A stretch of 64,000 bases of DNA from the NCBI GenBank assembly GCA_022483465.1, contig JAKVNF010000004.1, forward strand, positions 433,713 to 497,712. The letters are read 5' to 3'. Source of the stretch: Lachnospiraceae bacterium. GTDB taxonomy: Bacteria; Bacillota; Clostridia; Lachnospirales; Lachnospiraceae. Below are positions 1-64,000 of this stretch, one piece after another. Position 1 is the stretch's first letter; the number at the start of each line of letters is the position of its first letter. The position numbers and the translations under genes were made by a program. The notes under the pieces are model-generated. The model had not been told where the DNA came from and ran no database searches. It was given only the letters and a program-made list of their open reading frames with translations.

Positions 1-527
1 GCAGAGCCCACCATGCCGAGAATCATGACCCAGAGTCTGGGCCCGATGACGAGCTTTGCCCGCTCATTCGGATCTTCGGTCATGGTTCGATAGAGCAGGT
101 TCCCGTTGTTGAAGGAAGTCCCCAGATCATAGACAAGATAAAACAGGATGACCCACACCGAGACCGCCACCTGGCTCCCCTTGATGCCGGCGGGCATGGC
201 GTAGAGAAAGAAGGTCCCCACGGTCGTCAGAAGGATACTGAACAGGAAAAACGGCTTGTATTTTCCCATCTTCCTGGGCTTTGCGGAGTCCATCAAAAAG
301 GACTGCAGCGGATCGTCCAGCGCATCAAAGATTCTCGCGACCAAAAGCAGCACCGTCGCCAGCGCTGCCGCAAAGGAGCCGAGCCCCGCATAGTCTGTCA
401 TGTAACTCATGAACATCGAGGACATAAAGATCGAAGCCAGGCCGCCTGTCGTGGACAGGGCGGTGACGCCAAAAACCTCTTTTCCCCCGACGTGTTCCGG
501 ATTCACTTCTTTTTTCTTTCTGCTCAT
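1..527 (-). CDS. GPH-family sugar:cation symporter, N-terminal part
   Basis: The reading frame runs off the left edge, so only about 175 N-terminal residues are present. It starts at ATG 525-527 behind a GGGAGGAGGG ribosome site. The protein opens with a short basic tail followed by alternating hydrophobic helices. The segment around residues 55-75 (ARIFDALDDPLQSFLMDSAK) has the D-x-x-x-D-P loop-2/3 signature typical of glycoside-pentoside-hexuronide symporters of the MFS superfamily. It is therefore an inner-membrane importer of a sugar or glycoside with Na+ or H+; the substrate cannot be read from the sequence. It lies 94 bp downstream of an AraC regulator on the same strand, so that regulator probably controls it. 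GC-rich codon use matches the right flank, suggesting chromosomal backbone. Confidence 0.85.
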   Translation of the reverse strand, partial: MSRKKKEVNPEHVGGKEVFGVTALSTTGGLASIFMSSMFMSYMTDYAGLGSFAAALATVLLLVARIFDALDDPLQSFLMDSAKPRKMGKYKPFFLFSILLTTVGTFFLYAMPAGIKGSQVAVSVWVILFYLVYDLGTSFNNGNLLYRTMTEDPNERAKLVIGPRLWVMILGMVGS

Positions 528-621
528 GGATTTCCCTCCTCCCAAAGCATTGCTGATCCGTACTTTCATGATCTATCATGCCGGAATACCGGAAGAGGGG
601 ATTAGTTGGTTTGTTGCAGAA

Positions 622-1860
622 TTATTGTTTTTGTTGCATCTTCTCTCTCCGGGTCACAAATTTCCCATCTACGGCGACGTTTCCGTCCCGGTACTGCCCC
701 GGTGTCATGCCGGTCGCCTGGCGGAACATCTTCCCGAAACTGGAGGGGGAATCGAACTGCAGCCAGTCCGCAATCTCCGCGATCCTCGCATCCGAGTAGC
801 GAAGCAGGTTGGTTGCCGCCCGGATTTTTTCCCGCTGGATGTACTCCCGGATGCTGATTCCCTCTGCCTCCTTAAACTTTCTCGAGAGACTCGACCGGTT
901 CATCCCGATCTTCTCCGCCATCTCCTCCACCCGGATCCCGGTGTGCAGGTGCTGGGCGATATAGTCCTTGCACTTCTCCACGTCCTGGTCCTTGCTGTTG
1001 TCGCGCTTTGCCCTGCGGATGGCATCGAAATAGACTGCCTGCGTCTCGGCGATCACCTTCCAGATGGTGGAGACGGAGTCCGCCTTTTCGAGCTTTCGGA
1101 GCAGGTCGTCGCTGAGAGCATAGGAGACGTAATCAGCCACACCCGCCCGGATTGCCGATCTGCAAAACAGCGTGATCATGGAAACCGCCAGGTACTCCGC
1201 CTGTTTAGAACGATCCTCCGCGACCGCGCCGGTGTTGCCCAGAATCACCTGGTCCCCGAGCTTTGCGAATTGCTCCTCATCCCCTGCCTCCACCGCATCC
1301 CAGAGTTTCTTCTCATAGGCGTAGGGCAGGTGCGGCTGGATCTCCTCCTGATGGGTTCGGTAGTACTCCTCCAGTTCGGCGATCGTTCTGTCCCGGTCTT
1401 CCCCCGTCACTTTGGTGGCCGTGGTTTCCATCCTGCTGCCGGCCAGCGTTCCGTTCATCATGTAGCAGAGAAGCCGCAGCACACTCATCCCCTGGTCCAC
1501 GGTGACCGTGGGAAGGATAAAGCCCTTCTCCTCGATCCCGAACCGGACCCGGAGCTCATGCCGCTCGGAGGGGGAGAGCACCTTGTTCTCACAGGGGCCA
1601 AGCACAATCTCATGTCCCTGCTGATCCCGCAGATACCCATACAGGATGCCGGGGGCAGTGGAAAGCGTCACCGGAAGTTCCTTCTGCGCATAGAGGCTCC
1701 GCAGCCGCTCCAGCACCTCCCCGTAGAGCGCCTTAGTGGTATGCAGCGCCGCCCAGCCACTGCTGTAGCAGGGTTCTCCATCCTCCCCGAGGAGAATCAG
1801 CGGCACATCCGCGCAGTTCGAGAGCTGCAGCATACAGTATTGGATTTCCTCCTGGTTCAT
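622..1860 (-). CDS. AraC-family transcriptional regulator
   Basis: This is a 412-residue protein if started at ATG 1858-1860, which has GGGGAGG seven bases upstream. A longer frame reaches 1950 but lacks a ribosome site. The C-terminal ~100 residues carry the two helix-turn-helix motifs of AraC/XylS: VEEMAEKIGMNRSSLSRKF and then IAEIADWLQFDSPSSFGKMF, followed by a TPGQYR tail. The N-terminal ~300 residues match no cupin that I can recognise and look like the ligand- or phosphotransfer-type sensor region seen in large Firmicutes AraC proteins (motif GPCENKVLSPSERHELRVRF). It precedes a GPH sugar symporter on the same strand, so local control of sugar uptake is the likely role. The inducer is unknown. 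Confidence 0.85.
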   Translation of the reverse strand: MNQEEIQYCMLQLSNCADVPLILLGEDGEPCYSSGWAALHTTKALYGEVLERLRSLYAQKELPVTLSTAPGILYGYLRDQQGHEIVLGPCENKVLSPSERHELRVRFGIEEKGFILPTVTVDQGMSVLRLLCYMMNGTLAGSRMETTATKVTGEDRDRTIAELEEYYRTHQEEIQPHLPYAYEKKLWDAVEAGDEEQFAKLGDQVILGNTGAVAEDRSKQAEYLAVSMITLFCRSAIRAGVADYVSYALSDDLLRKLEKADSVSTIWKVIAETQAVYFDAIRRAKRDNSKDQDVEKCKDYIAQHLHTGIRVEEMAEKIGMNRSSLSRKFKEAEGISIREYIQREKIRAATNLLRYSDARIAEIADWLQFDSPSSFGKMFRQATGMTPGQYRDGNVAVDGKFVTRREKMQQKQ

Positions 1861-1950
1861 ATCTGCCTCCCCGTTGTGATGATGCAGCCGCAGCAGGAAA
1901 ACCGCTTTATCCCTGCAGGGCTTCTGTTTCCATCTTAACCTGCTTTCCAT

Positions 1951-2356
1951 TTCGAAGTAAATATTTCGGCTTCGCGGGCGGCAGGGCGGGGTCCGGTGCC
2001 GTACCCATGCAAAGGTTTGCGCCCGGCAGCAGGATTTTTCTCCGTAAATTGCAATAACAAGTTGGACACCCTTGCCTTCGGCTATATCCTTCCCACTACC
2101 GGGCGGATTCCGGACTTTCGCCGGTTAGAAACGTGCGCCGCCGGGCGCACCAAAAATCCCGGTAAGCCTTGTGGACACAAGGCTTACCGGGTGTAACACT
2201 GCGGCCAATTGCATTCCGATCAATTCGACAGCATTTTCCCGGATTACCCGCAAGCCGCGGGCATCACAGAAAGTATTGCTGAATAGTTGCTGTTATCAAA
2301 TCACGCTTTGAGAGCCTGAAAGCGGCGTAAATGTGTCATCTCTCGGTTCAATTTCA
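1951..2356. other. intergenic junction, backbone to accessory DNA
   Basis: No gene is visible. GC content drops from left to right. It holds a perfect 16-bp-arm inverted repeat at 2158-2191 (arms CCCGGTAAGCCTTGTG and its complement, 2-base loop) and a weaker hairpin CGCTTT/AAAGCG at 2304-2324 just beyond the guaA-like end at 2357. A single GTTATCA at about 2293 matches the arm motif seen near 8246-8276. It is probably the outermost edge of the island array. Confidence 0.5.
2158..2191. terminator. perfect inverted repeat, candidate terminator or island-end hairpin
   Basis: The arms are 16 bp and perfectly complementary around a 2-base centre. AAAAA precedes it on the plus strand, which would give a U-run on a minus-strand transcript. 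The core GTAAGCCTTGTG also occurs in the hairpin at 10922-10959, next to another guaA-like end, so the two hairpins may be related. Confidence 0.5.
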
Positions 2357-2513
2357 TTATTCGAGCTCTCCGAAACAGCATTTGATGCTGAGTAGTTTTG
2401 CTTGTACCTTTTGTCTTTTTAAGTTCGTTATTGAACTGTTTTATTTCCTTTCTTTCCATTTTTGGCGTTTTTTGTTGTCATTTGGTTGTCGCCATGACAA
2501 CCGATCGACAACA
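2357..2513 (-). repeat. guaA-3'-end-like attachment site 1 with arm repeats
   Basis: TTATTCGAGCTC at 2357-2368 reads on the minus strand as ...Glu-Leu-Glu-stop, the same tail as guaA (55320-55331). TGAACTGTT follows at 2432. TGTC repeats lie at 2476 and 2487, with inverted GACAA repeats at 2495 and 2506. Each pair is 11 bp apart. Spacings match sites 3 and 5 within 1-2 bp. I infer an att remnant of a guaA-targeting island. The IS at 2528 sits just beyond the arms. Confidence 0.65.
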
Positions 2514-2527
2514 TTATTACCGTTTAA

Positions 2528-4421
2528 CCCAAAATCGCAAAGTTTTTTACTAGGCGTCCCGGGATGACTCCATTAAAATGTCAATAGACGTTGGAAATAG
2601 GGCATAAAACGACATTGTAACCTCTGTAAAATGCTAGTATAATAACTGATAGATATTTTACTAGCAATTTAGAGGGCGGCCATGTACAGCAATACAGATG
2701 TACTCGTTAAAACTCCGAAATCAAGCGACAAGGGAACTATCCATATCCTCACCACGGGTTATGTCTTGCTCGCCACAGAGTATCATTGGGACTCTGAGAA
2801 GCGGCGTCCTGTCGACAAACGGATCTCAATCGGAAAAATTGTCGATGGCGATCGCTCTCATATGCATCCAAACAAGAACTATGAGCAGTTCTTCGGTCCC
2901 ATCGATGCTGAGGTGAACCGACTGAAGGACACCTTCGGCACAAAGGCCCGTAAAGCTGCCGGCAAAACGGATTCGAAGCTCTCCTTTGGACCGTACCTGG
3001 TTCTAAAGGCGGCCGCAGAGCAATCCGGATGCTATACCGCTCTGACACGGGTCTACCCTGAATATGAGCGGAAAATCATTGCATTGGCCGTCTACTCCAT
3101 TGTTGCGGAAAGTTCAACTGCCCAGCTGTTTCCCGGTTGGTGTTTTGATCACTACTGCGGTCTGGATCGTGTCATCGACGACAGTGAAGTCAGCGGCCTA
3201 TACCGTCTGATCGGGTCAGATGAGGGAAATATCAATGTGTTCTTCCGGATTTTCCGGGAAGAATACGAGAAACGATTTCCCCGAAAGGACAGCAATCGGG
3301 TCATTGCCTTTGACTCCACCAATCAAAACACCCAGTCCGAGAATGAAGATCTTGCAGAGTTCGGAAAATCCAAGACCGATTTTGGCCTGAAGATCATTAA
3401 CACGGCTATGTTTGTGGATGAAGAGACCGGCATTCCTATGTGGTATGAGCACTACGACGGTTCTCTCCTGGATAAGGTGCAGACGTCCTTCTCATTGAAA
3501 AAGATCGTGGATGCAGGATATCAAAAGCTGTTCGCAATGTTCGATCGAGGATACTTTTCAGAGGACATCATCAAAGCCCTCCGGAAAGTAAAGGATCTGG
3601 AATATGGTGTCCTCTGTCCAGACAATGTCAACTGGGTAGATGCGCTCATCAAAGATCATGGAGCGGAGATCCGCGGAAAGCAGAAATACCTGACGACGGA
3701 GCCCAACGTATTTGGAAAGCGGTACCCGGTAACAGTGGCTGGAAAGGCTTGCTTTGCCTACCTCTTCTTTGATCACTCCCGGGAATTTGATGAGGAACAG
3801 TCCATAAGGAGCACTATTTCCTATTACTTCAATGAGGCATCCAAGAGAAAACGCTACACGGAAAAGATGGCGCAGGACTACGCTCCAAAAGGGATCATTG
3901 TCGTTAAAAAGGCCGATCCAGAAACAGGGAAGAACTTCACCATCCTGGAGGACACTGAAATGATCCAGACGATGGTCGATCGTGCCGGATTCTTTGTTCT
4001 CGTCAGTGATACTGAAATGACGGCATCCGAGGCAATCCGGATTATCCGGCGACGTGATGTTGTGGAGCACGTCTTCGAATCCATCAAGCGGCACTTTGAT
4101 CTGTCGGTCACATACACCCACTCCATCGAGACATATCGGGGGAAGATGTTCACGGCCTTTATCGCAAGCATTCTCTTTGCCACGCTGACATGGGATTTGA
4201 GGGAAGTGCTTCACGATAAGACCAGTGCAACCATCGCCTTCGAGATGATGGAGCTAAACAAGTATAAGGTGGAACTGCAGTCTGATGGCAGTTGGTATCC
4301 GTCCTATGCGATGAGCAGGATTCAGAAGGAACTGGTCTCCAAGGTTGGCCTCACAGAGGACGAGGCAATCAACCAGGCAACTGAGATCAAGCTGCTAGTA
4401 TAAAAACTTGCGATTTAGGGG
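2528..4421 (+). mobile_element. IS1634-type insertion sequence (copy A)
   Basis: This is a 1894-bp element with related ends CCCAAAATCGCAAAG (left) and, inverted, CCCCTAAATCGCAAG (right). It is flanked by a 5-bp duplication TTTAA at 2523-2527 and 4422-4426. It holds one transposase gene and landed directly after the stop codon of the AlbA-type regulator. Confidence 0.8.
2682..4403 (+). CDS. IS1634-family transposase
   Basis: A 573-residue DDE transposase, the usual length for the IS1634 group of the IS4 superfamily. Visible catalytic blocks are VIAFDSTNQ (first Asp, about residue 210), LFAMFDRGYFSED (second Asp, about 287) and the C-terminal RRDVVEHVFESIKRHFDL, whose Glu completes the triad with the Y/F-(2)-R/K-like spacing of this superfamily. 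It starts at ATG 2682 behind AGAGGGCGG. It fills nearly the whole element, and its stop lies 18 bp from the right end. The frame is intact and both ends and the target duplication are present, so it may be active. It is not closely related to the other IS1634-type transposase at 26546-28195. Confidence 0.9.
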   Translation: MYSNTDVLVKTPKSSDKGTIHILTTGYVLLATEYHWDSEKRRPVDKRISIGKIVDGDRSHMHPNKNYEQFFGPIDAEVNRLKDTFGTKARKAAGKTDSKLSFGPYLVLKAAAEQSGCYTALTRVYPEYERKIIALAVYSIVAESSTAQLFPGWCFDHYCGLDRVIDDSEVSGLYRLIGSDEGNINVFFRIFREEYEKRFPRKDSNRVIAFDSTNQNTQSENEDLAEFGKSKTDFGLKIINTAMFVDEETGIPMWYEHYDGSLLDKVQTSFSLKKIVDAGYQKLFAMFDRGYFSEDIIKALRKVKDLEYGVLCPDNVNWVDALIKDHGAEIRGKQKYLTTEPNVFGKRYPVTVAGKACFAYLFFDHSREFDEEQSIRSTISYYFNEASKRKRYTEKMAQDYAPKGIIVVKKADPETGKNFTILEDTEMIQTMVDRAGFFVLVSDTEMTASEAIRIIRRRDVVEHVFESIKRHFDLSVTYTHSIETYRGKMFTAFIASILFATLTWDLREVLHDKTSATIAFEMMELNKYKVELQSDGSWYPSYAMSRIQKELVSKVGLTEDEAINQATEIKLLV

Positions 4422-4637
4422 TTTAATCTTCATGTTTTTCACCATGATCGGGTATGCTCCCTCCTTCCCGAAGACAAATCCGTGCCGTTGGGGACTTAAT
4501 ATTTCCGTCTCGATATATTATACCAGATTGAATCATCGGATTGATGATTTCTTTGAGAAAGCGGTTTCTTTGCGAATAGCCGACGTGAGCCTGAAGTTCT
4601 TTAACAGACTTGGGGCCCTCCTCTCTTAAAAATTGAA

Positions 4638-5851
4638 GGCGTTAGTAAGAAAACGGGTTGATAAGCAATAAGTGCATCTTGTAGTCATCAAATTGCAAGC
4701 AGATTGAGCTCCTTAACATCTCCATAATGGTGTACCTTCTTGGGATTCCTGGATGCAAAGAGAGCGTCCGCAAGTTCCCCAATCGTGGTCCTCTGCCTGT
4801 ACGCTGCCCGGAATACGAGGTTGTAACGGTTCAAATACTTGGTAGCCACGCCGCGATATTCGATATAGCGGTGCTTGATAAAGGAGTGAAGGTTGTTCAC
4901 AGTGTTCAGATTGAAGAAACTTGCCGACTCCTTCTTCACATTCATGACCGTGATTCCCAGGATCTTGCTCAGTCTTGGATACACATTCATGCCGTCCGTC
5001 AGGAAAAGTGTTCCCTTCTGGACATGACCAGTATAGATATCAACAACATCCGCACTGGAAGGCCTTGCCCGGTTCTCGGATTTCACGATCAGATCGCCAG
5101 TCTTGCGCTGTACTGCGGTGCAGATACAGATCTGCTCGTCTGAAAGGCCGCGTTTGGATGCGGGAGTGCCACGCTTGCGGGGCTTTCGACTGGCATCAGG
5201 GCCAAATTTCGTACCTTTTTTGGACTCCGGAACGTAGGTTTCATCCGCTTCCACGACATCTTCCACCGTGGCTGGCTGCTCCACCTGCATGTCCTCGAGA
5301 GCAAGCATGATCTTATGCCGCATGAAGAACAGACTGCTATGGCTGATCTTGCATCCATGGCTGGCAAGTGACTTGACCGTCTTATCCAGAGAGGTCCCCC
5401 TGAGCGTCTCTTCCAGAACCTTGGTCCAGATCTCAGTACCAAAGTGTGAGCCTGAGAGCAAAGTGTTGCTCGTTGTAACAAATGACGTTCCACATTGCCT
5501 GCAGATGTATGCCTGTTTTCCATGTTTGTGTCCATTCCTAACAACATGAGCATTGGAATGGCAGATCGGACAATCCAAACGGGGAGCAATCATCTTCTTC
5601 GGAGAAGAGGTTGCACTCTCATGGGAGAAGCCCTCCATGAGCTTGTTAACAAGAAGAATCAGGTCGTCCCTGGAAAGATCTCTGGCTTCGGTCAGTATGC
5701 GCTCAATGCAGCTCATAGTCTTGCCCTCCTGGCAAGACTATTGTAGTTCAAGTTAGAGAAGGCCGTTGTACAGCAGAATGTACAAAACGGCATATTTTAT
5801 ACTTCTGCTAAAATGCTTTGGAGCTTATCAACCCGTTTTCTTACTAACGCC
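4638..5851 (-). mobile_element. IS1595-family insertion sequence (copy 1)
   Basis: This is a 1214-bp element whose inverted ends begin GGCGTTAGTAAGAAAACGGG. It is flanked by the 8-bp target duplication AAATTGAA at 4630-4637 and 5852-5859, the duplication length expected for IS1595. It is nearly identical to copy 2 at 48401-49614. The same ends cap the MITEs in this window. Confidence 0.93.
4688..5716 (-). CDS. IS1595-family (ISXO2-like) transposase
   Basis: A 342-residue transposase. An N-terminal zinc ribbon is visible at residues ~48-80 (CPICHSNAHVVRNG...YICRQCGTSF), followed by the DDE_Tnp_IS1595 core: VVEADETYVPES (first Asp), FLTDGMNVYPR (second Asp) and NLHSFIKHRYIEYRGV near the C-terminus. 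The frame is intact. It differs from the copy at 48536-49564 by one visible residue (Ser versus Gly in NVYPRLxKILG), which implies recent transposition. As the only full IS1595-type transposase gene family here, it is the likely source of activity for the 308-bp MITEs. Confidence 0.93.
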   Translation of the reverse strand: MSCIERILTEARDLSRDDLILLVNKLMEGFSHESATSSPKKMIAPRLDCPICHSNAHVVRNGHKHGKQAYICRQCGTSFVTTSNTLLSGSHFGTEIWTKVLEETLRGTSLDKTVKSLASHGCKISHSSLFFMRHKIMLALEDMQVEQPATVEDVVEADETYVPESKKGTKFGPDASRKPRKRGTPASKRGLSDEQICICTAVQRKTGDLIVKSENRARPSSADVVDIYTGHVQKGTLFLTDGMNVYPRLSKILGITVMNVKKESASFFNLNTVNNLHSFIKHRYIEYRGVATKYLNRYNLVFRAAYRQRTTIGELADALFASRNPKKVHHYGDVKELNLLAI

Positions 5852-7118
5852 AAATTGAATGACTTTTTCTGTATCAGGCATTTGTTCTCTATCCCACGCC
5901 TGTGCTATAGGTTCATAGAGTCTGTCAAACAAACGCAGGTCAAGAAACCCCGGATAGATGGAAACAACCGGCTGAAGATGGTCATCACTGTTACGATAGC
6001 TATCTATCATCGTCTGAAATCCGGTTCCACCTCGCTCCATTAAATTTGCCACATCCAGACAGGCCGCAATAATGGAATTTCTTCGGATCGACGGGATCGT
6101 CCCCGCCGGATAGGCATCGTAGCTTTTCAGAAGCAGCCATGAACCTGGTGACACGATATCAATCCTGTCACTGTAAATATCCACATCAATCTGTGTTCCT
6201 GCTATAGAATAGTCTCTGTGCGCAATCGCATTGACCATTGCTTCTCTGACAGCTTCTTTGGGATACGACCGGATCTCCTCTCTTCCCCCGTTTTCCGTCT
6301 TTCTCCAACCTGTTTTTGTATTTCTTTCAATGAAGTTTAGCGTACTTCTGAGCACTTGTGATAGAGAGCCTTTGAACCTGTCACTGTCAAGGACAGTGCC
6401 GGTTTTAGTCTTTCCACGCCATAGTCGGCAGCTAACCAGAGTATCAGCTCCAGCATAATCATCCTTAAACATAAGGAAACCGGATTTTGCAAATCCATCC
6501 TTTGTGACAATTTCCTCATTCTGCAGTTCCTTCAAGGTCGGAGCAGATTTATCTTGACGAAATTCTCTGCAAAGATCAATATATTCCGTCCAGCGCTCTT
6601 CCTCATACAGAACATCAGTGCTTTCGTTATCGACACCATGTTTCCGTTTTGACAAAGATATAATGTCTTCCGGCGTAGCCGGTGTGGAATTGCCGTCACC
6701 CTTTATACAAACCGTCTCATTGAAATCGCCTTCACGGTAACGCACGATGGAATCCGATGGTGCTACATGAACAGCCAGAACAAATTTCTCTGCCGCCTCA
6801 TCAACGCTTCGCATCATGTAACTGATTCTGACATGCGGAAAAATATGCCGGTCGTTGACTATTGCAATCAGGTTTTTCGTCCGATCAATGTCACCCAGAT
6901 CTAGTCCAAATGCCTCTCCATCGTTTGAAACGCCAACAAATAGAATGCCTCCATCTCCATTGGCATATCCAACTAGTGATTTCGCCCATTTCACCGGGTT
7001 GTCCGGATTTAACACCGCTTTATATTCGTACTTCCTGTCTTCTGCAATAACATCCGAGTATAATTTCGTGATTCTCATGTGACAATCCTCCGCAGCTCTT
7101 CTTTCATTACCATATCAA

Positions 7119-7300
7119 ACATTGTTTAACATTGCATGAACATTGTTATTAACATTGTTCGACATTGCCCCGATTGGGAATGTTGAATCTCAAACTTCAA
7201 ATCCTATGAGCTGATATTACCCTATTTTTCCATGTAAGGACTGGACTTATGGCCTCCGAAAAAACCTTGGCGAACATTATTCAAACATTGTTACAACATT
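7119..7300. repeat. helically phased ACATTG repeats
   Basis: ACATTG occurs at 7119, 7129, 7140, 7152 and 7162 (spacing 10-12 bp). ACATT recurs at 7274, 7285 and 7296 (exactly 11 bp). The first cluster sits directly upstream of the AlbA-type gene start (7078), so it may be an operator. The spacing also matches the arm-type repeats at island ends in this window. Confidence 0.6.
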
Positions 7301-7320
7301 ACACAGCTCAACAATGTTGA

Positions 7321-7661
7321 AACGCTCCAACTTCGCAACGTCCTGCCCTTGTCCTTATATCCGGTCCTTTCACTTTTATTGTGGGATGAGTCCCTTCTTG
7401 ACCGCCCTCATGGCCCTCTGCCCGGGTTCTCCCCAGATGCCCTTTAGCACACCTTGTATCTGTACCCTTGGCCGGACCGTGGGAGCATCGCCGAGGGGAC
7501 CACGGTCTCAGAGCTGTCGCCGTTAGATCCTCTTGTACGGATGTCTGGATGACTCCATGATCTTCAGAGAGGGGGAATCATTACACAAGGTGTATCTGCT
7601 TTGTGGGTTCCCCTAGAAGAATATAATATAATGGGAATAAGAAAAATTGTCTATACAGGAG
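7321..7661. other. non-coding stretch
   Basis: No convincing gene is visible. There is an 8-bp-stem hairpin GACCGTGG/CCACGGTC at 7475-7507. A possible promoter -10 TATAAT lies near 7625, ahead of the small gene that starts at 7662. Confidence 0.4.
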
Positions 7662-7787
7662 GTGTTAACGCCGTATGTCAAAAACGGCAAGGTGTACTAC
7701 ACGGAGATCACACAGGAGGAAGCCGCGAGGTATGGCCGTCGAATATGGAGAAGGATGCACCCGGAGGAGGCCAGGAAAGCTTCATAG
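7662..7787 (+). CDS. small hypothetical protein, possible island gene remnant
   Basis: The 41-residue frame opens with GTG at 7662 and reads MLTPYVKNGKVYYTEITQ followed by EEAARYGRRIWRRMHPEEARKAS. The composition (charged, with alternating Y/R/E) looks like real coding sequence rather than noise. A TATAAT box lies about 35 bp upstream and a strong terminator follows 28 bp after the stop. Against it, AGGAG abuts the GTG directly, which is too close for normal initiation, so this may be the surviving end of a longer gene. I do not recognise the family. The longer frame in another register (start 7675) is probably spurious. Confidence 0.35.
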   Translation: MLTPYVKNGKVYYTEITQEEAARYGRRIWRRMHPEEARKAS

Positions 7788-7814
7788 GCGTACTTCCAGA
7801 AGCAAAGTATACAG

Positions 7815-7855
7815 AATCCCCACGAATCATTTGCATCCAATGATTCGTGGGGATT
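7815..7855 (+). terminator. rho-independent terminator
   Basis: Perfect 16-bp stem (7815-7830 with 7840-7855, 9-base loop) followed by TTTTCTC. It terminates the small gene at 7662-7787. Confidence 0.75.
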
Positions 7856-7859
7856 TTCT

Positions 7860-8058
7860 CTATGCGTGGATCCTGCCGATCAGGGGATGAGCCGAGCCAG
7901 TACCATTCGCTGGGGCACAATACGCCACATGCGGAGCTGAGCCCCCAGGCTTCGAGGAGATGGACCCTCCGGGATAGTATTCAACTGGTGAAAGAATATG
8001 TGTCTGTTCAACCAATCTCTATCAGGCGCTTACGGTTCGACTGAGGAAAACCAAGGAA
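7860..8058 (+). other. short stretch with a possible gene tail
   Basis: The only coding-like signal is a frame ending at TGA 8058-8060 that reads NLYQALTVRLRKTKE-stop, directly before the TGATCTCA arm repeats. It could be the last residues of a lost gene at an island end. No start or domain is visible. Confidence 0.2.
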
Positions 8059-8276
8059 TGATCTCAAAGTGATCTCACGGATCAAAAATAACCCCCAGGA
8101 TTCCTTTATTTTCAAGGAATTCTGGGGGTTCGTTTACTATTCGAGCTCGAAATACTGATTCTTACCCGTTTGGGTTAAGCTCCATGACAGGATTTGATTC
8201 CATTTGATTTCAGCTATCCTGTTTCTACAGGGTATACGAACTGATGTTATCAATTTGTTATCAAGGAATGTTATCA
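8059..8276 (-). repeat. guaA-3'-end-like attachment site 2 with terminator and arm repeats
   Basis: CTATTCGAGCTC at 8137-8148 reads ...Phe-Glu-Leu-Glu-stop (TAG) on the minus strand. It is followed in that direction by a long hairpin (8090-8130, arms AACCCCCAG and CTGGGGGTT) and an A-run giving a terminal U-run. TGATCTCA repeats lie left of it at 8059 and 8070 (11 bp). GTTATCA repeats lie right of it at 8246, 8257 and 8270. The different arm motifs on the two sides suggest that it separates two different islands. Confidence 0.6.
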
Positions 8277-8283
8277 GTTGCTC

Positions 8284-8646
8284 TTACACCTTCTCCAATG
8301 CGTCATTCTTAGAGAGTAAGTACACACAATACTGATTCATACTGACACCTTCTTCTTTAGAATGTGCCGCCAGCGCCCGGTGAAGGCTTTTCGGGATTCT
8401 CAGCTTAAACTGTCCGGAATAATCGTCGAGCGAAACCGGCTCTGCAATCTCTGTTCCTTCCTCTAATGCAGCTTTCAGCCACGCTTTCTTTGCATCTACA
8501 GCATTTTTTACAACAGATTCCACAGTTTCCCCGACCGTAATGCAGCCGGGAAGTTCGGGATAGCGGGCAACATATCCCCCCTCATCCGAATCCGGAACAA
8601 TCTCCAGCTTATAGGGAAGATTCATATAATATTCAATCGTTTTCAT
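8284..8646 (-). CDS. hicB: HicB-family antitoxin
   Basis: 120 residues from ATG 8644-8646, preceded by GGAGGAGG; the longer upstream frame overlaps hicA and is not the start. The N-terminal ~75 residues form the degenerate RNase-H-like HicB fold (YVARYPELPGCITVGET, then AxxNAxxAxxAWLKAALEEG). The C-terminus is a ribbon-helix-helix/Arc-type DNA-binding segment (GQFKLRIPKSLHRALAAHSK). HicB neutralises HicA and represses the operon. It overlaps hicA by 14 bases, so the two genes are co-translated. The order is hicA then hicB, the common arrangement. Confidence 0.92.
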   Translation of the reverse strand: MKTIEYYMNLPYKLEIVPDSDEGGYVARYPELPGCITVGETVESVVKNAVDAKKAWLKAALEEGTEIAEPVSLDDYSGQFKLRIPKSLHRALAAHSKEEGVSMNQYCVYLLSKNDALEKV

Positions 8647-8884
8647 GTAATGATTCCTCCTCCACGACTTCACGCACCATTTCGACATATACTTTCTTGA
8701 TCGGCTCATGCTTTGGAATCGTAATAGGACTTTTCCCGGGCTTGCGGAAAGTGTAATGACTGCTTCCGCCCTTCGGCGCATTCATTGTGTATCCATAGTT
8801 CTCTAGAACTTTCCTCAGCTCATCAAATCGCATGTCCTTTGACAGCGAAAGAATTCTACTTAAAAGTTTGTCCCACTTCGACAT
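8633..8884 (-). CDS. hicA: HicA-family mRNA interferase toxin
   Basis: 83 residues, a typical HicA size. The dsRBD-like fold is recognisable, with the catalytic His in GGSSHYTFRKPGK at about residue 43. It is preceded by FDELRKVLENYGY, the standard HicA opening helix. HicA cleaves mRNA in the cytoplasm when not bound by HicB. A palindromic operator within the promoter lies 18 bp upstream. The pair sits at an island boundary, consistent with a role in stabilising the island, but that role is inferred. Confidence 0.92.
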   Translation of the reverse strand: MSKWDKLLSRILSLSKDMRFDELRKVLENYGYTMNAPKGGSSHYTFRKPGKSPITIPKHEPIKKVYVEMVREVVEEESLHEND

Positions 8885-8901
8885 TTTGTTCTCCTGATCT
8901 A

Positions 8902-8930
8902 ATAATATATGGTACCATATATAGTGTCAA
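8902..8930 (-). promoter_or_regulatory. hicAB promoter with embedded operator
   Basis: On the minus strand, TTGACA (8925-8930) and TATTAT (8902-8907) are separated by 17 bp, a near-consensus sigma-A promoter. A perfect 18-bp palindrome centred on GGTACC (8905-8922, ATATATGGTACCATATAT) fills the spacer and -10, well placed for repression by the HicA-HicB complex. Confidence 0.85.
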
Positions 8931-8978
8931 GTTTTCCGTGCCTTTTAATGCAAACTCTTCATGGCTTTTCTACTAAAC

Positions 8979-10779
8979 ACGATCAATCGCATATCTGTAC
9001 ATATGAGTTGAAAGATAAATCCAGGTTTTGTCTGTGAGATTATCCCAGAGAGGGTGATCGCACATATGTGCAGAGGCTGAAGAGCGTGTTTTTATCGCGT
9101 TTTTCATCACTGTAACTAAAGAAAACTATTGTAAAATGCCCGACCCTCTACTATAATGTACATATGTGTTTTAAATAATGTACATATGTGGAGACTCTGA
9201 TGAGCAACACCTGCACAATACCGGATAATGTCAAAAAATATCGACCAGAAAAGTGTACTCGTATACGCAATGACAACGGGGTATACCGGGTTTACAAATA
9301 CTCCGCTATTAAGCTTCCAAACGGTAAATGGAGCAGTTCTTCTGGATATTTGATTGGAAAGATCATCCCTGATCAGGGATTTTCTCCAAACAAACGATAT
9401 CTCAGAGAACAGACCCGGTCTGAAGGAAATAGTACAACAGATATTGAGGAGATCACCGATCTTGCATATGGACAGTACGCTCTGCTGATCTTCCTCTCTG
9501 GTGATGTGTACACCAGGCTGAAGAAGTGCTTCCCCCTGGAGAAAGCTACACAGATCTATGCCTACGGTCTGATTCTGTGCGCCAACGGGTTTCTGCATGT
9601 TGATCAGATCAATGAGATCTACCAGGAGAGCTACCTGTCGCTTCTCTATAAAGACTATGACTTCAAGATGGGGCCCAGCGCTCTTGGAAATTTGCTTCAC
9701 GACCTTGGTGCGAGGGGCAATCCTGTCAGAGCGTTCGAGCAGTCACTGATCGATGACTGCTCCAGGAACATCGCAATCGACGGACATGTGATTCGGTCCT
9801 GCTCAGAGGAGAACGATCTTGCAGAGGCAGGGTACAAGACCAAACTGCTTAAGTCTTCTCAGGTCAACATCCTGATTGCCTATGACACCAAGCGGCATGT
9901 GCCCCTGATGTACCGGGCTTATCGCGGTTCCAGCGTTGATAAAAAGAGCTGTGAGAGTTTCCTTCGCAGCCGTTCCTTCACCAACACAAGGTTCGTGGTG
10001 GACAGGGGTTTCTTCTCCTCTGTGCTGCTGGATCTTATGTCCTCCAACGGAAACAGCTACATCATCCCGGTCCCGACAAGCGATAAGAACTTCAAACGGA
10101 TCAAAGTGAAACTGCAATACACCTCAGGTGAGTTCGTTTACAAGGGCAACACGAAGGATTCCGCCCGGATCCTCTACTATGAGGAGCAGATCGATGACAA
10201 CACCCGGATGATCTTCTACAAGGACTACGATGAAAACAACAGCAAGCGGAAAAGCTACCGGCAGTCCATTGATGAAGGGGAGGCCGGATACACACAGGAA
10301 AACTACGACAAGTATTCTGACTGGTGGGGTGTCTATGTGCTCCAGACCAGTTGCCAGGATCCTGCACCCCAGGTATTCACAGAGTACAAGGATCGCTGGT
10401 CGATTGAGACGTACAACAACTACATCAAGAACGACGCCGATTATAACGATCTGAAGTTACAGGACTACTACAACTTTCAGGGCTTCAACTTCATCATGCT
10501 GGTTGCCGGTATCATTCATTCAAATCTGCAGGATGCAACGAAGGTACTGGAGAAGCCGAATATCTCGACGATTGACATTCTCCTCAAGTCAGGTCACATG
10601 CGGCTCGTCCGGCAGGATTCCGAATGGGTCCTACACAACACAAGGACAAAGGATCTGGCGCTTCTCAAAGAAATGGGATTTGCACCTGATATGCCCTATA
10701 AAGCATCTAAATAGATATATGAACTAATAGTTATTATCCGGGATTCCGTTCATATGTACAGAAACCCGTTTGATCGTGA
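8979..10779 (+). mobile_element. IS4-superfamily insertion sequence
   Basis: Ends share an imperfect inverted repeat with cores ACGATCAA and TCTGTACATATGA, at about 8979-9006 and 10752-10779. A candidate 6-bp duplication CTAAAC lies at 8973-8978 and 10780-10785. Exact ends are uncertain by about 2 bp. It sits about 50 bp upstream of the hicAB promoter. Confidence 0.7.
9200..10714 (+). CDS. IS4-superfamily DDE transposase
   Basis: 504 residues from ATG 9200 (GGAG eight bases upstream). DDE blocks are IAIDGHVIRS (first Asp, ~residue 193), RFVVDRGFFSS (second Asp, ~266) and YKDRWSIETYNNYIKN (Glu, ~395), spaced as in IS1634/IS4-type enzymes. The frame is intact. Between 9150 and 9190 the upstream DNA carries two copies of TAATGTACATATGTG, and the terminal repeats share the TACATATG core, so these may be binding sites for the transposase that also limit its transcription. 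It is not obviously a sibling of the two IS1634-type enzymes in the window. Confidence 0.82.
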   Translation: MSNTCTIPDNVKKYRPEKCTRIRNDNGVYRVYKYSAIKLPNGKWSSSSGYLIGKIIPDQGFSPNKRYLREQTRSEGNSTTDIEEITDLAYGQYALLIFLSGDVYTRLKKCFPLEKATQIYAYGLILCANGFLHVDQINEIYQESYLSLLYKDYDFKMGPSALGNLLHDLGARGNPVRAFEQSLIDDCSRNIAIDGHVIRSCSEENDLAEAGYKTKLLKSSQVNILIAYDTKRHVPLMYRAYRGSSVDKKSCESFLRSRSFTNTRFVVDRGFFSSVLLDLMSSNGNSYIIPVPTSDKNFKRIKVKLQYTSGEFVYKGNTKDSARILYYEEQIDDNTRMIFYKDYDENNSKRKSYRQSIDEGEAGYTQENYDKYSDWWGVYVLQTSCQDPAPQVFTEYKDRWSIETYNNYIKNDADYNDLKLQDYYNFQGFNFIMLVAGIIHSNLQDATKVLEKPNISTIDILLKSGHMRLVRQDSEWVLHNTRTKDLALLKEMGFAPDMPYKASK

Positions 10780-10921
10780 CTAAACTATGGGGAGCTCAAA
10801 TTTTGACTACTTTCACGGTTTCAAGAATATCATTAATTCATCGAAGTTTTTATCGCTTCTATGATATGTTACCGCTAAAGGATTACTCATTTGTACTAAA
10901 AGAGCCCAAAGAGTATAAAAA

Positions 10922-11112
10922 ATCCCTGTAAGCCTTGTGGATTCAAGACTTGCAGGGATGTGTGTGTTTATTCGAGCTCTTCGATTGAAAAGGGGTTAGA
11001 GGCCCATAGATCCTATATCAGTGCCTAAAACAGTTCACTTCTGAACTGTTCTCTTCTGATTCATGAATTTACGGATGATTTGAATGTCATTTTATTGTCA
11101 CGAGTGACAATA
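10922..11112 (-). repeat. guaA-3'-end-like attachment site 3 with terminator and arm repeats
   Basis: TTATTCGAGCTC at 10968-10979, continuing TTCGATTG, reads ...Ile-Glu-Glu-Leu-Glu-stop on the minus strand; the TTCGATTG also matches guaA. A hairpin with arms ATCCCTG/CAGGGAT (10922-10959) and an A-run follows in the terminator position. An inverted repeat AACAGTTCA/TGAACTGTT lies at 11029-11050, and TGTCA repeats at 11085 and 11096 with inverted TGACAA at 11105. Offsets equal those at site 5. Confidence 0.7.
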
Positions 11113-11397
11113 TCATTATGCCGTGGATTGTCGTCCATTGCAAGCGATTTCGCAAACGGTCTCCGCCTCTGTGTCAAAAAAATATCGTCAATATAAAAGA
11201 CAACAATGGCCTACTCGCAAATTTCACCTCTTGCTACCACTTGCATATCACGATATCTTCCAATCCGGGGCGTGGTAAAAAGCGTTCGGTGAAACGGTGA
11301 ACTGCTCCCCATGACACTTTTAACTTGCTGAGCTCAATCATTTTTCACCTAAAAGATGGCGAAAGCCCTGTATTTTCAACGTTTTCTGGTGGGTGCT
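11113..11397. other. non-coding stretch right of attachment site 3
   Basis: No coding sequence can be supported. It holds one more TTAACTTGCT (about 11320) followed by GAGCTC, an outlying copy of the triplet at 11398. Confidence 0.35.
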
Positions 11398-11430
11398 TTA
11401 ACTTGCTCTTAACTTGCTCTTAACTTGCTC
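11398..11430. repeat. three tandem 11-bp repeats TTAACTTGCTC
   Basis: Three exact copies at 11398, 11409 and 11420, with a further TTAACTTGCT at about 11320. The 11-bp period again places the copies on one face of the helix, like the arm repeats elsewhere in the window. It is probably a protein-binding array, perhaps the arm sites of another lost integrase. Confidence 0.6.
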
Positions 11431-11449
11431 TTGCAATCTCAGAGTGTGA

Positions 11450-11650
11450 ACTATCCCCACTGATTCCAGTAAATACGCATCTCTATTTCGTGTTGTGTGG
11501 TCTCTCTTTGAGGCTACTGACTTACGTATGATTAAAGCTGGGAAATATGGGAAAGAAGAAATATCTGAGATGACAGGTGTCAGCCTCAAAAGGGTTGGCG
11601 AGTTGATTCGGCAGGAAAAGGAAGAAAAGAAAAATCCGGTCATGGCCTGA
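11450..11650 (+). pseudogene. fragment of unknown helix-turn-helix-like protein
   Basis: The open frame follows a TGA at 11447-11449 and has no start. It codes 66 residues ending KYGKEEISEMTGVSLKRVG then ELIRQEKEEKKNPVMA. EEISEMTGVSLKRVGELI reads like a helix-turn-helix followed by a charged tail. The upstream part is lost at the 11-bp repeats, so this is probably the end of a gene truncated at an island junction. A start at ATG 11527 would give only 40 residues. Confidence 0.45.
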
Positions 11651-11665
11651 GCTATGAGTAAGACA

Positions 11666-11706
11666 GATCCCACCAGCAGGAAAACGAATTTCCCTCTGGT
11701 GGGATC
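11666..11706. terminator. bidirectional terminator
   Basis: 11-bp perfect stem GATCCCACCAG/CTGGTGGGATC with CTTTG on one side. It lies between the plus-strand gene fragment and the minus-strand symporter and would end the lactose operon. Confidence 0.7.
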
Positions 11707-11712
11707 TTTGCA

Positions 11713-13149
11713 TTAGATTGTGGCTGCCTTTTCAGCTTTCATCTTTTCAACAGTCTTCTCTACATCGAGCCTTGCGAGAATGAGAAGAACCAGGAAGTTG
11801 AAGATCAGCGGGAGCCAGAGATACATGATGCCGAGCATCTGAATTGTGCTGGCAGGCTGTGTGGCAACACCACCCTTGATGTATCCGGAGAGTTCCAGGA
11901 GCCATCCGGAAAGCGCAACACCAATACCACCGCCAACCTTTGTTCCAAAGGACGTGCAGGAATACATGGTTCCTTCTACACGCTTTCCATCTTTGAGGTA
12001 TGTATATTCAGAGCAGGTGGCAATCAGAGCGTTCATGTCACCTTGAAGCGGACTCATACCAACCGCGGCCAGGGCTGTGAAAACGAGCATCAGTGGGACA
12101 CTGCCGAGATAACCAGCAACAAGGACACCAAGTCTTCCCAGAGTGCCCAGTATGTATCCGTATTTGTTTAGCCGGTACATCCCCTTGAACCTTGTGACCA
12201 ACATGGGAGTAAACAGCAGGCCGAGGATCATCGGTATGTTGATCGCCCAGGAGAATACCCCGAGAAGGTTTGCATTGTGCAGCACATAGGTCATGTAATA
12301 GATTCCCATGTTCAATGTTGCAGAATAGATCTGCATAAGAAGATAAGCGCCGCAGATCATAATAAAATATTTATTGTGGATCAGGATCTTGAAAGCTTCC
12401 TTGAAGGAATACTTTTTATTCTGATTATTTGCGATCGGTATAGCTTCTTCACTCTCTGTATCCATTACCAGAGGCTCATAGTCTTCGGATTGGGCAGTGG
12501 AATCCTCTGCCAGTTCTTCGGGCGAAAGCTCTTTCACTGAGAAAACAGAGATGGTATTGCTGATAACACCGATTATCGCGTAGATGATCGCAACTGTCCT
12601 CCAGGCAGCGGCGTCTCCTCCCAGAGAATTGACCCATGCCACCGTGATCGTCTGAATCAGCATACTGGTGCCAAAAGCAAACATGAAACGGATTGATCCC
12701 ATCTGGACGCGCTCATGATTGTTCTTGGTAATCAATGCTGTCAGTGCAGAGTAAGCGATGTTGTTGGCGGTATAGAAACCTGCATTCAGCACAGTGTAGG
12801 TGATAAAGAACCATGCATACTTTGAAAAATCCGACATATCCGCCGGAATACTGAAGATGGCGACCAGGCAGACGGCGCATCCGAAGTATCCATAGAACAT
12901 CCAGGGACGTGCTTTACCCATCTTTGTATGCGTTTTGTCGATCAATGCACCGAACAGCAGATCACTGGCTCCGTCGAATACTTTTGATACCGCAATCAGT
13001 GTCCCGACAACTCCTGAACTTAAGCCGGCCGTATCGGTCAGGAAGATCATGACAAAGGCAGACAGCAGGGCATATACGACATTGCCGGCAATATCTCCCG
13101 ATCCATAACCGATCTTGTTGTACCATTTCAGGTATTTCTTTTCTTCCAT
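11713..13149 (-). CDS. GPH-family sugar (probably beta-galactoside) symporter
   Basis: 478 residues from ATG 13147-13149, with AAGGGG eight bases upstream; an upstream ATG at 13171-13173 lacks a ribosome site. About 12 hydrophobic helices are visible, with the family signature VSKVFDGASDLLFGALIDKT at residues ~50-70 and a charged loop at ~225-260. The PTS-IIA tail found in LacS is absent, so it resembles MelB or short LacS relatives. It lies 147 bp downstream of lacZ on the same strand, so lactose or another beta-galactoside taken up with a cation is the likely substrate. The hairpin at 13246-13281 between the two genes may lower its expression relative to lacZ. Confidence 0.87.
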   Translation of the reverse strand: MEEKKYLKWYNKIGYGSGDIAGNVVYALLSAFVMIFLTDTAGLSSGVVGTLIAVSKVFDGASDLLFGALIDKTHTKMGKARPWMFYGYFGCAVCLVAIFSIPADMSDFSKYAWFFITYTVLNAGFYTANNIAYSALTALITKNNHERVQMGSIRFMFAFGTSMLIQTITVAWVNSLGGDAAAWRTVAIIYAIIGVISNTISVFSVKELSPEELAEDSTAQSEDYEPLVMDTESEEAIPIANNQNKKYSFKEAFKILIHNKYFIMICGAYLLMQIYSATLNMGIYYMTYVLHNANLLGVFSWAINIPMILGLLFTPMLVTRFKGMYRLNKYGYILGTLGRLGVLVAGYLGSVPLMLVFTALAAVGMSPLQGDMNALIATCSEYTYLKDGKRVEGTMYSCTSFGTKVGGGIGVALSGWLLELSGYIKGGVATQPASTIQMLGIMYLWLPLIFNFLVLLILARLDVEKTVEKMKAEKAATI

Positions 13150-13245
13150 TGTGGTTCCCCTTTCTTCCCGCATTCTTGCGGAAATGTGCAGCTACTTCTT
13201 GAAAATCTGTTATGTCTGACAGAGATGCCGATATTTCCTTTTATC

Positions 13246-13281
13246 ATTAGTGCTCTGCCGGCGCCGTGGCAGAGCAGTAAT
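13246..13281 (-). terminator. intercistronic hairpin between lacZ and symporter gene
   Basis: 14-bp stem with one mismatch around GGCGCCGT (arms include TGCTCTGCC and GGCAGAGCA). No U-run follows, so it may be an mRNA-stabilising or processing hairpin, or an attenuator, rather than a full terminator. Confidence 0.55.
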
Positions 13282-13296
13282 GCAGATTCTGAGATC

Positions 13297-16395
<3,099 letters not shown>

Positions 16396-16401
16396 CTATT
16401 T

Positions 16402-16473
16402 CATGACATTACCATGTCATGCATTTTCTTGACTCGGAACAGAATTCATATGATGTTCATCCATTGCTGTCAT
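16402..16473 (-). promoter_or_regulatory. lacZ promoter candidate and palindromic operator
   Basis: On the minus strand, ATGACA (16468-16473) and TATGAA (16445-16450) are 17 bp apart. A palindrome CATGACAT-tacc-ATGTCATG (8-bp arms, 16402-16421) lies just after the predicted start of transcription and 43 bp ahead of the ATG. It could bind the divergently encoded regulator or another repressor; which one is not shown by the sequence. Confidence 0.55.
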
Positions 16474-16637
16474 TTATTTCTGTTTATCTGTAGTTTATCG
16501 GTGTTAATGAGAAATTCATATAAAAAAAAATAGATGAAACATGCACAAAATGATACAATATCCGAAAAGCCGGGGTCGGTGCGACAGCAGAAGGCTTCTG
16601 GGAGTGTGAATAATGTATCATCAAGGGGAAAGTCGTT

Positions 16638-17564
16638 ATGCCTGAGGAAAAAGATCTCATTGTCGATAGCGCCTACTATAAGAATAACCGGATAGACTTT
16701 AAGGACAGAAAACATCCGCTGTTTGTTGGCAGCTGCGGGATGTTCCGTTTGATCAGTCGGCCGCGGCTTCCGACGTATAGACCGAGAGGAAGACTCGACT
16801 TTCAGCTGCTGTATGTGGCGCATGGCAGAGCTTATTTCTATTTCAATGGGAAACGACAGATCGTCAACGCAGGTAATATGGTGCTGTACCGTCCGAGAGA
16901 AGAACAACGGTATTATTATTACGGTGTTGACCGGACTGAAGTTTACTGGGTTCACTTCACTGGAAATGACGTGACGAATATCCTTCGAAAGTACGGATTT
17001 AAGGATCATGAGCATGTAATCTATACGGGTACGTCCGTTGAGTATAAGAATCTGTTTCAGAGGATGATCGAGGAGCGAAAAGGAAACCGGACGGATAACG
17101 AAGAACTTCTTGTAATGTACCTGCGGGAAATCTTTATCATGATTCACAGACTGGACGGAGAGCATGTTACACCAAAGAATCCGTTCCTGTCTGAAGAAAT
17201 GGTACATGCCGTTGCTTATTTTCACGAGAACTACAGGAAGCAGATCAGCATAGAAGAGTATGCGGCTGCAAGAGGAATGAGCATCAGCTGGTTCATTCGA
17301 AGTTTCAAACGATATACGGGGCATACGCCAAATCAATATATTCTTTCCCTTAGAGTCTCTAATGCGCAGATCCTTTTGGAGACGACTGCGTACAGTGTGC
17401 AAGAAATTGCCTCTGTCGTTGGCTATGATAACCCGCTGTACTTCAGCAGGCTTTTTCATAAGCTGTGCGGACAGTCCCCGAGAGAATTCCGTGATCAGTT
17501 TAAAGAAGAAGAGAAGGACGTAGAGGGCCGTAAAGAGAAGGACGGGATTGAATTTGGCGAATGA
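16638..17564 (+). CDS. AraC-family regulator of the lactose module
   Basis: 308 residues. The N-terminal ~130 form an AraC_binding cupin (LDFQLLYVAHGRAYFYFNGK then QIVNAGNMVLYRPREEQRYY), a sugar-sensing domain. The C-terminal ~100 hold two helix-turn-helix motifs (IEEYAAARGMSISWFIRSFK; VQEIASVVGYDNPLYFSRLF) and the QSPREFR ending. It starts at ATG 16638 behind AAGGGG. It is transcribed away from lacZ with 278 bp between them, the classic layout of a local activator. The inducer is presumably a galactoside, inferred from context only. Confidence 0.88.
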   Translation: MPEEKDLIVDSAYYKNNRIDFKDRKHPLFVGSCGMFRLISRPRLPTYRPRGRLDFQLLYVAHGRAYFYFNGKRQIVNAGNMVLYRPREEQRYYYYGVDRTEVYWVHFTGNDVTNILRKYGFKDHEHVIYTGTSVEYKNLFQRMIEERKGNRTDNEELLVMYLREIFIMIHRLDGEHVTPKNPFLSEEMVHAVAYFHENYRKQISIEEYAAARGMSISWFIRSFKRYTGHTPNQYILSLRVSNAQILLETTAYSVQEIASVVGYDNPLYFSRLFHKLCGQSPREFRDQFKEEEKDVEGRKEKDGIEFGE

Positions 17565-17633
17565 TTCTCTTCTGCACATCCGGGAGAACAACAAGAAATA
17601 GTCTGATTACTGTAAGAACATCAAGTAGGGAGA

Positions 17634-17679
17634 AGAGACGCCTGTGGATCAGTTGTATCCGCGAGGTTGTCTCTTTTTT
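17634..17679 (+). terminator. rho-independent terminator of the araC-type gene
   Basis: Outer stem AGAGAC/GTCTCT with inner GGAT/ATCC pairing, followed by a T-run at 17674-17679. Confidence 0.7.
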
Positions 17680-17898
17680 ATAAGAGCCTTTTTATGAGAG
17701 TATTCCACCGATAGTATGTCCTTTCTGGAATCCCGAGCTCAAGGCAGGCTTTATTAAGGCTGGCACCATTGGAAACCGCCTCTTCGATCAGCTGGATAGC
17801 TTCTTCGCGGTCTGAGGCGCTGATCGCGGCGGACGATGGGTTATTAACGAATAAAGTGCAGCAATAATCTATGGCATTGTCAGATATTCTGATCCGAA
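17678..17898 (-). pseudogene. IS3-type OrfA-like helix-turn-helix fragment
   Basis: The open frame ends at TAA 17678-17680 with no start codon upstream. The C-terminal ~45 residues read SDREEAIQLIEEAVSNGASL then NKACLELGIPERTYYRWN, the helix-turn-helix found at the start of IS3-family OrfA/OrfB proteins (N-x-A-C-x-x-L-G-I-x-x-x-T-Y-Y-R-W). There is no downstream transposase part. I read it as the relic of an old element. Confidence 0.6.
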
Positions 17899-18100
17899 AT
17901 TAATGGTACAGCTCTCCTTTCTTGCATATAATCGGGATGAAGAGGCAAGTTATATCGTTCCTATGATGCCGCTTTGAGTTCGTTAAGGCTGGGAAACAAT
18001 ATTTTGTTATGGGAACAAGTATTGCAGCATAATCTGCTTTGCTCACCAGATCTATACGAGTTGAGTGAGACGGTATTGCCAAGAGAGGAGATAATTGCAT
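17899..18100. other. upstream region of the DUF6462-type gene
   Basis: No coding signal. It ends with the AGAGGAGAT ribosome site of the next gene. No clear promoter was found. Confidence 0.3.
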
Positions 18101-18310
18101 ATGTCAGAGATGAAGACAACTGTTGACCGGACCAGAAGAGCATCTAAGAAATATGTTCGTTATAAGGAAGGAGCTGAGCTTTTCAGCATGGGGCTCAGTA
18201 AGTTTCAGAAGATGGCGCATGAGGCAAAAGCCACCTATAAAGTTGATAAGCTTGTACTGGTGAATGTTGATAAATTTGAAAAGTACCTGGAAACCTTTGC
18301 GGAATATTGA
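18101..18310 (+). CDS. DUF6462-like small excisionase-type protein
   Basis: 69 residues from ATG 18101, which has AGAGGAGAT eight bases upstream; a TTG six bases earlier is less likely. Sequence KKYVRYKEGAELFSMGLSKF then QKMAHEAKATYKVDKLVLVN resembles the DUF6462/excisionase-type winged-helix proteins found beside integrases in Clostridia conjugative elements: recognition helix around FSMGLSKFQKMA and a C-terminal strand VLVNVDKFEKYLETF. By analogy it may bend DNA during excision or act as a regulator. No integrase is adjacent, so it is probably left over from an island whose recombinase is gone. Confidence 0.65.
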   Translation: MSEMKTTVDRTRRASKKYVRYKEGAELFSMGLSKFQKMAHEAKATYKVDKLVLVNVDKFEKYLETFAEY

Positions 18311-18447
18311 TAAAGTCCATTAACAGAGGGCATGAAGTGATCCTGTTGCTCCTCGCAACATCAGTATGAAGACGGTTTCAGCCTCTGGCGTAAAGGGCGT
18401 GATGACCACGGGAAGCCGGCTGATTGTTCTGCAGGGAAAGGAGAAAC

Positions 18448-19173
18448 ATGAAAATACTGGTGATTCCGGACGTTCACCTGAAACCATGGATGTTCGAAGA
18501 AGCGGCAGCGATCATGAGAAAAGGCACTGCAGAAAAAGCGGTAAGCCTGGGTGATCTTCCGGACGACTGGGGCTGCCAGAACGTTCCGGGTATTTATAAG
18601 GAAACATTTGATGCTGCAAAGAAATTCAAGGAAGAATTTCCCGATACGCTTTGGTGTATAGGAAACCATGATGTTTCATATATCTGGGATTATGCAGAAT
18701 CAGGTATGGCCTATGGTTTAGCAAAGATTGCAGCAAAAGAAGGCATATTGTCACTGTGGACATCTATCCCGGATCAAAATCTTGCTTACGTGCACAGAAT
18801 CGATAATGTGCTTTTTTCGCACGGTGGGGTTTCGAAACAGTTCGTTCAGGAATATGTACCGGAAGAAGAACGGGACAACTCTGATAAAGTGATTGCGGCC
18901 ATTAACAGCATGACCGGTCAGCAGCTCTGGCAGGATAATTCTCCGATCTGGCTGCGGCCAAGGTATCTGTATGACGATTTCTATACACCTATGTACAAGC
19001 CGGATCAATTCTTCCAGGTGACTGGTCATACGCCGAAGCAGGCGATTATTCAGGAAGAGAATGTTCTTTCGTGCGACGTATTCTCAACTTATCCGGATGG
19101 AACACCGTTTGGAACACAGGAATTTTGTCTGATTGATACGGAGACCTGGCAATGGAAGCCAGTGGCATGCTAG
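18448..19173 (+). CDS. calcineurin-like metallophosphoesterase
   Basis: 241 residues from ATG 18448 (GGAAAGGAG upstream); the longer frame from 18424 has no ribosome site. Metal-binding motifs of the calcineurin-like fold are visible: IPDVHLKPW (D-x-H, residues ~6-8), LGDLPDDW (G-D, ~35), CIGNHDVSY (G-N-H-D, ~70), and later LFSHGG (~120) and VTGHTPK (G-H, ~190). Such enzymes hydrolyse phosphomono- or diesters, and small relatives dephosphorylate nucleotides or proteins; the substrate here is unknown. It has no signal peptide, so it is cytoplasmic. It follows the DUF6462-type gene by 137 bp and may be a phage- or island-type phosphatase. Confidence 0.8.
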   Translation: MKILVIPDVHLKPWMFEEAAAIMRKGTAEKAVSLGDLPDDWGCQNVPGIYKETFDAAKKFKEEFPDTLWCIGNHDVSYIWDYAESGMAYGLAKIAAKEGILSLWTSIPDQNLAYVHRIDNVLFSHGGVSKQFVQEYVPEEERDNSDKVIAAINSMTGQQLWQDNSPIWLRPRYLYDDFYTPMYKPDQFFQVTGHTPKQAIIQEENVLSCDVFSTYPDGTPFGTQEFCLIDTETWQWKPVAC

Positions 19174-19202
19174 GTCCCTGATTGAGATACGGAATGTATA
19201 TT

Positions 19203-20853
19203 ACTCAAACTTCCCACTTGGTCCGACCCTCGAAAAACGTTGAAAATACGCCCAAAATTGAGCTTTTTACTATGAGTTTTTCGGCTTCTTGACAATTGAA
19301 AAAGCACTCTGTGCCTTCTATAATAAGATCATCCACAATCAAAAGAAAGTACAGGTGCTCACAATGAGTATACATCAAAACAAGCCAATTGCAACTGCTA
19401 ATTTCGAGGACGAATGTGCGTTTGGAAACGCCATGAAAGAGCTTGGCGTAAGCGCTCTCCTGAAGGCCTCCAATATCACCAAGGCGAAGGGTGCCTCTGC
19501 ATATGAGCTCTTTCAGTTTCTTGTAATCCTCGTGTTCCAGAAGTGCAACCTGTATCACTTCCTCAACTCCAAGAAGAAGGATACTGCCTATGACGATAAC
19601 ACCTACTACCGCTTCCTGAATGAAGGACGCTACAACTGGAGAAAGTTCATCCTGCTCCTCTCCGCCAGGATTGCCGCCTATTTCACTACTCTTACCCGCG
19701 AGAACAGAGCACGATGCTTCGTGCTCGATGACTCTGTCATCGCCCGTAACCGTTCCAAAAAGGTGGAGCTGCTCTCCAATGTCTACAATCACGTGATCCA
19801 CAGAACCGAGAGGGGATTTAATCTCCTTCTTCTTGGGTGGACCGATGGATACAGCTTCCTTCCGGTCCAGTACATCATGCTTGCTTCGGCCAAGGCTAAG
19901 AGCCGCATCTGCGACGTATACGACAAGCACCTGCGTCATAACACCAACGCGTACAAGAGACGGGTGGATGCAATTACGCAAAAGCCCGTGATTGCACTTC
20001 AGTTGCTTCGCTTCGCCATTGACGCTGATATCAAAGCCGAATACGTGCTCATGGATACCTGGTTCACGACAGAACCGTTCATCTGCAACATCAAGAACCT
20101 CGGCCTTGAGGTGATCGGCATGCTCAAAGATACCAAGCAGCAGTATTGGTACAAAGGCAGGCTGTATAACCTGAAAGGCCTTGCGAAGACTGCCATCCGT
20201 CATTGCCCGCAGGGGAACCTGTTCGGGTCCATTGTTGTCAAAACGAAGTATCAGCAGCTTCCTGTCAAGCTGGTCTTTGTCCGCAATCGCAACAAGAAGG
20301 ATGAGTACATCATCCTTCTGACCACTGCGGTGACTCTGCCCGACAGTGAGGTAGTCAGAATCTATGGCTACAGGTGGGGCATCGAGGTATGCTTCAGGGC
20401 ATGCAAGTCCTTTCTCAAGCTTGGCAAGGAGTTTCAAGGACTCAGCTACGACGTAACCGACAGCACAACTGCACTCGTGCTCACACGATTTCTCATTCTC
20501 GAGTATATCCGTCGCAAGAAGAATGATCCCAAGACCATCTGTGAGCTGTTCTTCGTCTGCTGTGATGACATTCAGGATATTTCCCTGAAGCAGTCGATTA
20601 ACCGTCTTGCTGCAATGCTGATCGAGGGGGTCAGAACAGGTGATGTCTCCATTCAGATCTCCGAAAAGATGCGTAGCGACCTGACGAACTGGTTTTCGAC
20701 ACAGCCTGAGTTTATACAGAACCTGTTCCGCGACTTCCTAAATTTGTTTCTAACAAGCGATAAAGTTGCATAATGCTGTCAAGTTTCAAAAAATCACCTG
20801 TTGAGCAAGAAACCATCGGCTGTTACAGCATTTTTCAAGTGGGAAGTTTGAGT
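19203..20853 (+). mobile_element. IS4-family insertion sequence
   Basis: 1651 bp with perfect 18-bp inverted ends ACTCAAACTTCCCACTTG (19203-19220 and 20836-20853). It is flanked by the 5-bp duplication ATATT at 19198-19202 and 20854-20858. Confidence 0.92.
19364..20773 (+). CDS. IS4-family DDE transposase
   Basis: 469 residues from ATG 19364, with AGGTG upstream. DDE blocks are CFVLDDSVIARNRSKKVE (first Asp, ~residue 130), AEYVLMDTWFTTEPF (second Asp, ~236) and IYGYRWGIEVCFRACKSFLK (Glu, ~347), the Y-(2)-R-(3)-E-(6)-K signature of IS4. The frame is intact and both ends and the duplication are clean, so it may be active. It has no counterpart elsewhere in the window. Confidence 0.92.
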   Translation: MSIHQNKPIATANFEDECAFGNAMKELGVSALLKASNITKAKGASAYELFQFLVILVFQKCNLYHFLNSKKKDTAYDDNTYYRFLNEGRYNWRKFILLLSARIAAYFTTLTRENRARCFVLDDSVIARNRSKKVELLSNVYNHVIHRTERGFNLLLLGWTDGYSFLPVQYIMLASAKAKSRICDVYDKHLRHNTNAYKRRVDAITQKPVIALQLLRFAIDADIKAEYVLMDTWFTTEPFICNIKNLGLEVIGMLKDTKQQYWYKGRLYNLKGLAKTAIRHCPQGNLFGSIVVKTKYQQLPVKLVFVRNRNKKDEYIILLTTAVTLPDSEVVRIYGYRWGIEVCFRACKSFLKLGKEFQGLSYDVTDSTTALVLTRFLILEYIRRKKNDPKTICELFFVCCDDIQDISLKQSINRLAAMLIEGVRTGDVSIQISEKMRSDLTNWFSTQPEFIQNLFRDFLNLFLTSDKVA

Positions 20854-20858
20854 ATATT

Positions 20859-21061
20859 AGTGCTGCTGGATAACAGATATGCTCAGATAAGGCTGATGAA
20901 AACACAGGTCAGAGAAGCAGGATACGGATTGACCGTGGCTTTGAAGTTAAAAAAAGCCGGGGCTTTCACCCGGTAAATTCATGGACAGATGTCCCGATTG
21001 GGACAAGACGTGAAATCAGAAGAAAAAAATTGCATCATTCATTCAGTGCCGATACTTTTTG
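20859..21061. other. stretch between the IS4 element and attachment site 4
   Basis: No convincing gene is visible. A hairpin-like CCGGG/CCCGG lies at about 20958-20975. It appears to continue the DNA that lies left of the IS. Confidence 0.3.
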
Positions 21062-21275
21062 AAGTATTGTCATTGTATTGTCACTGAACAGAAAGAGAGG
21101 CTGTAAACCCGCTAAATATAAGGGTCTACAGCCTCTTGCTTATCATTCCAGCTCGAGTCTCCATAAAGAAATCTGCGTAATTTGTGTAGCGTCTATGCTA
21201 CTTTTCTTCGGTTTTATCACTCCTTTTGATCACGCTAATTTATATCGCACTCAAAGTGTACTCAAAATGTACTCA
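21062..21275 (-). repeat. guaA-3'-end-like attachment site 4 with terminator and arm repeats
   Basis: TCATTCCAGCTCGAG at 21143-21157 reads ...Leu-Glu-Leu-Glu-stop (TGA) on the minus strand. A strong hairpin (arms AGAGGCTGTA/TACAGCCTCT, 21096-21136) follows in the terminator position. On the left, ATTGTCA repeats lie at 21066 and 21077 (11 bp). On the right, TGTACTCA repeats lie at 21257 and 21268, with a weaker CGCACTCA at 21246 (all 11 bp). The left motif matches the arms of site 3 and the right motif matches a TGTACTCA left of site 5. Confidence 0.68.
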
Positions 21276-21373
21276 CAGCTTCAAACTGCTTCGCAGCTGG
21301 TGTCCCCAATTTGTACCCACTGGCTTCTTTGCCTGAATCAGTCGCCCTATCGTCACCTTGCGCGAAGTCAATA

Positions 21374-21721
21374 TTAATCATGCCTGATCTCCCAATGTCC
21401 GTGATTTCCGCTTCCAACGTAATGTAATTCATCCATCGCATTAATAATCCTTTGAAGAGAACGGAGACTGATGGATAACTTTTCCGCCATTTCTTTCCGG
21501 GTAATTCTGTTATTTGACTTCACCATTGAGAGAATGCCAGATTCATAGGATTCTCTTATTTTTTCTTCATCGTAAGTGCCACCGTGAATGACATTGGCAC
21601 TCAAGCCTGTCCCCCAGCCTTCTCCGCAGCGACGGTGGAATCTTACCGTAAATCCATCATCGTCCCCACGATATTCCACTTTGCAGCCGACTTTATTACT
21701 TTCAATATGATCTTCTTCCAC
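21374..21721 (-). pseudogene. C-terminal winged-helix fragment, likely from an AlbA-type regulator
   Basis: 115-codon frame. The last ~55 residues, SGILSMVKSNNRITRKEMAE then KLSISLRSLQRIINAMDE and ending GHWEI-RHD, form the HTH_11-like winged helix that closes many AlbA_2 ATP-binding regulators. The first ~60 residues do not look like a natural N-terminus and there is no ribosome site, so only the tail of the original gene seems to remain. It is a second relic of the family seen at 4423-7078. Confidence 0.5.
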
Positions 21722-21789
21722 AGCTCATCCGCGGAACGAACTGTACCGGAATTTTTTCCGTTACCGAATAACTTCTGTCTGTTTTCATC

Positions 21790-22250
21790 TGATCCAGATG
21801 AATATTCCGGACGTTTGGGCCCAGTCTTCCGCGAGTCAGAGCCACTTTTCCGTTCATCGTTGAATCGGCGTTTCCAGATTGACAGAGCCACCTATCCGAT
21901 GCTCAGAGCATAGCACTTTCCGCAGGTCTGCCAGGCTTCCGCACTTGGGAGCATACCCAATTCCGCAGACAGAGCAGATGTTTCACATGCGAGAGCATCT
22001 ATTCCGACGGTCAGCGCATTGTTTCCTTCCGCCATTCAGATCATCATCGGTTCCGATTTTCAGAGCAGTTCTGCTTTCCGCAGTGAGGGCATGAATTCCG
22101 AAGATCGGAGCCATTTCTATTTCACATCTCAGAGCAATTCTTCCGCATTCGGAGCATGCTTTCCGCTGCATGTTTCCAGTAGCATTCCGGCTTTTGAGCA
22201 TGGCTTCCATAAGGAGAGCCATCGGATTTCGACATTTCAGATGCAGAAGC
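21790..22250 (-). repeat. degenerate ~21-bp repeat array, possible decayed Cys-rich repeat gene
   Basis: TTCCGC and CAGAGCA alternate about every 20-24 bp through ~450 bp. On the minus strand each unit resembles TGCTCTGA then TGCGGAA, which in one frame gives Cys-x-x-Cys-Gly units of 7-8 residues (CSECG, CSVCG, APKCG). Stops and gaps interrupt it, so no long protein remains. It may be the ruin of a short-repeat zinc-binding protein, or a non-coding repeat; the sequence alone does not decide. Confidence 0.45.
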
Positions 22251-22296
22251 ACGCAATTATCAAGCTTTCTCTATAGATAACTATTCTACAGAATCA

Positions 22297-22402
22297 AATC
22301 AGTATATACTGATTGTATCAGCGCGAAAAAAGAAGAAAGGTCCAAGCTCAGCCAGCTGCCCTTTCTTCAACGCATCACAACTGTTACCAGCAGTTGTGAA
22401 TC
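22297..22402. promoter_or_regulatory. palindrome and hairpin upstream of the DUF6431/IS21 genes
   Basis: A perfect 18-bp palindrome AATCAGTATATACTGATT lies at 22297-22314. A 9-bp-stem hairpin TCACAACTG/CAGTTGTGA lies at about 22376-22400. They may be a binding site and a leader structure for the genes that follow, or the left end of the element. Confidence 0.4.
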
Positions 22403-22422
22403 ATCCTTTTGAGGACAGCCCT

Positions 22423-22980
22423 ATGATAGCCGAATACCAGAACAAATTCAATTCTGCGATAGTGGAGACACTCCTTGACATGGACGCCAGGTCACAGTCT
22501 TCGCTTGAGCATCTCATAAACGTTGTCGGGCAGAACCAATACGACCGCGGAGTGATCACGACCGATCCGGCAACCTCGATTATGCCCATGAGGGTCTCAA
22601 TACCAAGACGCTATTCGCGTGCAACGGGCAAGCGTTACACCATGCTTCCCTGCTTTCTGCTCCCGCACTATCAATACACCAAATCGTTCATCTTCCTTAC
22701 TCTTTACTGCTACAAGTGCAGGCGGTGCCAATCGGTGCGGGATCTCTGCAGCCGGACGGGAATCGCGGTTACAACCCTGTACCGCTGGAAAGCCGCCTTT
22801 ATGCAGGACCTGAATTGTCTGATTCTCCGGTCTCTTCTGATTGTGATCAGATCAAGACAGATTGCACCGCATCCGGCGCATACCAGATGCCGAACGACTG
22901 TTCTGTGCCAGATAACGGTAACTGACAGCCTTCTGACCCTCCGATATCATGATAGTGAGCCTAAAACGAAGACGCTTTAG
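22423..22980 (+). CDS. DUF6431-like zinc-ribbon/helix-turn-helix protein
   Basis: 185 residues from ATG 22423 (GAGG eight bases upstream). The middle has a Cys cluster (LYCYKCRRCQSVRDLCSRTG) followed by GIAVTTLYRWKAAFMQDLN, a helix-turn-helix of the kind that ends with T-L-Y-R-W-K. The gene at 49740-50315 has the same layout (C-x-C-G then APTLYRWKRVF), and I place both in the DUF6431 group. It lies 117 bp ahead of an IS21 istA/istB pair on the same strand. A DNA-binding helper of transposition is plausible but unproven. Confidence 0.6.
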   Translation: MIAEYQNKFNSAIVETLLDMDARSQSSLEHLINVVGQNQYDRGVITTDPATSIMPMRVSIPRRYSRATGKRYTMLPCFLLPHYQYTKSFIFLTLYCYKCRRCQSVRDLCSRTGIAVTTLYRWKAAFMQDLNCLILRSLLIVIRSRQIAPHPAHTRCRTTVLCQITVTDSLLTLRYHDSEPKTKTL

Positions 22981-23097
22981 GTCCGCTCACTGCAGTGACA
23001 ACACCTATAAGACCAACTGGCCGGTAACCAGTCTGTATAATCGACTTCTCTGGCTGATGAAGCCTGGTTGAAGTGCGTTCATGGAAAGGAGGCGCTC

Positions 23098-24753
23098 ATG
23101 GCCAGGAAAATCCCGGTCAAAATAATTGTTCAGCTGAAGGATGCAGGCATATCCCAACGCATGATCGCTTGTACAAGAAAGGTCTCCCGAAACTCGGTAT
23201 CAGAAGTCTTTCGTATCGCGGATTCGGAGGAAATTCACTACCAGGATATAAGCACGCTGGATGATGCCGCTGTCTACAAAAAGTTCTTCCCCAACAAGGA
23301 CGCTGACAGTGCTGCTTTTGCTGTACCGGACTACGAATACATTCACAATGAGCTGCGCAGGAAAGATGTCACCATGGCATTGCTCTATCAGGAATACCTC
23401 GCCAGGTGCAATTCAGAGGGGCTGCTTCCTGTCGGAAAAACCAAGTTTTACGATGATTACGATGAATTTACCCGTCTGAACGAACTGACCAACCACCTTG
23501 ATCATAAGCCCGGGGAGGCGGTCCAGGTGGACTGGGCAGGCGATACCATGCATTACACCGCCCTGGACGAAAAGAAACAGGTTAAGGTCTATCTCTTCGT
23601 TGCGGCGCTTCCATACTCCATGCATGCGTACCTGGAGCCCTGCGGTGACATGAAGATGGATACCTTCATCCTCGCCCAGGTGCACATGTTCAATTACTTC
23701 GGCGGAGTCACCCGAAAGATCATCTGTGACAACCTCAAGGCCGGTGTCGTGGAGCATCCCAGGGAAGGAGAAATCGTCCTTACAGACCTGTACGAATCCT
23801 TTGGAGAGTACTACTGCTGTGCAATCATGCCGGCAGGGGTCAGAAAACCGAAGCAAAAGAGTTCTGCAGAGGGATCGGTCAACACGCTTGCGAATTCGTT
23901 TATCGGTGCGACGAGGAACAAAGAGTATCACTCCCTGGAGGAGATCAAGGAGGATGCCAGGAAGTGGCTCGAGGCATTTAACCGTAAACCCTTTCAGAAA
24001 CGCGAGGGCTCCCGGTACGAGGTATTCATGAGTGAGGAGAAGGGAGAGCTCCGCGCGCTTCCTCCCACGCCATTCGAGATCACCCATTGGGAGATGGGCT
24101 ACAAGGTGCAGAAGGACTTCCACGTCAGGTACAGGCGGAACTCTTACTCCTGCCCTTACCAGTACTACCGGAAGAAGGTAGACCTGCTTGTTTCAAGTAC
24201 CACCCTCACGATCTACTACAAGGGAGCAAGGCTCACCTCGCATCCGCTGTTTCCGTCGTTTGCAAAGAACAAGTACTCTACGCATCCGGAGGATATGCCG
24301 CCGCAGTTCCAAAACCTCTCCCCCTGGACAGAAGATCGCTATAGGAGCTGGGCCAAGTCAATCGGGCCGCATACCAGCACCGTCATTGACATGCTCTTCC
24401 GAAGCGTGAAGATCCCAGAGCAGGCGTATAACTCCTGCCATGCGGTGCTCGCATTGAGCAAAAAGTACTCACCGGAACGGCTGGAAACCTCCTGCGAAAT
24501 CGCCTTGTCACGCGGAATTCCCCTGCCGCGGTACCGGATCCTGAACACCATCCTCTCTGACAGCCAGGATATCGTGTATCGGGAAAAGGAAGCCGCTTAT
24601 GAGAAGGAGCAGGGACAGAAGGCAACAGGAGGCTTTCTGCGGGGGAGCAGTTATTACCAGAATGCATCTGGAAATCACAGTGCGTCTGGGCAGGTTCAGA
24701 GCAGTTCAGACGGTCAGAGCAGTAAGGAGGCAGCTGCCAATGGCAATGCTTGA
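23098..24753 (+). CDS. istA: IS21-family transposase IstA
   Basis: 551 residues from ATG 23098 (AAAGGAGG upstream); the frame is open from 23068 but lacks a site there. The N-terminal helix-turn-helix is at residues ~10-45 (LKDAGISQRMIACTRKVSRN). The rve DDE core shows VQVDWAGDTMHY (first Asp), KIICDNLKAGVVEHP (second Asp) and KQKSSAEGSVNTLANSF (Glu). The C-terminal Mu-transposase-like beta domain follows (VRYRRNSYSCPYQYYRKKV). It works with the ATPase IstB for strand transfer. It overlaps istB by 14 bases, the usual translational coupling. Confidence 0.93.
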   Translation: MARKIPVKIIVQLKDAGISQRMIACTRKVSRNSVSEVFRIADSEEIHYQDISTLDDAAVYKKFFPNKDADSAAFAVPDYEYIHNELRRKDVTMALLYQEYLARCNSEGLLPVGKTKFYDDYDEFTRLNELTNHLDHKPGEAVQVDWAGDTMHYTALDEKKQVKVYLFVAALPYSMHAYLEPCGDMKMDTFILAQVHMFNYFGGVTRKIICDNLKAGVVEHPREGEIVLTDLYESFGEYYCCAIMPAGVRKPKQKSSAEGSVNTLANSFIGATRNKEYHSLEEIKEDARKWLEAFNRKPFQKREGSRYEVFMSEEKGELRALPPTPFEITHWEMGYKVQKDFHVRYRRNSYSCPYQYYRKKVDLLVSSTTLTIYYKGARLTSHPLFPSFAKNKYSTHPEDMPPQFQNLSPWTEDRYRSWAKSIGPHTSTVIDMLFRSVKIPEQAYNSCHAVLALSKKYSPERLETSCEIALSRGIPLPRYRILNTILSDSQDIVYREKEAAYEKEQGQKATGGFLRGSSYYQNASGNHSASGQVQSSSDGQSSKEAAANGNA

Positions 24754-25528
24754 TGCAGAAACCGACCGCAAGCTCCGGGTGCTGGGCGTCCCGGAGATGG
24801 TTGTTGCGTATCAGGAACAAACGAAATCCATGGATCGGGTCAACCAGCCGTTTGAGAAGCGGCTTGCTGAACTGGTCGATGCAGCCTATCAGGCCAAGTA
24901 CAACGAGAAAGTAGAGCATCTCCTGAAGGCTGCTCATCTCAGGATTCCCACTGCGGATGTCACTCAGATCCTGTACGACGATAAGAGGCCATTCAGCAGG
25001 GAGCTTGTGGATGAACTCGCCACCTGCCACTTCGTGGAGCAGCACACGAGTCTGATCATCCAGGGTTATCCCAGCTCAGGCAAGACTTACCTGTCCTGTG
25101 CCTTCGCGAAAGAGGCGTGCAAGAAGCACTACAAGACCGCTTACATCCGGATGAGTGATCTTCTCAGCGCTGATGAAGAGGCACGCATATCCGGGATTCG
25201 CGAGGAGAAGCGGCTGCTGCGGAAGTACAGCCAGTACCAGGTACTCGTAATCGACGAATGGCTCACCACTGGCGTAGATGAGGATGAGGTTCGCTTTCTA
25301 TATGAGTTGGCAGAGCGCCGCTTCGACTCCACCAGTACGATTTTCGCCACCCTTCATGACAAAGCCGAATGGCTGGCCTGTCTTGGAGAGGGGGCCCTCT
25401 CCGAGTCGATCATCGAGAGGTTTACACACAATGTCATCGTACTGAACACTGGAGAGAACGACTTCCGGGCAGTTTTCGAGCACCGGGATCCGCCATCTCT
25501 GGGCTCCTTCGGGGCGACAGCCAATTGA
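24740..25528 (+). CDS. istB: IS21-family helper ATPase IstB
   Basis: 262 residues from ATG 24740, with AAGGAGG about ten bases upstream. This is a DnaC-like AAA+ protein: Walker A LIIQGYPSSGKTYLS (~residue 105), Walker B VLVIDEW (~170), sensor 1 region STIFATLHDKAEW (~205) and the C-terminal ALSESIIERFTHNVI (arginine-finger region). It forms oligomers on DNA and recruits and activates IstA at the target. The intact pair suggests a functional IS21 element, though I could not place its terminal repeats. Confidence 0.93.
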   Translation: MAMLDAETDRKLRVLGVPEMVVAYQEQTKSMDRVNQPFEKRLAELVDAAYQAKYNEKVEHLLKAAHLRIPTADVTQILYDDKRPFSRELVDELATCHFVEQHTSLIIQGYPSSGKTYLSCAFAKEACKKHYKTAYIRMSDLLSADEEARISGIREEKRLLRKYSQYQVLVIDEWLTTGVDEDEVRFLYELAERRFDSTSTIFATLHDKAEWLACLGEGALSESIIERFTHNVIVLNTGENDFRAVFEHRDPPSLGSFGATAN

Positions 25529-25571
25529 AGGTGGCACTGAAGAGCGGAAACAGAGGTTTAATTCACGGAAG

Positions 25572-25600
25572 GCATGCTCCGTCCACACGACGGAGCATGC
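25572..25600 (-). terminator. terminator downstream of the lacI-type gene
   Basis: Perfect 12-bp stem GCATGCTCCGTC/GACGGAGCATGC with a 5-base loop, 19 bp beyond the stop of the minus-strand regulator gene. It may also end the IS21 transcript. Confidence 0.7.
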
Positions 25601-26514
25601 TTCATTGTTCCGGAATACTCAATCCAGATACTCCACTGCTTTTCCCGCGCGCAAAAACACATCCTGCCGGACAGAGGATAACTGCGGCATGACATTTCTG
25701 CATAGCTCCATGTCGTCAAATCCCACAACCCAGATATCTTCCGGGACGCGTATCCCCGCGTGAATCAGAAAGTACATAATTTCTACCGCATAATAATCCG
25801 ATGCAGCAAATACCGAATCATACTCCTGAAATACCGGTAAGATATCCCGATAATGTGCCTGTCTTTCTTTTTTACTCATAGGTACTTCCAAAAAATCCAC
25901 TGTTCTTCCATACCCGGAGCAAAGTCCCTCATATCTGTCAAAATCCGGTTTCAGCCGATTGTCCGCTACAAATAATATCTTCTCTCTGCCGTTTTCTCTA
26001 AAAAACGCACCGACCTGCCTTCCTCCGTCATAATCATCCAGCATCAGGTTGCAGATGTTTCTGTCATTCTGGAAAAAACCGTCATATACAACAAATGGTA
26101 TCCTGATGCGGTCACGAAGCTTCTGATACTCATCTTCGCAGAACCCCATGATTATCATTGCATCCATATTCCACATGGATGCAAAGGGGACAATATCCAT
26201 AATGTCACTTGTCTTCTTCAGCATTAAAAAATAGCCATGGCTTTCCAGTGCGTCCGATAACGCATTGACCGCGCTGCTGATGTACGGGTCTTCCAGAACA
26301 TGCCCTTCATATTTCGGATGATTATTTACGACCACTCCGACAATCCGAGAATTGTTCTGCGAAAGGAGCGTCGCGGCCATATTCGGAATATATCCCCTTT
26401 CAACGAGTTTTTCCTGCACCCGTCTGACAGTTGCGTCGGATATCTTTTTTGTTTTGCCGTGGATGACATTGGAAACAGTCGCTGTACTGACGCCCAATTC
26501 ATCCGCAATATCAA

Positions 26515-28377
26515 CCTAAGACGGTGTCAAAAGTAGCACCATAACTCAGTAAGATATTTTTATTGTATCATTTATGAAAGCTTTCAACGAGAAAGTGCTT
26601 GGTATCTCTATATCCAGTTGCTTATAGAATTCTCGTACGCTCTTGTTTGGCACTTCGACTTCGATATCTCCATTCCGCTTTTTTAAGCACATGAGAGATG
26701 AAGTGCTCCCAATTAGTCGAGTAGTTGCTATCCCTACTCCGAGAAGCTCCTTGCGTAAAAACAGAAAGGCAATTTCCTCAATAATATCCGAGAACAGCTT
26801 ACCCTTCACCCTTTCTGCTGTCCATCTTTCAATTGGCAGGATATCGAGATATTCCTTTCCTGTTTTGAAAACTGTTTCGATATCGGCTCTGGCGAAATAG
26901 GAATCCAAAGTATCGGCAGGTGTCATATTTTTATTAGCGATCAGGACAAAGTAACCGAACTTTACATCAAACCAATTTTTATCAGCCATGCTGAGTTTCT
27001 CGTATGCTTCAGGATCTTTCATCCTGTTCTGACGGCCGAGTTCAAGAGCATTATCTTTGTCTACATATACATATGCATTTTCATAGTTCTCAAAGATCTT
27101 TACCGTTTTACAATATCCAAAATAGGTATGGCCATGACGGTCAAACTGATATTTTGAGTTTGGTATCAGACGTTTCAGTTCGTTGTACAGCTGTTTATAT
27201 GGGTATCCTCTTTTTGCAGGCATTCTCGCAAGCATTGTTCGACATTTCTTTCCCCCTTCCGGTGAATCTGTCTTTGACGGAAGATGAAACATCTCGATCA
27301 AAGGCTTGCAAACATAACCGGCATCCAAAACAAGGCTGTCAATTCGCACGTTCAATGTTTCGGCTACATTAGTAATAATAAACGTGATCGTACTGAGGTC
27401 CAGAAGATTGCCAGGTATTACATCGAACCAGACTGGTATTCCGGTACTTTCATCCAAGACCAAGATGAGGCGAGTTTGGATAGAAGTAGATGACACGCCA
27501 TGAGAGCATAAGGCATTAAATGGATTATCTCTGATATCATTTGGCAATGGTGTGGAATCCACATAGCATCCAACACCGAAGTCGGGATTTGACTTTCTCT
27601 GGTATTTTATGAAATTTGTAAAGAATGTTACCTTTAGTTTATCGTCCCCCATTTTTTCGAAATATGGAGAATCTGAACCGAGCCGTTCAACTGGCACATC
27701 AGGGAGCACATATGAAGCAAAGGACCTTTTGAAGAAATCATCACATGCAATGTGTGAACCGTTCTTACAAATTCCATGTACCAGATGGCACAGGACCTTT
27801 TCATAGTCGGTGTCGTTTTCAAAACTGGTCCGAAGTACGTCGATCAAACCGCATTTTTTCAAAAAGCAGAAAACAAGATACGAATCTCCGAATATCGTGT
27901 GGATTGGTGGCTCCGGAAAAAGTTCGGGATCCTTGATCCTTGGATCATCTCTCTCGACAGGACTGAATTGATCAGTCTTCGAGTCATATTGGACAACGCC
28001 ACGAGTCGGGGAGAGGAAGATGCCACAAGTGTGCTTGCCATTGATATAGAGGACTTTTCCAAGCCTTTCGCGTGTCCTCTTTCGGCTGTTGCCTCGGATT
28101 GAGCTATCGTATGTTGTCTCGATGATGGAAGCACTGCCAGAATGTATAGTGCCATCGTCATTGAACACTAATTTCTGAATTTTGATACAAGCCATGCTGT
28201 ATACCTCTTTTCAGGGGATTGCAGTAGAACCACAATGGTCCTACGTAGCACCATACAGTATAGCTTAAAATATACATAAAGTTAACAGAACCGGGAGGAA
28301 TACGACCTATTATGCGGGATTTATGCAACATCCATATGGGCCTATACATATGGTGCTACTTTTTCTCTCGTCTTAGG
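26515..28377 (-). mobile_element. IS1634-type insertion sequence (copy B)
   Basis: 1863 bp with related inverted ends CCTAAGACG and AAAGTAGCACCATA. It is flanked by a 5-bp duplication ATCAA (26510-26514 and 28378-28382) and splits the lacI-type gene. Confidence 0.9.
26546..28195 (-). CDS. IS1634-family transposase
   Basis: 549 residues from ATG 28193-28195. DDE core: GCYVDSTPLPND (first Asp, ~residue 218), DSLVLDAGYVCKPLIEMF (second Asp, ~293) and the C-terminal YFARADIETVFKTGKEYLDI (Glu, ~450). The long insertion between the second Asp and the Glu is typical of IS1634. The frame is intact. It is clearly different in sequence from the transposase at 2682-4403, so the two elements arrived independently. 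Confidence 0.88.
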   Translation of the reverse strand: MACIKIQKLVFNDDGTIHSGSASIIETTYDSSIRGNSRKRTRERLGKVLYINGKHTCGIFLSPTRGVVQYDSKTDQFSPVERDDPRIKDPELFPEPPIHTIFGDSYLVFCFLKKCGLIDVLRTSFENDTDYEKVLCHLVHGICKNGSHIACDDFFKRSFASYVLPDVPVERLGSDSPYFEKMGDDKLKVTFFTNFIKYQRKSNPDFGVGCYVDSTPLPNDIRDNPFNALCSHGVSSTSIQTRLILVLDESTGIPVWFDVIPGNLLDLSTITFIITNVAETLNVRIDSLVLDAGYVCKPLIEMFHLPSKTDSPEGGKKCRTMLARMPAKRGYPYKQLYNELKRLIPNSKYQFDRHGHTYFGYCKTVKIFENYENAYVYVDKDNALELGRQNRMKDPEAYEKLSMADKNWFDVKFGYFVLIANKNMTPADTLDSYFARADIETVFKTGKEYLDILPIERWTAERVKGKLFSDIIEEIAFLFLRKELLGVGIATTRLIGSTSSLMCLKKRNGDIEVEVPNKSVREFYKQLDIEIPSTFSLKAFINDTIKISY

Positions 28378-28422
28378 ATCAATAATCCGAATCTTCTTTT
28401 CATCCCACATATTCATCACCAG

Positions 28423-29748
28423 TTATTGTAGCGTATGCATCCATTTTCTGCTTCTGAACATAAAAACAGATACGATCAGACGGACCAGTTCTTCCTGCGA
28501 TAAAACAAAATAGACCCAGATAACCGGAATCTTAAAATACAATCCTGTAAGCAGCGCCAGAGGTACGCCGATCAGCCAGGTTCCCATCATGTCAATCATC
28601 ATGACGTACTTTGTTTTTCCGCCGCTTCGGATGATTCCGCCTCCCAGTATCATATTCTGTACCTTCACGGGCATCAGGATCGCAAATGCTGCCATAATAT
28701 CTGCGCCAATTCCGCGAACATCTCCTGATACGTTGAACAGCTGAACATACGGATTTCTGATCAAAATCAATAACAGCGTGAAGACCAGTGATCCGACCAC
28801 TCCAAGACCGCATAGCTTTTTGGAATCCTCATAAGCAGCATCATATTCCCTGCTGCCCAGCCTTTTGCTGATCAGAATCCCGGATGCCTGAGACAGGCCG
28901 CTTAATGCTCCCATGGTCAGGCCTTGAACAGGGCCCGTCAACGACATTCCTGCCAGTTCATTAGTCCCCATATGCCCATAAACATATGTGTATACGCTTT
29001 GTCCCACGGACCAGAAAAACTCACTCAAAACAATCGGCAGAAGCATCAGAAAGTACTGCGAATATCCTGCCTTTCCAAGGCTTAACGAAATACGAATCCG
29101 CCCATATAATCTGCAAAAACACAGGATGGAAACCAGTGCTCCTGCTGCCTGGGATATGACACTCGCATATGCGGCGCCTGCTATTCCAAGATGCGGCGCG
29201 CCAAAATTTCCAAATATAAAGCAGTAGTTTAAAACTGTATTGAGCAAAGCAGAAAAAATGCCGATATAAAGCGGCCAGGTTGATTTGTCCCGGCATCGCA
29301 GCGCCGTCCCCAGAATGTTACAGATCCCCAGCGGAATGAATGTCCATGAGATAATCCCGAGATATGTGCTGCCCTCTGCGATTACCTGCTCTTCTTCCGT
29401 AAACATTCCCACGAACGGATTCTGGAAAAGGCTGAAAACAGATAGAAAGGTAAGCCCGGTTAATAACATCACCAGAAAATTGATACAGATGCTCTTTTCC
29501 TCTGCTTCTCTGTTGTGGTTGCCAATGTACTGCGAGATCATGATTCCTGTGATCGTACTGATTGCTCCAATGACAAACGCATAAATAAAACTGGGCCTTC
29601 CGGCAATTTCAACCGCAGCAACACTTTTATCTCCAAGCTGACCGACCATGATCTGATCGACCATGGAAAAAGAAGACTGCAGCATGGATTGTAATGCCAC
29701 CGGTATGGAGATGCGCAGCACATCTTGTAAAAATCTTTTATCTGACAT
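28423..29748 (-). CDS. MATE-family efflux transporter
   Basis: 441 residues from ATG 29746-29748 with AAAGGAG upstream. It has twelve hydrophobic segments in two homologous halves. MATE signatures include SFSMVDQIMVGQLGDKSVAA (residues ~26-45) and LTGPVQGLTMGALSGLSQAS in the second half. It exports organic cations, drugs or metabolites using a Na+ or H+ gradient. It was the first gene of an operon with the LacI-type regulator (stop and start 6 bp apart), so that regulator probably responded to an exported or related compound. With lacI broken, the exporter may be constitutive. Confidence 0.9.
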   Translation of the reverse strand: MSDKRFLQDVLRISIPVALQSMLQSSFSMVDQIMVGQLGDKSVAAVEIAGRPSFIYAFVIGAISTITGIMISQYIGNHNREAEEKSICINFLVMLLTGLTFLSVFSLFQNPFVGMFTEEEQVIAEGSTYLGIISWTFIPLGICNILGTALRCRDKSTWPLYIGIFSALLNTVLNYCFIFGNFGAPHLGIAGAAYASVISQAAGALVSILCFCRLYGRIRISLSLGKAGYSQYFLMLLPIVLSEFFWSVGQSVYTYVYGHMGTNELAGMSLTGPVQGLTMGALSGLSQASGILISKRLGSREYDAAYEDSKKLCGLGVVGSLVFTLLLILIRNPYVQLFNVSGDVRGIGADIMAAFAILMPVKVQNMILGGGIIRSGGKTKYVMMIDMMGTWLIGVPLALLTGLYFKIPVIWVYFVLSQEELVRLIVSVFMFRSRKWMHTLQ

Positions 29749-29862
29749 GGGGTTTCTCCTTTACGCTTTTGTTCCATGGTATTTAAAATAAGCTCATTTC
29801 ACAATAGGTTAATCGCGTAACCCGCATATAATCCTTTTAACGGTTTAAGGCCTCACTTCCAA

Positions 29863-29962
29863 TTAAACAATTCTTTCAGAATAAGACACACTCATCGAGT
29901 CCTCATAGCTGTCAATCACGGTCTGGAAACTGTATATCTGAATATGTAAAGTGAATTATTTA
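29863..29962 (-). pseudogene. short relic related to AlbA-type regulators
   Basis: The frame ends at TAA 29863-29865 and reads YSFQTVIDSYEDSMSVSYSE then RIV. It parallels GFQTMIDSYRNSDDH in the regulator at 4423-7078. There is no start, and the MITE at 29963 caps it. Its short length makes this tentative. Confidence 0.3.
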
Positions 29963-30270
29963 GGCGTTAGTTAAGAAACGGGTTGATAAGCGATCGCCTA
30001 GCATGAGACCACTAATACCTCACTTTGAGCTCGAGCTGGGTACACTCCTATCCGTGCTGTGTTGCATCATGTAACAAAGCATCACCTAGATTGCCTAAAC
30101 ACATACACTCACTTGCCGAGTATGTGACTATAAATAACAAGATAGGCATTATGCGGAGAAGAAAAGAGCTCCAAATGGGGATTCTATATCTTCATCGGAC
30201 ATTATCGCGTCGAGAGTTCACCATGGAGGTTGTGGTATGGAACCCATCAACCCGGTTCTTTACTAACGCC
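29963..30270 (+). mobile_element. 308-bp MITE, copy a
   Basis: The ends GGCGTTAGTTAAGAAACGGG and GGCGTTAGTAAAGAACCGGG (inverted) match the IS1595 element ends. It has an 8-bp duplication ATTATTTA on both sides (29955-29962, 30271-30278). It codes nothing convincing. It ends 21 bp before the promoter of the next operon. Confidence 0.93.
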
Positions 30271-30290
30271 ATTATTTATCACATTAATTG

Positions 30291-30345
30291 TTGACAAGTA
30301 ATTTTCATGTGATATATTTATAACATCAAGTGACAAATATATCAC
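30291..30345 (+). promoter_or_regulatory. promoter with inverted-repeat operator
   Basis: TTGACA (30291-30296) and TATATT (30313-30318) are 16 bp apart. Perfect 11-bp arms GTGATATATTT (30309-30319) and AAATATATCAC (30335-30345) flank a 15-bp spacer and overlap the -10 and start region. This fits autoregulation by the Cro/CI-type protein encoded two genes on. Confidence 0.75.
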
Positions 30346-30357
30346 ACAGGAGGCACT

Positions 30358-30771
30358 ATGAATAAAAAAGTCAGTATTACAGAATTGATGACAGAAACTG
30401 CAGTTCTTACCATAGGTTTGACATTCTACTATTGGTGCTGGGTAAGAACGGATTGGAAAGAATCCTACACGTATATTCAAAATGCTGTCGCAGGAGGGAT
30501 CATATGTTTTATTTTCCTGATATCATACAGAGTCCGGAAATTTCACAAAGAACCCATCGATGAGCTTGCAAGAGCAAATTTAAAAAGATGTGACTCCATC
30601 TGTCTGAAAATATTTGCAGCAGTAATGGTTTTTACTGCATTTATCGGCGGCACATTGGGGCATGTAGCTAATACTGCATCTTTCATGGGCTGGGTTATTA
30701 TGATTTCGCTGATCATCATTTCCATACTGCGAATTATCATTTTCAAGGTAATGGATCAGAAGGGAGTATGA
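30358..30771 (+). CDS. small membrane protein paired with an HTH regulator
   Basis: 137 residues from ATG 30358 (GGAGG upstream). Four hydrophobic segments are visible (about residues 10-30, 42-60, 83-103 and 110-132) with a basic loop [20 protein letters not shown] between the second and third. I do not recognise a named family. Its stop is one base from the start of a Cro/CI regulator, a pairing often seen in Firmicutes in which the membrane protein may modulate the regulator or sense envelope stress. That role is inference. Confidence 0.7.
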
Positions 30772-30772
30772 G

Positions 30773-30982
30773 GTGGAACTTGTTACAAAAATAAAAGAAT
30801 TCCGTGAAAAAGCAGGATTAACGCAGGCAGATCTTGCGGAGAAAGTTGGTGTCCGGAGGGAGACAATTGTTCATCTGGAAAACGGTAAATATAATCCCTC
30901 ATTAAAACTGGCAATGGATATCGCAAGAGTATTTGACGTTACTGTCGAGGAATTATTCACCTTCACAGACGGAGGTAAATAG
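30773..30982 (+). CDS. Cro/CI-type HTH regulator
   Basis: 69 residues starting with GTG 30773 directly after the membrane protein gene, with GGGAG upstream. The whole protein is one HTH_3 domain: [20 protein letters not shown] then [20 protein letters not shown], with a short acidic tail. It is the compact YozG/xre-type regulator. The inverted repeat at 30309-30345 over the operon promoter is its probable operator. Confidence 0.88.
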
Positions 30983-31040
30983 GTGGTTCCGTTTTCAGGC
31001 AAAAAGGATGGTCGGTAAACGCCGAATCTTTTTTGAAAAA

Positions 31041-31263
31041 TGTACTCACGAGGCATAGAAAAAGTCCGAAAACCCAGTGTTTATGCCGGGTTCCGGACTT
31101 CCAATATTTATTCCAATTCTACAACAGAGCTGTGATTGTGGGTCGCCAGGCTTGATAAATGCGTTTTTAACAGTTCACTTCTGAACTGTTTTCCTGTCGT
31201 TTCACACTTTTGGGGGCGATTTTGATGTCATATTGTTGTCACGGCGACAACCAAATGACAACA
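31041..31263 (-). repeat. guaA-3'-end-like attachment site 5 with terminator and arm repeats
   Basis: TTATTCCAATTC at 31108-31119 is identical to the last 12 bases of guaA (55320-55331) and reads ...Val-Glu-Leu-Glu-stop. A hairpin (arms AAGTCCG/CGGACTT, 31062-31100) with an A-run follows in the terminator position. AACAGTTCA/TGAACTGTT lies at 31169-31190, exactly as far from the core as at site 3 (61 bp). TGTCA repeats are at 31226 and 31237 and inverted GACAA repeats at 31245 and 31256. On the left is one TGTACTCA at 31041. Confidence 0.78.
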
Positions 31264-31707
31264 TCCGCCTTCATGAATCCTAAATGTGATGCTTTTCACA
31301 GGATTCATACAGTTTCATTATGCCTTGAAATCACATTCAAGGCAATACACATTTTATTTTCTACTATAATTTATCAATCGTTTGCGACGGGAACATATCA
31401 GGCGTGGCAAAAATGAAGGACAGCTGCCATTCCCTGCTGGGGACTAACGATTGCCCTTCTTATTGTTTTCTAAAACTTAATGCTAAGTTCCGCTGTCTTC
31501 CAACATACGTTTCACGACAATAGATATTCCAAGATAACTAGTGCCAGCTGAAGGGGATTGAAAATCCCGGTTTTGCTTGATATTCAGGCATTCCTGAGTC
31601 CTCCAGAGGTAAAATAGATGCAAGGGTTTGGGACCTCGATTTGAGAGAAAACGAGGTTTTATCGCACCCCCCTTGCACTCCCTTCCAAAAATCGCTCTGA
31701 GAGGACC
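31264..31707. other. non-coding stretch with two hairpins
   Basis: No gene is visible. Two stems are clear: ATGAATCCT/AGGATTCAT (31273-31308) and TGCCTTGAA/TTCAAGGCA (31321-31344). The right part is probably the left end of the IS1182-type element, but I could not fix its inverted repeats. Confidence 0.4.
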
Positions 31708-33273
31708 GTGGAAACCATGTATACATTCATGTCCGAAATGCATAATCAGATCGAGCTGAATGACTTTGATCAGCCCATGGGAATCAAACTTGACCACAAT
31801 AACCGCTGGTACCAGCTCGCAAAGCTGATCCCCTGGGAGGACTATGAAGCCATCTATGCGTCCAAACTGAGCAGCTCGCAGACCGGAAATCTGGCAAAAC
31901 CGTTCCGGATGGCATTCGGGGCACTGATCATCCAGACCAGACTCGGGACATCGGATCGGGAGACGGTTCGACAGATCCAGGAGTACCCGTACCTCCAGTA
32001 CTTCATCGGCCTTCCGCGCTTCCAGACGGAAGCTCCCTTTGACCCGAGTCTCATCACGCTGTTCCGGAAGAGAATCGGGAACGCGATCGTTGACCAGGTC
32101 AACGATGATATCGTCTCCAAGAACCATGACCTTGTCATGTCCGAGGGGGACAAGCTTAAGGGGACTGGCAAACATTCTCACAAGAATAACGGCCCTACCA
32201 ATCCAGGAGGCGGATCCTCCAATGATGCAGGCACTTCCTCCAATACAGATGACGCAGAGTCAGAGGCCGGAAAGCCGTCCGAGTCCAGTCAGAGCACACC
32301 GACATCCAAAGCGAAACCGGCGGAGGCGGTGCAAGGCAGCGGAACGCTGATTCTGGATGCCACCTGTGCTCCTGTGGACATCCGCTACCCGGTAGACGCC
32401 TCCCTTTTGAATGAGGCGAGAGAGAAGCTGGAGGCGATTATCCGGAGAGTCTGCCACGATAACAGCCCCCCTATGCCGAGGACTTACTGCGAAAACGCTC
32501 ACAGGGAGTATCTGAACCTGGCGAAATCCAAGAAGCCGGGAGCAGATAAGATCCGCAGGGTGATCAGGGGGCAGCTTCAGTACCTTTACAGGGACCTTGG
32601 GTACATCGAAGGCCTCATGGCGGATAACCGAAAGCTGAACGAAGGCGAGATGAGGTAATACGTTGTCATCCGTGAGCTCTACGCTCAGCAGAAGTACATG
32701 TACGACAACGAGGTTCATCGCGTGGATCACCGGATTGTCAGTATCAGCATGCCCTTCATTCGCCCGATCGTCAGGGACAAGACCAACAAACCGGTTAAGT
32801 TCGGTTCCAAGTTTGATATGAGTCTTGACGAGTCGGGACTTGCCAGAATCGAGAAGTTCTCATATGAGTCCTACAACGAGACCGAAACATTGCAGTCGGC
32901 GGTCGAGCGCTACCGCACTCGTACCGGTCACTACCCCGAGCGGGTCCTTGTTGACCAGATCTATCGGACAAGAAAGAACCGGGCGTATTTCAGGGAACAC
33001 GGTATTCGGATGTCCGGTCCGAGACTTGGCAGAAAGGCATCTGATCCCGAGCAGGCGGAATCCGAGACGAAGGTTGAGTACCAGGACAACAAAGAGCGCA
33101 TTGCAGTCGAACGGTCGTTCAGCCTGAGCAAACGCTGTTACAAGATGGGACTGATCAAGGAGATCCTGGAAGATACTGTTCATACAGCAGTCAGCCTCTC
33201 CGTTCTGACGACCAACCTGTTTAAGATTCTGGACGTAGTCCAGTCTTTTTTTGTTTTTTATTGGAGGGCATGA
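31708..33273 (+). pseudogene. IS1182/IS5-type transposase with a premature in-frame stop
   Basis: A single frame of 522 codons is broken only by TAA at 32656-32658 (...NEGEMR-stop-YVVIREL...). There is no frame change, so a CAA to TAA change is the simplest cause. The N-terminus has the DUF772 motif (EYPYLQYFIGLPRFQTEAPF then DPSLITLFRKRI). The DDE core begins TLILDATCAPVDIRYP. After the stop come HRIVSISMPFIRPIVRDKT, VLVDQIYRTRKNRAYF and ERIAVERSFSLSKRCYKMG, the C-terminal DDE_Tnp_1_6-type part. It starts at ATG 31708 or just inside. The enzyme should be inactive unless the stop is read through. Confidence 0.85.
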
Positions 33274-33495
33274 AATTTCGTGGTTTACGGCTGGGAAGTC
33301 CTTCCGTCAGCGGTCTGAATGTCGCGATATTCATCGAAAATGTATAATTCTTAAAGAATATGCAACCTGAGATTTTTACTGCGGTTATTCAGCTGACACT
33401 ATATAGTATTAATGCTAATTGATCCGACTTGAAAAATCATCCTTAACGAAAGCTTGACTAATTAATATGAAAGACATCCTGAATGAAATTCATTA
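33274..33495. other. gap between IS1182-type element and response regulator
   Basis: AT-rich, with no open frame of note and no clear terminator hairpin. Confidence 0.3.
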
Positions 33496-35115
33496 TTATA
33501 TATTCATAGTTCGTTCTTTCATATGAATTTCCCTATAGGCCGAAGGCGTTATATTTAAGCTTTTTTTGAAACTGCTGCTGAAGTAATACTGGTTGCTATA
33601 GCCACACTGAACAGAAATATCCTTCAGCGATAGCTCAGAACATGTAAGAAGCTGGCATGCCTTTTGGATTCTTAGCTTCGTAATCGTATCATTGATGTTT
33701 TGACCAGTAATTTTCTTATAAAGAGCAGATAGATATGCGTTGCTTACCCCGACTGCCCTTGCAATATCTGTTAGGCTAAGTGAATTATCTGTAAAATTTT
33801 GCTCTATAAATGATTCTACTTGCTTGCAAAGCTTTGCGTGATAGGTCGTAGTTGAAGTATCCATTTTATTACATACTCTTTGACAAAATCCGCATGTCCA
33901 ATCATAGAGCTGCTGATAGGTATCAAATCTTTCAAATTTACTATAAAGGCTGGAAATATCCTCTTCTAGATCTGTTACATCAATATTAAGCTCATAAAGA
34001 AATCTTAATATTCTTCCGACAAGGTTATAGGTTCTTGTAAATATCACACCTTTGTTGGCAGAAGAAATGACTAGATCGTTGTAATAGTCCGAAAGCCACT
34101 TTTTAATCTGCATCTCATCCATAGACCCAAGTAAATGAATGAGCTCATCCTCCTTTCTGTCAGAATCAAATGTAAGGGAGAAAGAATGCTTATCGACATC
34201 ATTCGCATCATAAATAGATTCGTGTGGAAAACAAAAACGGTACTTTAACGCATTGCTTGCATTCTCATATGATATGTGAATGTTCCAAATACTGTCCACA
34301 ATAGTTCCTATTCCAATATTGATATTGGTTAAGATTTGCCCCGAAAAATCAAGAAGATCTTGCGCAAATTTGTGGATTACTTGAAGAAAATGACTAGGTG
34401 TTTTTGTATTCTGGCCGATATAGCAAACAATTTCGCTATATCCCGAAGTTATCCAGAACCAATCAAAAACACATCCGCTATCTCTTAGATGATCTGTTAG
34501 CCTAAGCGTTTCCATCTGATATTGTACAACGCCATACTCTCGCTCGATATCAGCTGCATTTGTGATTTCAACTTTAATAACATTGTAATGTGAGTAATCA
34601 GTACGAATATTCAAGAATTTAGCATATTGCCCAAGGTGTTCTTGAACTCTTTCGCTTGTATTACGAGACAAATTCATTAGAAATTTATCTAACAGTACTG
34701 GACGACTTTGCTCAATAATCTTAAGATTATGCTCTTCTTGATCCATAATTTCAAATGCTGCACTGATCTTTTGTGTGAGATATGTATAATCAATAGGCTT
34801 TTCGATGTAGTCATACACTCCAATGCGTATTGCTCTTTTGGCATAATCAAACTTATCAAAGGCACTGATAAGTAGGATTCTAACCCTTGGATTGATTGCT
34901 AGTGCCTGTCGACACATCTCAATACCATCCATCTTTGGCATTTCAATGTCTGATATGATTAGATCCACAGGTTTTTTTTTCATATCTTCAATGGCGGCGT
35001 AACCATCATTCTCCTTAAAAATTACTTCAGCGCCAAGTTCATGCCATTTTATTCCAGCCGCGATACCCTCTACGAGAATATAGTTATCGTCGACAATCAT
35101 AATCTTCCTACTCAT
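33496..35115 (-). CDS. YesN-type response regulator with AraC output domain
   Basis: 539 residues from ATG 35113-35115. The N-terminal receiver (residues 1-120) has the acidic pair in MIVDDNYILVEG, the phospho-acceptor Asp in DLIISDIEMPKMDG, and the conserved Lys in YDYIEKPIDY. A long ~300-residue linker of the YesN type follows. The C-terminal ~100 residues hold the AraC double helix-turn-helix (LTDIARAVGVSNAYLSALYK; LKDISVQCGYSNQYYFSSSF). Its ATG overlaps the kinase stop (ATGA), so the pair was co-translated. It is divergent from the ABC sugar operon at 37449, its likely target. The partner kinase is interrupted, so it may now be uncontrolled. Confidence 0.92.
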   Translation of the reverse strand: MSRKIMIVDDNYILVEGIAAGIKWHELGAEVIFKENDGYAAIEDMKKKPVDLIISDIEMPKMDGIEMCRQALAINPRVRILLISAFDKFDYAKRAIRIGVYDYIEKPIDYTYLTQKISAAFEIMDQEEHNLKIIEQSRPVLLDKFLMNLSRNTSERVQEHLGQYAKFLNIRTDYSHYNVIKVEITNAADIEREYGVVQYQMETLRLTDHLRDSGCVFDWFWITSGYSEIVCYIGQNTKTPSHFLQVIHKFAQDLLDFSGQILTNINIGIGTIVDSIWNIHISYENASNALKYRFCFPHESIYDANDVDKHSFSLTFDSDRKEDELIHLLGSMDEMQIKKWLSDYYNDLVISSANKGVIFTRTYNLVGRILRFLYELNIDVTDLEEDISSLYSKFERFDTYQQLYDWTCGFCQRVCNKMDTSTTTYHAKLCKQVESFIEQNFTDNSLSLTDIARAVGVSNAYLSALYKKITGQNINDTITKLRIQKACQLLTCSELSLKDISVQCGYSNQYYFSSSFKKSLNITPSAYREIHMKERTMNI

Positions 35116-37245
35116 GATGTTTCCTCTACAAATTCATCTATTTGGTCAAAGATAATTGTCACACTTGCTCCACCATTTGGTAAGTTGTCAATTTGAACCT
35201 TACCATTTCCATATTCGGGTGATGAAATCCTGCGGTTAACATTTCCAATACCAAAGTGCTTTGTATAGCTCAATGATCCGTTCTTTAGCATTTCTTGTAG
35301 CTCATCAAGCTTCCCTTTTTCGATACCTTTTCCATTATCTTGAATATTAATAAGGCGTTAGTTAAGAAACGGGTTGATAAGCGATCGCCTAGCATGAGAC
35401 CACTAATCCCTCACTTTGAGCTCGAGCTGGGTACACTTCTATCCGTGCTGTGTTGCATCATGTAACAAAGTATCACCTAGATTGCCTAAAAGCATACACC
35501 TACTTGCCGAGCATGTGACTATAAATAACAAGATAGGCATTATGCAGAGAAGAAAAGAGCTCCAAATGGGGATTCTATATCTTCATCAGACATTATCGAG
35601 TCGAGAGTTCACCATGGAGGTTGTGGTATGGAACCCATCAACCCGGTTCTTTACTAACGCCATTAATAATTACTGTATCATCGCCATAACTCACGTCTAT
35701 TGTGATATGTATCTTATCGATACCAGGAGCGAAACCATAATGTATAGAGTTTTCCAAGAATGGTTGAAGCGTGAACTTACAAATGTAATAATTCTCAATT
35801 CCATCTTCTGTATGTATTTCCCATGAAAGAGTGTCGTTGTGACATAGCTTTTCGAGCTCAAGATAAAGTTCGGATATTTCAAGCTCATCTCGAATCTGAA
35901 TCATCTCACCAGACTTTCTAAGAGTGAGTCTGTAAAATCTTGTGAGGCTCTCGTTCATTTTTCTTGCTGTCTCAAGCTTTCCGAGAATGATACAGTTATC
36001 GATTGTCCCAAGGATGTTGTATAGAAAGTGTGGGTTGATTTGAGATTGCAATAGTTTGTATCGCAACTTCTCTTGAGTAAGAGATAATTCGATGATAGAA
36101 TTCATGCTTTTATTTATGGAATCCTTCATTTCCAGGAAAGTAATTCCAACTTTATCAAATTCATCATAGTTTTTTGGATCTCCTCTATGCACAAGTTGCT
36201 TTTCTTTACTCTCTGGATATGGCTTACCAAGTCGAAAAGCCTCCATTGCTGACGATAATACAGTCAGACGCTTGGTAAGAGTATGGGAAAGAACAAATGT
36301 CAGTAACACAACGAATAATATTGTGATTAGAAATAGTATAAAAATGCTGATCACTAGTACATGTATATTAGAGTCAATATAGGATTTTGGAAGCTCTGTG
36401 ACGTGATACCAACCGTTATCCAGTTGAACGACGTGAAAGTGTACCTGGCCGTTGTAAAACTCTGAGCCCTGACTTGTAATCATATTTAGAAAATTTTTGG
36501 GAAGAGTATTTCCTATACACGAGGAATCTGTATGTGCAACAATCGTTCCTTGTTCATTTACAATGTAACTTGCAATTTGTGTATCTGTAAAAGCTTGCCT
36601 CATAAGGCCTGATAGCTCATCTGTTGTTATGAAAATGATGTAGGCATATTCGGTCCGGTGTGTTGATTGATCTGTCAGGATACGTGCGCAACCTATAGCA
36701 TCTGCTTCTGAATTGGTCCCGGATGCGGCAAGAGCAGGGACTTTGACATTATCCTGATAAAACCAGTCGGAAGATGTTAGCGCATCAGCGCTGTCATGTG
36801 ATACTTCGTAGTTATTAAAGTTTTCAATCGGAAAGAAGGTAAGTCCTTCAGAGGATCCAATAAAATCATCAGGAAGAAAAACGAAGACATGAAAAAAATC
36901 AAAAGTTGATTTGTATAGACTGATATTATTGCGAACATTGTTGAAAGTATTCAGTTCTGAGGATGTTTTTCCATGTGATTGACTCAGCGAATACATATCG
37001 TACTGTAGCGTGTCTGCTACATTTTCGACTTGACGGATACGATCATTCAGCCGGGTATTCAAAAGATCATCCGAACGAATAGTTACCTGAAGTATGCGCT
37101 CGACTGCATTTCGGTAGGTATACCGATAGGACAATATACCCATCGCAAGGAGAGGCACAAGACTGCAGATGATAAATGCTGTGAATAATTGAGCATTATA
37201 CTTCGTCATTGAAACTCTTGCTTTGGAAAGCATTCTCTTTAACAT
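35112..37245 (-). pseudogene. YesM-type sensor histidine kinase, interrupted by a MITE
   Basis: It starts at ATG 37243-37245 (AGGAGG upstream). The first segment (37245-35662) encodes a TM helix (~residues 15-37), an extracytoplasmic dCache-like sensor, a second TM (~290-315), a HAMP-like linker and the His_kinase domain with phospho-acceptor LQSQINPHFLYNILGTID. The MITE at 35354-35661 cuts the frame after ...DDTVIIN and adds GVSKEPG-stop. Beyond it (35353-35112) lie the DNGKGI and HFGIGNVNRRI boxes of the ATPase domain and the real stop. Removing the MITE and one ATTAATAA duplication rejoins VIIN-IQDNGKGI in frame. The truncated protein lacks the G1 and G2 ATP-binding boxes, so it should not autophosphorylate. 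Confidence 0.93.
35354..35661 (+). mobile_element. 308-bp MITE, copy b
   Basis: Same ends and interior as copies a, c and d, with a few base differences. It is flanked by the 8-bp duplication ATTAATAA (35346-35353 and 35662-35669). It is inserted in the YesM-type kinase gene. Confidence 0.95.
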
Positions 37246-37448
37246 TGCAGAACCTCCTATCTTGGCCCGAATCAATTTTCTCATAGAGAAAATTCCTCAT
37301 CAAGGAGTGCAAAAATAAATAAAAACAAATCGTAAATGACTCAAAAAATATTGTATTTCTCACTGCAAGGCAGTTTGGTAATCTTCAATCGTCATCAATA
37401 ACAGATGATGCCACAGGGGTTGGCATCAAACACGTCAAGGAGGCGACT
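37246..37448. promoter_or_regulatory. divergent control region between kinase/regulator and ABC operon
   Basis: AT-rich, about 200 bp, ending in CAAGGAGG ahead of the binding-protein start. It should hold promoters for both operons and sites for the YesN-type regulator. No confident boxes were picked. Confidence 0.4.
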
Positions 37449-38798
37449 ATGAAAAAGAGGGTTATTAGTCTAATGCTTTGCGGTACGCTCGGCGCGGCCA
37501 TGCTGGCAGGTTGCGGCTCTTCTTCGGGAAGTTCTTCAACTGAGTCAACAGCTTCCCAGGCTGGAACGCAAGCAGCAACGGAAACTGCTTCGGAAACAGG
37601 AACCGCAAGTGACTCCACTACAGAATCATCTGGTGCACAAGATAATGGAGATTACGATCTAACGTTGTACTCTATTATGACCACCGATCCCGACTTTGAT
37701 CAGTGGCTTGCAGATGTTGAGGCAGGAACTGGACTTAATATCAATGTCATCGCTGCTCCTACTGACTCTGATACGCGTCAGCAAAAGATCACAACAATGC
37801 TTTCCACGGGTGATTCTAGTGTGGATATCATTGAAATCAACGATGAAATGTCCACTACTTTCAAGAATTCCGGTTGGCTTGTAGGGCTTAATGACACAGT
37901 TATGACTGATGACATTCGAGATAAGTTTCCACAGGGATATGTCAGTCAGATGATTACCAACAATGATGGACAGGTAATTGGAGTTCCTGGCTATACAGGG
38001 TATCTTGCATTCTGGGTAAATCAGGAGATCATGGATGAAGTTGGTATAGATAGTATCGACAACAAGGATGATTTCATGAAATACATGGAAGCTGTCTCGG
38101 ATGGATCGAGATACGGATATGGCGGATCCTGGGAAAAAACCTATGTCTTTAATGAAATTGCGCAGTTTGTGAATATGTTCGGTGGAGATTATTATGACTG
38201 GACAAATCCGGCAAACAAGGAAGCAATGGAGTTCATGCATGACCTTGTTAAGAATAATGAAACTTCGCTTGATCAGCTCGCAGATAAGTATGAGCAGATG
38301 AACCCTAAAGCTATTGACGGCAAGTATGGTTGCTGGTTCTACTGGGGCACAGGTTCTGAGTATGAAGCAGCAGATATGCTTGGTGCAGATAAGATCCATC
38401 AGGCAATGATACCGTCCTTTACGGATGATGGACAGCGATATATTTTTACTGACTCTTGGAGCTATGTGCTGAACGCAGCTTCTACACACCAGGATGCTGC
38501 AGTTACGTTCCTGAAATATATGGCAGACAAGGGCGGTATGGAAGCATCTTATAAGTATTTTTCAAGATACCCTGCAAGAGCGGATGTTGCGGAGGAAGTA
38601 GTTCCTGATTCGGATCCTGCAAAGGAAATGTATTCAAAGTATGCATCTGAATGCAATGTCATGGGACGTCCGATGCTTCCTCAAACCATGGAATTTATCA
38701 GCGCTATGGGAACGATTTTCCAGTCTTATGTTAGGGATGAGATTACAATTGATGATTTCCTTACACAGGCACAGTCGTATGTTGAACAGTATCAGTAA
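37449..38798 (+). CDS. ABC sugar transporter solute-binding lipoprotein
   Basis: 449 residues from ATG 37449, with AAGGAGG upstream. The lipoprotein signal ends in the lipobox LAGC (Cys ~22), followed by a Ser/Thr/Glu-rich linker to about residue 65. The mature part is a family-1 extracellular binding protein (SBP_bac_8 type): ...WLADVEAGTGLNINVIAAP, STGDSSVDIIEINDEMSTTF, VIGVPGYTGYLAFWVNQEIM, GYGGSWEKTYVFNEIAQFVN. It binds an oligosaccharide outside the membrane and delivers it to the two permeases that follow. A paralogue lies at 41873-43120. No ATPase gene is in the operon, so a shared MsmK-like ATPase encoded elsewhere is needed. Confidence 0.93.
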   Translation: MKKRVISLMLCGTLGAAMLAGCGSSSGSSSTESTASQAGTQAATETASETGTASDSTTESSGAQDNGDYDLTLYSIMTTDPDFDQWLADVEAGTGLNINVIAAPTDSDTRQQKITTMLSTGDSSVDIIEINDEMSTTFKNSGWLVGLNDTVMTDDIRDKFPQGYVSQMITNNDGQVIGVPGYTGYLAFWVNQEIMDEVGIDSIDNKDDFMKYMEAVSDGSRYGYGGSWEKTYVFNEIAQFVNMFGGDYYDWTNPANKEAMEFMHDLVKNNETSLDQLADKYEQMNPKAIDGKYGCWFYWGTGSEYEAADMLGADKIHQAMIPSFTDDGQRYIFTDSWSYVLNAASTHQDAAVTFLKYMADKGGMEASYKYFSRYPARADVAEEVVPDSDPAKEMYSKYASECNVMGRPMLPQTMEFISAMGTIFQSYVRDEITIDDFLTQAQSYVEQYQ

Positions 38799-38889
38799 TC
38801 GGCATTAAAGTCGGGCATAGAGATCCGGCATAAGACAGGGGTACATGTATCATGTGCCCCTGTCTTATAAAATCCTGAAAGGAAAGTGT

Positions 38890-39768
38890 ATGAAAACCAA
38901 AAAATCAATGCTGGTTGCTGCATGGCTTTTGATCATCCCTGTTCTTGCAATTAGAGCATTTACAACAGTTTATCCCATTCTTGCAACCATCAGGAATAGT
39001 TTCTTTGATATTAGACTACTCCAAGGAAAGAATGTATTTTGCGGTTTTGAGAACTACATCAAGGCCTTCAAGGATCCGAAAGTTCTCACAAGCATCCAGT
39101 TCACAGTAATTTTTGTAGTAGTGTCGATGCTGTTTCATATCATTTTGGGAGTGATACTTGCTCTTATCCTAAACATGAAATTCAAAGGACAGCGCTTCCT
39201 TAGAACAATTATTCTTATTCCTTGGGCTATGCCAGCAGTTGTTATAGGAATGGCGGGAAAATGGGCCTTTAATAACGACTACGGGTTGGTAAATGACCTC
39301 ATCAGGAGATTTATCAATCCAAATTTCAATTATAGTTGGCTTATTTATAAAGATTCAGCACGATTTGCCGTTATTGCCATGGATCTATGGAAAGATCTTC
39401 CTTTCTTTGCAATCCTTGTGCTTTCAGGTCTTCAGTTTATCTCACATGATATATATGAAGCAGCCAGAGTAGATGGTGCAAGCGGATTGCAATGCTTCAC
39501 AAGGATTACGTTACCGCTTATCACTAAGAATGTTGCAACGCTCACCATACCTTTCACTCTTTGGAGACTTACATCTTTTGATCTCGTCTACTCTATGACA
39601 TCAGGTGGCCCTGGGGAGGACACGGCTCTCATTGCTTATAGAATTACTATGGAAGCCTTTACAAATCTCAATACTGGTTATGCGGCAGCACTGGCAGTTA
39701 TGTTGTTTATTGTAATGCTTGTTTTTACTGGAATTAACATGAAAATACAGTCAAAAATGTCTGACTAA
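38890..39768 (+). CDS. ABC sugar transporter permease, MalF/UgpA type
   Basis: 292 residues from ATG 38890 (GGAAAG upstream). Six hydrophobic segments. The BPD_transp_1 EAA motif is clear near residues 195-215 (YEAARVDGASGLQCFTRITL), which docks the ATPase. It is the first of the two membrane subunits for the sugar importer and lies 91 bp after the binding-protein gene. Confidence 0.93.
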   Translation: MKTKKSMLVAAWLLIIPVLAIRAFTTVYPILATIRNSFFDIRLLQGKNVFCGFENYIKAFKDPKVLTSIQFTVIFVVVSMLFHIILGVILALILNMKFKGQRFLRTIILIPWAMPAVVIGMAGKWAFNNDYGLVNDLIRRFINPNFNYSWLIYKDSARFAVIAMDLWKDLPFFAILVLSGLQFISHDIYEAARVDGASGLQCFTRITLPLITKNVATLTIPFTLWRLTSFDLVYSMTSGGPGEDTALIAYRITMEAFTNLNTGYAAALAVMLFIVMLVFTGINMKIQSKMSD

Positions 39769-39778
39769 GGAGGATCCG

Positions 39779-40639
39779 ATGAGCAACGGAAATATGAAGT
39801 ATAAAGTGTATCATGTTTTCCAGCATATATTTAAATGGCTCCTAGCAGCTGTTGTCGCTCTGATCGTGCTGATACCAGTATACTGGATTTTTATTTCTTC
39901 TATTACACCTTCTGGGGAACTATTTAAATCTCCAATTGACTATCTGCCAGATCATCCGACTCTCGATAGTTATGAGTTCTTAATTCAGAATGTTGGACTC
40001 TTGGATAAAATCAAGAACACTGTGATTATCATTGGCTTTACTCTTGTAATTAGTACAGTGATATGTGTACTCGGTGCATATGCGTTCTGTCGGTTCAAGA
40101 ATAATAAGGCTATTAGCCTTGCATTTGGATTTATCATTGCAACGATGCTTATTCCTGAGGTCGTTACTGCACGGCCTTTATACGAGTTTATGCAAAAGGT
40201 TAAGCTTTATGACACATATCCTGGTCTTATCATTCTGTATATCAGCAGTGTAATTCCTTTTTCAGTGCTGATCCTACGGAATTTTGTCAGCGAGATACCA
40301 GAATCTCTTGAAGAAGCTGCGGCAATAGATGGTGCAAATTTTACTCAAAGATTATTTTATGTCGTCATACCTTTAATGAAGCCTGCTATAGCAACTGTGT
40401 GTATCATCAACTTCATTAATTGTCTGAACAATTTTTTTACTCCGTTGTATTATTCAAACGGCATTCAGGTTCTATCTGTTGCAATCGTTCAGCTGCCTCT
40501 TAGAGATAATATGTACGGTGTTCCATGGGATCTTACAAGTGCAATGGGATGGATTATTCTTTTACCGATTATTGTATTCGTAGCGATATTTGAAAAGCAG
40601 ATTATGGACGGTATTATGGCGGGCGGCGTCAAGGAATAA
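39779..40639 (+). CDS. ABC sugar transporter permease, MalG/UgpE type
   Basis: 286 residues from ATG 39779, 10 bp after the previous gene, with AAGGAGG inside the gap. Six transmembrane segments and the EAA loop LEEAAAIDGANFTQRLFYVV at about residues 178-198. It is the second membrane subunit. It ends 44 bp before the GH172 gene. Confidence 0.93.
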   Translation: MSNGNMKYKVYHVFQHIFKWLLAAVVALIVLIPVYWIFISSITPSGELFKSPIDYLPDHPTLDSYEFLIQNVGLLDKIKNTVIIIGFTLVISTVICVLGAYAFCRFKNNKAISLAFGFIIATMLIPEVVTARPLYEFMQKVKLYDTYPGLIILYISSVIPFSVLILRNFVSEIPESLEEAAAIDGANFTQRLFYVVIPLMKPAIATVCIINFINCLNNFFTPLYYSNGIQVLSVAIVQLPLRDNMYGVPWDLTSAMGWIILLPIIVFVAIFEKQIMDGIMAGGVKE

Positions 40640-40683
40640 GCAAACATATATATTAGAGCATTAGGAGCAAGGGGGTAAACAAA

Positions 40684-41793
40684 ATGGATTGGTATAGCAA
40701 TTCACTTATTTCACTTTCTAGACAAAGGCATGCAAAGAGTCGATCTGTTAATGCGGAGAACCCAACTGGAGAAAAAGGAAAGGGAGGTATGACTGCAAGC
40801 CCACTTGGACCTTCAAGAAAGGGAAGTCCGGCATTAAGAAATGTACCGGCCGGTGCTGAAGTGGTACTCGGAGATATCAAAGGGCCAGGTGTTATCAATC
40901 ATATTTGGATGACTGTACCAGACAGAACGAGTGAAGCAGATTGTTTTGTATTGTGTGATCTCGTACTTAAAATATACTGGGATGATGATGAGAACCCCTC
41001 CGTAGAATCACCAATTGGAGATTTCTTTTGCTGTGGATTTGGAAGAGAATGTATTGTAAATTCTCTTCCGATTGTAGTAGTGCCGGCAAGAGGGTTGAAT
41101 TGTTATTTTCAGATGCCTTTTAGGAAAAGGGCAAGAATTATTTTGGAGAACCAGCATTCCAATCCCATACCTGCTATTTTTTATCAAATCGATTATAGTC
41201 TTGTAGAAGACGACATGCCGGAAGATATTTGCTATTTCCATGCTCAATGGCGAAGAGAGAGAATTACGCAAAAAGGGGTGGACTATACAATCCTTGACGG
41301 CGTACAAGGAAAAGGACATTATGTTGGCACTTATTTGGCCCTGACTACATTGGAACGGTATTGGTGGGGAGAAGGAGAAGTAAAATTTTACATCGATGGA
41401 GATGATCAGTACCCTACGATTTGCGGTACAGGAACAGAGGACTACTTTGGAGGGTCATGGAGTTTTGCTAAGCAGGAAAACGGAAGGACTGTAGAACAGA
41501 ATTACTGCACACCATTCCTTGGTTACCCGTACTACTCTCGTCATGATGAGGCAATTCATAACCCATATCACAATGATGACATTATGCCACAGAGGGGATT
41601 CTACAGATGGCATATCCTGGATCCTGTGTCATTTAATGAGAATCTGCGTGTAACAATTCAACAGATAGGCGTCGGATATCGAGGACTTTTTGAACGTCAA
41701 GATGATGTCGCTAGTGTCGCATATTGGTATCAAACTTTGCCGCATGTAAAGTTCAAAAGTCTCTTACCAAAAGAAGAGCGCTGGCCCAGATAG
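40684..41793 (+). CDS. GH172 (DUF2961) family glycoside hydrolase
   Basis: 369 residues, the usual size of DUF2961 proteins. There is no signal peptide, so it acts inside the cell. Typical stretches are LRNVPAGAEVVLGDIKGPGV then INHIWMTVPDR at the N-terminus, IGDFFCCGFG, NCYFQMPFRKRARIILEN and the conserved ICGTGTEDYFGGSWSF, which carries a Glu implicated in catalysis in this family. Characterised GH172 enzymes act on alpha-D-fructofuranosides (difructose anhydrides) or on arabinofuranosides. With the ABC importer it suggests uptake and cleavage of a furanoside oligosaccharide. The exact sugar cannot be read from the sequence. Confidence 0.88.
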   Translation: MDWYSNSLISLSRQRHAKSRSVNAENPTGEKGKGGMTASPLGPSRKGSPALRNVPAGAEVVLGDIKGPGVINHIWMTVPDRTSEADCFVLCDLVLKIYWDDDENPSVESPIGDFFCCGFGRECIVNSLPIVVVPARGLNCYFQMPFRKRARIILENQHSNPIPAIFYQIDYSLVEDDMPEDICYFHAQWRRERITQKGVDYTILDGVQGKGHYVGTYLALTTLERYWWGEGEVKFYIDGDDQYPTICGTGTEDYFGGSWSFAKQENGRTVEQNYCTPFLGYPYYSRHDEAIHNPYHNDDIMPQRGFYRWHILDPVSFNENLRVTIQQIGVGYRGLFERQDDVASVAYWYQTLPHVKFKSLLPKEERWPR

Positions 41794-41872
41794 TAAATTA
41801 AGTAGTAGAAATAACATGGCAGATCTGACATCAAGCAGATTACTTATCAATGAGAGTAAAATGAGGCACTAA

Positions 41873-43120
41873 ATGAAGAAAAAAGTCATAATTCTGATTG
41901 TACTTACATGCGTGTCTCTTGGAAGTATTGCTGCGTGTGGTGAACAGAATAATAATTCTGCGGTAACAAGCGATTCAGAGACTATTAACGACACAGAAGA
42001 AATAACACTTTTAAGCACAGATAGTACAAGCACAGAATATCAAGAGTTTATAAAAGAAGCAGAAGATACTCTAAATATCAAAATCAACCTGCAGACGGCC
42101 AGTGCTAATGCGGATAACCGACAGGCCCAATTTTCGAATATCCTTGCATCTGGAGATACATCAATCGACGTTCTTACACTCAATGATGAAATGATGAGTG
42201 AGTTCAAGACAAAAGGATATCTTGAACCGATTTCAGAGGAAGTCGTTCCTGAAGATATTCGCGCTACTTATCAGCAGAATTATTTACATTCGATTCCTAT
42301 GGAAAATGGCGTTCTATACTCAGTGCCTTTTTATATGGATATTATCATGTATTGGGTAAATCAAAGCATATTAGACGATGCTGGTATCAGTGAGATTAAG
42401 AATTTAGATGATTTTGAAACGCTTCTTAAAGCAGATTATAGAGAAGGAGTGTATGGATATGGCGGATCCTGGGAAAGAACTTATGCGTATAATGAGATCT
42501 ATCAGTTTGTAAATATGATGGGTGGAGATTATTTAGACTGGAATAATCCCAAATCTAAAAGTGCAGTGAAGTTTCTTCATGACATGGCTGAGCACGGTTA
42601 TACACCAAAAGATCAGCTTGTGGACCAATATGATCAGATGGAGCAGAAGTTCATGGAGGGAAAATACGCATCTATCTTTATGTATAGTGGAGCAATGAAT
42701 ACATTTGTTCAAGAAAATACATATGGATCAGAAAAAATTCATATTGTACCTCTTCCAAACTTCGGCGCTGGAAAAACAACCGTTGCAGCTTGGCAATACG
42801 TGATTAATCGCAGTTCAAAGCATAAGGCTGCTGCAGAGCGTTTCTTATCATGGTGCGCAAGTGATGAGGGAAGTATAGCGTACAGCAGGGCCATGAATCG
42901 CCTTCCGGCAAGGATAGATATTGCAAACGAAAGCTTGAATATTCCGGATATTGATATAATGCGTAGCTATATTTCTAACTATGAACTTGATGCTCGAGAA
43001 TTTTCGTCTACTCCAATGCAAAGCGTAACTGAAATGGGTGAGACATTTCAATTATATATAACTGACCAGATATCATTAGATGAATTCTGCCAAAAAGCAC
43101 AAATAATTGTTGATGAATAA
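41873..43120 (+). CDS. second ABC sugar-binding lipoprotein, paralogue
   Basis: 415 residues from ATG 41873. Lipoprotein signal with Cys ~22 (SIAACGEQ). It aligns along its length with the protein at 37449-38798: the shared VYGYGGSWERTYAYNEIYQF then VNMMGGDYLDWNNPKS block is nearly the same. The N-terminal linker is shorter and the ligand region differs (YSVPFYMDIIMYWVNQSILD). Two binding proteins for one permease pair suggests that two related ligands use the same channel. It is the last gene of the operon, 15 bp before a truncated IS1595 copy. Confidence 0.9.
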   Translation: MKKKVIILIVLTCVSLGSIAACGEQNNNSAVTSDSETINDTEEITLLSTDSTSTEYQEFIKEAEDTLNIKINLQTASANADNRQAQFSNILASGDTSIDVLTLNDEMMSEFKTKGYLEPISEEVVPEDIRATYQQNYLHSIPMENGVLYSVPFYMDIIMYWVNQSILDDAGISEIKNLDDFETLLKADYREGVYGYGGSWERTYAYNEIYQFVNMMGGDYLDWNNPKSKSAVKFLHDMAEHGYTPKDQLVDQYDQMEQKFMEGKYASIFMYSGAMNTFVQENTYGSEKIHIVPLPNFGAGKTTVAAWQYVINRSSKHKAAAERFLSWCASDEGSIAYSRAMNRLPARIDIANESLNIPDIDIMRSYISNYELDAREFSSTPMQSVTEMGETFQLYITDQISLDEFCQKAQIIVDE

Positions 43121-43134
43121 GATTAATGCGGAAT

Positions 43135-43640
43135 GGCGTTAGTAAGAAAACGGGTTGATAAGCTTTGAAGCATTCTAATGTAAGTATAAAAATATATTGT
43201 TTTGTACATTCCATTGTACAATACTTCTCTCTAACTTGGACTACATAGTCTTGCCAGGAGTGCAAGACTATGAGCTGCATTGAAAGCATACTGACCGAAG
43301 CAAGAGATCTTTCCAGAGACGACCTGATTCTTCTTGTTAACAAGCTCATGGAGAGTTTCTCCCATGAAACTGCAACATCTTCTCCGAAGAAGATGACTGC
43401 TCCGCGTTTGGACTGTCCAAACTGCCATTCCAATGCTCATGTTGTTAGAAATGGACACAAGCACGGTAAGCAGGCGTACATCTGCAGGCAGTGCGGAAAG
43501 TCTTTTGTTACGACAAGCAACACACTGCTGTCGGGTTCACACTTTGGCACCAAGATCTGAACCAAGGTTCTGGAAGAGACGCTCAGGGGGACCTCTCTGG
43601 ATAAGACGGTCAGGTCACTTGCAAGCCAGGGATGCAAGAT
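43135..43640 (+). pseudogene. truncated IS1595-family element with a degenerate transposase gene
   Basis: It begins with the IS1595 end GGCGTTAG and matches copies 1 and 2 until 43640, where similarity stops abruptly. The transposase frame starts at 43270 and keeps the zinc ribbon (CPNCHSNAHVVRNG...CRQCGKSF). TGA at 43558-43560 replaces the Trp codon found in the intact copies, and then the gene is cut. It differs at many third positions, so it is an older arrival. TGTTGGCATCGGG at 43641 looks like an IS3-type end, so an IS may have caused the truncation. Confidence 0.88.
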
Positions 43641-43771
43641 TGTTGGCATCGGGCTGAATTAACCCCCCAAGGGGCTTGTTTAACCCGCCCTTAACAATGC
43701 AACTAAAATGGGTACTTGTATTGCCGATACCAACAGGCATGGGAAATGCATATGTTGCTGCTCTTTCCTGG

Positions 43772-43882
43772 TGTCACAAGACTGCTCTACCGAGTTGTCA
43801 CAAACCTGCTCTACCTCTTGTCACAATTAATTCGCATATACGAAATCTCCGTTAACCATTGCTGGCTAACGGAGATCTTTTT
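43772..43882 (+). repeat. TTGTCACAA repeats and following terminator
   Basis: TTGTCAC/GTGTCAC units at 43772, 43796 and 43819 (23-24 bp apart) alternate with CTGCTCTACC. They are followed by a strong terminator (14-bp stem with one mismatch, arms ATCTCCGTTA/TAACGGAGAT, 43845-43876, then T-run). Arms followed by a hairpin resemble the left side of the attachment sites, but no Glu-Leu-Glu end is visible here. Confidence 0.5.
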
Positions 43883-43959
43883 GTTCTTAACACCTCATGG
43901 ATTTATGGGGATTCAGCAGTGGGTCCCCTGGTCATCGCTCCGGCAGGGCCGCTGCGACA

Positions 43960-44235
43960 TTACTCCTCAAACAGATCTGTATCGATGTCATTGTACGGAT
44001 CCAGATCTTTGGGATCCAGGAAACCATCCAGCACTTCAGTCGGAAACAGCCTTTCCATTTCCTTCTCGTAGGCACTGTTCCAGCTGCAGATGTCCTCGCA
44101 TACGCTCTGATACGCCTCCCGATATCTGTCCCGGGAGCATTCAAGAGTCCGGATGATGTCCTCGAAGAGGGCGATGTCCCGTACCGTCTGCCTGGCCAGA
44201 TCCAGCAGCTCGTTGTACCTTTCGACCAGCTCCGA
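43960..44235 (-). pseudogene. C-terminal fragment of an unrecognised alpha-helical protein
   Basis: An open frame of about 91 codons ends at TAA 43960-43962. It reads ELVERYNELLDLARQTVRDI, ALFEDIIRTLECSRDRYREA and ends with an acidic tail DLDPYNDIDTDLFEE. It looks strongly helical, perhaps coiled-coil, and its codon use is GC-rich and gene-like. The 5' end is cut off exactly where the IS3-type end begins (44236). I do not recognise the family. A shorter frame in another register (43932-44144) is a shadow of this one. Confidence 0.5.
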
Positions 44236-44590
44236 TGTTAGGGTCGGGTTAAAAGGGCCAGTCGGGGGTGCGGACGGAATCTTGGACCGCCATTAGACGT
44301 CTAGCATAAGCATCTTGCGATACTGAAGTGGGCTTAGCCCTCCTAGTGAAAGCTTAATCCGTTCTGCTGAATACCAGCGTATGTACTTGTCGACTTTCTC
44401 AATGAACTGGTCAATTGTTACATTCTTCCAGTTATGCCCATAGTACATCTCGTTTTTCAATCGACCGAAAAAGCCTTCACAGGCTGAATTGTCTGGAGAG
44501 CATCCCTTTTTTGACATAGATCTGATCAGTCCAGCTGAATTCATACGATCAATCCACCCAGGCCATCGATAATGGCAGCCTCTGTCTGAG
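44236..44590 (-). mobile_element. IS3-family element, 3' half (left, inverted copy)
   Basis: It starts with the IS end TGTTAGGGTCGGG and contains the last third of an IS150-type OrfB (stop at 44293-44295; SMSKKGCSPDNSACEGFFGR and YIRWYSAERIKLSLGG). The same half occurs in opposite orientation at 54899-55247. The 5' half of the element is missing on both sides. Confidence 0.85.
44293..44590 (-). pseudogene. IS3-family OrfB transposase, C-terminal fragment
   Basis: The frame has no genuine start. It covers the stretch from HSDRG-like NSDRGCHYRW through the catalytic Glu region (CSPDNSACEGFFGRLKNEM) to the end of the rve domain (LGGLSPLQYRKML). The first two catalytic Asp blocks lie upstream and are lost, so it is inactive. 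It is almost identical to the inverted copy at 54899-55190. Confidence 0.85.
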
Positions 44591-44683
44591 TTATACCGAA
44601 TTCAGGATAACTCAGACTATGCCGAAGAAAAAACTATGCCGAAGTTCATGATAAGCCCTTTACACTAAAGTGTTTATTCGATT

Positions 44684-44991
44684 GGCGTTAGTAAAGAACC
44701 GGGTTGATGGGTTCCATACCACAACCTCCATGGTGAACTCTCGACGCGATAATGTCCGATGAAGATATAGAATCCCCATTTGGAGCTCTTTTCTTCTCCG
44801 CATAATGCCTATCTTGTTATTTATAGTCACATACTCGGCAAGTGAGTGTATGTGTTTAGGCAATCTAGGTGATGCTTTGTTACATGATGCAACACAGCAC
44901 GGATAGGAGTGTACCCAGCTCGAGCTCAAAGTGAGGTATTAGTGGTCTCATGCTAGGCGATCGCTTATCAACCCGTTTCTTAACTAACGCC
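44684..44991 (-). mobile_element. 308-bp MITE, copy c
   Basis: Same element as copy a, in the opposite orientation. It has an 8-bp duplication ATTCGATT on both sides (44676-44683 and 44992-44999). It sits between the RIT left end and the first recombinase gene. Confidence 0.94.
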
Positions 44992-45066
44992 ATTCGATTT
45001 TTTCGGCATAGTATTCTGTACAATTGAAGTACCTTAATAAACTTTCACAACAAGGAGGTACTTCAT

Positions 45067-46266
45067 ATGAACATTGGCAACATATGTAAGCTTCTTCTGA
45101 AAGCGCTCTCCGAAGCCGGTTTCAATGAGAGCACTCTGCTCAACTATCGTGGCGTTATCCGCCGGTTCAAGGCCTTTTGCAAGGAAAAGGGCTATTCGGA
45201 ATACAGCACGGATGTTGGACAGGCTTATGCTGACGATGTGATAAGCAAAAAGACTGGAAAATTTAGCAAACAGCGTTACTTTTCACAAGGGAGATTCGCA
45301 AGATTACTAAATTCCTACTGTCTCACCGGCAGCTTCGACTTATCCCCGATGAAGAGAGGTATGGAAGCCCCTGGTAATGAGATGCTTTGCGGGCTCTACA
45401 AGGATTATATCAGCTACCTTGAGGATAAATATTCTAACAACAACACCTTGTCATTCTATAGGTATGAGGCTCTATGCCTCTTCAGGTTCCTTGATTTCGT
45501 CGGTATCTCCAATCTTAACGACGTCTCTGCAGCAACCGTGGTTGATTATCTGAAAACTACAAAGCAGAACCGGCAACGTGCCGTACTCTGTGGGCTCAGG
45601 CTGTATTTTACCTTCATTGAGCGGGAGGATCTTTTTGCAGTCATTAATGGCATGCATGCCTACAGATCCAAGAGGATAATTCCTGTGTTGACTGACGATG
45701 AGATGTCCAGGCTTAAGGAAACGATTGAATCAGGGGATGTCTCAAACCGAGACGCTGCAATCATCTTATTAGGGCTCTCGACAGGCATAAGGGCTATAGA
45801 TCTCATAAACCTCAGGCTTTCAGACATTGATTGGAACAGCGAGACCATCTCTTTCAAGCAGTCAAAGACAGGCAACCTGGTATGCATACCTCTGACAGTA
45901 GCTGTAGGGAACGCCATAGCAAGATATCTTTATGAGGATCGTCCATCTGCTGATAATGACTACCTCTTTGTGCGGGATCTTGCGCCATTTGGGCCTTTAA
46001 GCGGGCATTCGTCCTGCTATGACATTGTTAAAAAGGCATTCGAAAAAGCAGGCATAAGCAGAGACGGCCGCATCTTCGGAATGCACATGCTGCGGCATAA
46101 CGCCGCATCAGTCATGGTGCGGAACGAGGTGCCGGTATCAACAGTAGCTGCTGTTCTTGGGCATTCAAGCACAGATACAACAGATATATACATCACAACC
46201 GATGAAGCGAAGCTCAGGGAGTGCGTGCTCCCCATGACGGGCATCTCGAAGGAGGTGAACGCATGA
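45067..46266 (+). CDS. tyrosine recombinase, RIT gene A
   Basis: 399 residues from ATG 45067 (CAAGGAGG upstream). Phage-integrase fold: SAM-like N-terminal core-binding part to ~residue 200, then the catalytic domain. Catalytic residues visible: Arg in LSTGIRAIDLINLRL, HxxR in GMHMLRHNAASVMVR, His in AAVLGHSSTDTTDIYI with the Tyr nucleophile at the end of that block. Its stop overlaps the next start (ATGA). Three consecutive tyrosine recombinases in one operon define RIT elements; all three are thought to be needed for movement. Confidence 0.92.
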   Translation: MNIGNICKLLLKALSEAGFNESTLLNYRGVIRRFKAFCKEKGYSEYSTDVGQAYADDVISKKTGKFSKQRYFSQGRFARLLNSYCLTGSFDLSPMKRGMEAPGNEMLCGLYKDYISYLEDKYSNNNTLSFYRYEALCLFRFLDFVGISNLNDVSAATVVDYLKTTKQNRQRAVLCGLRLYFTFIEREDLFAVINGMHAYRSKRIIPVLTDDEMSRLKETIESGDVSNRDAAIILLGLSTGIRAIDLINLRLSDIDWNSETISFKQSKTGNLVCIPLTVAVGNAIARYLYEDRPSADNDYLFVRDLAPFGPLSGHSSCYDIVKKAFEKAGISRDGRIFGMHMLRHNAASVMVRNEVPVSTVAAVLGHSSTDTTDIYITTDEAKLRECVLPMTGISKEVNA

Positions 46267-47228
46267 GGAAATTTACAAGCAATCTTGCGCCAAAGCTCAA
46301 AGATTTCCTGAGTTATAAGAACGCTCTCGGCATCAAGTATGAGACAAGCCGCGTTTATCTGCTGCAGCTCGACCGCTATAATCTTGAACACGGCAACAAC
46401 AGTTCTCTTACAAAGGAGGTGGCTGAGGGCTGGGTTATCCAGCACACAGAAAAATCTGAAACTCGAGACAGGAGCTTTCTGCCTCCAATCAGGGAGTTTG
46501 GGAGGTATCTTCGCAGCATCGGAGACAGCAGTGCCTACGTCCTTGACGACAGGTTCTCCATCCAGCACTATCACGCAGAAGTTTATCTTATGACAAGCGA
46601 TGAGATATCGAAATTTTTCAAAGAGTGCGATTCTTATGTGCTCCGCGTGAAACTTCAGGGAAGGCCATATGTCTTTCCGGCGTTCTACAGATTCCTCTAC
46701 TGCTGTGGTGTCAGGTGCGCTGAAGCAAGAAAGCTGAAATGCCATGATGTCCATCTGGACGATGGATATATCGACATCCTGGACGCCAAATCTCACAGAG
46801 ACCGACGGTTGTATATTTCTGCCGAACTTACAGACTATTTAAGGAAATATGAGGTTGCCATCTCGCGATGTTTTCCTGAAAGAGAATACTTTTTTCCTGG
46901 TGGTCACGGAGGCAACTGTTCCTCTTCTGCGGTTTCGGCGAACTTCCGCAACATATGGATTTCAGCCGGGCTGAAAAGGGATGGAAGGATCAAACCTCGG
47001 GCTTATGATTTCCGGCACCACTTCGCCTGCGCTAACATCATGCGCTGGTCTGAAGAAGGCAGGGATGTCCAGGCGATGCTTCCATATCTCATGAGGTATA
47101 TGGGACATGCCTCGCTAGAGAGCACCTACTATTACATCCATCTGATTCCTGATTACTTCCCTCAGTATTCCTCTCTGACGGCATCATCTGAAGACTTGAT
47201 ACCGGAGGTGGAAGACTATGAAGTATAA
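46263..47228 (+). CDS. tyrosine recombinase, RIT gene B
   Basis: 321 residues from ATG 46263 in the ATGA overlap; the frame is open further upstream, inside gene A, but without a site. Catalytic set: Arg in YCCGVRCAEARKLKCHDVH, HxxR in YDFRHHFACANIMRW, His in LMRYMGHASLESTYYYIHL with Tyr in the YYY run. It has the short N-terminal domain typical of the middle RIT recombinase. It is intact and overlaps gene C by 11 bases. Confidence 0.92.
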   Translation: MRKFTSNLAPKLKDFLSYKNALGIKYETSRVYLLQLDRYNLEHGNNSSLTKEVAEGWVIQHTEKSETRDRSFLPPIREFGRYLRSIGDSSAYVLDDRFSIQHYHAEVYLMTSDEISKFFKECDSYVLRVKLQGRPYVFPAFYRFLYCCGVRCAEARKLKCHDVHLDDGYIDILDAKSHRDRRLYISAELTDYLRKYEVAISRCFPEREYFFPGGHGGNCSSSAVSANFRNIWISAGLKRDGRIKPRAYDFRHHFACANIMRWSEEGRDVQAMLPYLMRYMGHASLESTYYYIHLIPDYFPQYSSLTASSEDLIPEVEDYEV

Positions 47229-48237
47229 CAGGAAGAAGGACAAGGACTTCTGGCTGCTTGCACGTTCATATCTTCATGATTACATGCCTGTTGTCAGAAA
47301 TCTTTCAGATAAATCTGTGGAGGCCTATAAACAGTCACTTAAGACATACCTGTCGTTCCTTAAAGAATCGAAATCGCTGAACGAAGACAGGGTTACCTTT
47401 GAGGCCTTTACAAGGGACAATGTAAAAGAGTATGTCGCATGGCTAAAGAACAAAGATTATTCGGCAAAAACAATAAATCTGAAGCTGACCGCAATCCGCT
47501 CATTCCTCAAGTACTGTTCAGAGGAAGATTTTGAACTCAGGGGAGTTTATACTGATGTCTGCACTGTCAAAAAGATTAAGGAAGATAAAAAGCCTATCGA
47601 ATATCTCGCTCCGGAAGCAACTGCTGCAATCCTGAGCGCTTATGGACTGAAAACAGCAAAGCAACGACGTAACCGCATGCTGTTGATCCTGCTGTATGAT
47701 AGTGGTGCCAGAGTACAGGAGCTTGCTGACCTTATGGTGTCTTCGCTTCACATAGATGCTGCCAATCCGTACATAACACTGGTTAGAAAAGGACGGAAGA
47801 GTCGCAACGTTCCTCTGATGTCCAAAACCGTGAAGCACCTGAAAAACTATCTCAAAGAGTTTCATCCTAATGGAGATGACTCTCCATTGTTTTACAGCCT
47901 CATGGACGGCAGACCACACAAGCTTTCAACCGACAGTATAAGCCTCATTTTAAAGAACGCTGCTGATACTGCCCAGAAGTCCTGTGAATCTGTTCCTGAA
48001 AACGTTCATTGTCACCTCATGAGGAAGACCAAGGCTATGGATCTTTACAAAAATGGTGTGCCGCTTCCCTTTATAATGCAACTTTTGGGCCATGAGAGTA
48101 TGTCCACCACATCCGGCTTTTACGCTTTCGCTACGTTGGAGATGATGAGCGAGGCAATAAACAAATCTGCACCCAAAATGGCAGATGATGAAAAACTTTG
48201 GAAAAAAGAGGCTGTGAGATGTCATGCAGCAAATTAA
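47218..48237 (+). CDS. tyrosine recombinase, RIT gene C
   Basis: 339 residues from ATG 47218 with GGAGG inside gene B. The N-terminal SAM-like domain (SLKTYLSFLKE, VKEYVAWLKNKDYSAKTINL) is of the XerD/IntI kind. Catalytic: Arg in YDSGARVQELADLMV, HxxR in HCHLMRKTKAMDLY, His in IMQLLGHESMSTTSGFYAFA with Tyr in the last block. It is intact and ends the trio. A hairpin disrupted by IS1595 copy 2 (AAGGAGAAG on one side, CTTCTCCTT on the other) may have been its terminator. Confidence 0.92.
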   Translation: MKYNRKKDKDFWLLARSYLHDYMPVVRNLSDKSVEAYKQSLKTYLSFLKESKSLNEDRVTFEAFTRDNVKEYVAWLKNKDYSAKTINLKLTAIRSFLKYCSEEDFELRGVYTDVCTVKKIKEDKKPIEYLAPEATAAILSAYGLKTAKQRRNRMLLILLYDSGARVQELADLMVSSLHIDAANPYITLVRKGRKSRNVPLMSKTVKHLKNYLKEFHPNGDDSPLFYSLMDGRPHKLSTDSISLILKNAADTAQKSCESVPENVHCHLMRKTKAMDLYKNGVPLPFIMQLLGHESMSTTSGFYAFATLEMMSEAINKSAPKMADDEKLWKKEAVRCHAAN

Positions 48238-48400
48238 ACTCCCCACCTACCGCACTATAGCGGCAGATTGATTTCTGAAGTTCATAAAAATGATGATCCT
48301 AGCGTGCTGTCTTATGCGGCATGCTTTTTTCGTATACTGTTGACTATTCTAACAATCCGATTATGATAGTCTCCCGAAAGAAGGATAAGAAAAAGGAGAA

Positions 48401-49614
48401 GGCGTTAGTAAGAAAACGGGTTGATAAGCTCCAAAGCATTTTAGCAGAAGTATAAAATATGCCGTTTTGTACATTCTGCTGTACAACGGCCTTCTCTAAC
48501 TTGAACTACAATAGTCTTGCCAGGAGGGCAAGACTATGAGCTGCATTGAGCGCATACTGACCGAAGCCAGAGATCTTTCCAGGGACGACCTGATTCTTCT
48601 TGTTAACAAGCTCATGGAGGGCTTCTCCCATGAGAGTGCAACCTCTTCTCCGAAGAAGATGATTGCTCCCCGTTTGGATTGTCCGATCTGCCATTCCAAT
48701 GCTCATGTTGTTAGGAATGGACACAAACATGGAAAACAGGCATACATCTGCAGGCAATGTGGAACGTCATTTGTTACAACGAGCAACACTTTGCTCTCAG
48801 GCTCACACTTTGGTACTGAGATCTGGACCAAGGTTCTGGAAGAGACGCTCAGGGGGACCTCTCTGGATAAGACGGTCAAGTCACTTGCCAGCCATGGATG
48901 CAAGATCAGCCATAGCAGTCTGTTCTTCATGCGGCATAAGATCATGCTTGCTCTCGAGGACATGCAGGTGGAGCAGCCAGCCACGGTGGAAGATGTCGTG
49001 GAAGCGGATGAAACCTACGTTCCGGAGTCCAAAAAAGGTACGAAATTTGGCCCTGATGCCAGTCGAAAGCCCCGCAAGCGTGGCACTCCCGCATCCAAAC
49101 GCGGCCTTTCAGACGAGCAGATCTGTATCTGCACCGCAGTACAGCGCAAGACTGGCGATCTGATCGTGAAATCCGAGAACCGGGCAAGGCCTTCCAGTGC
49201 GGATGTTGTTGATATCTATACTGGTCATGTCCAGAAGGGAACACTTTTCCTGACGGACGGCATGAATGTGTATCCAAGACTGGGCAAGATCCTGGGAATC
49301 ACGGTCATGAATGTGAAGAAGGAGTCGGCAAGTTTCTTCAATCTGAACACTGTGAACAACCTTCACTCCTTTATCAAGCACCGCTATATCGAATATCGCG
49401 GCGTGGCTACCAAGTATTTGAACCGTTACAACCTCGTATTCCGGGCAGCGTACAGGCAGAGGACCACGATTGGGGAACTTGCGGACGCTCTCTTTGCATC
49501 CAGGAATCCCAAGAAGGTACACCATTATGGAGATGTTAAGGAGCTCAATCTGCTTGCAATTTGATGACTACAAGATGCACTTATTGCTTATCAACCCGTT
49601 TTCTTACTAACGCC
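48401..49614 (+). mobile_element. IS1595-family insertion sequence (copy 2)
   Basis: 1214 bp, the same as copy 1, with an 8-bp duplication AAGGAGAA at 48393-48400 and 49615-49622. It lies between the RIT recombinases and the DUF6431 gene and splits a putative terminator stem. Confidence 0.95.
48536..49564 (+). CDS. IS1595-family (ISXO2-like) transposase
   Basis: 342 residues, identical to the enzyme at 4688-5716 except for Gly instead of Ser in NVYPRLGKILG. Zinc ribbon and DDE blocks are intact. Near identity of the two copies with clean, different target duplications indicates recent movement within this genome. Confidence 0.95.
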   Translation: MSCIERILTEARDLSRDDLILLVNKLMEGFSHESATSSPKKMIAPRLDCPICHSNAHVVRNGHKHGKQAYICRQCGTSFVTTSNTLLSGSHFGTEIWTKVLEETLRGTSLDKTVKSLASHGCKISHSSLFFMRHKIMLALEDMQVEQPATVEDVVEADETYVPESKKGTKFGPDASRKPRKRGTPASKRGLSDEQICICTAVQRKTGDLIVKSENRARPSSADVVDIYTGHVQKGTLFLTDGMNVYPRLGKILGITVMNVKKESASFFNLNTVNNLHSFIKHRYIEYRGVATKYLNRYNLVFRAAYRQRTTIGELADALFASRNPKKVHHYGDVKELNLLAI

Positions 49615-49739
49615 AAGGAGAAGATCCACGCCCAGACAGCCGGTCTTCTCCTTAAGCACTATGTACGCAATGTGAACCGCCGGGCTCTCACCTTGCCAGT
49701 GAACACACCACCGTCCCACATATACGTAAAGCTAACATT

Positions 49740-50315
49740 ATGATAAGGAGAATTTCGTTACTTTGCAATACCCAGAGGATCTCAGAGCCAGATGATCTTC
49801 TGTTCACATACCCCGGAGATGAACTCCCAGACCTTTCGCTTGTCAACTGCCCGGCCTGCCGCGCCAGAGGCATGTATCAGCCCCACGGCAGCTACAAGCG
49901 CTACGTTGTGGATGTGTATCGGGGAAAGATATACGAACTCCAGGTCGCTGTCCCCAGAGTCAGATGTACCTGTGGGCATACCCATGCTCTCCTGAAAGAC
50001 ACACTCATTCCCTACTCCCAGTACACCCTGCGGTTCATCCTCACGGTCCTGAAGGCCTATTTCCGCCACAGCCGCACCGTAGCACAGATCTGTCGGGACT
50101 TCTGCATCGCCGCGCCGACCCTGTACCGGTGGAAGCGTGTCTTTCTGGCACACCGAGAGCTCTGGCTGGGGCTCCTGCGCAGCCGGGACAGTGATCCCTC
50201 ATACTTTCTGAGATCCATCGATCATCAGCCGCATCTCTCTTCCTTCCTGCACGCATTCTTTCTCAGGGCAGCTACCTCATTCCTGCAGCTGCACAGGAAT
50301 CCGGCATACTCCTGA
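49740..50315 (+). CDS. DUF6431-family protein of a transposition unit
   Basis: 191 residues from ATG 49740. N-terminal zinc-binding Cys motif (VNCPACRARGMYQPHGSYKR, then RCTCGHTHALL), a conserved LKDTLIPYSQYTLRFILTVL helix, and a helix-turn-helix VAQICRDFCIAAPTLYRWKR. It stands 105 bp ahead of the rve-type transposase and AAA ATPase genes on the same strand. The related gene at 22423-22980 stands ahead of an IS21 pair. It probably binds DNA; whether it is needed for transposition is unknown. Confidence 0.75.
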   Translation: MIRRISLLCNTQRISEPDDLLFTYPGDELPDLSLVNCPACRARGMYQPHGSYKRYVVDVYRGKIYELQVAVPRVRCTCGHTHALLKDTLIPYSQYTLRFILTVLKAYFRHSRTVAQICRDFCIAAPTLYRWKRVFLAHRELWLGLLRSRDSDPSYFLRSIDHQPHLSSFLHAFFLRAATSFLQLHRNPAYS

Positions 50316-50420
50316 CAGGCCACACCCTCTATCGCCGCTGATGGCTCTTATTCCATAAGGTGTGAATAGTTCCGGCCTCCTGCCTGATTTAGGATACAGC
50401 CATCAGGAGGTAAGAGTACT

Positions 50421-52008
50421 ATGAATAATATTTATGCTAATGATGAACTCGCAAAAGCTACTGCTGTTGCCCAGTTCCGTTTCGCACTGATCGCTCCTGT
50501 AATCCAGGGGCTTTATTCTGATGCCAGTGCCACGGAGTATTACAAACGGATCACGGAAAAACCGCTGAAGCTTCCAGACGGAACTGCTGTGACATACAGC
50601 TACAAGACCGTTGAAAAGTGGGCATCGATGTACAAACGTGGTGGTTATGATGCACTGATGCCCCAGGCCCGTTCTGACAAGGCGTTAGTAAAGAACCGGG
50701 TTGATGGGTTCCATACCACAACCTCCATGGTGAACTCTCGACGCGATAATGTCCGATGAAGATATAGAATCCCCATTTGGAGCTCTTTTCTTCTCCGCAT
50801 AATGCCTATCTTGTTATTTATAGTCACATACTCGGCAAGTGAGTGTATGTGTTTAGGCAATCTAGGTGATGCTTTGTTACATGATGCAACACAGCACGGA
50901 TAGGAGTGTACCCAGCTCGAGCTCAAAGTGAGGTATTAGTGGTCTCATGCTAGGCGATCGCTTATCAACCCGTTTCTTAACTAACGCCTCTGACAAAGGT
51001 TCTGCCAGAGCGCTCTCTGATGCGGCCATCGAGGAGATCTACAAGGTCAAGGAGAAGTTTCCGAGGCTGAACGCCACACAGATCTATCACCACCTTGTTG
51101 GCAACGGTCTTCTCTCCTCAAAAGTCAATGTCTGCTCTGTCCAGCGCTTCATCAGACGTAACGATCTCAAGTCGGCCAGAAATCCCAACGTACGGGACCG
51201 CAAACAGTTCGAGGAGGACGCTTTCGGGCGTATGTGGCAGGCTGATACCTGTTACCTGCCGCACATCACCGAGGACGGGCAGGTCCGCCGCGTCTATGCC
51301 ATCATGATCATCGATGACCATTCGAGGCTCCTCGTCGGCGGCGAACTGTTCTACAGTGACAATGCCGCCAACTTCCAGAAAGTATTCAAAGACGCCATCG
51401 CAGCCTACGGCATCCCTTCAAAGCTCTACGTCGATAACGGCTGTTCCTATGCCAATGAACAGCTTTCCCTCATCTGCGGCAGCCTCGGCGTTGTACTGCT
51501 CCACACAAGAGTACGCGACGGCGCCTCCAAAGCGAAGATCGAGCGCAGCTGGTTAACACTCAAGGAGACCTGGCTGTACAAGCTGGATATGGAGTCCATC
51601 CACTCCCTGGCGCAGTTCAACGGCATGCTCAGGGAATATATGCGTTCTTATAACACTTCCTTCCATTCCGGGATCGGCTGTACGCCCATGGACCGGTACC
51701 TGAAGACAAAGGACCAGATCAAGGCTCCTGCCTCACAGGAATGGCTGGATGAATGTTTTCTCAACCGGATCAACCGACGCGTGAAGAAAGATGCCACTGT
51801 CTCCATCGATAAAGTCAGTTACGACGTGCCCATGCAGTTCATCGGGCAGAGCGTTGAGATCCGCTTCCAGCCCAGCGACATGAGCACAGCCTTCATCCTT
51901 TACGATAAAAAGCGCTTCCCGATCCGTCAGACCAACCGTGTAGAGAACTGCCACACGAAGCGTGATAACATCACGATCGACTACGCGAAGATCGGAGATG
52001 CATCATGA
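50421..52008 (+). pseudogene. rve-type (TniA/Mu-like) transposase, interrupted by a MITE
   Basis: It starts at ATG 50421 with AGGAGG. The first 89 codons encode a helix-turn-helix region (YSYKTVEKWASMYKRGGYDA). After ...MPQARSDK the MITE at 50682-50988 cuts in; the frame resumes with GSARALSDAAIEEIYKVKEK. Removing the MITE and one TCTGACAA duplication rejoins it. The catalytic core is otherwise whole: MWQADTCYLPHI (first Asp), KLYVDNGCSYANEQ (second Asp), GASKAKIERSWLTLKE (Glu), then a Mu-like C-terminal beta domain. Its TGA overlaps the ATPase start. It is inactive as it stands. Confidence 0.88.
50682..50988 (-). mobile_element. ~308-bp MITE, copy d
   Basis: 307 bp, opposite orientation to copy a. 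It has an 8-bp duplication TCTGACAA (50674-50681 and 50989-50996) and is inserted in the rve-type transposase gene. Confidence 0.94.
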
Positions 52009-52817
52009 GCAGTTTTACAGCGTACTACGGGCTTACCTGCAATCCGTTCGACAAGCAGTCACTGAAGGAAAGGGATCATTTCGAGTCCTCGGATTTCAAA
52101 GAAATGACTAGCCGCCTGAATTATCTCAAGGACGTGCGTGGGATCGGCGTTTTTACCGCGCGTCCCGGGATGGGCAAGACCTTTGTCCTGCGCTGCTTCG
52201 CCGCCGGACTCAACCCAAACCTGTACCACATGGCTTACATCTGCCTGTCCACCGTAGGCGTCACAGATTTCTATAAAGAGTTCTGCGGCATCCTTGGCGT
52301 CAGCCAGAAAGGCAGCAAACCGGCGTTGTTCAAGGCGATCCAAGAGCAGATCTATTACCTGTACAAAGAGAAGAGGCAGCCGCTGATCCTTGCGATAGAT
52401 GAAGCGCAGGAGCTCTCCACCTCGATCCTGAACGATCTGAAGATGATCATGAACTTCAGATACGATTCCCTGAACTGCTTCACACTCATCCTTGTGGGAG
52501 AATCCCAGCTGAACATAAAGCTCTCTCTTCCCATCCACGAAGCGATCCGTCAGCGGATCACTGTTCACTATGACTTTAAGGGGCTCACTGCAGATGAGAT
52601 CCCGGCATATGTGCGGCATAAGATCCATGTCGCCGGAGGAGCCGATTCCATTATTGACGATGCTGCTATGGCGTCAGTCCATTCCCTGTCGCAGGGTAAT
52701 CCCCGGGTCATCGATACGCTGATGACGGATGCCCTGACTATCGGCGCCCAGATGGATAAAAAGGTCATCGACGCTGAAGTTATCATGGCCGCCGCAAATA
52801 ACCGGCAGCTCGGATGA
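52005..52817 (+). CDS. ExeA/TniB-like AAA ATPase
   Basis: 270 residues from ATG 52005, overlapping the transposase stop (ATGA). AAA_22/ExeA-type ATPase: opening motif YYGLTCNPFDKQS, Walker A TARPGMGKTFVLR (~residue 50), Walker B LILAIDEAQELS (~130), sensor FTLILVGESQLN (~165), and a C-terminal lid HSLSQGNPRVIDTLMTDAL. Paired with an rve transposase, it would select and load targets, as TniB and TnsC do. It is intact, although its transposase is broken. Confidence 0.88.
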   Translation: MSSFTAYYGLTCNPFDKQSLKERDHFESSDFKEMTSRLNYLKDVRGIGVFTARPGMGKTFVLRCFAAGLNPNLYHMAYICLSTVGVTDFYKEFCGILGVSQKGSKPALFKAIQEQIYYLYKEKRQPLILAIDEAQELSTSILNDLKMIMNFRYDSLNCFTLILVGESQLNIKLSLPIHEAIRQRITVHYDFKGLTADEIPAYVRHKIHVAGGADSIIDDAAMASVHSLSQGNPRVIDTLMTDALTIGAQMDKKVIDAEVIMAAANNRQLG

Positions 52818-52844
52818 AGAAGCAGAAGAACAGATCAAAAGACC

Positions 52845-53075
52845 GTGAGGAGGGGATCTCTCTGCGGCCTTTTTCCGTATCTCGCCTTAATAACAGGCAC
52901 CGGCGCGGAACTGGTAAGAGACCTGGCAGGATCATGCCGCATTTCTGCTCAGAGTGTGCCGCAGGTTACGGTCTGGCACAATCCCAACGGAGAGAACACC
53001 GAAATTAAACTGCCGTTTGCGCCGCTGGCAACGTGCCGCATGACAGTGAGAAAGGCCATTTGCTCGCTCGACTGA
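52845..53075 (+). CDS. possible small protein downstream of the AAA ATPase
   Basis: 76 residues if started at GTG 52845. The frame ALITGTGAELVRDLAGSCRI then VTVWHNPNGENTEIKLPFAP reads like natural protein, and it lies 27 bp after the ATPase stop on the same strand. There is no clear ribosome site and I recognise no family. A competing frame from ATG 52814 (overlapping the ATPase stop by ATGA) is basic and low in complexity and seems less likely. Confidence 0.3.
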   Translation: MRRGSLCGLFPYLALITGTGAELVRDLAGSCRISAQSVPQVTVWHNPNGENTEIKLPFAPLATCRMTVRKAICSLD

Positions 53076-53242
53076 ATCAGAATACTATGCCGAAGATATT
53101 TGATTATGCGGCATGTTTCATACATACTTTAGACAATATGTAATGGCCCCCGAGTTTTGTAGTCATCGAGGATTAGCCGTATACTCTATAACGTATTCAA
53201 AGAGTTACAGCATACCATCATACAAAATCGGAGGCCATTGAC

Positions 53243-54382
53243 ATGGAGTATAGCACAGTGTTTGTTGGAATGGATGTCCATAAAGACACTTTCTCGGTTT
53301 GTTGTTACACATACGAGGATGACAAGTGCAGATTCAAGCGCACCTTTAGTTCTGATTACAAAAATGTGCTCCAATATATCGCCAGCATGCACAAACAGTA
53401 TGGTGAAAAAGCAAATTTCGTCACCGCATATGAAGCTGGCTGCCTTGGGTATTCACTGTACAATCAGCTTACCGCTCATAATGTAGAGTGTATTATCATG
53501 GCTCCGACAACCATGGCCAAGACTGCAAACGCCGGAAAGCACAAAACAGACCGTCTGGATTCTGAAATGATTGCCAAGTGTCTTGCCGACAGAAACTATC
53601 ATGCAGTCCATATTCCTACTGAGGAGGATGACCAGGTCAAAGAATACATTCGCATGCGCGATGATCATAAATTGGCATTGAAGAAAATCAAACAGCAGAT
53701 TCTTGCATTCTGCCTCCGCCGAGGACTGCATTATTCAGATCCAGATTCAAAGTCCAAACCTCATAACTGGACACAGAAACATCTCAAATGGCTCAGAGAC
53801 CAGGCTTCTGCTCTGAATGGAGAATACAAAGATGCCCTTGAGGAATATCTGGGGACCTTCGATTATCTGACCGATAAGATCACACGTCTTGACCAGAAGA
53901 TCGAGGAGATCTCTCAGAAAGATACCTATCGCGAGAAGGTCAAACATCTCTCATGTTTCATCGGAGTCAAAACGGTCACCGCAATGGGAGTTCTTTCCGA
54001 GGTGGGTGACTTTAGCCGGTTTAAATCGGCTGAGCAGTTTGCCTCCTATCTTGGTCTTGTACCAGGGGAGAATTCGAGTGGCGGATCCAGAAATATGCTG
54101 TCACTGACCAAAGCAGGAAATTGTCATGTGCGCAGACTGTTGATTGAATCTGCACAAAGCTACGCAAGAGGCAGAATCGGAGCTAAATCCAAAGAACTTC
54201 TAAAACGCCAGGAGGGAGTAGAGCCCAAGTATGTGGCATATGCAGATAAAGCCAATGAACGGCTGCGCAGGAAGTTTTACAGGCTTACGGAAGACGGGAA
54301 GATCAGAAATGTGGCTGTTGCAGCTGTTGCGCACGAGCTTTCCTGCTTCATCTGGGGAATGATGACAGATCATGTGGCGTAA
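53243..54382 (+). CDS. IS110-family transposase (DEDD plus Ser recombinase)
   Basis: 379 residues from ATG 53243. The N-terminal RuvC-like DEDD domain shows VGMDVHKDTFSV (Asp), VTAYEAGCLGYSLY (Glu) and GKHKTDRLDSEMIAKCL (Asp pair). A coiled-coil middle covers ~residues 140-225. The C-terminal Transposase_20 domain has IGVKTVTAMGVLSEVGD and GLVPGENSSGGSRN, where the Ser run holds the catalytic serine. It is intact. IS110 enzymes use an element-encoded bridge RNA; a candidate lies directly downstream. Confidence 0.93.
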   Translation: MEYSTVFVGMDVHKDTFSVCCYTYEDDKCRFKRTFSSDYKNVLQYIASMHKQYGEKANFVTAYEAGCLGYSLYNQLTAHNVECIIMAPTTMAKTANAGKHKTDRLDSEMIAKCLADRNYHAVHIPTEEDDQVKEYIRMRDDHKLALKKIKQQILAFCLRRGLHYSDPDSKSKPHNWTQKHLKWLRDQASALNGEYKDALEEYLGTFDYLTDKITRLDQKIEEISQKDTYREKVKHLSCFIGVKTVTAMGVLSEVGDFSRFKSAEQFASYLGLVPGENSSGGSRNMLSLTKAGNCHVRRLLIESAQSYARGRIGAKSKELLKRQEGVEPKYVAYADKANERLRRKFYRLTEDGKIRNVAVAAVAHELSCFIWGMMTDHVA

Positions 54383-54816
54383 TGAAACAAGTGGGGTACA
54401 TCTGCTGAACGCTGCTGTCAAGACTGCTACGCACCGCCGTAGGCGGCAAGGTCTTGACATCATCGTTCAGCAGATGTCAGCGATCATTAGGCAGTAAGCG
54501 GGATAAGCCGCTTACAGCGGCTGAGCAAAATCGAAGGCACCTTGAGGTGGTATTGAAGTCCTTCAAGGTTTGGGCTATCTGCGACAAATCTATGTTGACA
54601 CAGACAGTAATATTTCTGTGATTCACGTTTTTAGACGGCAGAGCCCGCGGCGGACCATTGGCCTGTTGGTAAGGAGCAATCCGAATCCACGTATATCAGA
54701 GTGGTCAAATGCCGGTGAACTGAGATTCGATGCCACCTCAAGATGCCTTCGGTCAGGGAGTACATGGCCAGCCAGGACTACAAAAGTTTGCGGGTGACAC
54801 CCGGAAGGTCTTGACA
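54383..54816 (+). ncRNA. candidate IS110 bridge RNA region
   Basis: A nested stem starts at about 54398: outer arms ACATCTGCTGAACG and CGTTCAGCAGATGT, inner GTCAAGAC/GTCTTGAC, apical CGCC/GGCG. Further hairpins are GTAAGCGG/GCCGCTTAC (54493-54514), CCTTGA/TCAAGG (~54540-54567) and CACAGA/TCTGTG (~54599-54620). AAGGTCTTGACA in the first stem (54447-54458) recurs at the right end of the element (54804-54815), as expected if an RNA guide pairs with the donor end. Exact RNA ends are unknown. Confidence 0.55.
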
Positions 54817-54898
54817 AGGGCCATTACATATCAGATTTCTTCGGCATAGTTTTTTCTTCGGCATAGTCACTATTATACCGAATTCAGGATAACTCAGA

Positions 54899-55190
54899 CA
54901 GAGGCTGCCATTATCGATGGCCTGGTTGGATTGATCGTATGAATTCAGCTGGACTGATCAGATCTATGTCAAAAAAGGGATGCTCTCCAGACAATTCAGC
55001 CTGTGAAGGCTTTTTCGGTCGATTGAAAAACGAGATGTACTATGGGCATAACTGGAAGAATGTAACAATTGACCAGCTCATTGAGAAAGTCGACAAGTAC
55101 ATACGCTGGTATTCAGCAGAACGGATTAAGCTTTCACTAGGAGGGCTAAGCCCACTTCAGTATCGCAAGATGCTTATGCTAGACGTCTAA
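54899..55190 (+). pseudogene. IS3-family OrfB transposase, C-terminal fragment
   Basis: Same fragment as at 44293-44590 in the opposite direction: DRGCHYRWPGWIDRMNSAGL then SMSKKGCSPDNSACEGFFGR and the end LGGLSPLQYRKMLMLDV. One residue differs in the stretch after VTID (Leu here, Phe there). The start is missing and the first two catalytic Asp are absent. Confidence 0.85.
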
Positions 55191-55247
55191 TGGCGGTCCA
55201 AGATTCCGTCCGCACCCCCAAATGGCCCAAATCACCCGACGCTAACA
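54899..55247 (+). mobile_element. IS3-family element, 3' half (right copy)
   Basis: Mirror image of 44236-44590, ending with the IS terminus ...GCTAACA at 55247. It lies only about 20 bp from the guaA terminator, so it may have removed the left arm of the newest island. Confidence 0.85.
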
Positions 55248-55267
55248 TCATTTCTGAATTAAAAATA

Positions 55268-55331
55268 GCCAGAACCCCTATAAAATAAGGGTTTCTGGCC
55301 TCACAATCACAAAAATTACTTATTCCAATTC
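55268..55331 (-). repeat. guaA 3' end and terminator, current attachment site
   Basis: TTATTCCAATTCGATTG (55320-55336) encodes Ile-Glu-Leu-Glu-stop. The terminator stem (GCCAGAA.../...TTCTGGC, 55268-55299) with a U-run in the minus direction follows. It is the reference for the five similar sites further left. Confidence 0.75.
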
Positions 55332-56870
55332 GATTGTTCCCGGCGGCTTACTCGTGAGATCATAGAACACTCTGTTGACGCCCTTGACCTCATTGATGAT
55401 CCGGTTCATGCAGGTCTGGAGCACGCTCCAGGGAATCTCTGCCGCCTCTGCGGTCATGAAATCAGAGGTGATCACACCGCGCAGGGCCACCGCATAGTCG
55501 TATGTTCTGCCGTCTCCCATGACGCCCACCGAGCGCAGATTGGTCAGAGCGGCAAAGAACTGGCCTTTTCCCATGTCGATGCCGGCCTTCTCGAGCTCCT
55601 CCCGGTAGATGGCATCCGCATCCTGGGTGATCCGCACCTTTTCTGCTGTCACCTCGCCCACAATGCGCACGCCCAGTCCCGGGCCGGGGAAGGGCTGACG
55701 GAAGACCAGGTTTTTCGGCAGTCCCAGCTCCAGGCCGGTCTGCCGCACCTCATCCTTGAAGAGATTGCGGAGGGGCTCCACGATCTCCTTGAAGTCCACA
55801 TGCTTGGGAAGACCGCCCACGTTGTGATGAGACTTGATCACCGCGCTGCCGGTGCCGACAGCACCGCTCTCCACCACATCGGGATAGATGGTTCCCTGTG
55901 CCAGGAAGTCCACCCGGCCGATCTTCTTGGCCTCTTCCTCAAAGACATTGATGAACTCCGCGCCGATGATCTTGCGCTTCTGCTCCGGATCGGTCACCCC
56001 GGCGAGCTTGTCGTAGAAGCGCTGCTGGGCATTGACACGGACAAAGTTCAGCTCAAACGGTCCCTTCTCGCCAAAGACCGCCTCGACCTCATCGCCCTCA
56101 TTCTTGCGCAGCAGACCGTGGTCCACAAACACACAGGTCAGCTGCTTCCCGACGGCGCGGGAGAGAAGGGCTGCTGCCACAGAGCTGTCGACGCCGCCGG
56201 AGAGTCCCAGCAGCACCTTGCCATCTCCAATCTTCGCACGCAGAGCCTTCACGGTCTCCTCCACGAAAGAGGACATCACCCAGTCTCCGCTGCAGCCGCA
56301 GACATCGATGATGAAGTGGCGCAGCATCTTCATGCCCTCGGTGGTGTGCACCACCTCCGGGTGGAACTGCACCGCGTAGAGTTTGCGCGCCGGATCCTCC
56401 ATGGCTGCCACCGGACAGTTCTCGGTGTGGGCTGTCACATGGAAGCCCTCCGGTACACTGGCGATGTAGTCGGTGTGGCTCATCCAGGTTGTGGTCTCTC
56501 CCGGCACATCCTGGAACAGGACGGAATTCCGGTCATCCACGGTGATCTGCGTGTGGCCGTACTCGCTGACCGGTGCCGTCTTGACCGTGCCGCCGAGCTT
56601 GTAGGCCATCAGCTGGGATCCGTAGCAGATGCCCAGCACCGGAATGCCCAGGGAAAACAGTGCCGCATCGTAGGTCGGGGAATCCTCCTTGTACACGCTG
56701 TTGGGCCCGCCCGTCAGAATGATCCCCTTGGGATGGAGATCTCGGATCTGTTCTATCGGCATGGTGTACGGATGGATTTCACAGTAAACGTGATTCTCTC
56801 TGACGCGTCTTGCTATCAGCTGCTTGTACTGGCCGCCGAAGTCCAGGACGATCATCAATTCTCTGGCCAT
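55320..56870 (-). CDS. guaA: GMP synthase (glutamine-hydrolysing)
   Basis: 516 residues, normal length, from ATG 56868-56870 with GAGAGGAGG upstream. It converts XMP, ATP and glutamine to GMP in the last step of guanine nucleotide synthesis. The N-terminal class I glutamine amidotransferase shows Cys in [17 protein letters not shown] and His/Glu in [10 protein letters not shown]. The ATP-pyrophosphatase has the P-loop [32 protein letters not shown] begins the dimerisation domain, and the protein ends KPPGTIELE. The 3' end is a known integration target for genomic islands in several Firmicutes and other bacteria, and the layout here fits that. Confidence 0.97.
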
Positions 56871-56961
56871 GTTCCTCCTCTCCTATTGCTGTATTTCTCG
56901 TTTTGTCTGCAGACCATTTTACCCGTTTCTCTGCGGTTCGGGAACCCCTTTTTGCGCGGGT

Positions 56962-58413
56962 CTAGATCCGCCCGTTCAGTTTCCAGTAAAGACTCTGCGC
57001 GTAGGAATCGGTCATGCCGCAGACGTAGTCGGTGACCAGCATCAGCCGCAGATAGAGCTTCTCCTGCGGCGATCTGCCGCTGCTGTAGATCTGGTAGATC
57101 GTGCGGTAGTTCTCCGAGACCAGGGTCATCAGCCGGCGGTTGTAGGGTGTCAGCTCCCGGCCGGTGTCATAGTCGAGGACCGCCGCGGTGAACCGCTCCA
57201 GCAGGCCCTTCAGGATGCTGTCCGCCGCGACCTCGATGTGGATGATCGTGGAGGACTGGAATACGTGGTCATTGGCGAGCTCTCCCAGCACGTCATTGAG
57301 CTTTCCCGCACCGGTCACCTCCAGCAGCTCCGTCCCGAAGGATCCGTCCAGGATCTCGTCGTAGTGTGTGATGAAGCTCTCCTGTGCCGCGTGGAGGAGC
57401 TCCGTCTGCACCCGGATGAGCCAGTTCTGGATGGCGTAGTTGTCCGGCCGGGACATGCCCCGGTCGACGCCCTTCTGGTACCGGTGCTTCAGATCCTCGA
57501 TGGCCTGCCGGTAGAGACTCTGGCTTCCGGAGGCGGGCTCTGCCGCATCCTCCGCCCCGCACCTTGCCTCGAGCTCATCCCGCAGCTGGTGGTAGGTGAG
57601 GAAGCCCTTCCGGTAGGCATCCTCGATGTCCGCGGTATGATAGGCGATGTCGTCCGCCGCCTCGAGAAGATAGGTCAGGGGATGCCGCCTCCCGTCAAGG
57701 CCGCAGGAGGTCTCCACATCCGAAAAGACCTCCCGATCCGCCTGGAAGTATCCCATCTTGTGGGCGCGGATGGGGCCACTGGGGTCGATCTCCAGGGAGC
57801 TCACCGGGTACTTGATGATCGTGGCCAGAAGTGCTTTGGTCAGGTTCATCCCGTGCTCATCCACCAGGTAGTGGAGCTTGGTGACCACCCGGAGGGCCTG
57901 GGCGTTGCCCTCAAAGTGCAGGAAGTCTGCCTTCTGCGCATCGGTCAGGAGCTTTTCCAGGGGCACCGGGCCGGACCCTTGCGTCCACTCCGGGACATAG
58001 GTGATCCGGGGCAGGGCTTCCTGGAAAAAGGTCCGGATGCTGGTCTCCCCGAAATGCCCAAATGGGGGATTGCCGATATCGTGTAACAACCCGGCACAGC
58101 TTAGGATGTCGCAGATATCTGTCTGGTTGTCCGGGTGGAAGGAGGGGTCCTTTGCATCCCGCAGGATGGCCCGGCCGACGCTCTGGCCCAGGGACTTGGC
58201 AAAGGAGGAGACCTCCAGGGAGTGGGTGAGCCGGGTGCGCACAAAGTCACTCTGGTCCAGCGGGAAGACCTGGGTCTTGTCCTGGAGTCTTCGGAAGGAG
58301 GCACTGCCGATGATCCGGTGGTAGTCCTTCTCGTATTCCGAGCGAAGGTCAGACGTTCCCTTCGAATGGTAGCTCCGGATCCGGTCCGGGCACAGCAGGG
58401 TTTGCCAGTCCAT
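56962..58413 (-). CDS. dgt: dGTPase / HD-domain dNTP triphosphohydrolase
   Basis: 483 residues from ATG 58411-58413 (GGAGG nine bases upstream). It removes triphosphate from dGTP (or other dNTPs), controlling nucleotide pools. HD-domain metal ligands are visible in VRTRLTHSLEVSSFAKSLG (first His), CAGLLHDIGNPPFGHFGE (His-Asp) and LLEAADDIAYHTADIEDAYR (distal Asp). The N-terminal YEKDYHRIIGSASFRRLQDK is the family opening. It lies 91 bp upstream of guaA on the same strand. Assignment to dGTP rather than other dNTPs rests on family only. Confidence 0.92.
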   Translation of the reverse strand: MDWQTLLCPDRIRSYHSKGTSDLRSEYEKDYHRIIGSASFRRLQDKTQVFPLDQSDFVRTRLTHSLEVSSFAKSLGQSVGRAILRDAKDPSFHPDNQTDICDILSCAGLLHDIGNPPFGHFGETSIRTFFQEALPRITYVPEWTQGSGPVPLEKLLTDAQKADFLHFEGNAQALRVVTKLHYLVDEHGMNLTKALLATIIKYPVSSLEIDPSGPIRAHKMGYFQADREVFSDVETSCGLDGRRHPLTYLLEAADDIAYHTADIEDAYRKGFLTYHQLRDELEARCGAEDAAEPASGSQSLYRQAIEDLKHRYQKGVDRGMSRPDNYAIQNWLIRVQTELLHAAQESFITHYDEILDGSFGTELLEVTGAGKLNDVLGELANDHVFQSSTIIHIEVAADSILKGLLERFTAAVLDYDTGRELTPYNRRLMTLVSENYRTIYQIYSSGRSPQEKLYLRLMLVTDYVCGMTDSYAQSLYWKLNGRI

Positions 58414-58424
58414 ATCAATACCTC

Positions 58425-58463
58425 CAAAAAAAAGCGCCCGACCAGTTTTCCGGTACGGGCGCT
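58425..58463 (-). terminator. terminator of the NlpC/P60 gene
   Basis: Stem AGCGCCCG/CGGGCGCT (58433-58440, 58456-58463) followed on the minus strand by a run of eight U. Confidence 0.85.
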
Positions 58464-58485
58464 GACTGACTTGTCAGTTGATCAC

Positions 58486-59859
58486 TCAATAGATGATCCG
58501 TCGGATGCAGACATAGGAGCGATAGGTTGCGCTCGAATACTTGATTCCGGTGGAAGGGGTGGAGGCATGTACGATCATGCCGTTTCCGATGTACAGTGCC
58601 ACGTGGCCGGGATAGCAGATGATATCACCGGGCAGGGCATCCGCCAGCGAGCCGACGGCAATGCCGTTGCTGCGCTGTGCCACATCCGTTCTGCCGAGGG
58701 TGTAGCCGAAGTGGGCGTACACACTCATCGTGAAGCCGGAGCAGTCCGTTCCGTTTGTCAGGCTCGTGCCGCCGTAGACGTAGGGGTTGCCGACGAACTG
58801 CACTGCGTAGTTGATCACATCCTGTCCGGTGACACCGGAGGAATTGGACGGCGCAGAACCGGAGGAGACACTCGGCGTGTAGGTGTAGTTGCTCACCGTG
58901 TATCCGCTGCCGGTGCTGGTCGTGGTGGTCGTCGTCGTGCTCTCGGCCACTGTCACGCTGGTGCCGGTGGAAGCTGAGCTGGAGCTGCTACTGCTGCTGG
59001 AGGACGAAGAGGCGGATGCCGCCTTCTGTCTTGCCTTCTCCCGTGCGGCTGCTTCCTCAGCTGCCTTCTTGGCTGCCGCCTCGGCCGCTGCCCTCTGCTG
59101 GGCCTCCTGGGCCGCTGCGATGGCGTTGGTCTGCTCGGTCAGCTGTGCTGCCAGCTTGGTCGCCTCTGCCTGGGCATTGGCGATCCGGGTCTCGTAGTCG
59201 TCATACTGGGCCTGCAGATCAGCCAGCTGGGAGTTCAGAGCTGCCTGCTCCTGCTCCAGACCGAGCTTGGATTCCTCCTGCTCGTCCTTGGCATCCTGCA
59301 GATCCTGCTGATCCTGCTTGACCTGGGCCTGGATCTGCTCGTACTGGTCGAGCATGTTCCGGTCGTACTCGTAGAGCTTGTCCACGTACTGGGCCTTGTT
59401 CAGAAGGTCGGAGAAGGAGGTGGCGGACACCAGGACTTCCATGTAGCTGGAGTCGCCCTTCTCGTACATGTACTTGATGCGCAGCTTCATCGCATCGTAC
59501 TGCTTCTGCTCCTCGGCGACCGCTTCGTCATACTCCTGCTGCTTCTCGTCGATCTGGGTGTCCAGATCGGCGATCTCGCTCTCGAGCATCTGGATGCTGG
59601 CCATGTTCTGGACGAGCTCATCGTTGGTGCTGTCGATCGAGGAACTGACTGCGGCCTGGCTGCTCTCCAGTGCGCTTGCACTGCTCTGTGCCTCACTCAG
59701 GGCACTCTCGGTCTGGCTCTTTTGCTGCTGCAGTTCGGAGATGGTAGCGGCAAAGGCGCTTCCCGCCGGAAGTACCGCAAAGAGAGCGGCCAGCGCAAGG
59801 GGAAGAGCCCCCCGCCGAAGCGCTCTCCTGAGGGTCTTTTGGATCTTGTGATCTCTCAT
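58486..59859 (-). CDS. secreted coiled-coil NlpC/P60 peptidoglycan hydrolase
   Basis: 457 residues from ATG 59857-59859; a TTG at 59877 is possible but has no site either. Sec signal peptide (ALPLALAALFAVLPAGSAFA). A long coiled coil covers about residues 30-270 (Gln/Glu/Ala-rich), followed by a Ser/Thr linker, then the NlpC/P60 Cys peptidase with Cys in GTDCSGFTMSVYAHFGYTLG, His in PGHVALYIGNGMIVHA and a third polar residue in the last strand. It resembles PcsB/CwlO-type cell-division and separation hydrolases controlled by FtsEX through the coiled coil; that partnership is inferred. Confidence 0.9.
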   Translation of the reverse strand: MRDHKIQKTLRRALRRGALPLALAALFAVLPAGSAFAATISELQQQKSQTESALSEAQSSASALESSQAAVSSSIDSTNDELVQNMASIQMLESEIADLDTQIDEKQQEYDEAVAEEQKQYDAMKLRIKYMYEKGDSSYMEVLVSATSFSDLLNKAQYVDKLYEYDRNMLDQYEQIQAQVKQDQQDLQDAKDEQEESKLGLEQEQAALNSQLADLQAQYDDYETRIANAQAEATKLAAQLTEQTNAIAAAQEAQQRAAAEAAAKKAAEEAAAREKARQKAASASSSSSSSSSSSSASTGTSVTVAESTTTTTTTSTGSGYTVSNYTYTPSVSSGSAPSNSSGVTGQDVINYAVQFVGNPYVYGGTSLTNGTDCSGFTMSVYAHFGYTLGRTDVAQRSNGIAVGSLADALPGDIICYPGHVALYIGNGMIVHASTPSTGIKYSSATYRSYVCIRRIIY

Positions 59860-59976
59860 TCGTCTTACCCGTTCCAAATTTATTACGTCTTTGTTACAGA
59901 GGCATTATACGCTCTCACCGGGTCGGTTTCACCGCTTCCTAAGAAAGTTCACAAAAAATTTAAATTTGTGTTCTTA

Positions 59977-61380
59977 TCACAGTTCGCAGTTGCCCACGGT
60001 TCTCGGGAAAGGCAGCACGTCGCGGATGTTCTCCATACCGGTGAGATACATCACGCAGCGCTCAAAGCCCAGGCCGAAGCCGGCGTGGCGCACGGAACCG
60101 TAGCGGCGCAGATCCAGATAGAACTGGTACTGGCTCATGTCCATGTGGAGCTCCTCCATGCGCTTGGTGAGGAGATCCAGGTTGTCCTCTCTCTGGGAAC
60201 CGCCGATGATCTCGCCGATGCCGGGCACCAGGCAGTCGCAGGCGGCGACGGTCTTTCCGTCCGAATTCAGCTTCATGTAGAAGGCCTTGATCTCCTTCGG
60301 ATAGTCGGTGACGAACACCGGCCGGCCGAACTCCTTCTCGGTCAGGAACCGCTCGTGCTCGGTCTGCAGATCGCAGCCCCAGTAGGCCTTGTTCTCGAAC
60401 TCGTCGTTGTGCTGCTCCAGGATCTTGACGGCATCCGTGTAGGTGATCCGGCCGAAGTCGGAGGTGGCCACATGGTGCAGCCGCTCGATCAGGCCCTTGT
60501 CGATGAACTGGTTGAAGAAGGCCATCTCATCCGGCGCGTTCTCCAGCACGTAATTGATGACGTACTTGAGCATGGCCTCTGCCAGCTCCATGTCGTCCTC
60601 CAGGTCTGCAAAGCAGATCTCCGGCTCAATCATCCAGAACTCTGCCGCATGGCGCTGGGTGTTGGATTTCTCTGCGCGGAAAGTCGGTCCGAAGGTGTAG
60701 ACGTTGCGGAAGGCAAAGGCATAGGTCTCCACGTCCAGCTGGCCGGAAACCGTCAGGTTGGTCGGCTTGCCGAAGAAGTCCTTGGAGTAGTCCACCTTTC
60801 CGTCCGGAGTCTTGGGGACGTTGGCCAGATCCAGCGTGGTCACCTGGAACATCTCGCCTGCGCCCTCTGCATCGGAACCGGTGATCTCCGGGGCGTGAAC
60901 ATAGACGAAGTCCCGCTCCTGGAAGAACTTGTGGATCGCATAGGCGGCCAGGGAGCGGACACGCATCACCGCCTCAAAGGTGTTGGTGCGGACCCGAAGG
61001 TGCGGGATCGTGCGCAGGTACTCGAAGCTGTGGCGCTTCTTCTGGAGCGGATAGTCCGCGGAGGACTCGCCCTCCACCTCGACTTTGCTCACCTGCATCT
61101 CCAGGGGCTGCTTTGCCTCGGGGGTTGCAACGATGGTGCCGGTGGCGATGACCGAGGCACCGACGTTGAGCTTTGCGATCTGGGCAAAGTTCTCCAGCTT
61201 GTCGCTGTAGACCAGCTGCAGGTTCTTGAAGCAGGAGCCGTCATCCAGAGCGAGGAATCCGATGCTCTTGGAATCCCGGTTGTTCTTGACCCAGCCGCCG
61301 ACGGTCACTTCTTTGTTGAAGTAGTCCTCCGGCTTGTTGAAGATCTTCAACACATCCACCAACTTGTACTGCTCTCTCAT
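59977..61380 (-). CDS. asnS: asparaginyl-tRNA synthetase
   Basis: 467 residues from ATG 61378-61380 (AGGAGAGG upstream). It charges tRNA-Asn with asparagine. N-terminal OB anticodon-binding fold ([20 protein letters not shown]), then a class II core with motif 2 [19 protein letters not shown] and motif 3 [15 protein letters not shown]. The length and the FRAE...[10 protein letters not shown] signature separate it from AspS. It is a backbone housekeeping gene. Confidence 0.96.
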
Positions 61381-61435
61381 GGTTTCCGCCTCTCCTATCT
61401 GTAATGCGTGATCAAGCTATCGTCTCTCTTGTCTG

Positions 61436-62737
61436 TTACTCGGTGGCTGCTTCCGTAGCCGCCTCGGTTGCGCTCTCGGTCGCGGCCTCTGTGCTCTCGG
61501 TGGAGCTCTCATCCGAAGGATCGGTCACATCCGCCTTCGTCATCAGGAATTCCAGGACCTTCTGGGACAGCATGTACTCCTTGTAGGCCTTCTTGTCCTC
61601 TTTCTGCTCAAACTCGTCGATGGAGGAGTAGCCCATGGAAGCGGCATCCACAGCGGCCTGGTTCTTGTACTCCCGGCCCGTGATCTTCATACCCTCCTTG
61701 TCGGCCACCGCCTGAATCACGATGTACTGCTTTGCCGTCTCGACGGCCGCATCATGGATGCTGTCGAGGATGGTGGACGTGCTGGAGTCCTCCGCCGCGC
61801 TCTCGGTGGTGTCCTCCGTGGCAGCCTCGGTGGCTGCTTCCGTCGCAGCCTCGGTTGCCGCCTCGGTCACTGCCTCAGTGGCTGCCTCTGTCGCGGCCTC
61901 GGTGGCTGCTTCCGTGGCGCTCTCGGTGCTGCTCTCCGTGGAGCCGGTCCCGGTGACCGCCTCGCGGAAGCTCTCCGCTGTCATGCCGTACTGCTGTGCG
62001 TAGTTCGTGGTGATTTGATCGTCAAGCCGGTCCACCATCTCCGCGGGCGGATCCTTCTTGAAGGTGCTGTTGTCCACCAGGTACTCCAGGATCTTCTGCT
62101 CGACATCGCTGTCGTAGGTCTGCTGTGCCTGCTGCATCAGCTGATCCTTCACGTAGTCCTTGTACTCGTCCACGGTGGTGACACCGGTGATGTTCTGCTG
62201 GGCAACCCAGTCATCGGTGAGCTCCGGGGTGACCTTCTGGGAGATCTTGTTGATGGTGACGGTGAAGACCACGTCCTTGCCCGCCACATCCGTGTTGCCA
62301 TAGTCATCGGGGAACTTCAGGTTCAGGTCCACGGTCTCGCCGACCTTCTTGCCGATGAGGCCGTCCTCGAAGCCGTCAATGAAGCTGCCGGAGCCGATGG
62401 TCAGGTCGTATCCGGTAGCGCTGCCGCCGTCAAACTCCTTGCCGTCGATTTTGCCGGTATAGTCGATGTTGACGATGTCGCCGCTCTGCACCGTATCCCG
62501 GTCCGTGACCTCCTCGGTGGTGGAGCTGGAGCTCAGGGTGTACTGAATGTACATGTTCACGTAGTCATCCGACACGGAGGGCTGTGCCTCCTCCACGGGG
62601 ATCGAGCTGTAGTCGCACAGCTCCACGTAGTCCTCAGCGTTGATGCCGGACAGATAGGCCGGATCCTTCTTTCCGCAGCCCGCAAGGCCAAGCACCATTG
62701 CGCCAGCCAGGACAAGTGCCATGATTCTTTTCTTCAT
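61436..62737 (-). CDS. trigger-factor-like FKBP-type peptidyl-prolyl isomerase lipoprotein
   Basis: 433 residues from ATG 62737. The lipoprotein signal ends LGLAGCGKKD (Cys ~21), so it is anchored outside the membrane, unlike cytoplasmic trigger factor; the ribosome-binding domain is absent. The FKBP domain spans ~residues 85-165 (DIVNIDYTGKIDGKEFDGGS; GSGSFIDGFEDGLIGKKVGE). A Tig C-terminal chaperone region follows (LTDDWVAQQNITGVTTVDEY...). Two stretches of Thr-Glu-Ala-Ala repeats interrupt it: about residues 265-320 in the chaperone domain and again at the extreme C-terminus. It likely helps fold secreted proteins. Confidence 0.88.
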   Translation of the reverse strand: MKKRIMALVLAGAMVLGLAGCGKKDPAYLSGINAEDYVELCDYSSIPVEEAQPSVSDDYVNMYIQYTLSSSSTTEEVTDRDTVQSGDIVNIDYTGKIDGKEFDGGSATGYDLTIGSGSFIDGFEDGLIGKKVGETVDLNLKFPDDYGNTDVAGKDVVFTVTINKISQKVTPELTDDWVAQQNITGVTTVDEYKDYVKDQLMQQAQQTYDSDVEQKILEYLVDNSTFKKDPPAEMVDRLDDQITTNYAQQYGMTAESFREAVTGTGSTESSTESATEAATEAATEAATEAVTEAATEAATEAATEAATEDTTESAAEDSSTSTILDSIHDAAVETAKQYIVIQAVADKEGMKITGREYKNQAAVDAASMGYSSIDEFEQKEDKKAYKEYMLSQKVLEFLMTKADVTDPSDESSTESTEAATESATEAATEAATE

Positions 62738-62901
62738 AAAATTGTTTACCTCTCTGTGGCAGACAGTGCCCCTCTGGGTCTGTCCGCAGTAACCATAAGT
62801 TTAGCACAGCATGAAATGTCTTAAAAGGTCTTTTTTCTTGCCTGAACAGTGCTGGAATGCTAAAATCTATTAGATCATCTGTACTCTCGGAGGTAAGCAT
62901 T

Positions 62902-63447
62902 TTGAAGGATTTGACAACCGGAAACAAGATCGCCATCGGCGTCATTGCGGCGATCGTGGCAGCGCTCATCGTGCTGTTTGTCGTCTTCCACAGGGGAATC
63001 TTCCTCGTTCTCGCCATCGTGACCGCCGTCATCGCAGTGCTCTACTTTCTGGGCACGGTCCTGCAGCGACGTCAGGAACAGCAGGATGAGGCCGTACAGC
63101 AGACCAAGCAGAACATGACCATGCTCGTCATCGACAAGAAGCGGATGAAGATGAAGGATGCGGGCCTTCCCCAGCAGGTCATCGACGCCACACCGAAGAT
63201 GCTCCGCAGGAGCAAGGTCCCGATCGTCAAGGCAAAGGTCGGTCCCCAGATCCTGAACATGGTCTGCGACGAGCGGATCTTCGACTCGATCCCGGTGAAG
63301 AAGCAGATCAAGGCGCAGGTCTCCGGCATCTACATCGTCGGCGCGACGGGGATGAAGGGACAGAAGCTGGTCTCCGACAACCCGAAGAAGAAGAACTGGC
63401 TCTCCCGCCAGATGGACCGGATCCGCAAGGCCGGCGGCGCAGGCTGA
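62902..63447 (+). CDS. membrane-anchored protein of unknown function
   Basis: 181 residues if started at TTG 62902, which has GGAGGT eight bases upstream; an in-frame upstream ATG at 62857 has no site. Two adjacent hydrophobic segments at about residues 9-30 and 32-53, then a long basic soluble part (MLVIDKKRMKMKDAGLPQQV, KAKVGPQILNMVCDERIFDS) ending in a Lys/Arg-rich tail. I do not recognise a named family, though it looks like a conserved Lachnospiraceae protein. It is divergent from the FKBP lipoprotein gene. Confidence 0.8.
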   Translation: MKDLTTGNKIAIGVIAAIVAALIVLFVVFHRGIFLVLAIVTAVIAVLYFLGTVLQRRQEQQDEAVQQTKQNMTMLVIDKKRMKMKDAGLPQQVIDATPKMLRRSKVPIVKAKVGPQILNMVCDERIFDSIPVKKQIKAQVSGIYIVGATGMKGQKLVSDNPKKKNWLSRQMDRIRKAGGAG

Positions 63448-63450
63448 ATA

Positions 63451-63481
63451 CAAAAAACTCGCTGCAGCAGCGAGTTTTTTT
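63451..63481. terminator. bidirectional terminator
   Basis: Perfect stem AAAACTCGCTGC/GCAGCGAGTTTT with a T-run. It serves the plus-strand membrane protein and possibly the minus-strand ispE. Confidence 0.88.
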
Positions 63482-63500
63482 ATGCCTGTTTTCTGCCCGT

Positions 63501-64000
63501 TCAGCTCACCCTGGCCGGGTTCACAAAGTTCGTCCGGAATTTTGCAAAGCCCGGATACTCCTTTTCCAGCCTGGAGAGGGCGCGCTCTGCGTCCTCTCTT
63601 TTTTCGTAGATGCCAAAGACCGTGGGGCCGCTCCCCGTCATCACCGCGTTCAGGGCGCCCTCTTCTTTCAGGACGTTCTCCAGCTCTCCAATGATCGGGT
63701 AGACGCTCCCCGTCTGCTGCTCCAGCACGTTCCCGCACAGGGCAGCCATGCCCGGAAGGTCCCGCTTTTTGATGGCCGCGACCATCCCGTCCACATCCGG
63801 GTGGCGGATGTCTTTTTCCGGGATCGCGTCATATGCCTTGTAGACCCAGGGCGTTGCCACATCGATGTCCGGCTTGACCACCACCAGTTCGCACTGCATC
63901 CAGTCAGGGAGCGGTGTCAGCACCTCGCCGATCCCCTCGCAAAGGGCGGTGCCGCCCGCCACACAGTAGGGAACGTCCGCCCCGAGGGAGAGACCGATCT
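63501..64000 (-). CDS. ispE: 4-diphosphocytidyl-2-C-methyl-D-erythritol kinase, C-terminal part
   Basis: The gene runs off the right edge; about 166 C-terminal residues are present. GHMP-kinase signatures: SLGADVPYCVAGGTALCEGI (with the catalytic Asp in GADVPYC) and the GHMP C-terminal Gly-rich motif AVMTGSGPTVFGIYEK. It phosphorylates CDP-ME in the MEP isoprenoid pathway. It is a backbone housekeeping gene. Confidence 0.93.
   Translation of the reverse strand, partial: IGLSLGADVPYCVAGGTALCEGIGEVLTPLPDWMQCELVVVKPDIDVATPWVYKAYDAIPEKDIRHPDVDGMVAAIKKRDLPGMAALCGNVLEQQTGSVYPIIGELENVLKEEGALNAVMTGSGPTVFGIYEKREDAERALSRLEKEYPGFAKFRTNFVNPARVS

Follow-up and report, generated by a model that had tools for sequence, protein, structure and literature searches.

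The 3' end of guaA in this Lachnospiraceae bacterium very probably received one integrative element after another through its last codons, and the adjoining block is the decayed tandem stack that they left (ICE/IME remnants, CIMEs). The window, that is, the whole 64,000-nucleotide stretch of DNA analyzed, contains the pattern GAR-Leu-GAR-stop at the end of guaA (55320) and at 31108, 21143, 10968, 8137, and 2357. All six copies share the minus strand, and the plus strand has none; the expectation in first-order Markov sequence is 0.35 per strand (maximum of 2 in 40 trials). Glu is encoded by GAA or GAG, Leu by TTG, CTG, or CTC, and all three stop codons occur, as stated in an earlier note that had reported five further same-orientation Glu-Leu-Glu-stop sites with varied synonymous codons. 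The five non-guaA copies do not terminate genes, having at most 45 open codons upstream. The 12 identical bases noted between guaA and 31108 are real, both reading GAATTGGAATAA. Four of the five extra ends can also be credited with the hairpin previously assigned to them, because the z scores of folding are strongly negative (-3.9 to -6.7) except at 2357 (+1.0). No part of the window matched Rfam at gathering scores.

The displaced ends resemble guaA ends of other species. In a search of 62 genomes, this one included, the units at 31108, 21143, and 10968 were found as guaA ends in three, four, and one other species, respectively. The earlier note had proposed looking for the units beside guaA elsewhere, and the outcome was three close matches and two weak ones (8137 and 2357); DNA searches with the latter two returned zero guaA-linked relatives. 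Nevertheless, each of the five displaced ends has flanks that aligned to some guaA flank above 20 shuffles. The flank of 8137 scored 55 against the guaA end of locus L115 (maximum of 20 shuffles, 29), the L115 core, GAATTTGAGTGA, being unlike the 8137 core even inside GAAT, and for the right flank of 2357 the L108 guaA end gave 49, where 20 shuffles reached at most 30 and the best control flank 23. The hairpins, which had been called unrelated, are not simply so, given the likeness of these flanks to guaA 3' flanks in other species. We dropped 2357 as a candidate for the original guaA end because its right flank aligns to the L108 guaA end; the outermost end is probably element derived too. 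No end further out than 2357 was seen in L050, a 20-kb stretch with the left flank and the outer end. Longer stacks exist in relatives: genome G317 has guaA plus seven displaced ends over about 131 kb, and G230 and G234 each have guaA plus three.

Features of the stack from guaA outward (z, folding of +1 to +60; n/8, arm repeat)
Feature	Position	Strand	Remarks
guaA (GMP synthase), target gene	55320..56870	-	C-terminus Ile-Glu-Leu-Glu-stop
Current core site at guaA 3' end	55320..55331	-	GAATTGGAATAA
Terminator-like hairpin behind guaA	55267..55300	-	assigned to innermost element A; z = -4.5
Repeat fragment	54839..55249	+	overlaps expected right-arm place of element A
Interval A, innermost element	31120..55319		now cargo and insertion sequences
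IS110-type transposase (A)	53243-54382
Three tyrosine recombinases (A)	45067-48237
Sugar ABC transporter genes (A)	37449-43120
Histidine kinase (A)	35638-37284
AraC-type response regulator (A)	33496-35115
Left arm repeat, element A	31222..31241	-	TGACAACAATATGACATCAA, 7/8
Displaced end 1	31108..31119	-	GAATTGGAATAA; unit = guaA end in G006, G071, G072
Hairpin of displaced end 1	31060..31102	-	z = -3.9
Interval B	21155..31107		IS21 pair, LacI-type regulator, transposase, MatE transporter
Left end, element B	21145..21545	-	400/401 bases identical to G069:C21 (L188)
Left arm repeat, element B	21256..21275	-	TGAGTACATTTTGAGTACAC, 8/8
Displaced end 2	21143..21154	-	GAGCTGGAATGA; unit = guaA end in G015, G069, G060, G053
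Hairpin of displaced end 2	21096..21136	-	z = -5.5
Right arm repeat, element C	21064..21083	-	TGACAATACAATGACAATAC, 8/8
Interval C	10980..21142		LacZ and MFS sugar transporter cargo; arm word TGACAAT at both ends
Left arm repeat, element C	11082..11101	-	GTGACAATAAAATGACATTC, 6/8
Displaced end 3	10968..10979	-	GAGCTCGAATAA; like G043 guaA end (81%)
Hairpin of displaced end 3	10922..10959	-	z = -6.7; right arm there decayed
Interval D	8149..10967		HicB-like antitoxin gene, transposase
Left arm repeat, interval D	8245..8264	-	TTGATAACAAATTGATAACA, 8/8
Displaced end 4	8137..8148	-	GAGCTCGAATAG; weakly like L115 guaA end
Hairpin of displaced end 4	8090..8130	-	z = -5.3
Right arm repeat, interval E	8058..8077	-	TGAGATCACTTTGAGATCAT, 8/8
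Interval E	2369..8136		IS1595-type element, Schlafen/AlbA protein, transposase
Left arm repeat, interval E	2471..2490	-	GACAACCAAATGACAACAAA, 7/8
Displaced end 5, outermost found	2357..2368	-	GAGCTCGAATAA
Right flank of end 5	2290..2354	-	weakly like L108 guaA end; one TTGATAACA arm copy

Undecayed ends carry two repeats of 11-bp period, one roughly 120 bp ahead of the core and one 55 to 60 bp after the stop; the right repeat occupied +55 to +60 in 41 of 93 guaA ends, whereas seven shifted offsets gave 0 to 3. All five displaced ends of the window keep their cores and are preceded by left arm repeats (6 to 8 of 8), and the right repeat is intact at two (21143 and 8137) and decayed or absent at three. 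Past the hairpin of displaced end 1, the decayed right arm retains one TGAGTACATTTT copy; interval B has the arm word TGAGTAC at both ends, its right copy decayed to this single copy. Arm decay showed no steady rise outward.

Of 23 intervals, 18 had like arm words at their two ends (permutation mean, 3.57; maximum of 12 in 100,000), a count in which two of the four scored window intervals, D and E, have unlike words and which omits window interval A (no right arm), the G230 site at 49046 (no left word), all sites of G366 (a stretch without guaA), and L037, L049, L120, L129, and L135 (no right word at guaA). Sequence comparison shows this pairing, and a private arm word for each element is possibly new. 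Interval D begins with a TGATAAC-type left end, and its decayed right end would be of the TGGGTAC type, judging from G043; interval E has a TGAGATC-type right end and a TGACAAC-type left end. Both intervals look composite, so the stack would hold remnants of about eight elements.

The fragment at the expected right-arm place of element A has a second, inverted copy at 44234-44644 (96%) and reads like the end of what we take to be an IS3-type transposase. A stretch of interval B (30755-30955) is similar to ORFs adjoining the elements of L133 and L186, and the right end of interval C shares 259 bases at 87% identity with the G015 element before a transposase begins. The element-B-type left end in G069:C21 is followed by another displaced end.

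The repeat layout goes together with an integrase in relatives. Among guaA loci with at least 3 kb downstream, integrase-fetched loci and L038 being left out, an integrase lay within 6 kb in 15 of 18 loci with the repeat versus 1 of 29 without. The C-type unit of G015 comes with an integrase and a NikA-like gene, in the order guaA, hairpin, arms, HTH regulator, integrase, NikA-like gene, and the integrase beside the B-type unit of G072 is split over two frames. The G015 and G010 integrases combine PF14657 (Arm-DNA-bind_4), PF14659 (SAM_3), and PF00589 (Phage_integrase). The G015 model starts with three strands and a helix and has the Tn1549 integrase as best fold match; a sequence search with the arm domain alone against solved structures gave nothing at E 5. 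In the window's own genome (G000), Arm-DNA-bind_4 had no match and the G015 integrase no homologue at E 0.001, and the three Phage_integrase proteins of interval A gave no Arm-DNA-bind_4 match either. Judged by these searches, the IntTn916-type integrases have been lost from this genome and the stack is a decayed one (CIMEs), so its former mobility is deduced from relatives. Relaxase and conjugation Pfam families were absent at E 0.001 from the 38 block ORFs scanned, a set that holds only part of the small ORFs. Proteins of the relatives' elements matched short remnants, transposases, regulators, and transporters in the window and, weakly, the recombinase trio. The displaced ends appear to derive from ICEs or IMEs with like att sites, a comparison of units and integrases rather than of complete elements. 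Together, the guaA homologues, the integrase-bearing elements of relatives, the paired arm words, and the longer stacks uphold the earlier claim of serial insertion at the guaA 3' end.

The arm word can largely be predicted from integrase residues 13, 15, and 17, a relation that is possibly new as well. These residues were picked after inspection of the training data themselves; among 295 positions in 21 integrases they rank 7th, 2nd, and 1st, and positions 3, 14, 111, and 28 score equal to or above residue 13. Arm similarity correlated with the arm domain (0.67) and with the other two integrase domains (0.49 and 0.42), each above all 2,000 permutations; because all three domains correlate, descent contributes to these figures, which are uncorrected for it. 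The proposed residue-17 code would pair Arg with ..AC, Tyr with ..T, and His with ..CC. A first test started from 40 integrases with site and arm, of which 37 were alignable and 14 were <85% identical to the training set and mutually; all of these 14 obeyed the residue-17 rule. The five-letter prediction was fully correct in the 9 integrases with a previously seen triple and 0.47 to 0.92 correct for the 5 unseen triples (mean of all 14, 0.89; chance, 0.55), and one letter was mispredicted for L214, a related row outside the 14. A second test covered 40 loci, 25 of which lacked a guaA-type site with an arm; among the remaining 15, the rule held in 14, counting L254, which has two possible registers, as a success, and missed L246 (TGATAGC with Arg). 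It held in 10 of the 11 loci that were <85% identical to the training set. The two test sets overlap in part. On balance, we lean towards a simple IntTn916 arm code, in which guaA stacks would have one common core, a private 7-base arm word per element type with 11-bp spacing at both ends, and recognition of the word by residues 13, 15, and 17 on one beta-strand face, the address blocking cross-action on neighbors' ends.

We propose that the attP of each element consisted of a left arm repeat, a core like GARYTSGAATRA, in most cases a terminator hairpin, and then a right arm repeat, and that strand exchange by a tyrosine integrase of the IntTn916 type took place within SGAAT, a location deduced from the shared left and right ends. 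The core of Tn5801/CW459tet(M) reads GAGTGGGAATA. guaA would retain its own coding sequence through the last Leu codon. The newcomer would supply what follows: the remainder of the final codon, then stop, terminator, and right arm. The old guaA end would shift outward, to lie behind the newcomer's left arm. The earlier suggestion that each newcomer rebuilds the C-terminus and terminator therefore stands, conditional on exchange within SGAAT, for the remainder of the final codon, for the stop, and for the terminator; it fails for the Glu-Leu codons of the displaced copies, which would originate in the element's left arm. The order of insertion would follow from this mechanism, with the exact overlap and a terminating role of the hairpins likewise presumed. 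Each integrase would read its own arm word, probably via one beta-strand face of its arm-binding domain, so that elements sharing a core could stay separately addressed, functionally independent, and free to pile up; by this domino rule, a private address would bar neighbors' integrases from each other's ends.

Other origins of the block must be weighed. The pattern is short and degenerate, and 8137 and 2357 have weak guaA relatives, as would be expected of chance matches or unrelated gene ends, but five extra copies on one strand where 0.35 is expected, the left arm repeats before all five, and the guaA homologues of 31108, 21143, and 10968, which refute this reading for those three, leave it a negligible probability. 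Insertion sequences targeting terminators or the guaA end, instead of integrases, might have made the copies, since transposase genes occur in all five intervals; yet these transposases belong to several unlike Pfam families, and the repeat layout in relatives tracks the integrase, which makes this origin highly improbable.

A less remote alternative, although we consider it unlikely, is that the stack was not built stepwise here and that transfer or homologous recombination brought in at least two elements already joined as a composite. Transfer of a whole CIME-ICE tandem is described in PMC5704250, and the unlike words of intervals D and E indicate that rearrangement probably happened. Against this, the left end of element B adjoins a different displaced end in G069 and in four species guaA is immediately followed by a C-type right end, so B and C exist separately. 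Speaking against serial insertion, the empty site that the earlier note had proposed to look for was not found among 99 relative loci: the L050 ORFs, from the genes left of the stack, had no clear orthologue behind guaA, and their matches are taken as paralogues (the best, in L106 about 4.6 kb behind guaA, had 33% identity over 878 aa; others were weaker, or regulators).

Serial entry at guaA, the reading we prefer, has known parallels. CIME accretion yields tandem decayed elements retaining att sites (PMC5704250 and PMC7563491), with loss of integration and transfer genes, and islands of two or three elements are reported in a survey of 75 S. salivarius genomes (PMC7563491). The present stack is likewise a tandem at one 3' gene end with att sites kept and integration genes, possibly also transfer genes, lost, but has six ends, about eight element remnants, and no such integrase left. 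Tn5801-like elements lie at the guaA 3' end with 11-bp imperfect direct repeats at their ends (PMC4844618), and ICE_SmiB6_guaA is a Tn916-family element at guaA (PMC4701971). Insertion at the last guaA codons and the 11-bp repeats are shared; the excerpts of both sources describe such elements singly, whereas here several elements with unlike words share one core. Within the tyrosine recombinases, PMC8138268 treats the IntTn916 subgroup and reports that another subgroup, IntSXT (epsilon15 cluster), also targets guaA. The G015 integrase resembles the IntTn916 subgroup in its arm-binding, SAM-like, and catalytic domains, but the elements here target guaA and vary in arm word from one to the next.

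The stack can be read as successive invasions of one essential gene, kept in order; the stacks of relatives, with up to seven displaced ends besides guaA, point to the guaA 3' end as a standing hub of mobile elements in these Clostridia. With private addresses, many elements could share one site and decayed stacks could be parsed by word; the arm words offer a means of detecting and parsing elements that have lost their genes. Should the arm code be true, the pairing of integrase and att site would be predictable from sequence, and the code would explain how many elements share a core without cross-excision.

The window contains six copies of the pattern Glu-Leu-Glu-stop (all synonymous codons allowed), every one on the minus strand; the expectation from Markov sequence of the same composition is 0.35 per strand, with never more than 2 in 40 trials. 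These counts bear out the six same-strand ends reported in the earlier note. One is the end of guaA, and none of the other five (displaced ends, named here by coordinate) is the end of a gene. As also claimed, a hairpin lies 3' of four of the five displaced copies, as it does for guaA (folding z, -3.9 to -6.7); there is none behind 2357 (folding z = +1.0).

Glu-Leu-Glu-stop ends and repeated sequences in the window
Feature	Position	Strand	Basis
Glu-Leu-Glu-stop, guaA end	55320	minus	pattern search
Glu-Leu-Glu-stop, displaced ends	31108, 21143, 10968, 8137, 2357	minus	pattern search
309-base repeats	44683-44991, 50681-50989		
309-base repeats, two further copies	29963-30271, 35354-35662		
IS1595-type element, two identical inverted copies (1214 bases)	4638-5851, 48401-49614		
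IS1595-type element, third diverged copy	near 43135-43640		

We searched for the displaced-end units by DNA in 62 genomes of the genus, own included (G numbers denote genomes). As the 3' end of guaA, the 31108 unit recurred in G006, G071, and G072 (96, 95, and 92% over ∼80 bases), the 21143 unit in G015, G069, G060, and G053 (91 to 98%), and the 10968 unit in G043 (81%). The same search yielded no guaA-linked relative of 8137, which had one 36-base match, or of 2357, whose matches outside its own genome were confined to the last ∼70 query bases, a dispersed repeat. In the DNA search, displaced units thus adjoined guaA elsewhere for the first three ends and not for the outer two. We also compared the five displaced flanks with 100 guaA downstream flanks, with 20 shuffles and flanks 300 bases further on as controls. 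For 31108, 21143, 10968, 8137, and 2357 in turn, the scores were 130, 158, 89, 55, and 49, the shuffled maxima were 34, 31, 37, 29, and 30, and the best control scores were 28, 23, 24, 30, and 23. All five flanks therefore scored above the 20 shuffles, the matches of 8137 and 2357 being weak. The 2357 match to L108 (L numbers are fetched loci, mostly around guaA) covers a TTGATAACA arm copy, so the outermost end probably belongs to an element and is not the original guaA end.

One right end is common to four species from GAATGATAAG onward, and the preceding codons vary (GAGCTG, GAGATG, GAATTG, GAGCTC). The left end of element B, the second one outward from guaA, is identical in the window and G069 at 400 of 401 bases, the sole difference being C/G immediately 5' of GAAT, and the two sequences diverge directly after GAAT. 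Together, these shared ends place strand exchange within SGAAT; the weak pair 8137/L115, which also differs inside GAAT, is uninformative in this respect. An incoming element therefore provides guaA with its last-codon end, stop, terminator, and right arm, and the Glu-Leu codons of displaced copies are part of an element's left arm, so that the kept peptide reflects not just coding but the recombination core too. The proposal that each newcomer rebuilds the guaA C terminus and brings its terminator is accordingly narrowed: the last-codon end, stop, and terminator stay, and the Glu-Leu codons of displaced copies drop out.

A direct repeat with an 11-bp period precedes all five displaced cores at -116 to -122, with 6 to 8 of 8 letters alike. 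Of the right repeats, which start at +59 after the stop, those of 21143 and 8137 are intact and those of 31108 and 10968 have decayed; at 2357 and guaA none is clear. We found 132 guaA-type ends, 108 of them distinct and 93 long enough for this repeat to be counted; 41 of the 93 had it at +55 to +60, versus 0 to 3 at seven shifted offsets. Where a guaA locus extended 3 kb or more downstream (integrase-fetched loci and L038 left out), an IntTn916-type integrase, a tyrosine integrase with an arm-binding domain, lay no more than 6 kb away in 15 of 18 loci with the right repeat and 1 of 29 without. The G015 locus combines guaA, hairpin, and arms with an HTH regulator encoded on the opposite strand, a small ORF, the integrase, and a NikA-like gene. 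An inner hairpin motif resembling ACCCAGTATTTATGCGGGT is common to many right ends (guaA 3' flanks of L104, L107, L133, L149, and others), even without a long outer stem; it is a candidate terminator or binding site within attP. A second, shorter GMP-synthase-like gene ending in Val-Glu-Tyr-Glu is a target of the same element kind (L038:12433-13416; also L179 and L182).

The 7-base arm words link element ends across the intervals between successive ends (A to E, from guaA outward). Interval B has TGAGTAC at both ends, one copy being decayed, and interval C has TGACAAT at both; a repeat fragment overlaps the place of interval A's right arm. In D and E the words at the two ends differ, so both intervals probably contain the remains of two elements each; on a count of unlike ends, the stack comprises about eight elements. 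Over all arrays scored, omitting sites where the word on one side could not be read, the same word stood at both ends of 18 of 23 intervals (16 of 19 without the window), and word permutation gave a mean of 3.57 and never more than 12 in 100000. The five non-matching intervals were D, E, one in G317, L131 (one letter off), and L031.

G317 carries guaA plus seven displaced ends over ∼131 kb (L229-L235; G317:C1:2718000-2857999). Its arm words chain in 6 of 7 intervals; the five integrases detected are of one type and lie on one strand, and one of them contains internal stops. Three displaced ends accompany guaA in G230, where one of the four integrases has a stop, and in G234; thus, deep stacks are not unique to the window. 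G415 has one displaced end in the stretch read, and Lachnoclostridium sp. An131 (L122) has an ∼9-kb element with the same word at both ends between guaA and a displaced end. Homologues of the L142 integrase at E 1e-80 or better occur in 88 of 373 genomes of the order. At L031, L037, and L129, ∼1.1 to 2.2 kb with HicB-like or DUF3990 genes separates guaA from displaced ends; we found no integrase in these short stretches, which look like gene cassettes.

The window's stack is a decayed example. Its genome contains no match to Arm-DNA-bind_4 and, at E 0.001, nothing homologous to the G015 integrase. Interval C retains 259 bases of an element right end (87% to G015), followed by a transposase, and interval B retains a short stretch resembling ORFs beside the L133 and L186 elements. 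Besides insertion sequences, with several families of transposase, the remainder is cargo: LacZ together with a sugar transporter, sugar ABC transporter genes accompanied by a two-component system, a MatE transporter, and a gene for a HicB-like antitoxin. Three adjacent tyrosine recombinase genes (45067-48237) lie near 309-base repeats, and we take them to resemble a recombinase-in-trio element. Directly behind a hairpin (2158-2191), the sequence 2055-2157 resembles a group II intron 5' end; Rfam at gathering scores gave no match to this sequence, the first ∼57 bases of which recur in 26 of 62 genus genomes (own included), often near contig ends.

With 21 nonredundant integrases and 295 positions scored for association with the arm word, arm-domain residues 17, 15, and 13 ranked 1st, 2nd, and 7th. 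Nearest-neighbor prediction from these three, a triple selected on the data on which it was scored, got 0.91 of five letters right, compared with 0.90 for the whole arm domain, 0.70 for the rest of the protein, 0.52 by chance, and a mean of 0.62 (highest value 0.85) for random arm-domain triples. All 14 independent integrases obeyed the residue-17 rule, as did, in a further, partly overlapping set of 40 fetched loci, 14 of the 15 with a readable site. An AlphaFold model puts residues 12 to 19 in the second of three strands, so 13, 15, and 17 should share one face, which we presume to contact DNA by analogy with the Tn916 arm domain. Arm similarity correlates with other integrase domains too, and the code statistics ignore relatedness.

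The guaA 3' end is known to be targeted by Tn5801-like elements, which have 11-bp repeats (PMC4844618), by a streptococcal ICE (PMC4701971), by three IMEs in a review table (PMC5704250), and by the epsilon15 integrase cluster (PMC8138268). Tandem decayed elements are known as CIMEs, and a survey of 75 Streptococcus salivarius genomes reports 33 islands of two elements and four of three (PMC7563491). In the open literature, we found no paper linking guaA, Lachnospiraceae, integrase, and integrative and conjugative elements, and, among the papers listed on arm sites and recognition, none announcing such a code. The arm-word rule and residue code, so far correlations among sequences, are possibly the more novel part. 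The earlier reading of a serial stack at the guaA 3' end is right in substance, given the guaA-end homologues, the paired arm words, and the integrase elements and stacks in relatives: it is an unusually deep and decayed stack of a known kind.
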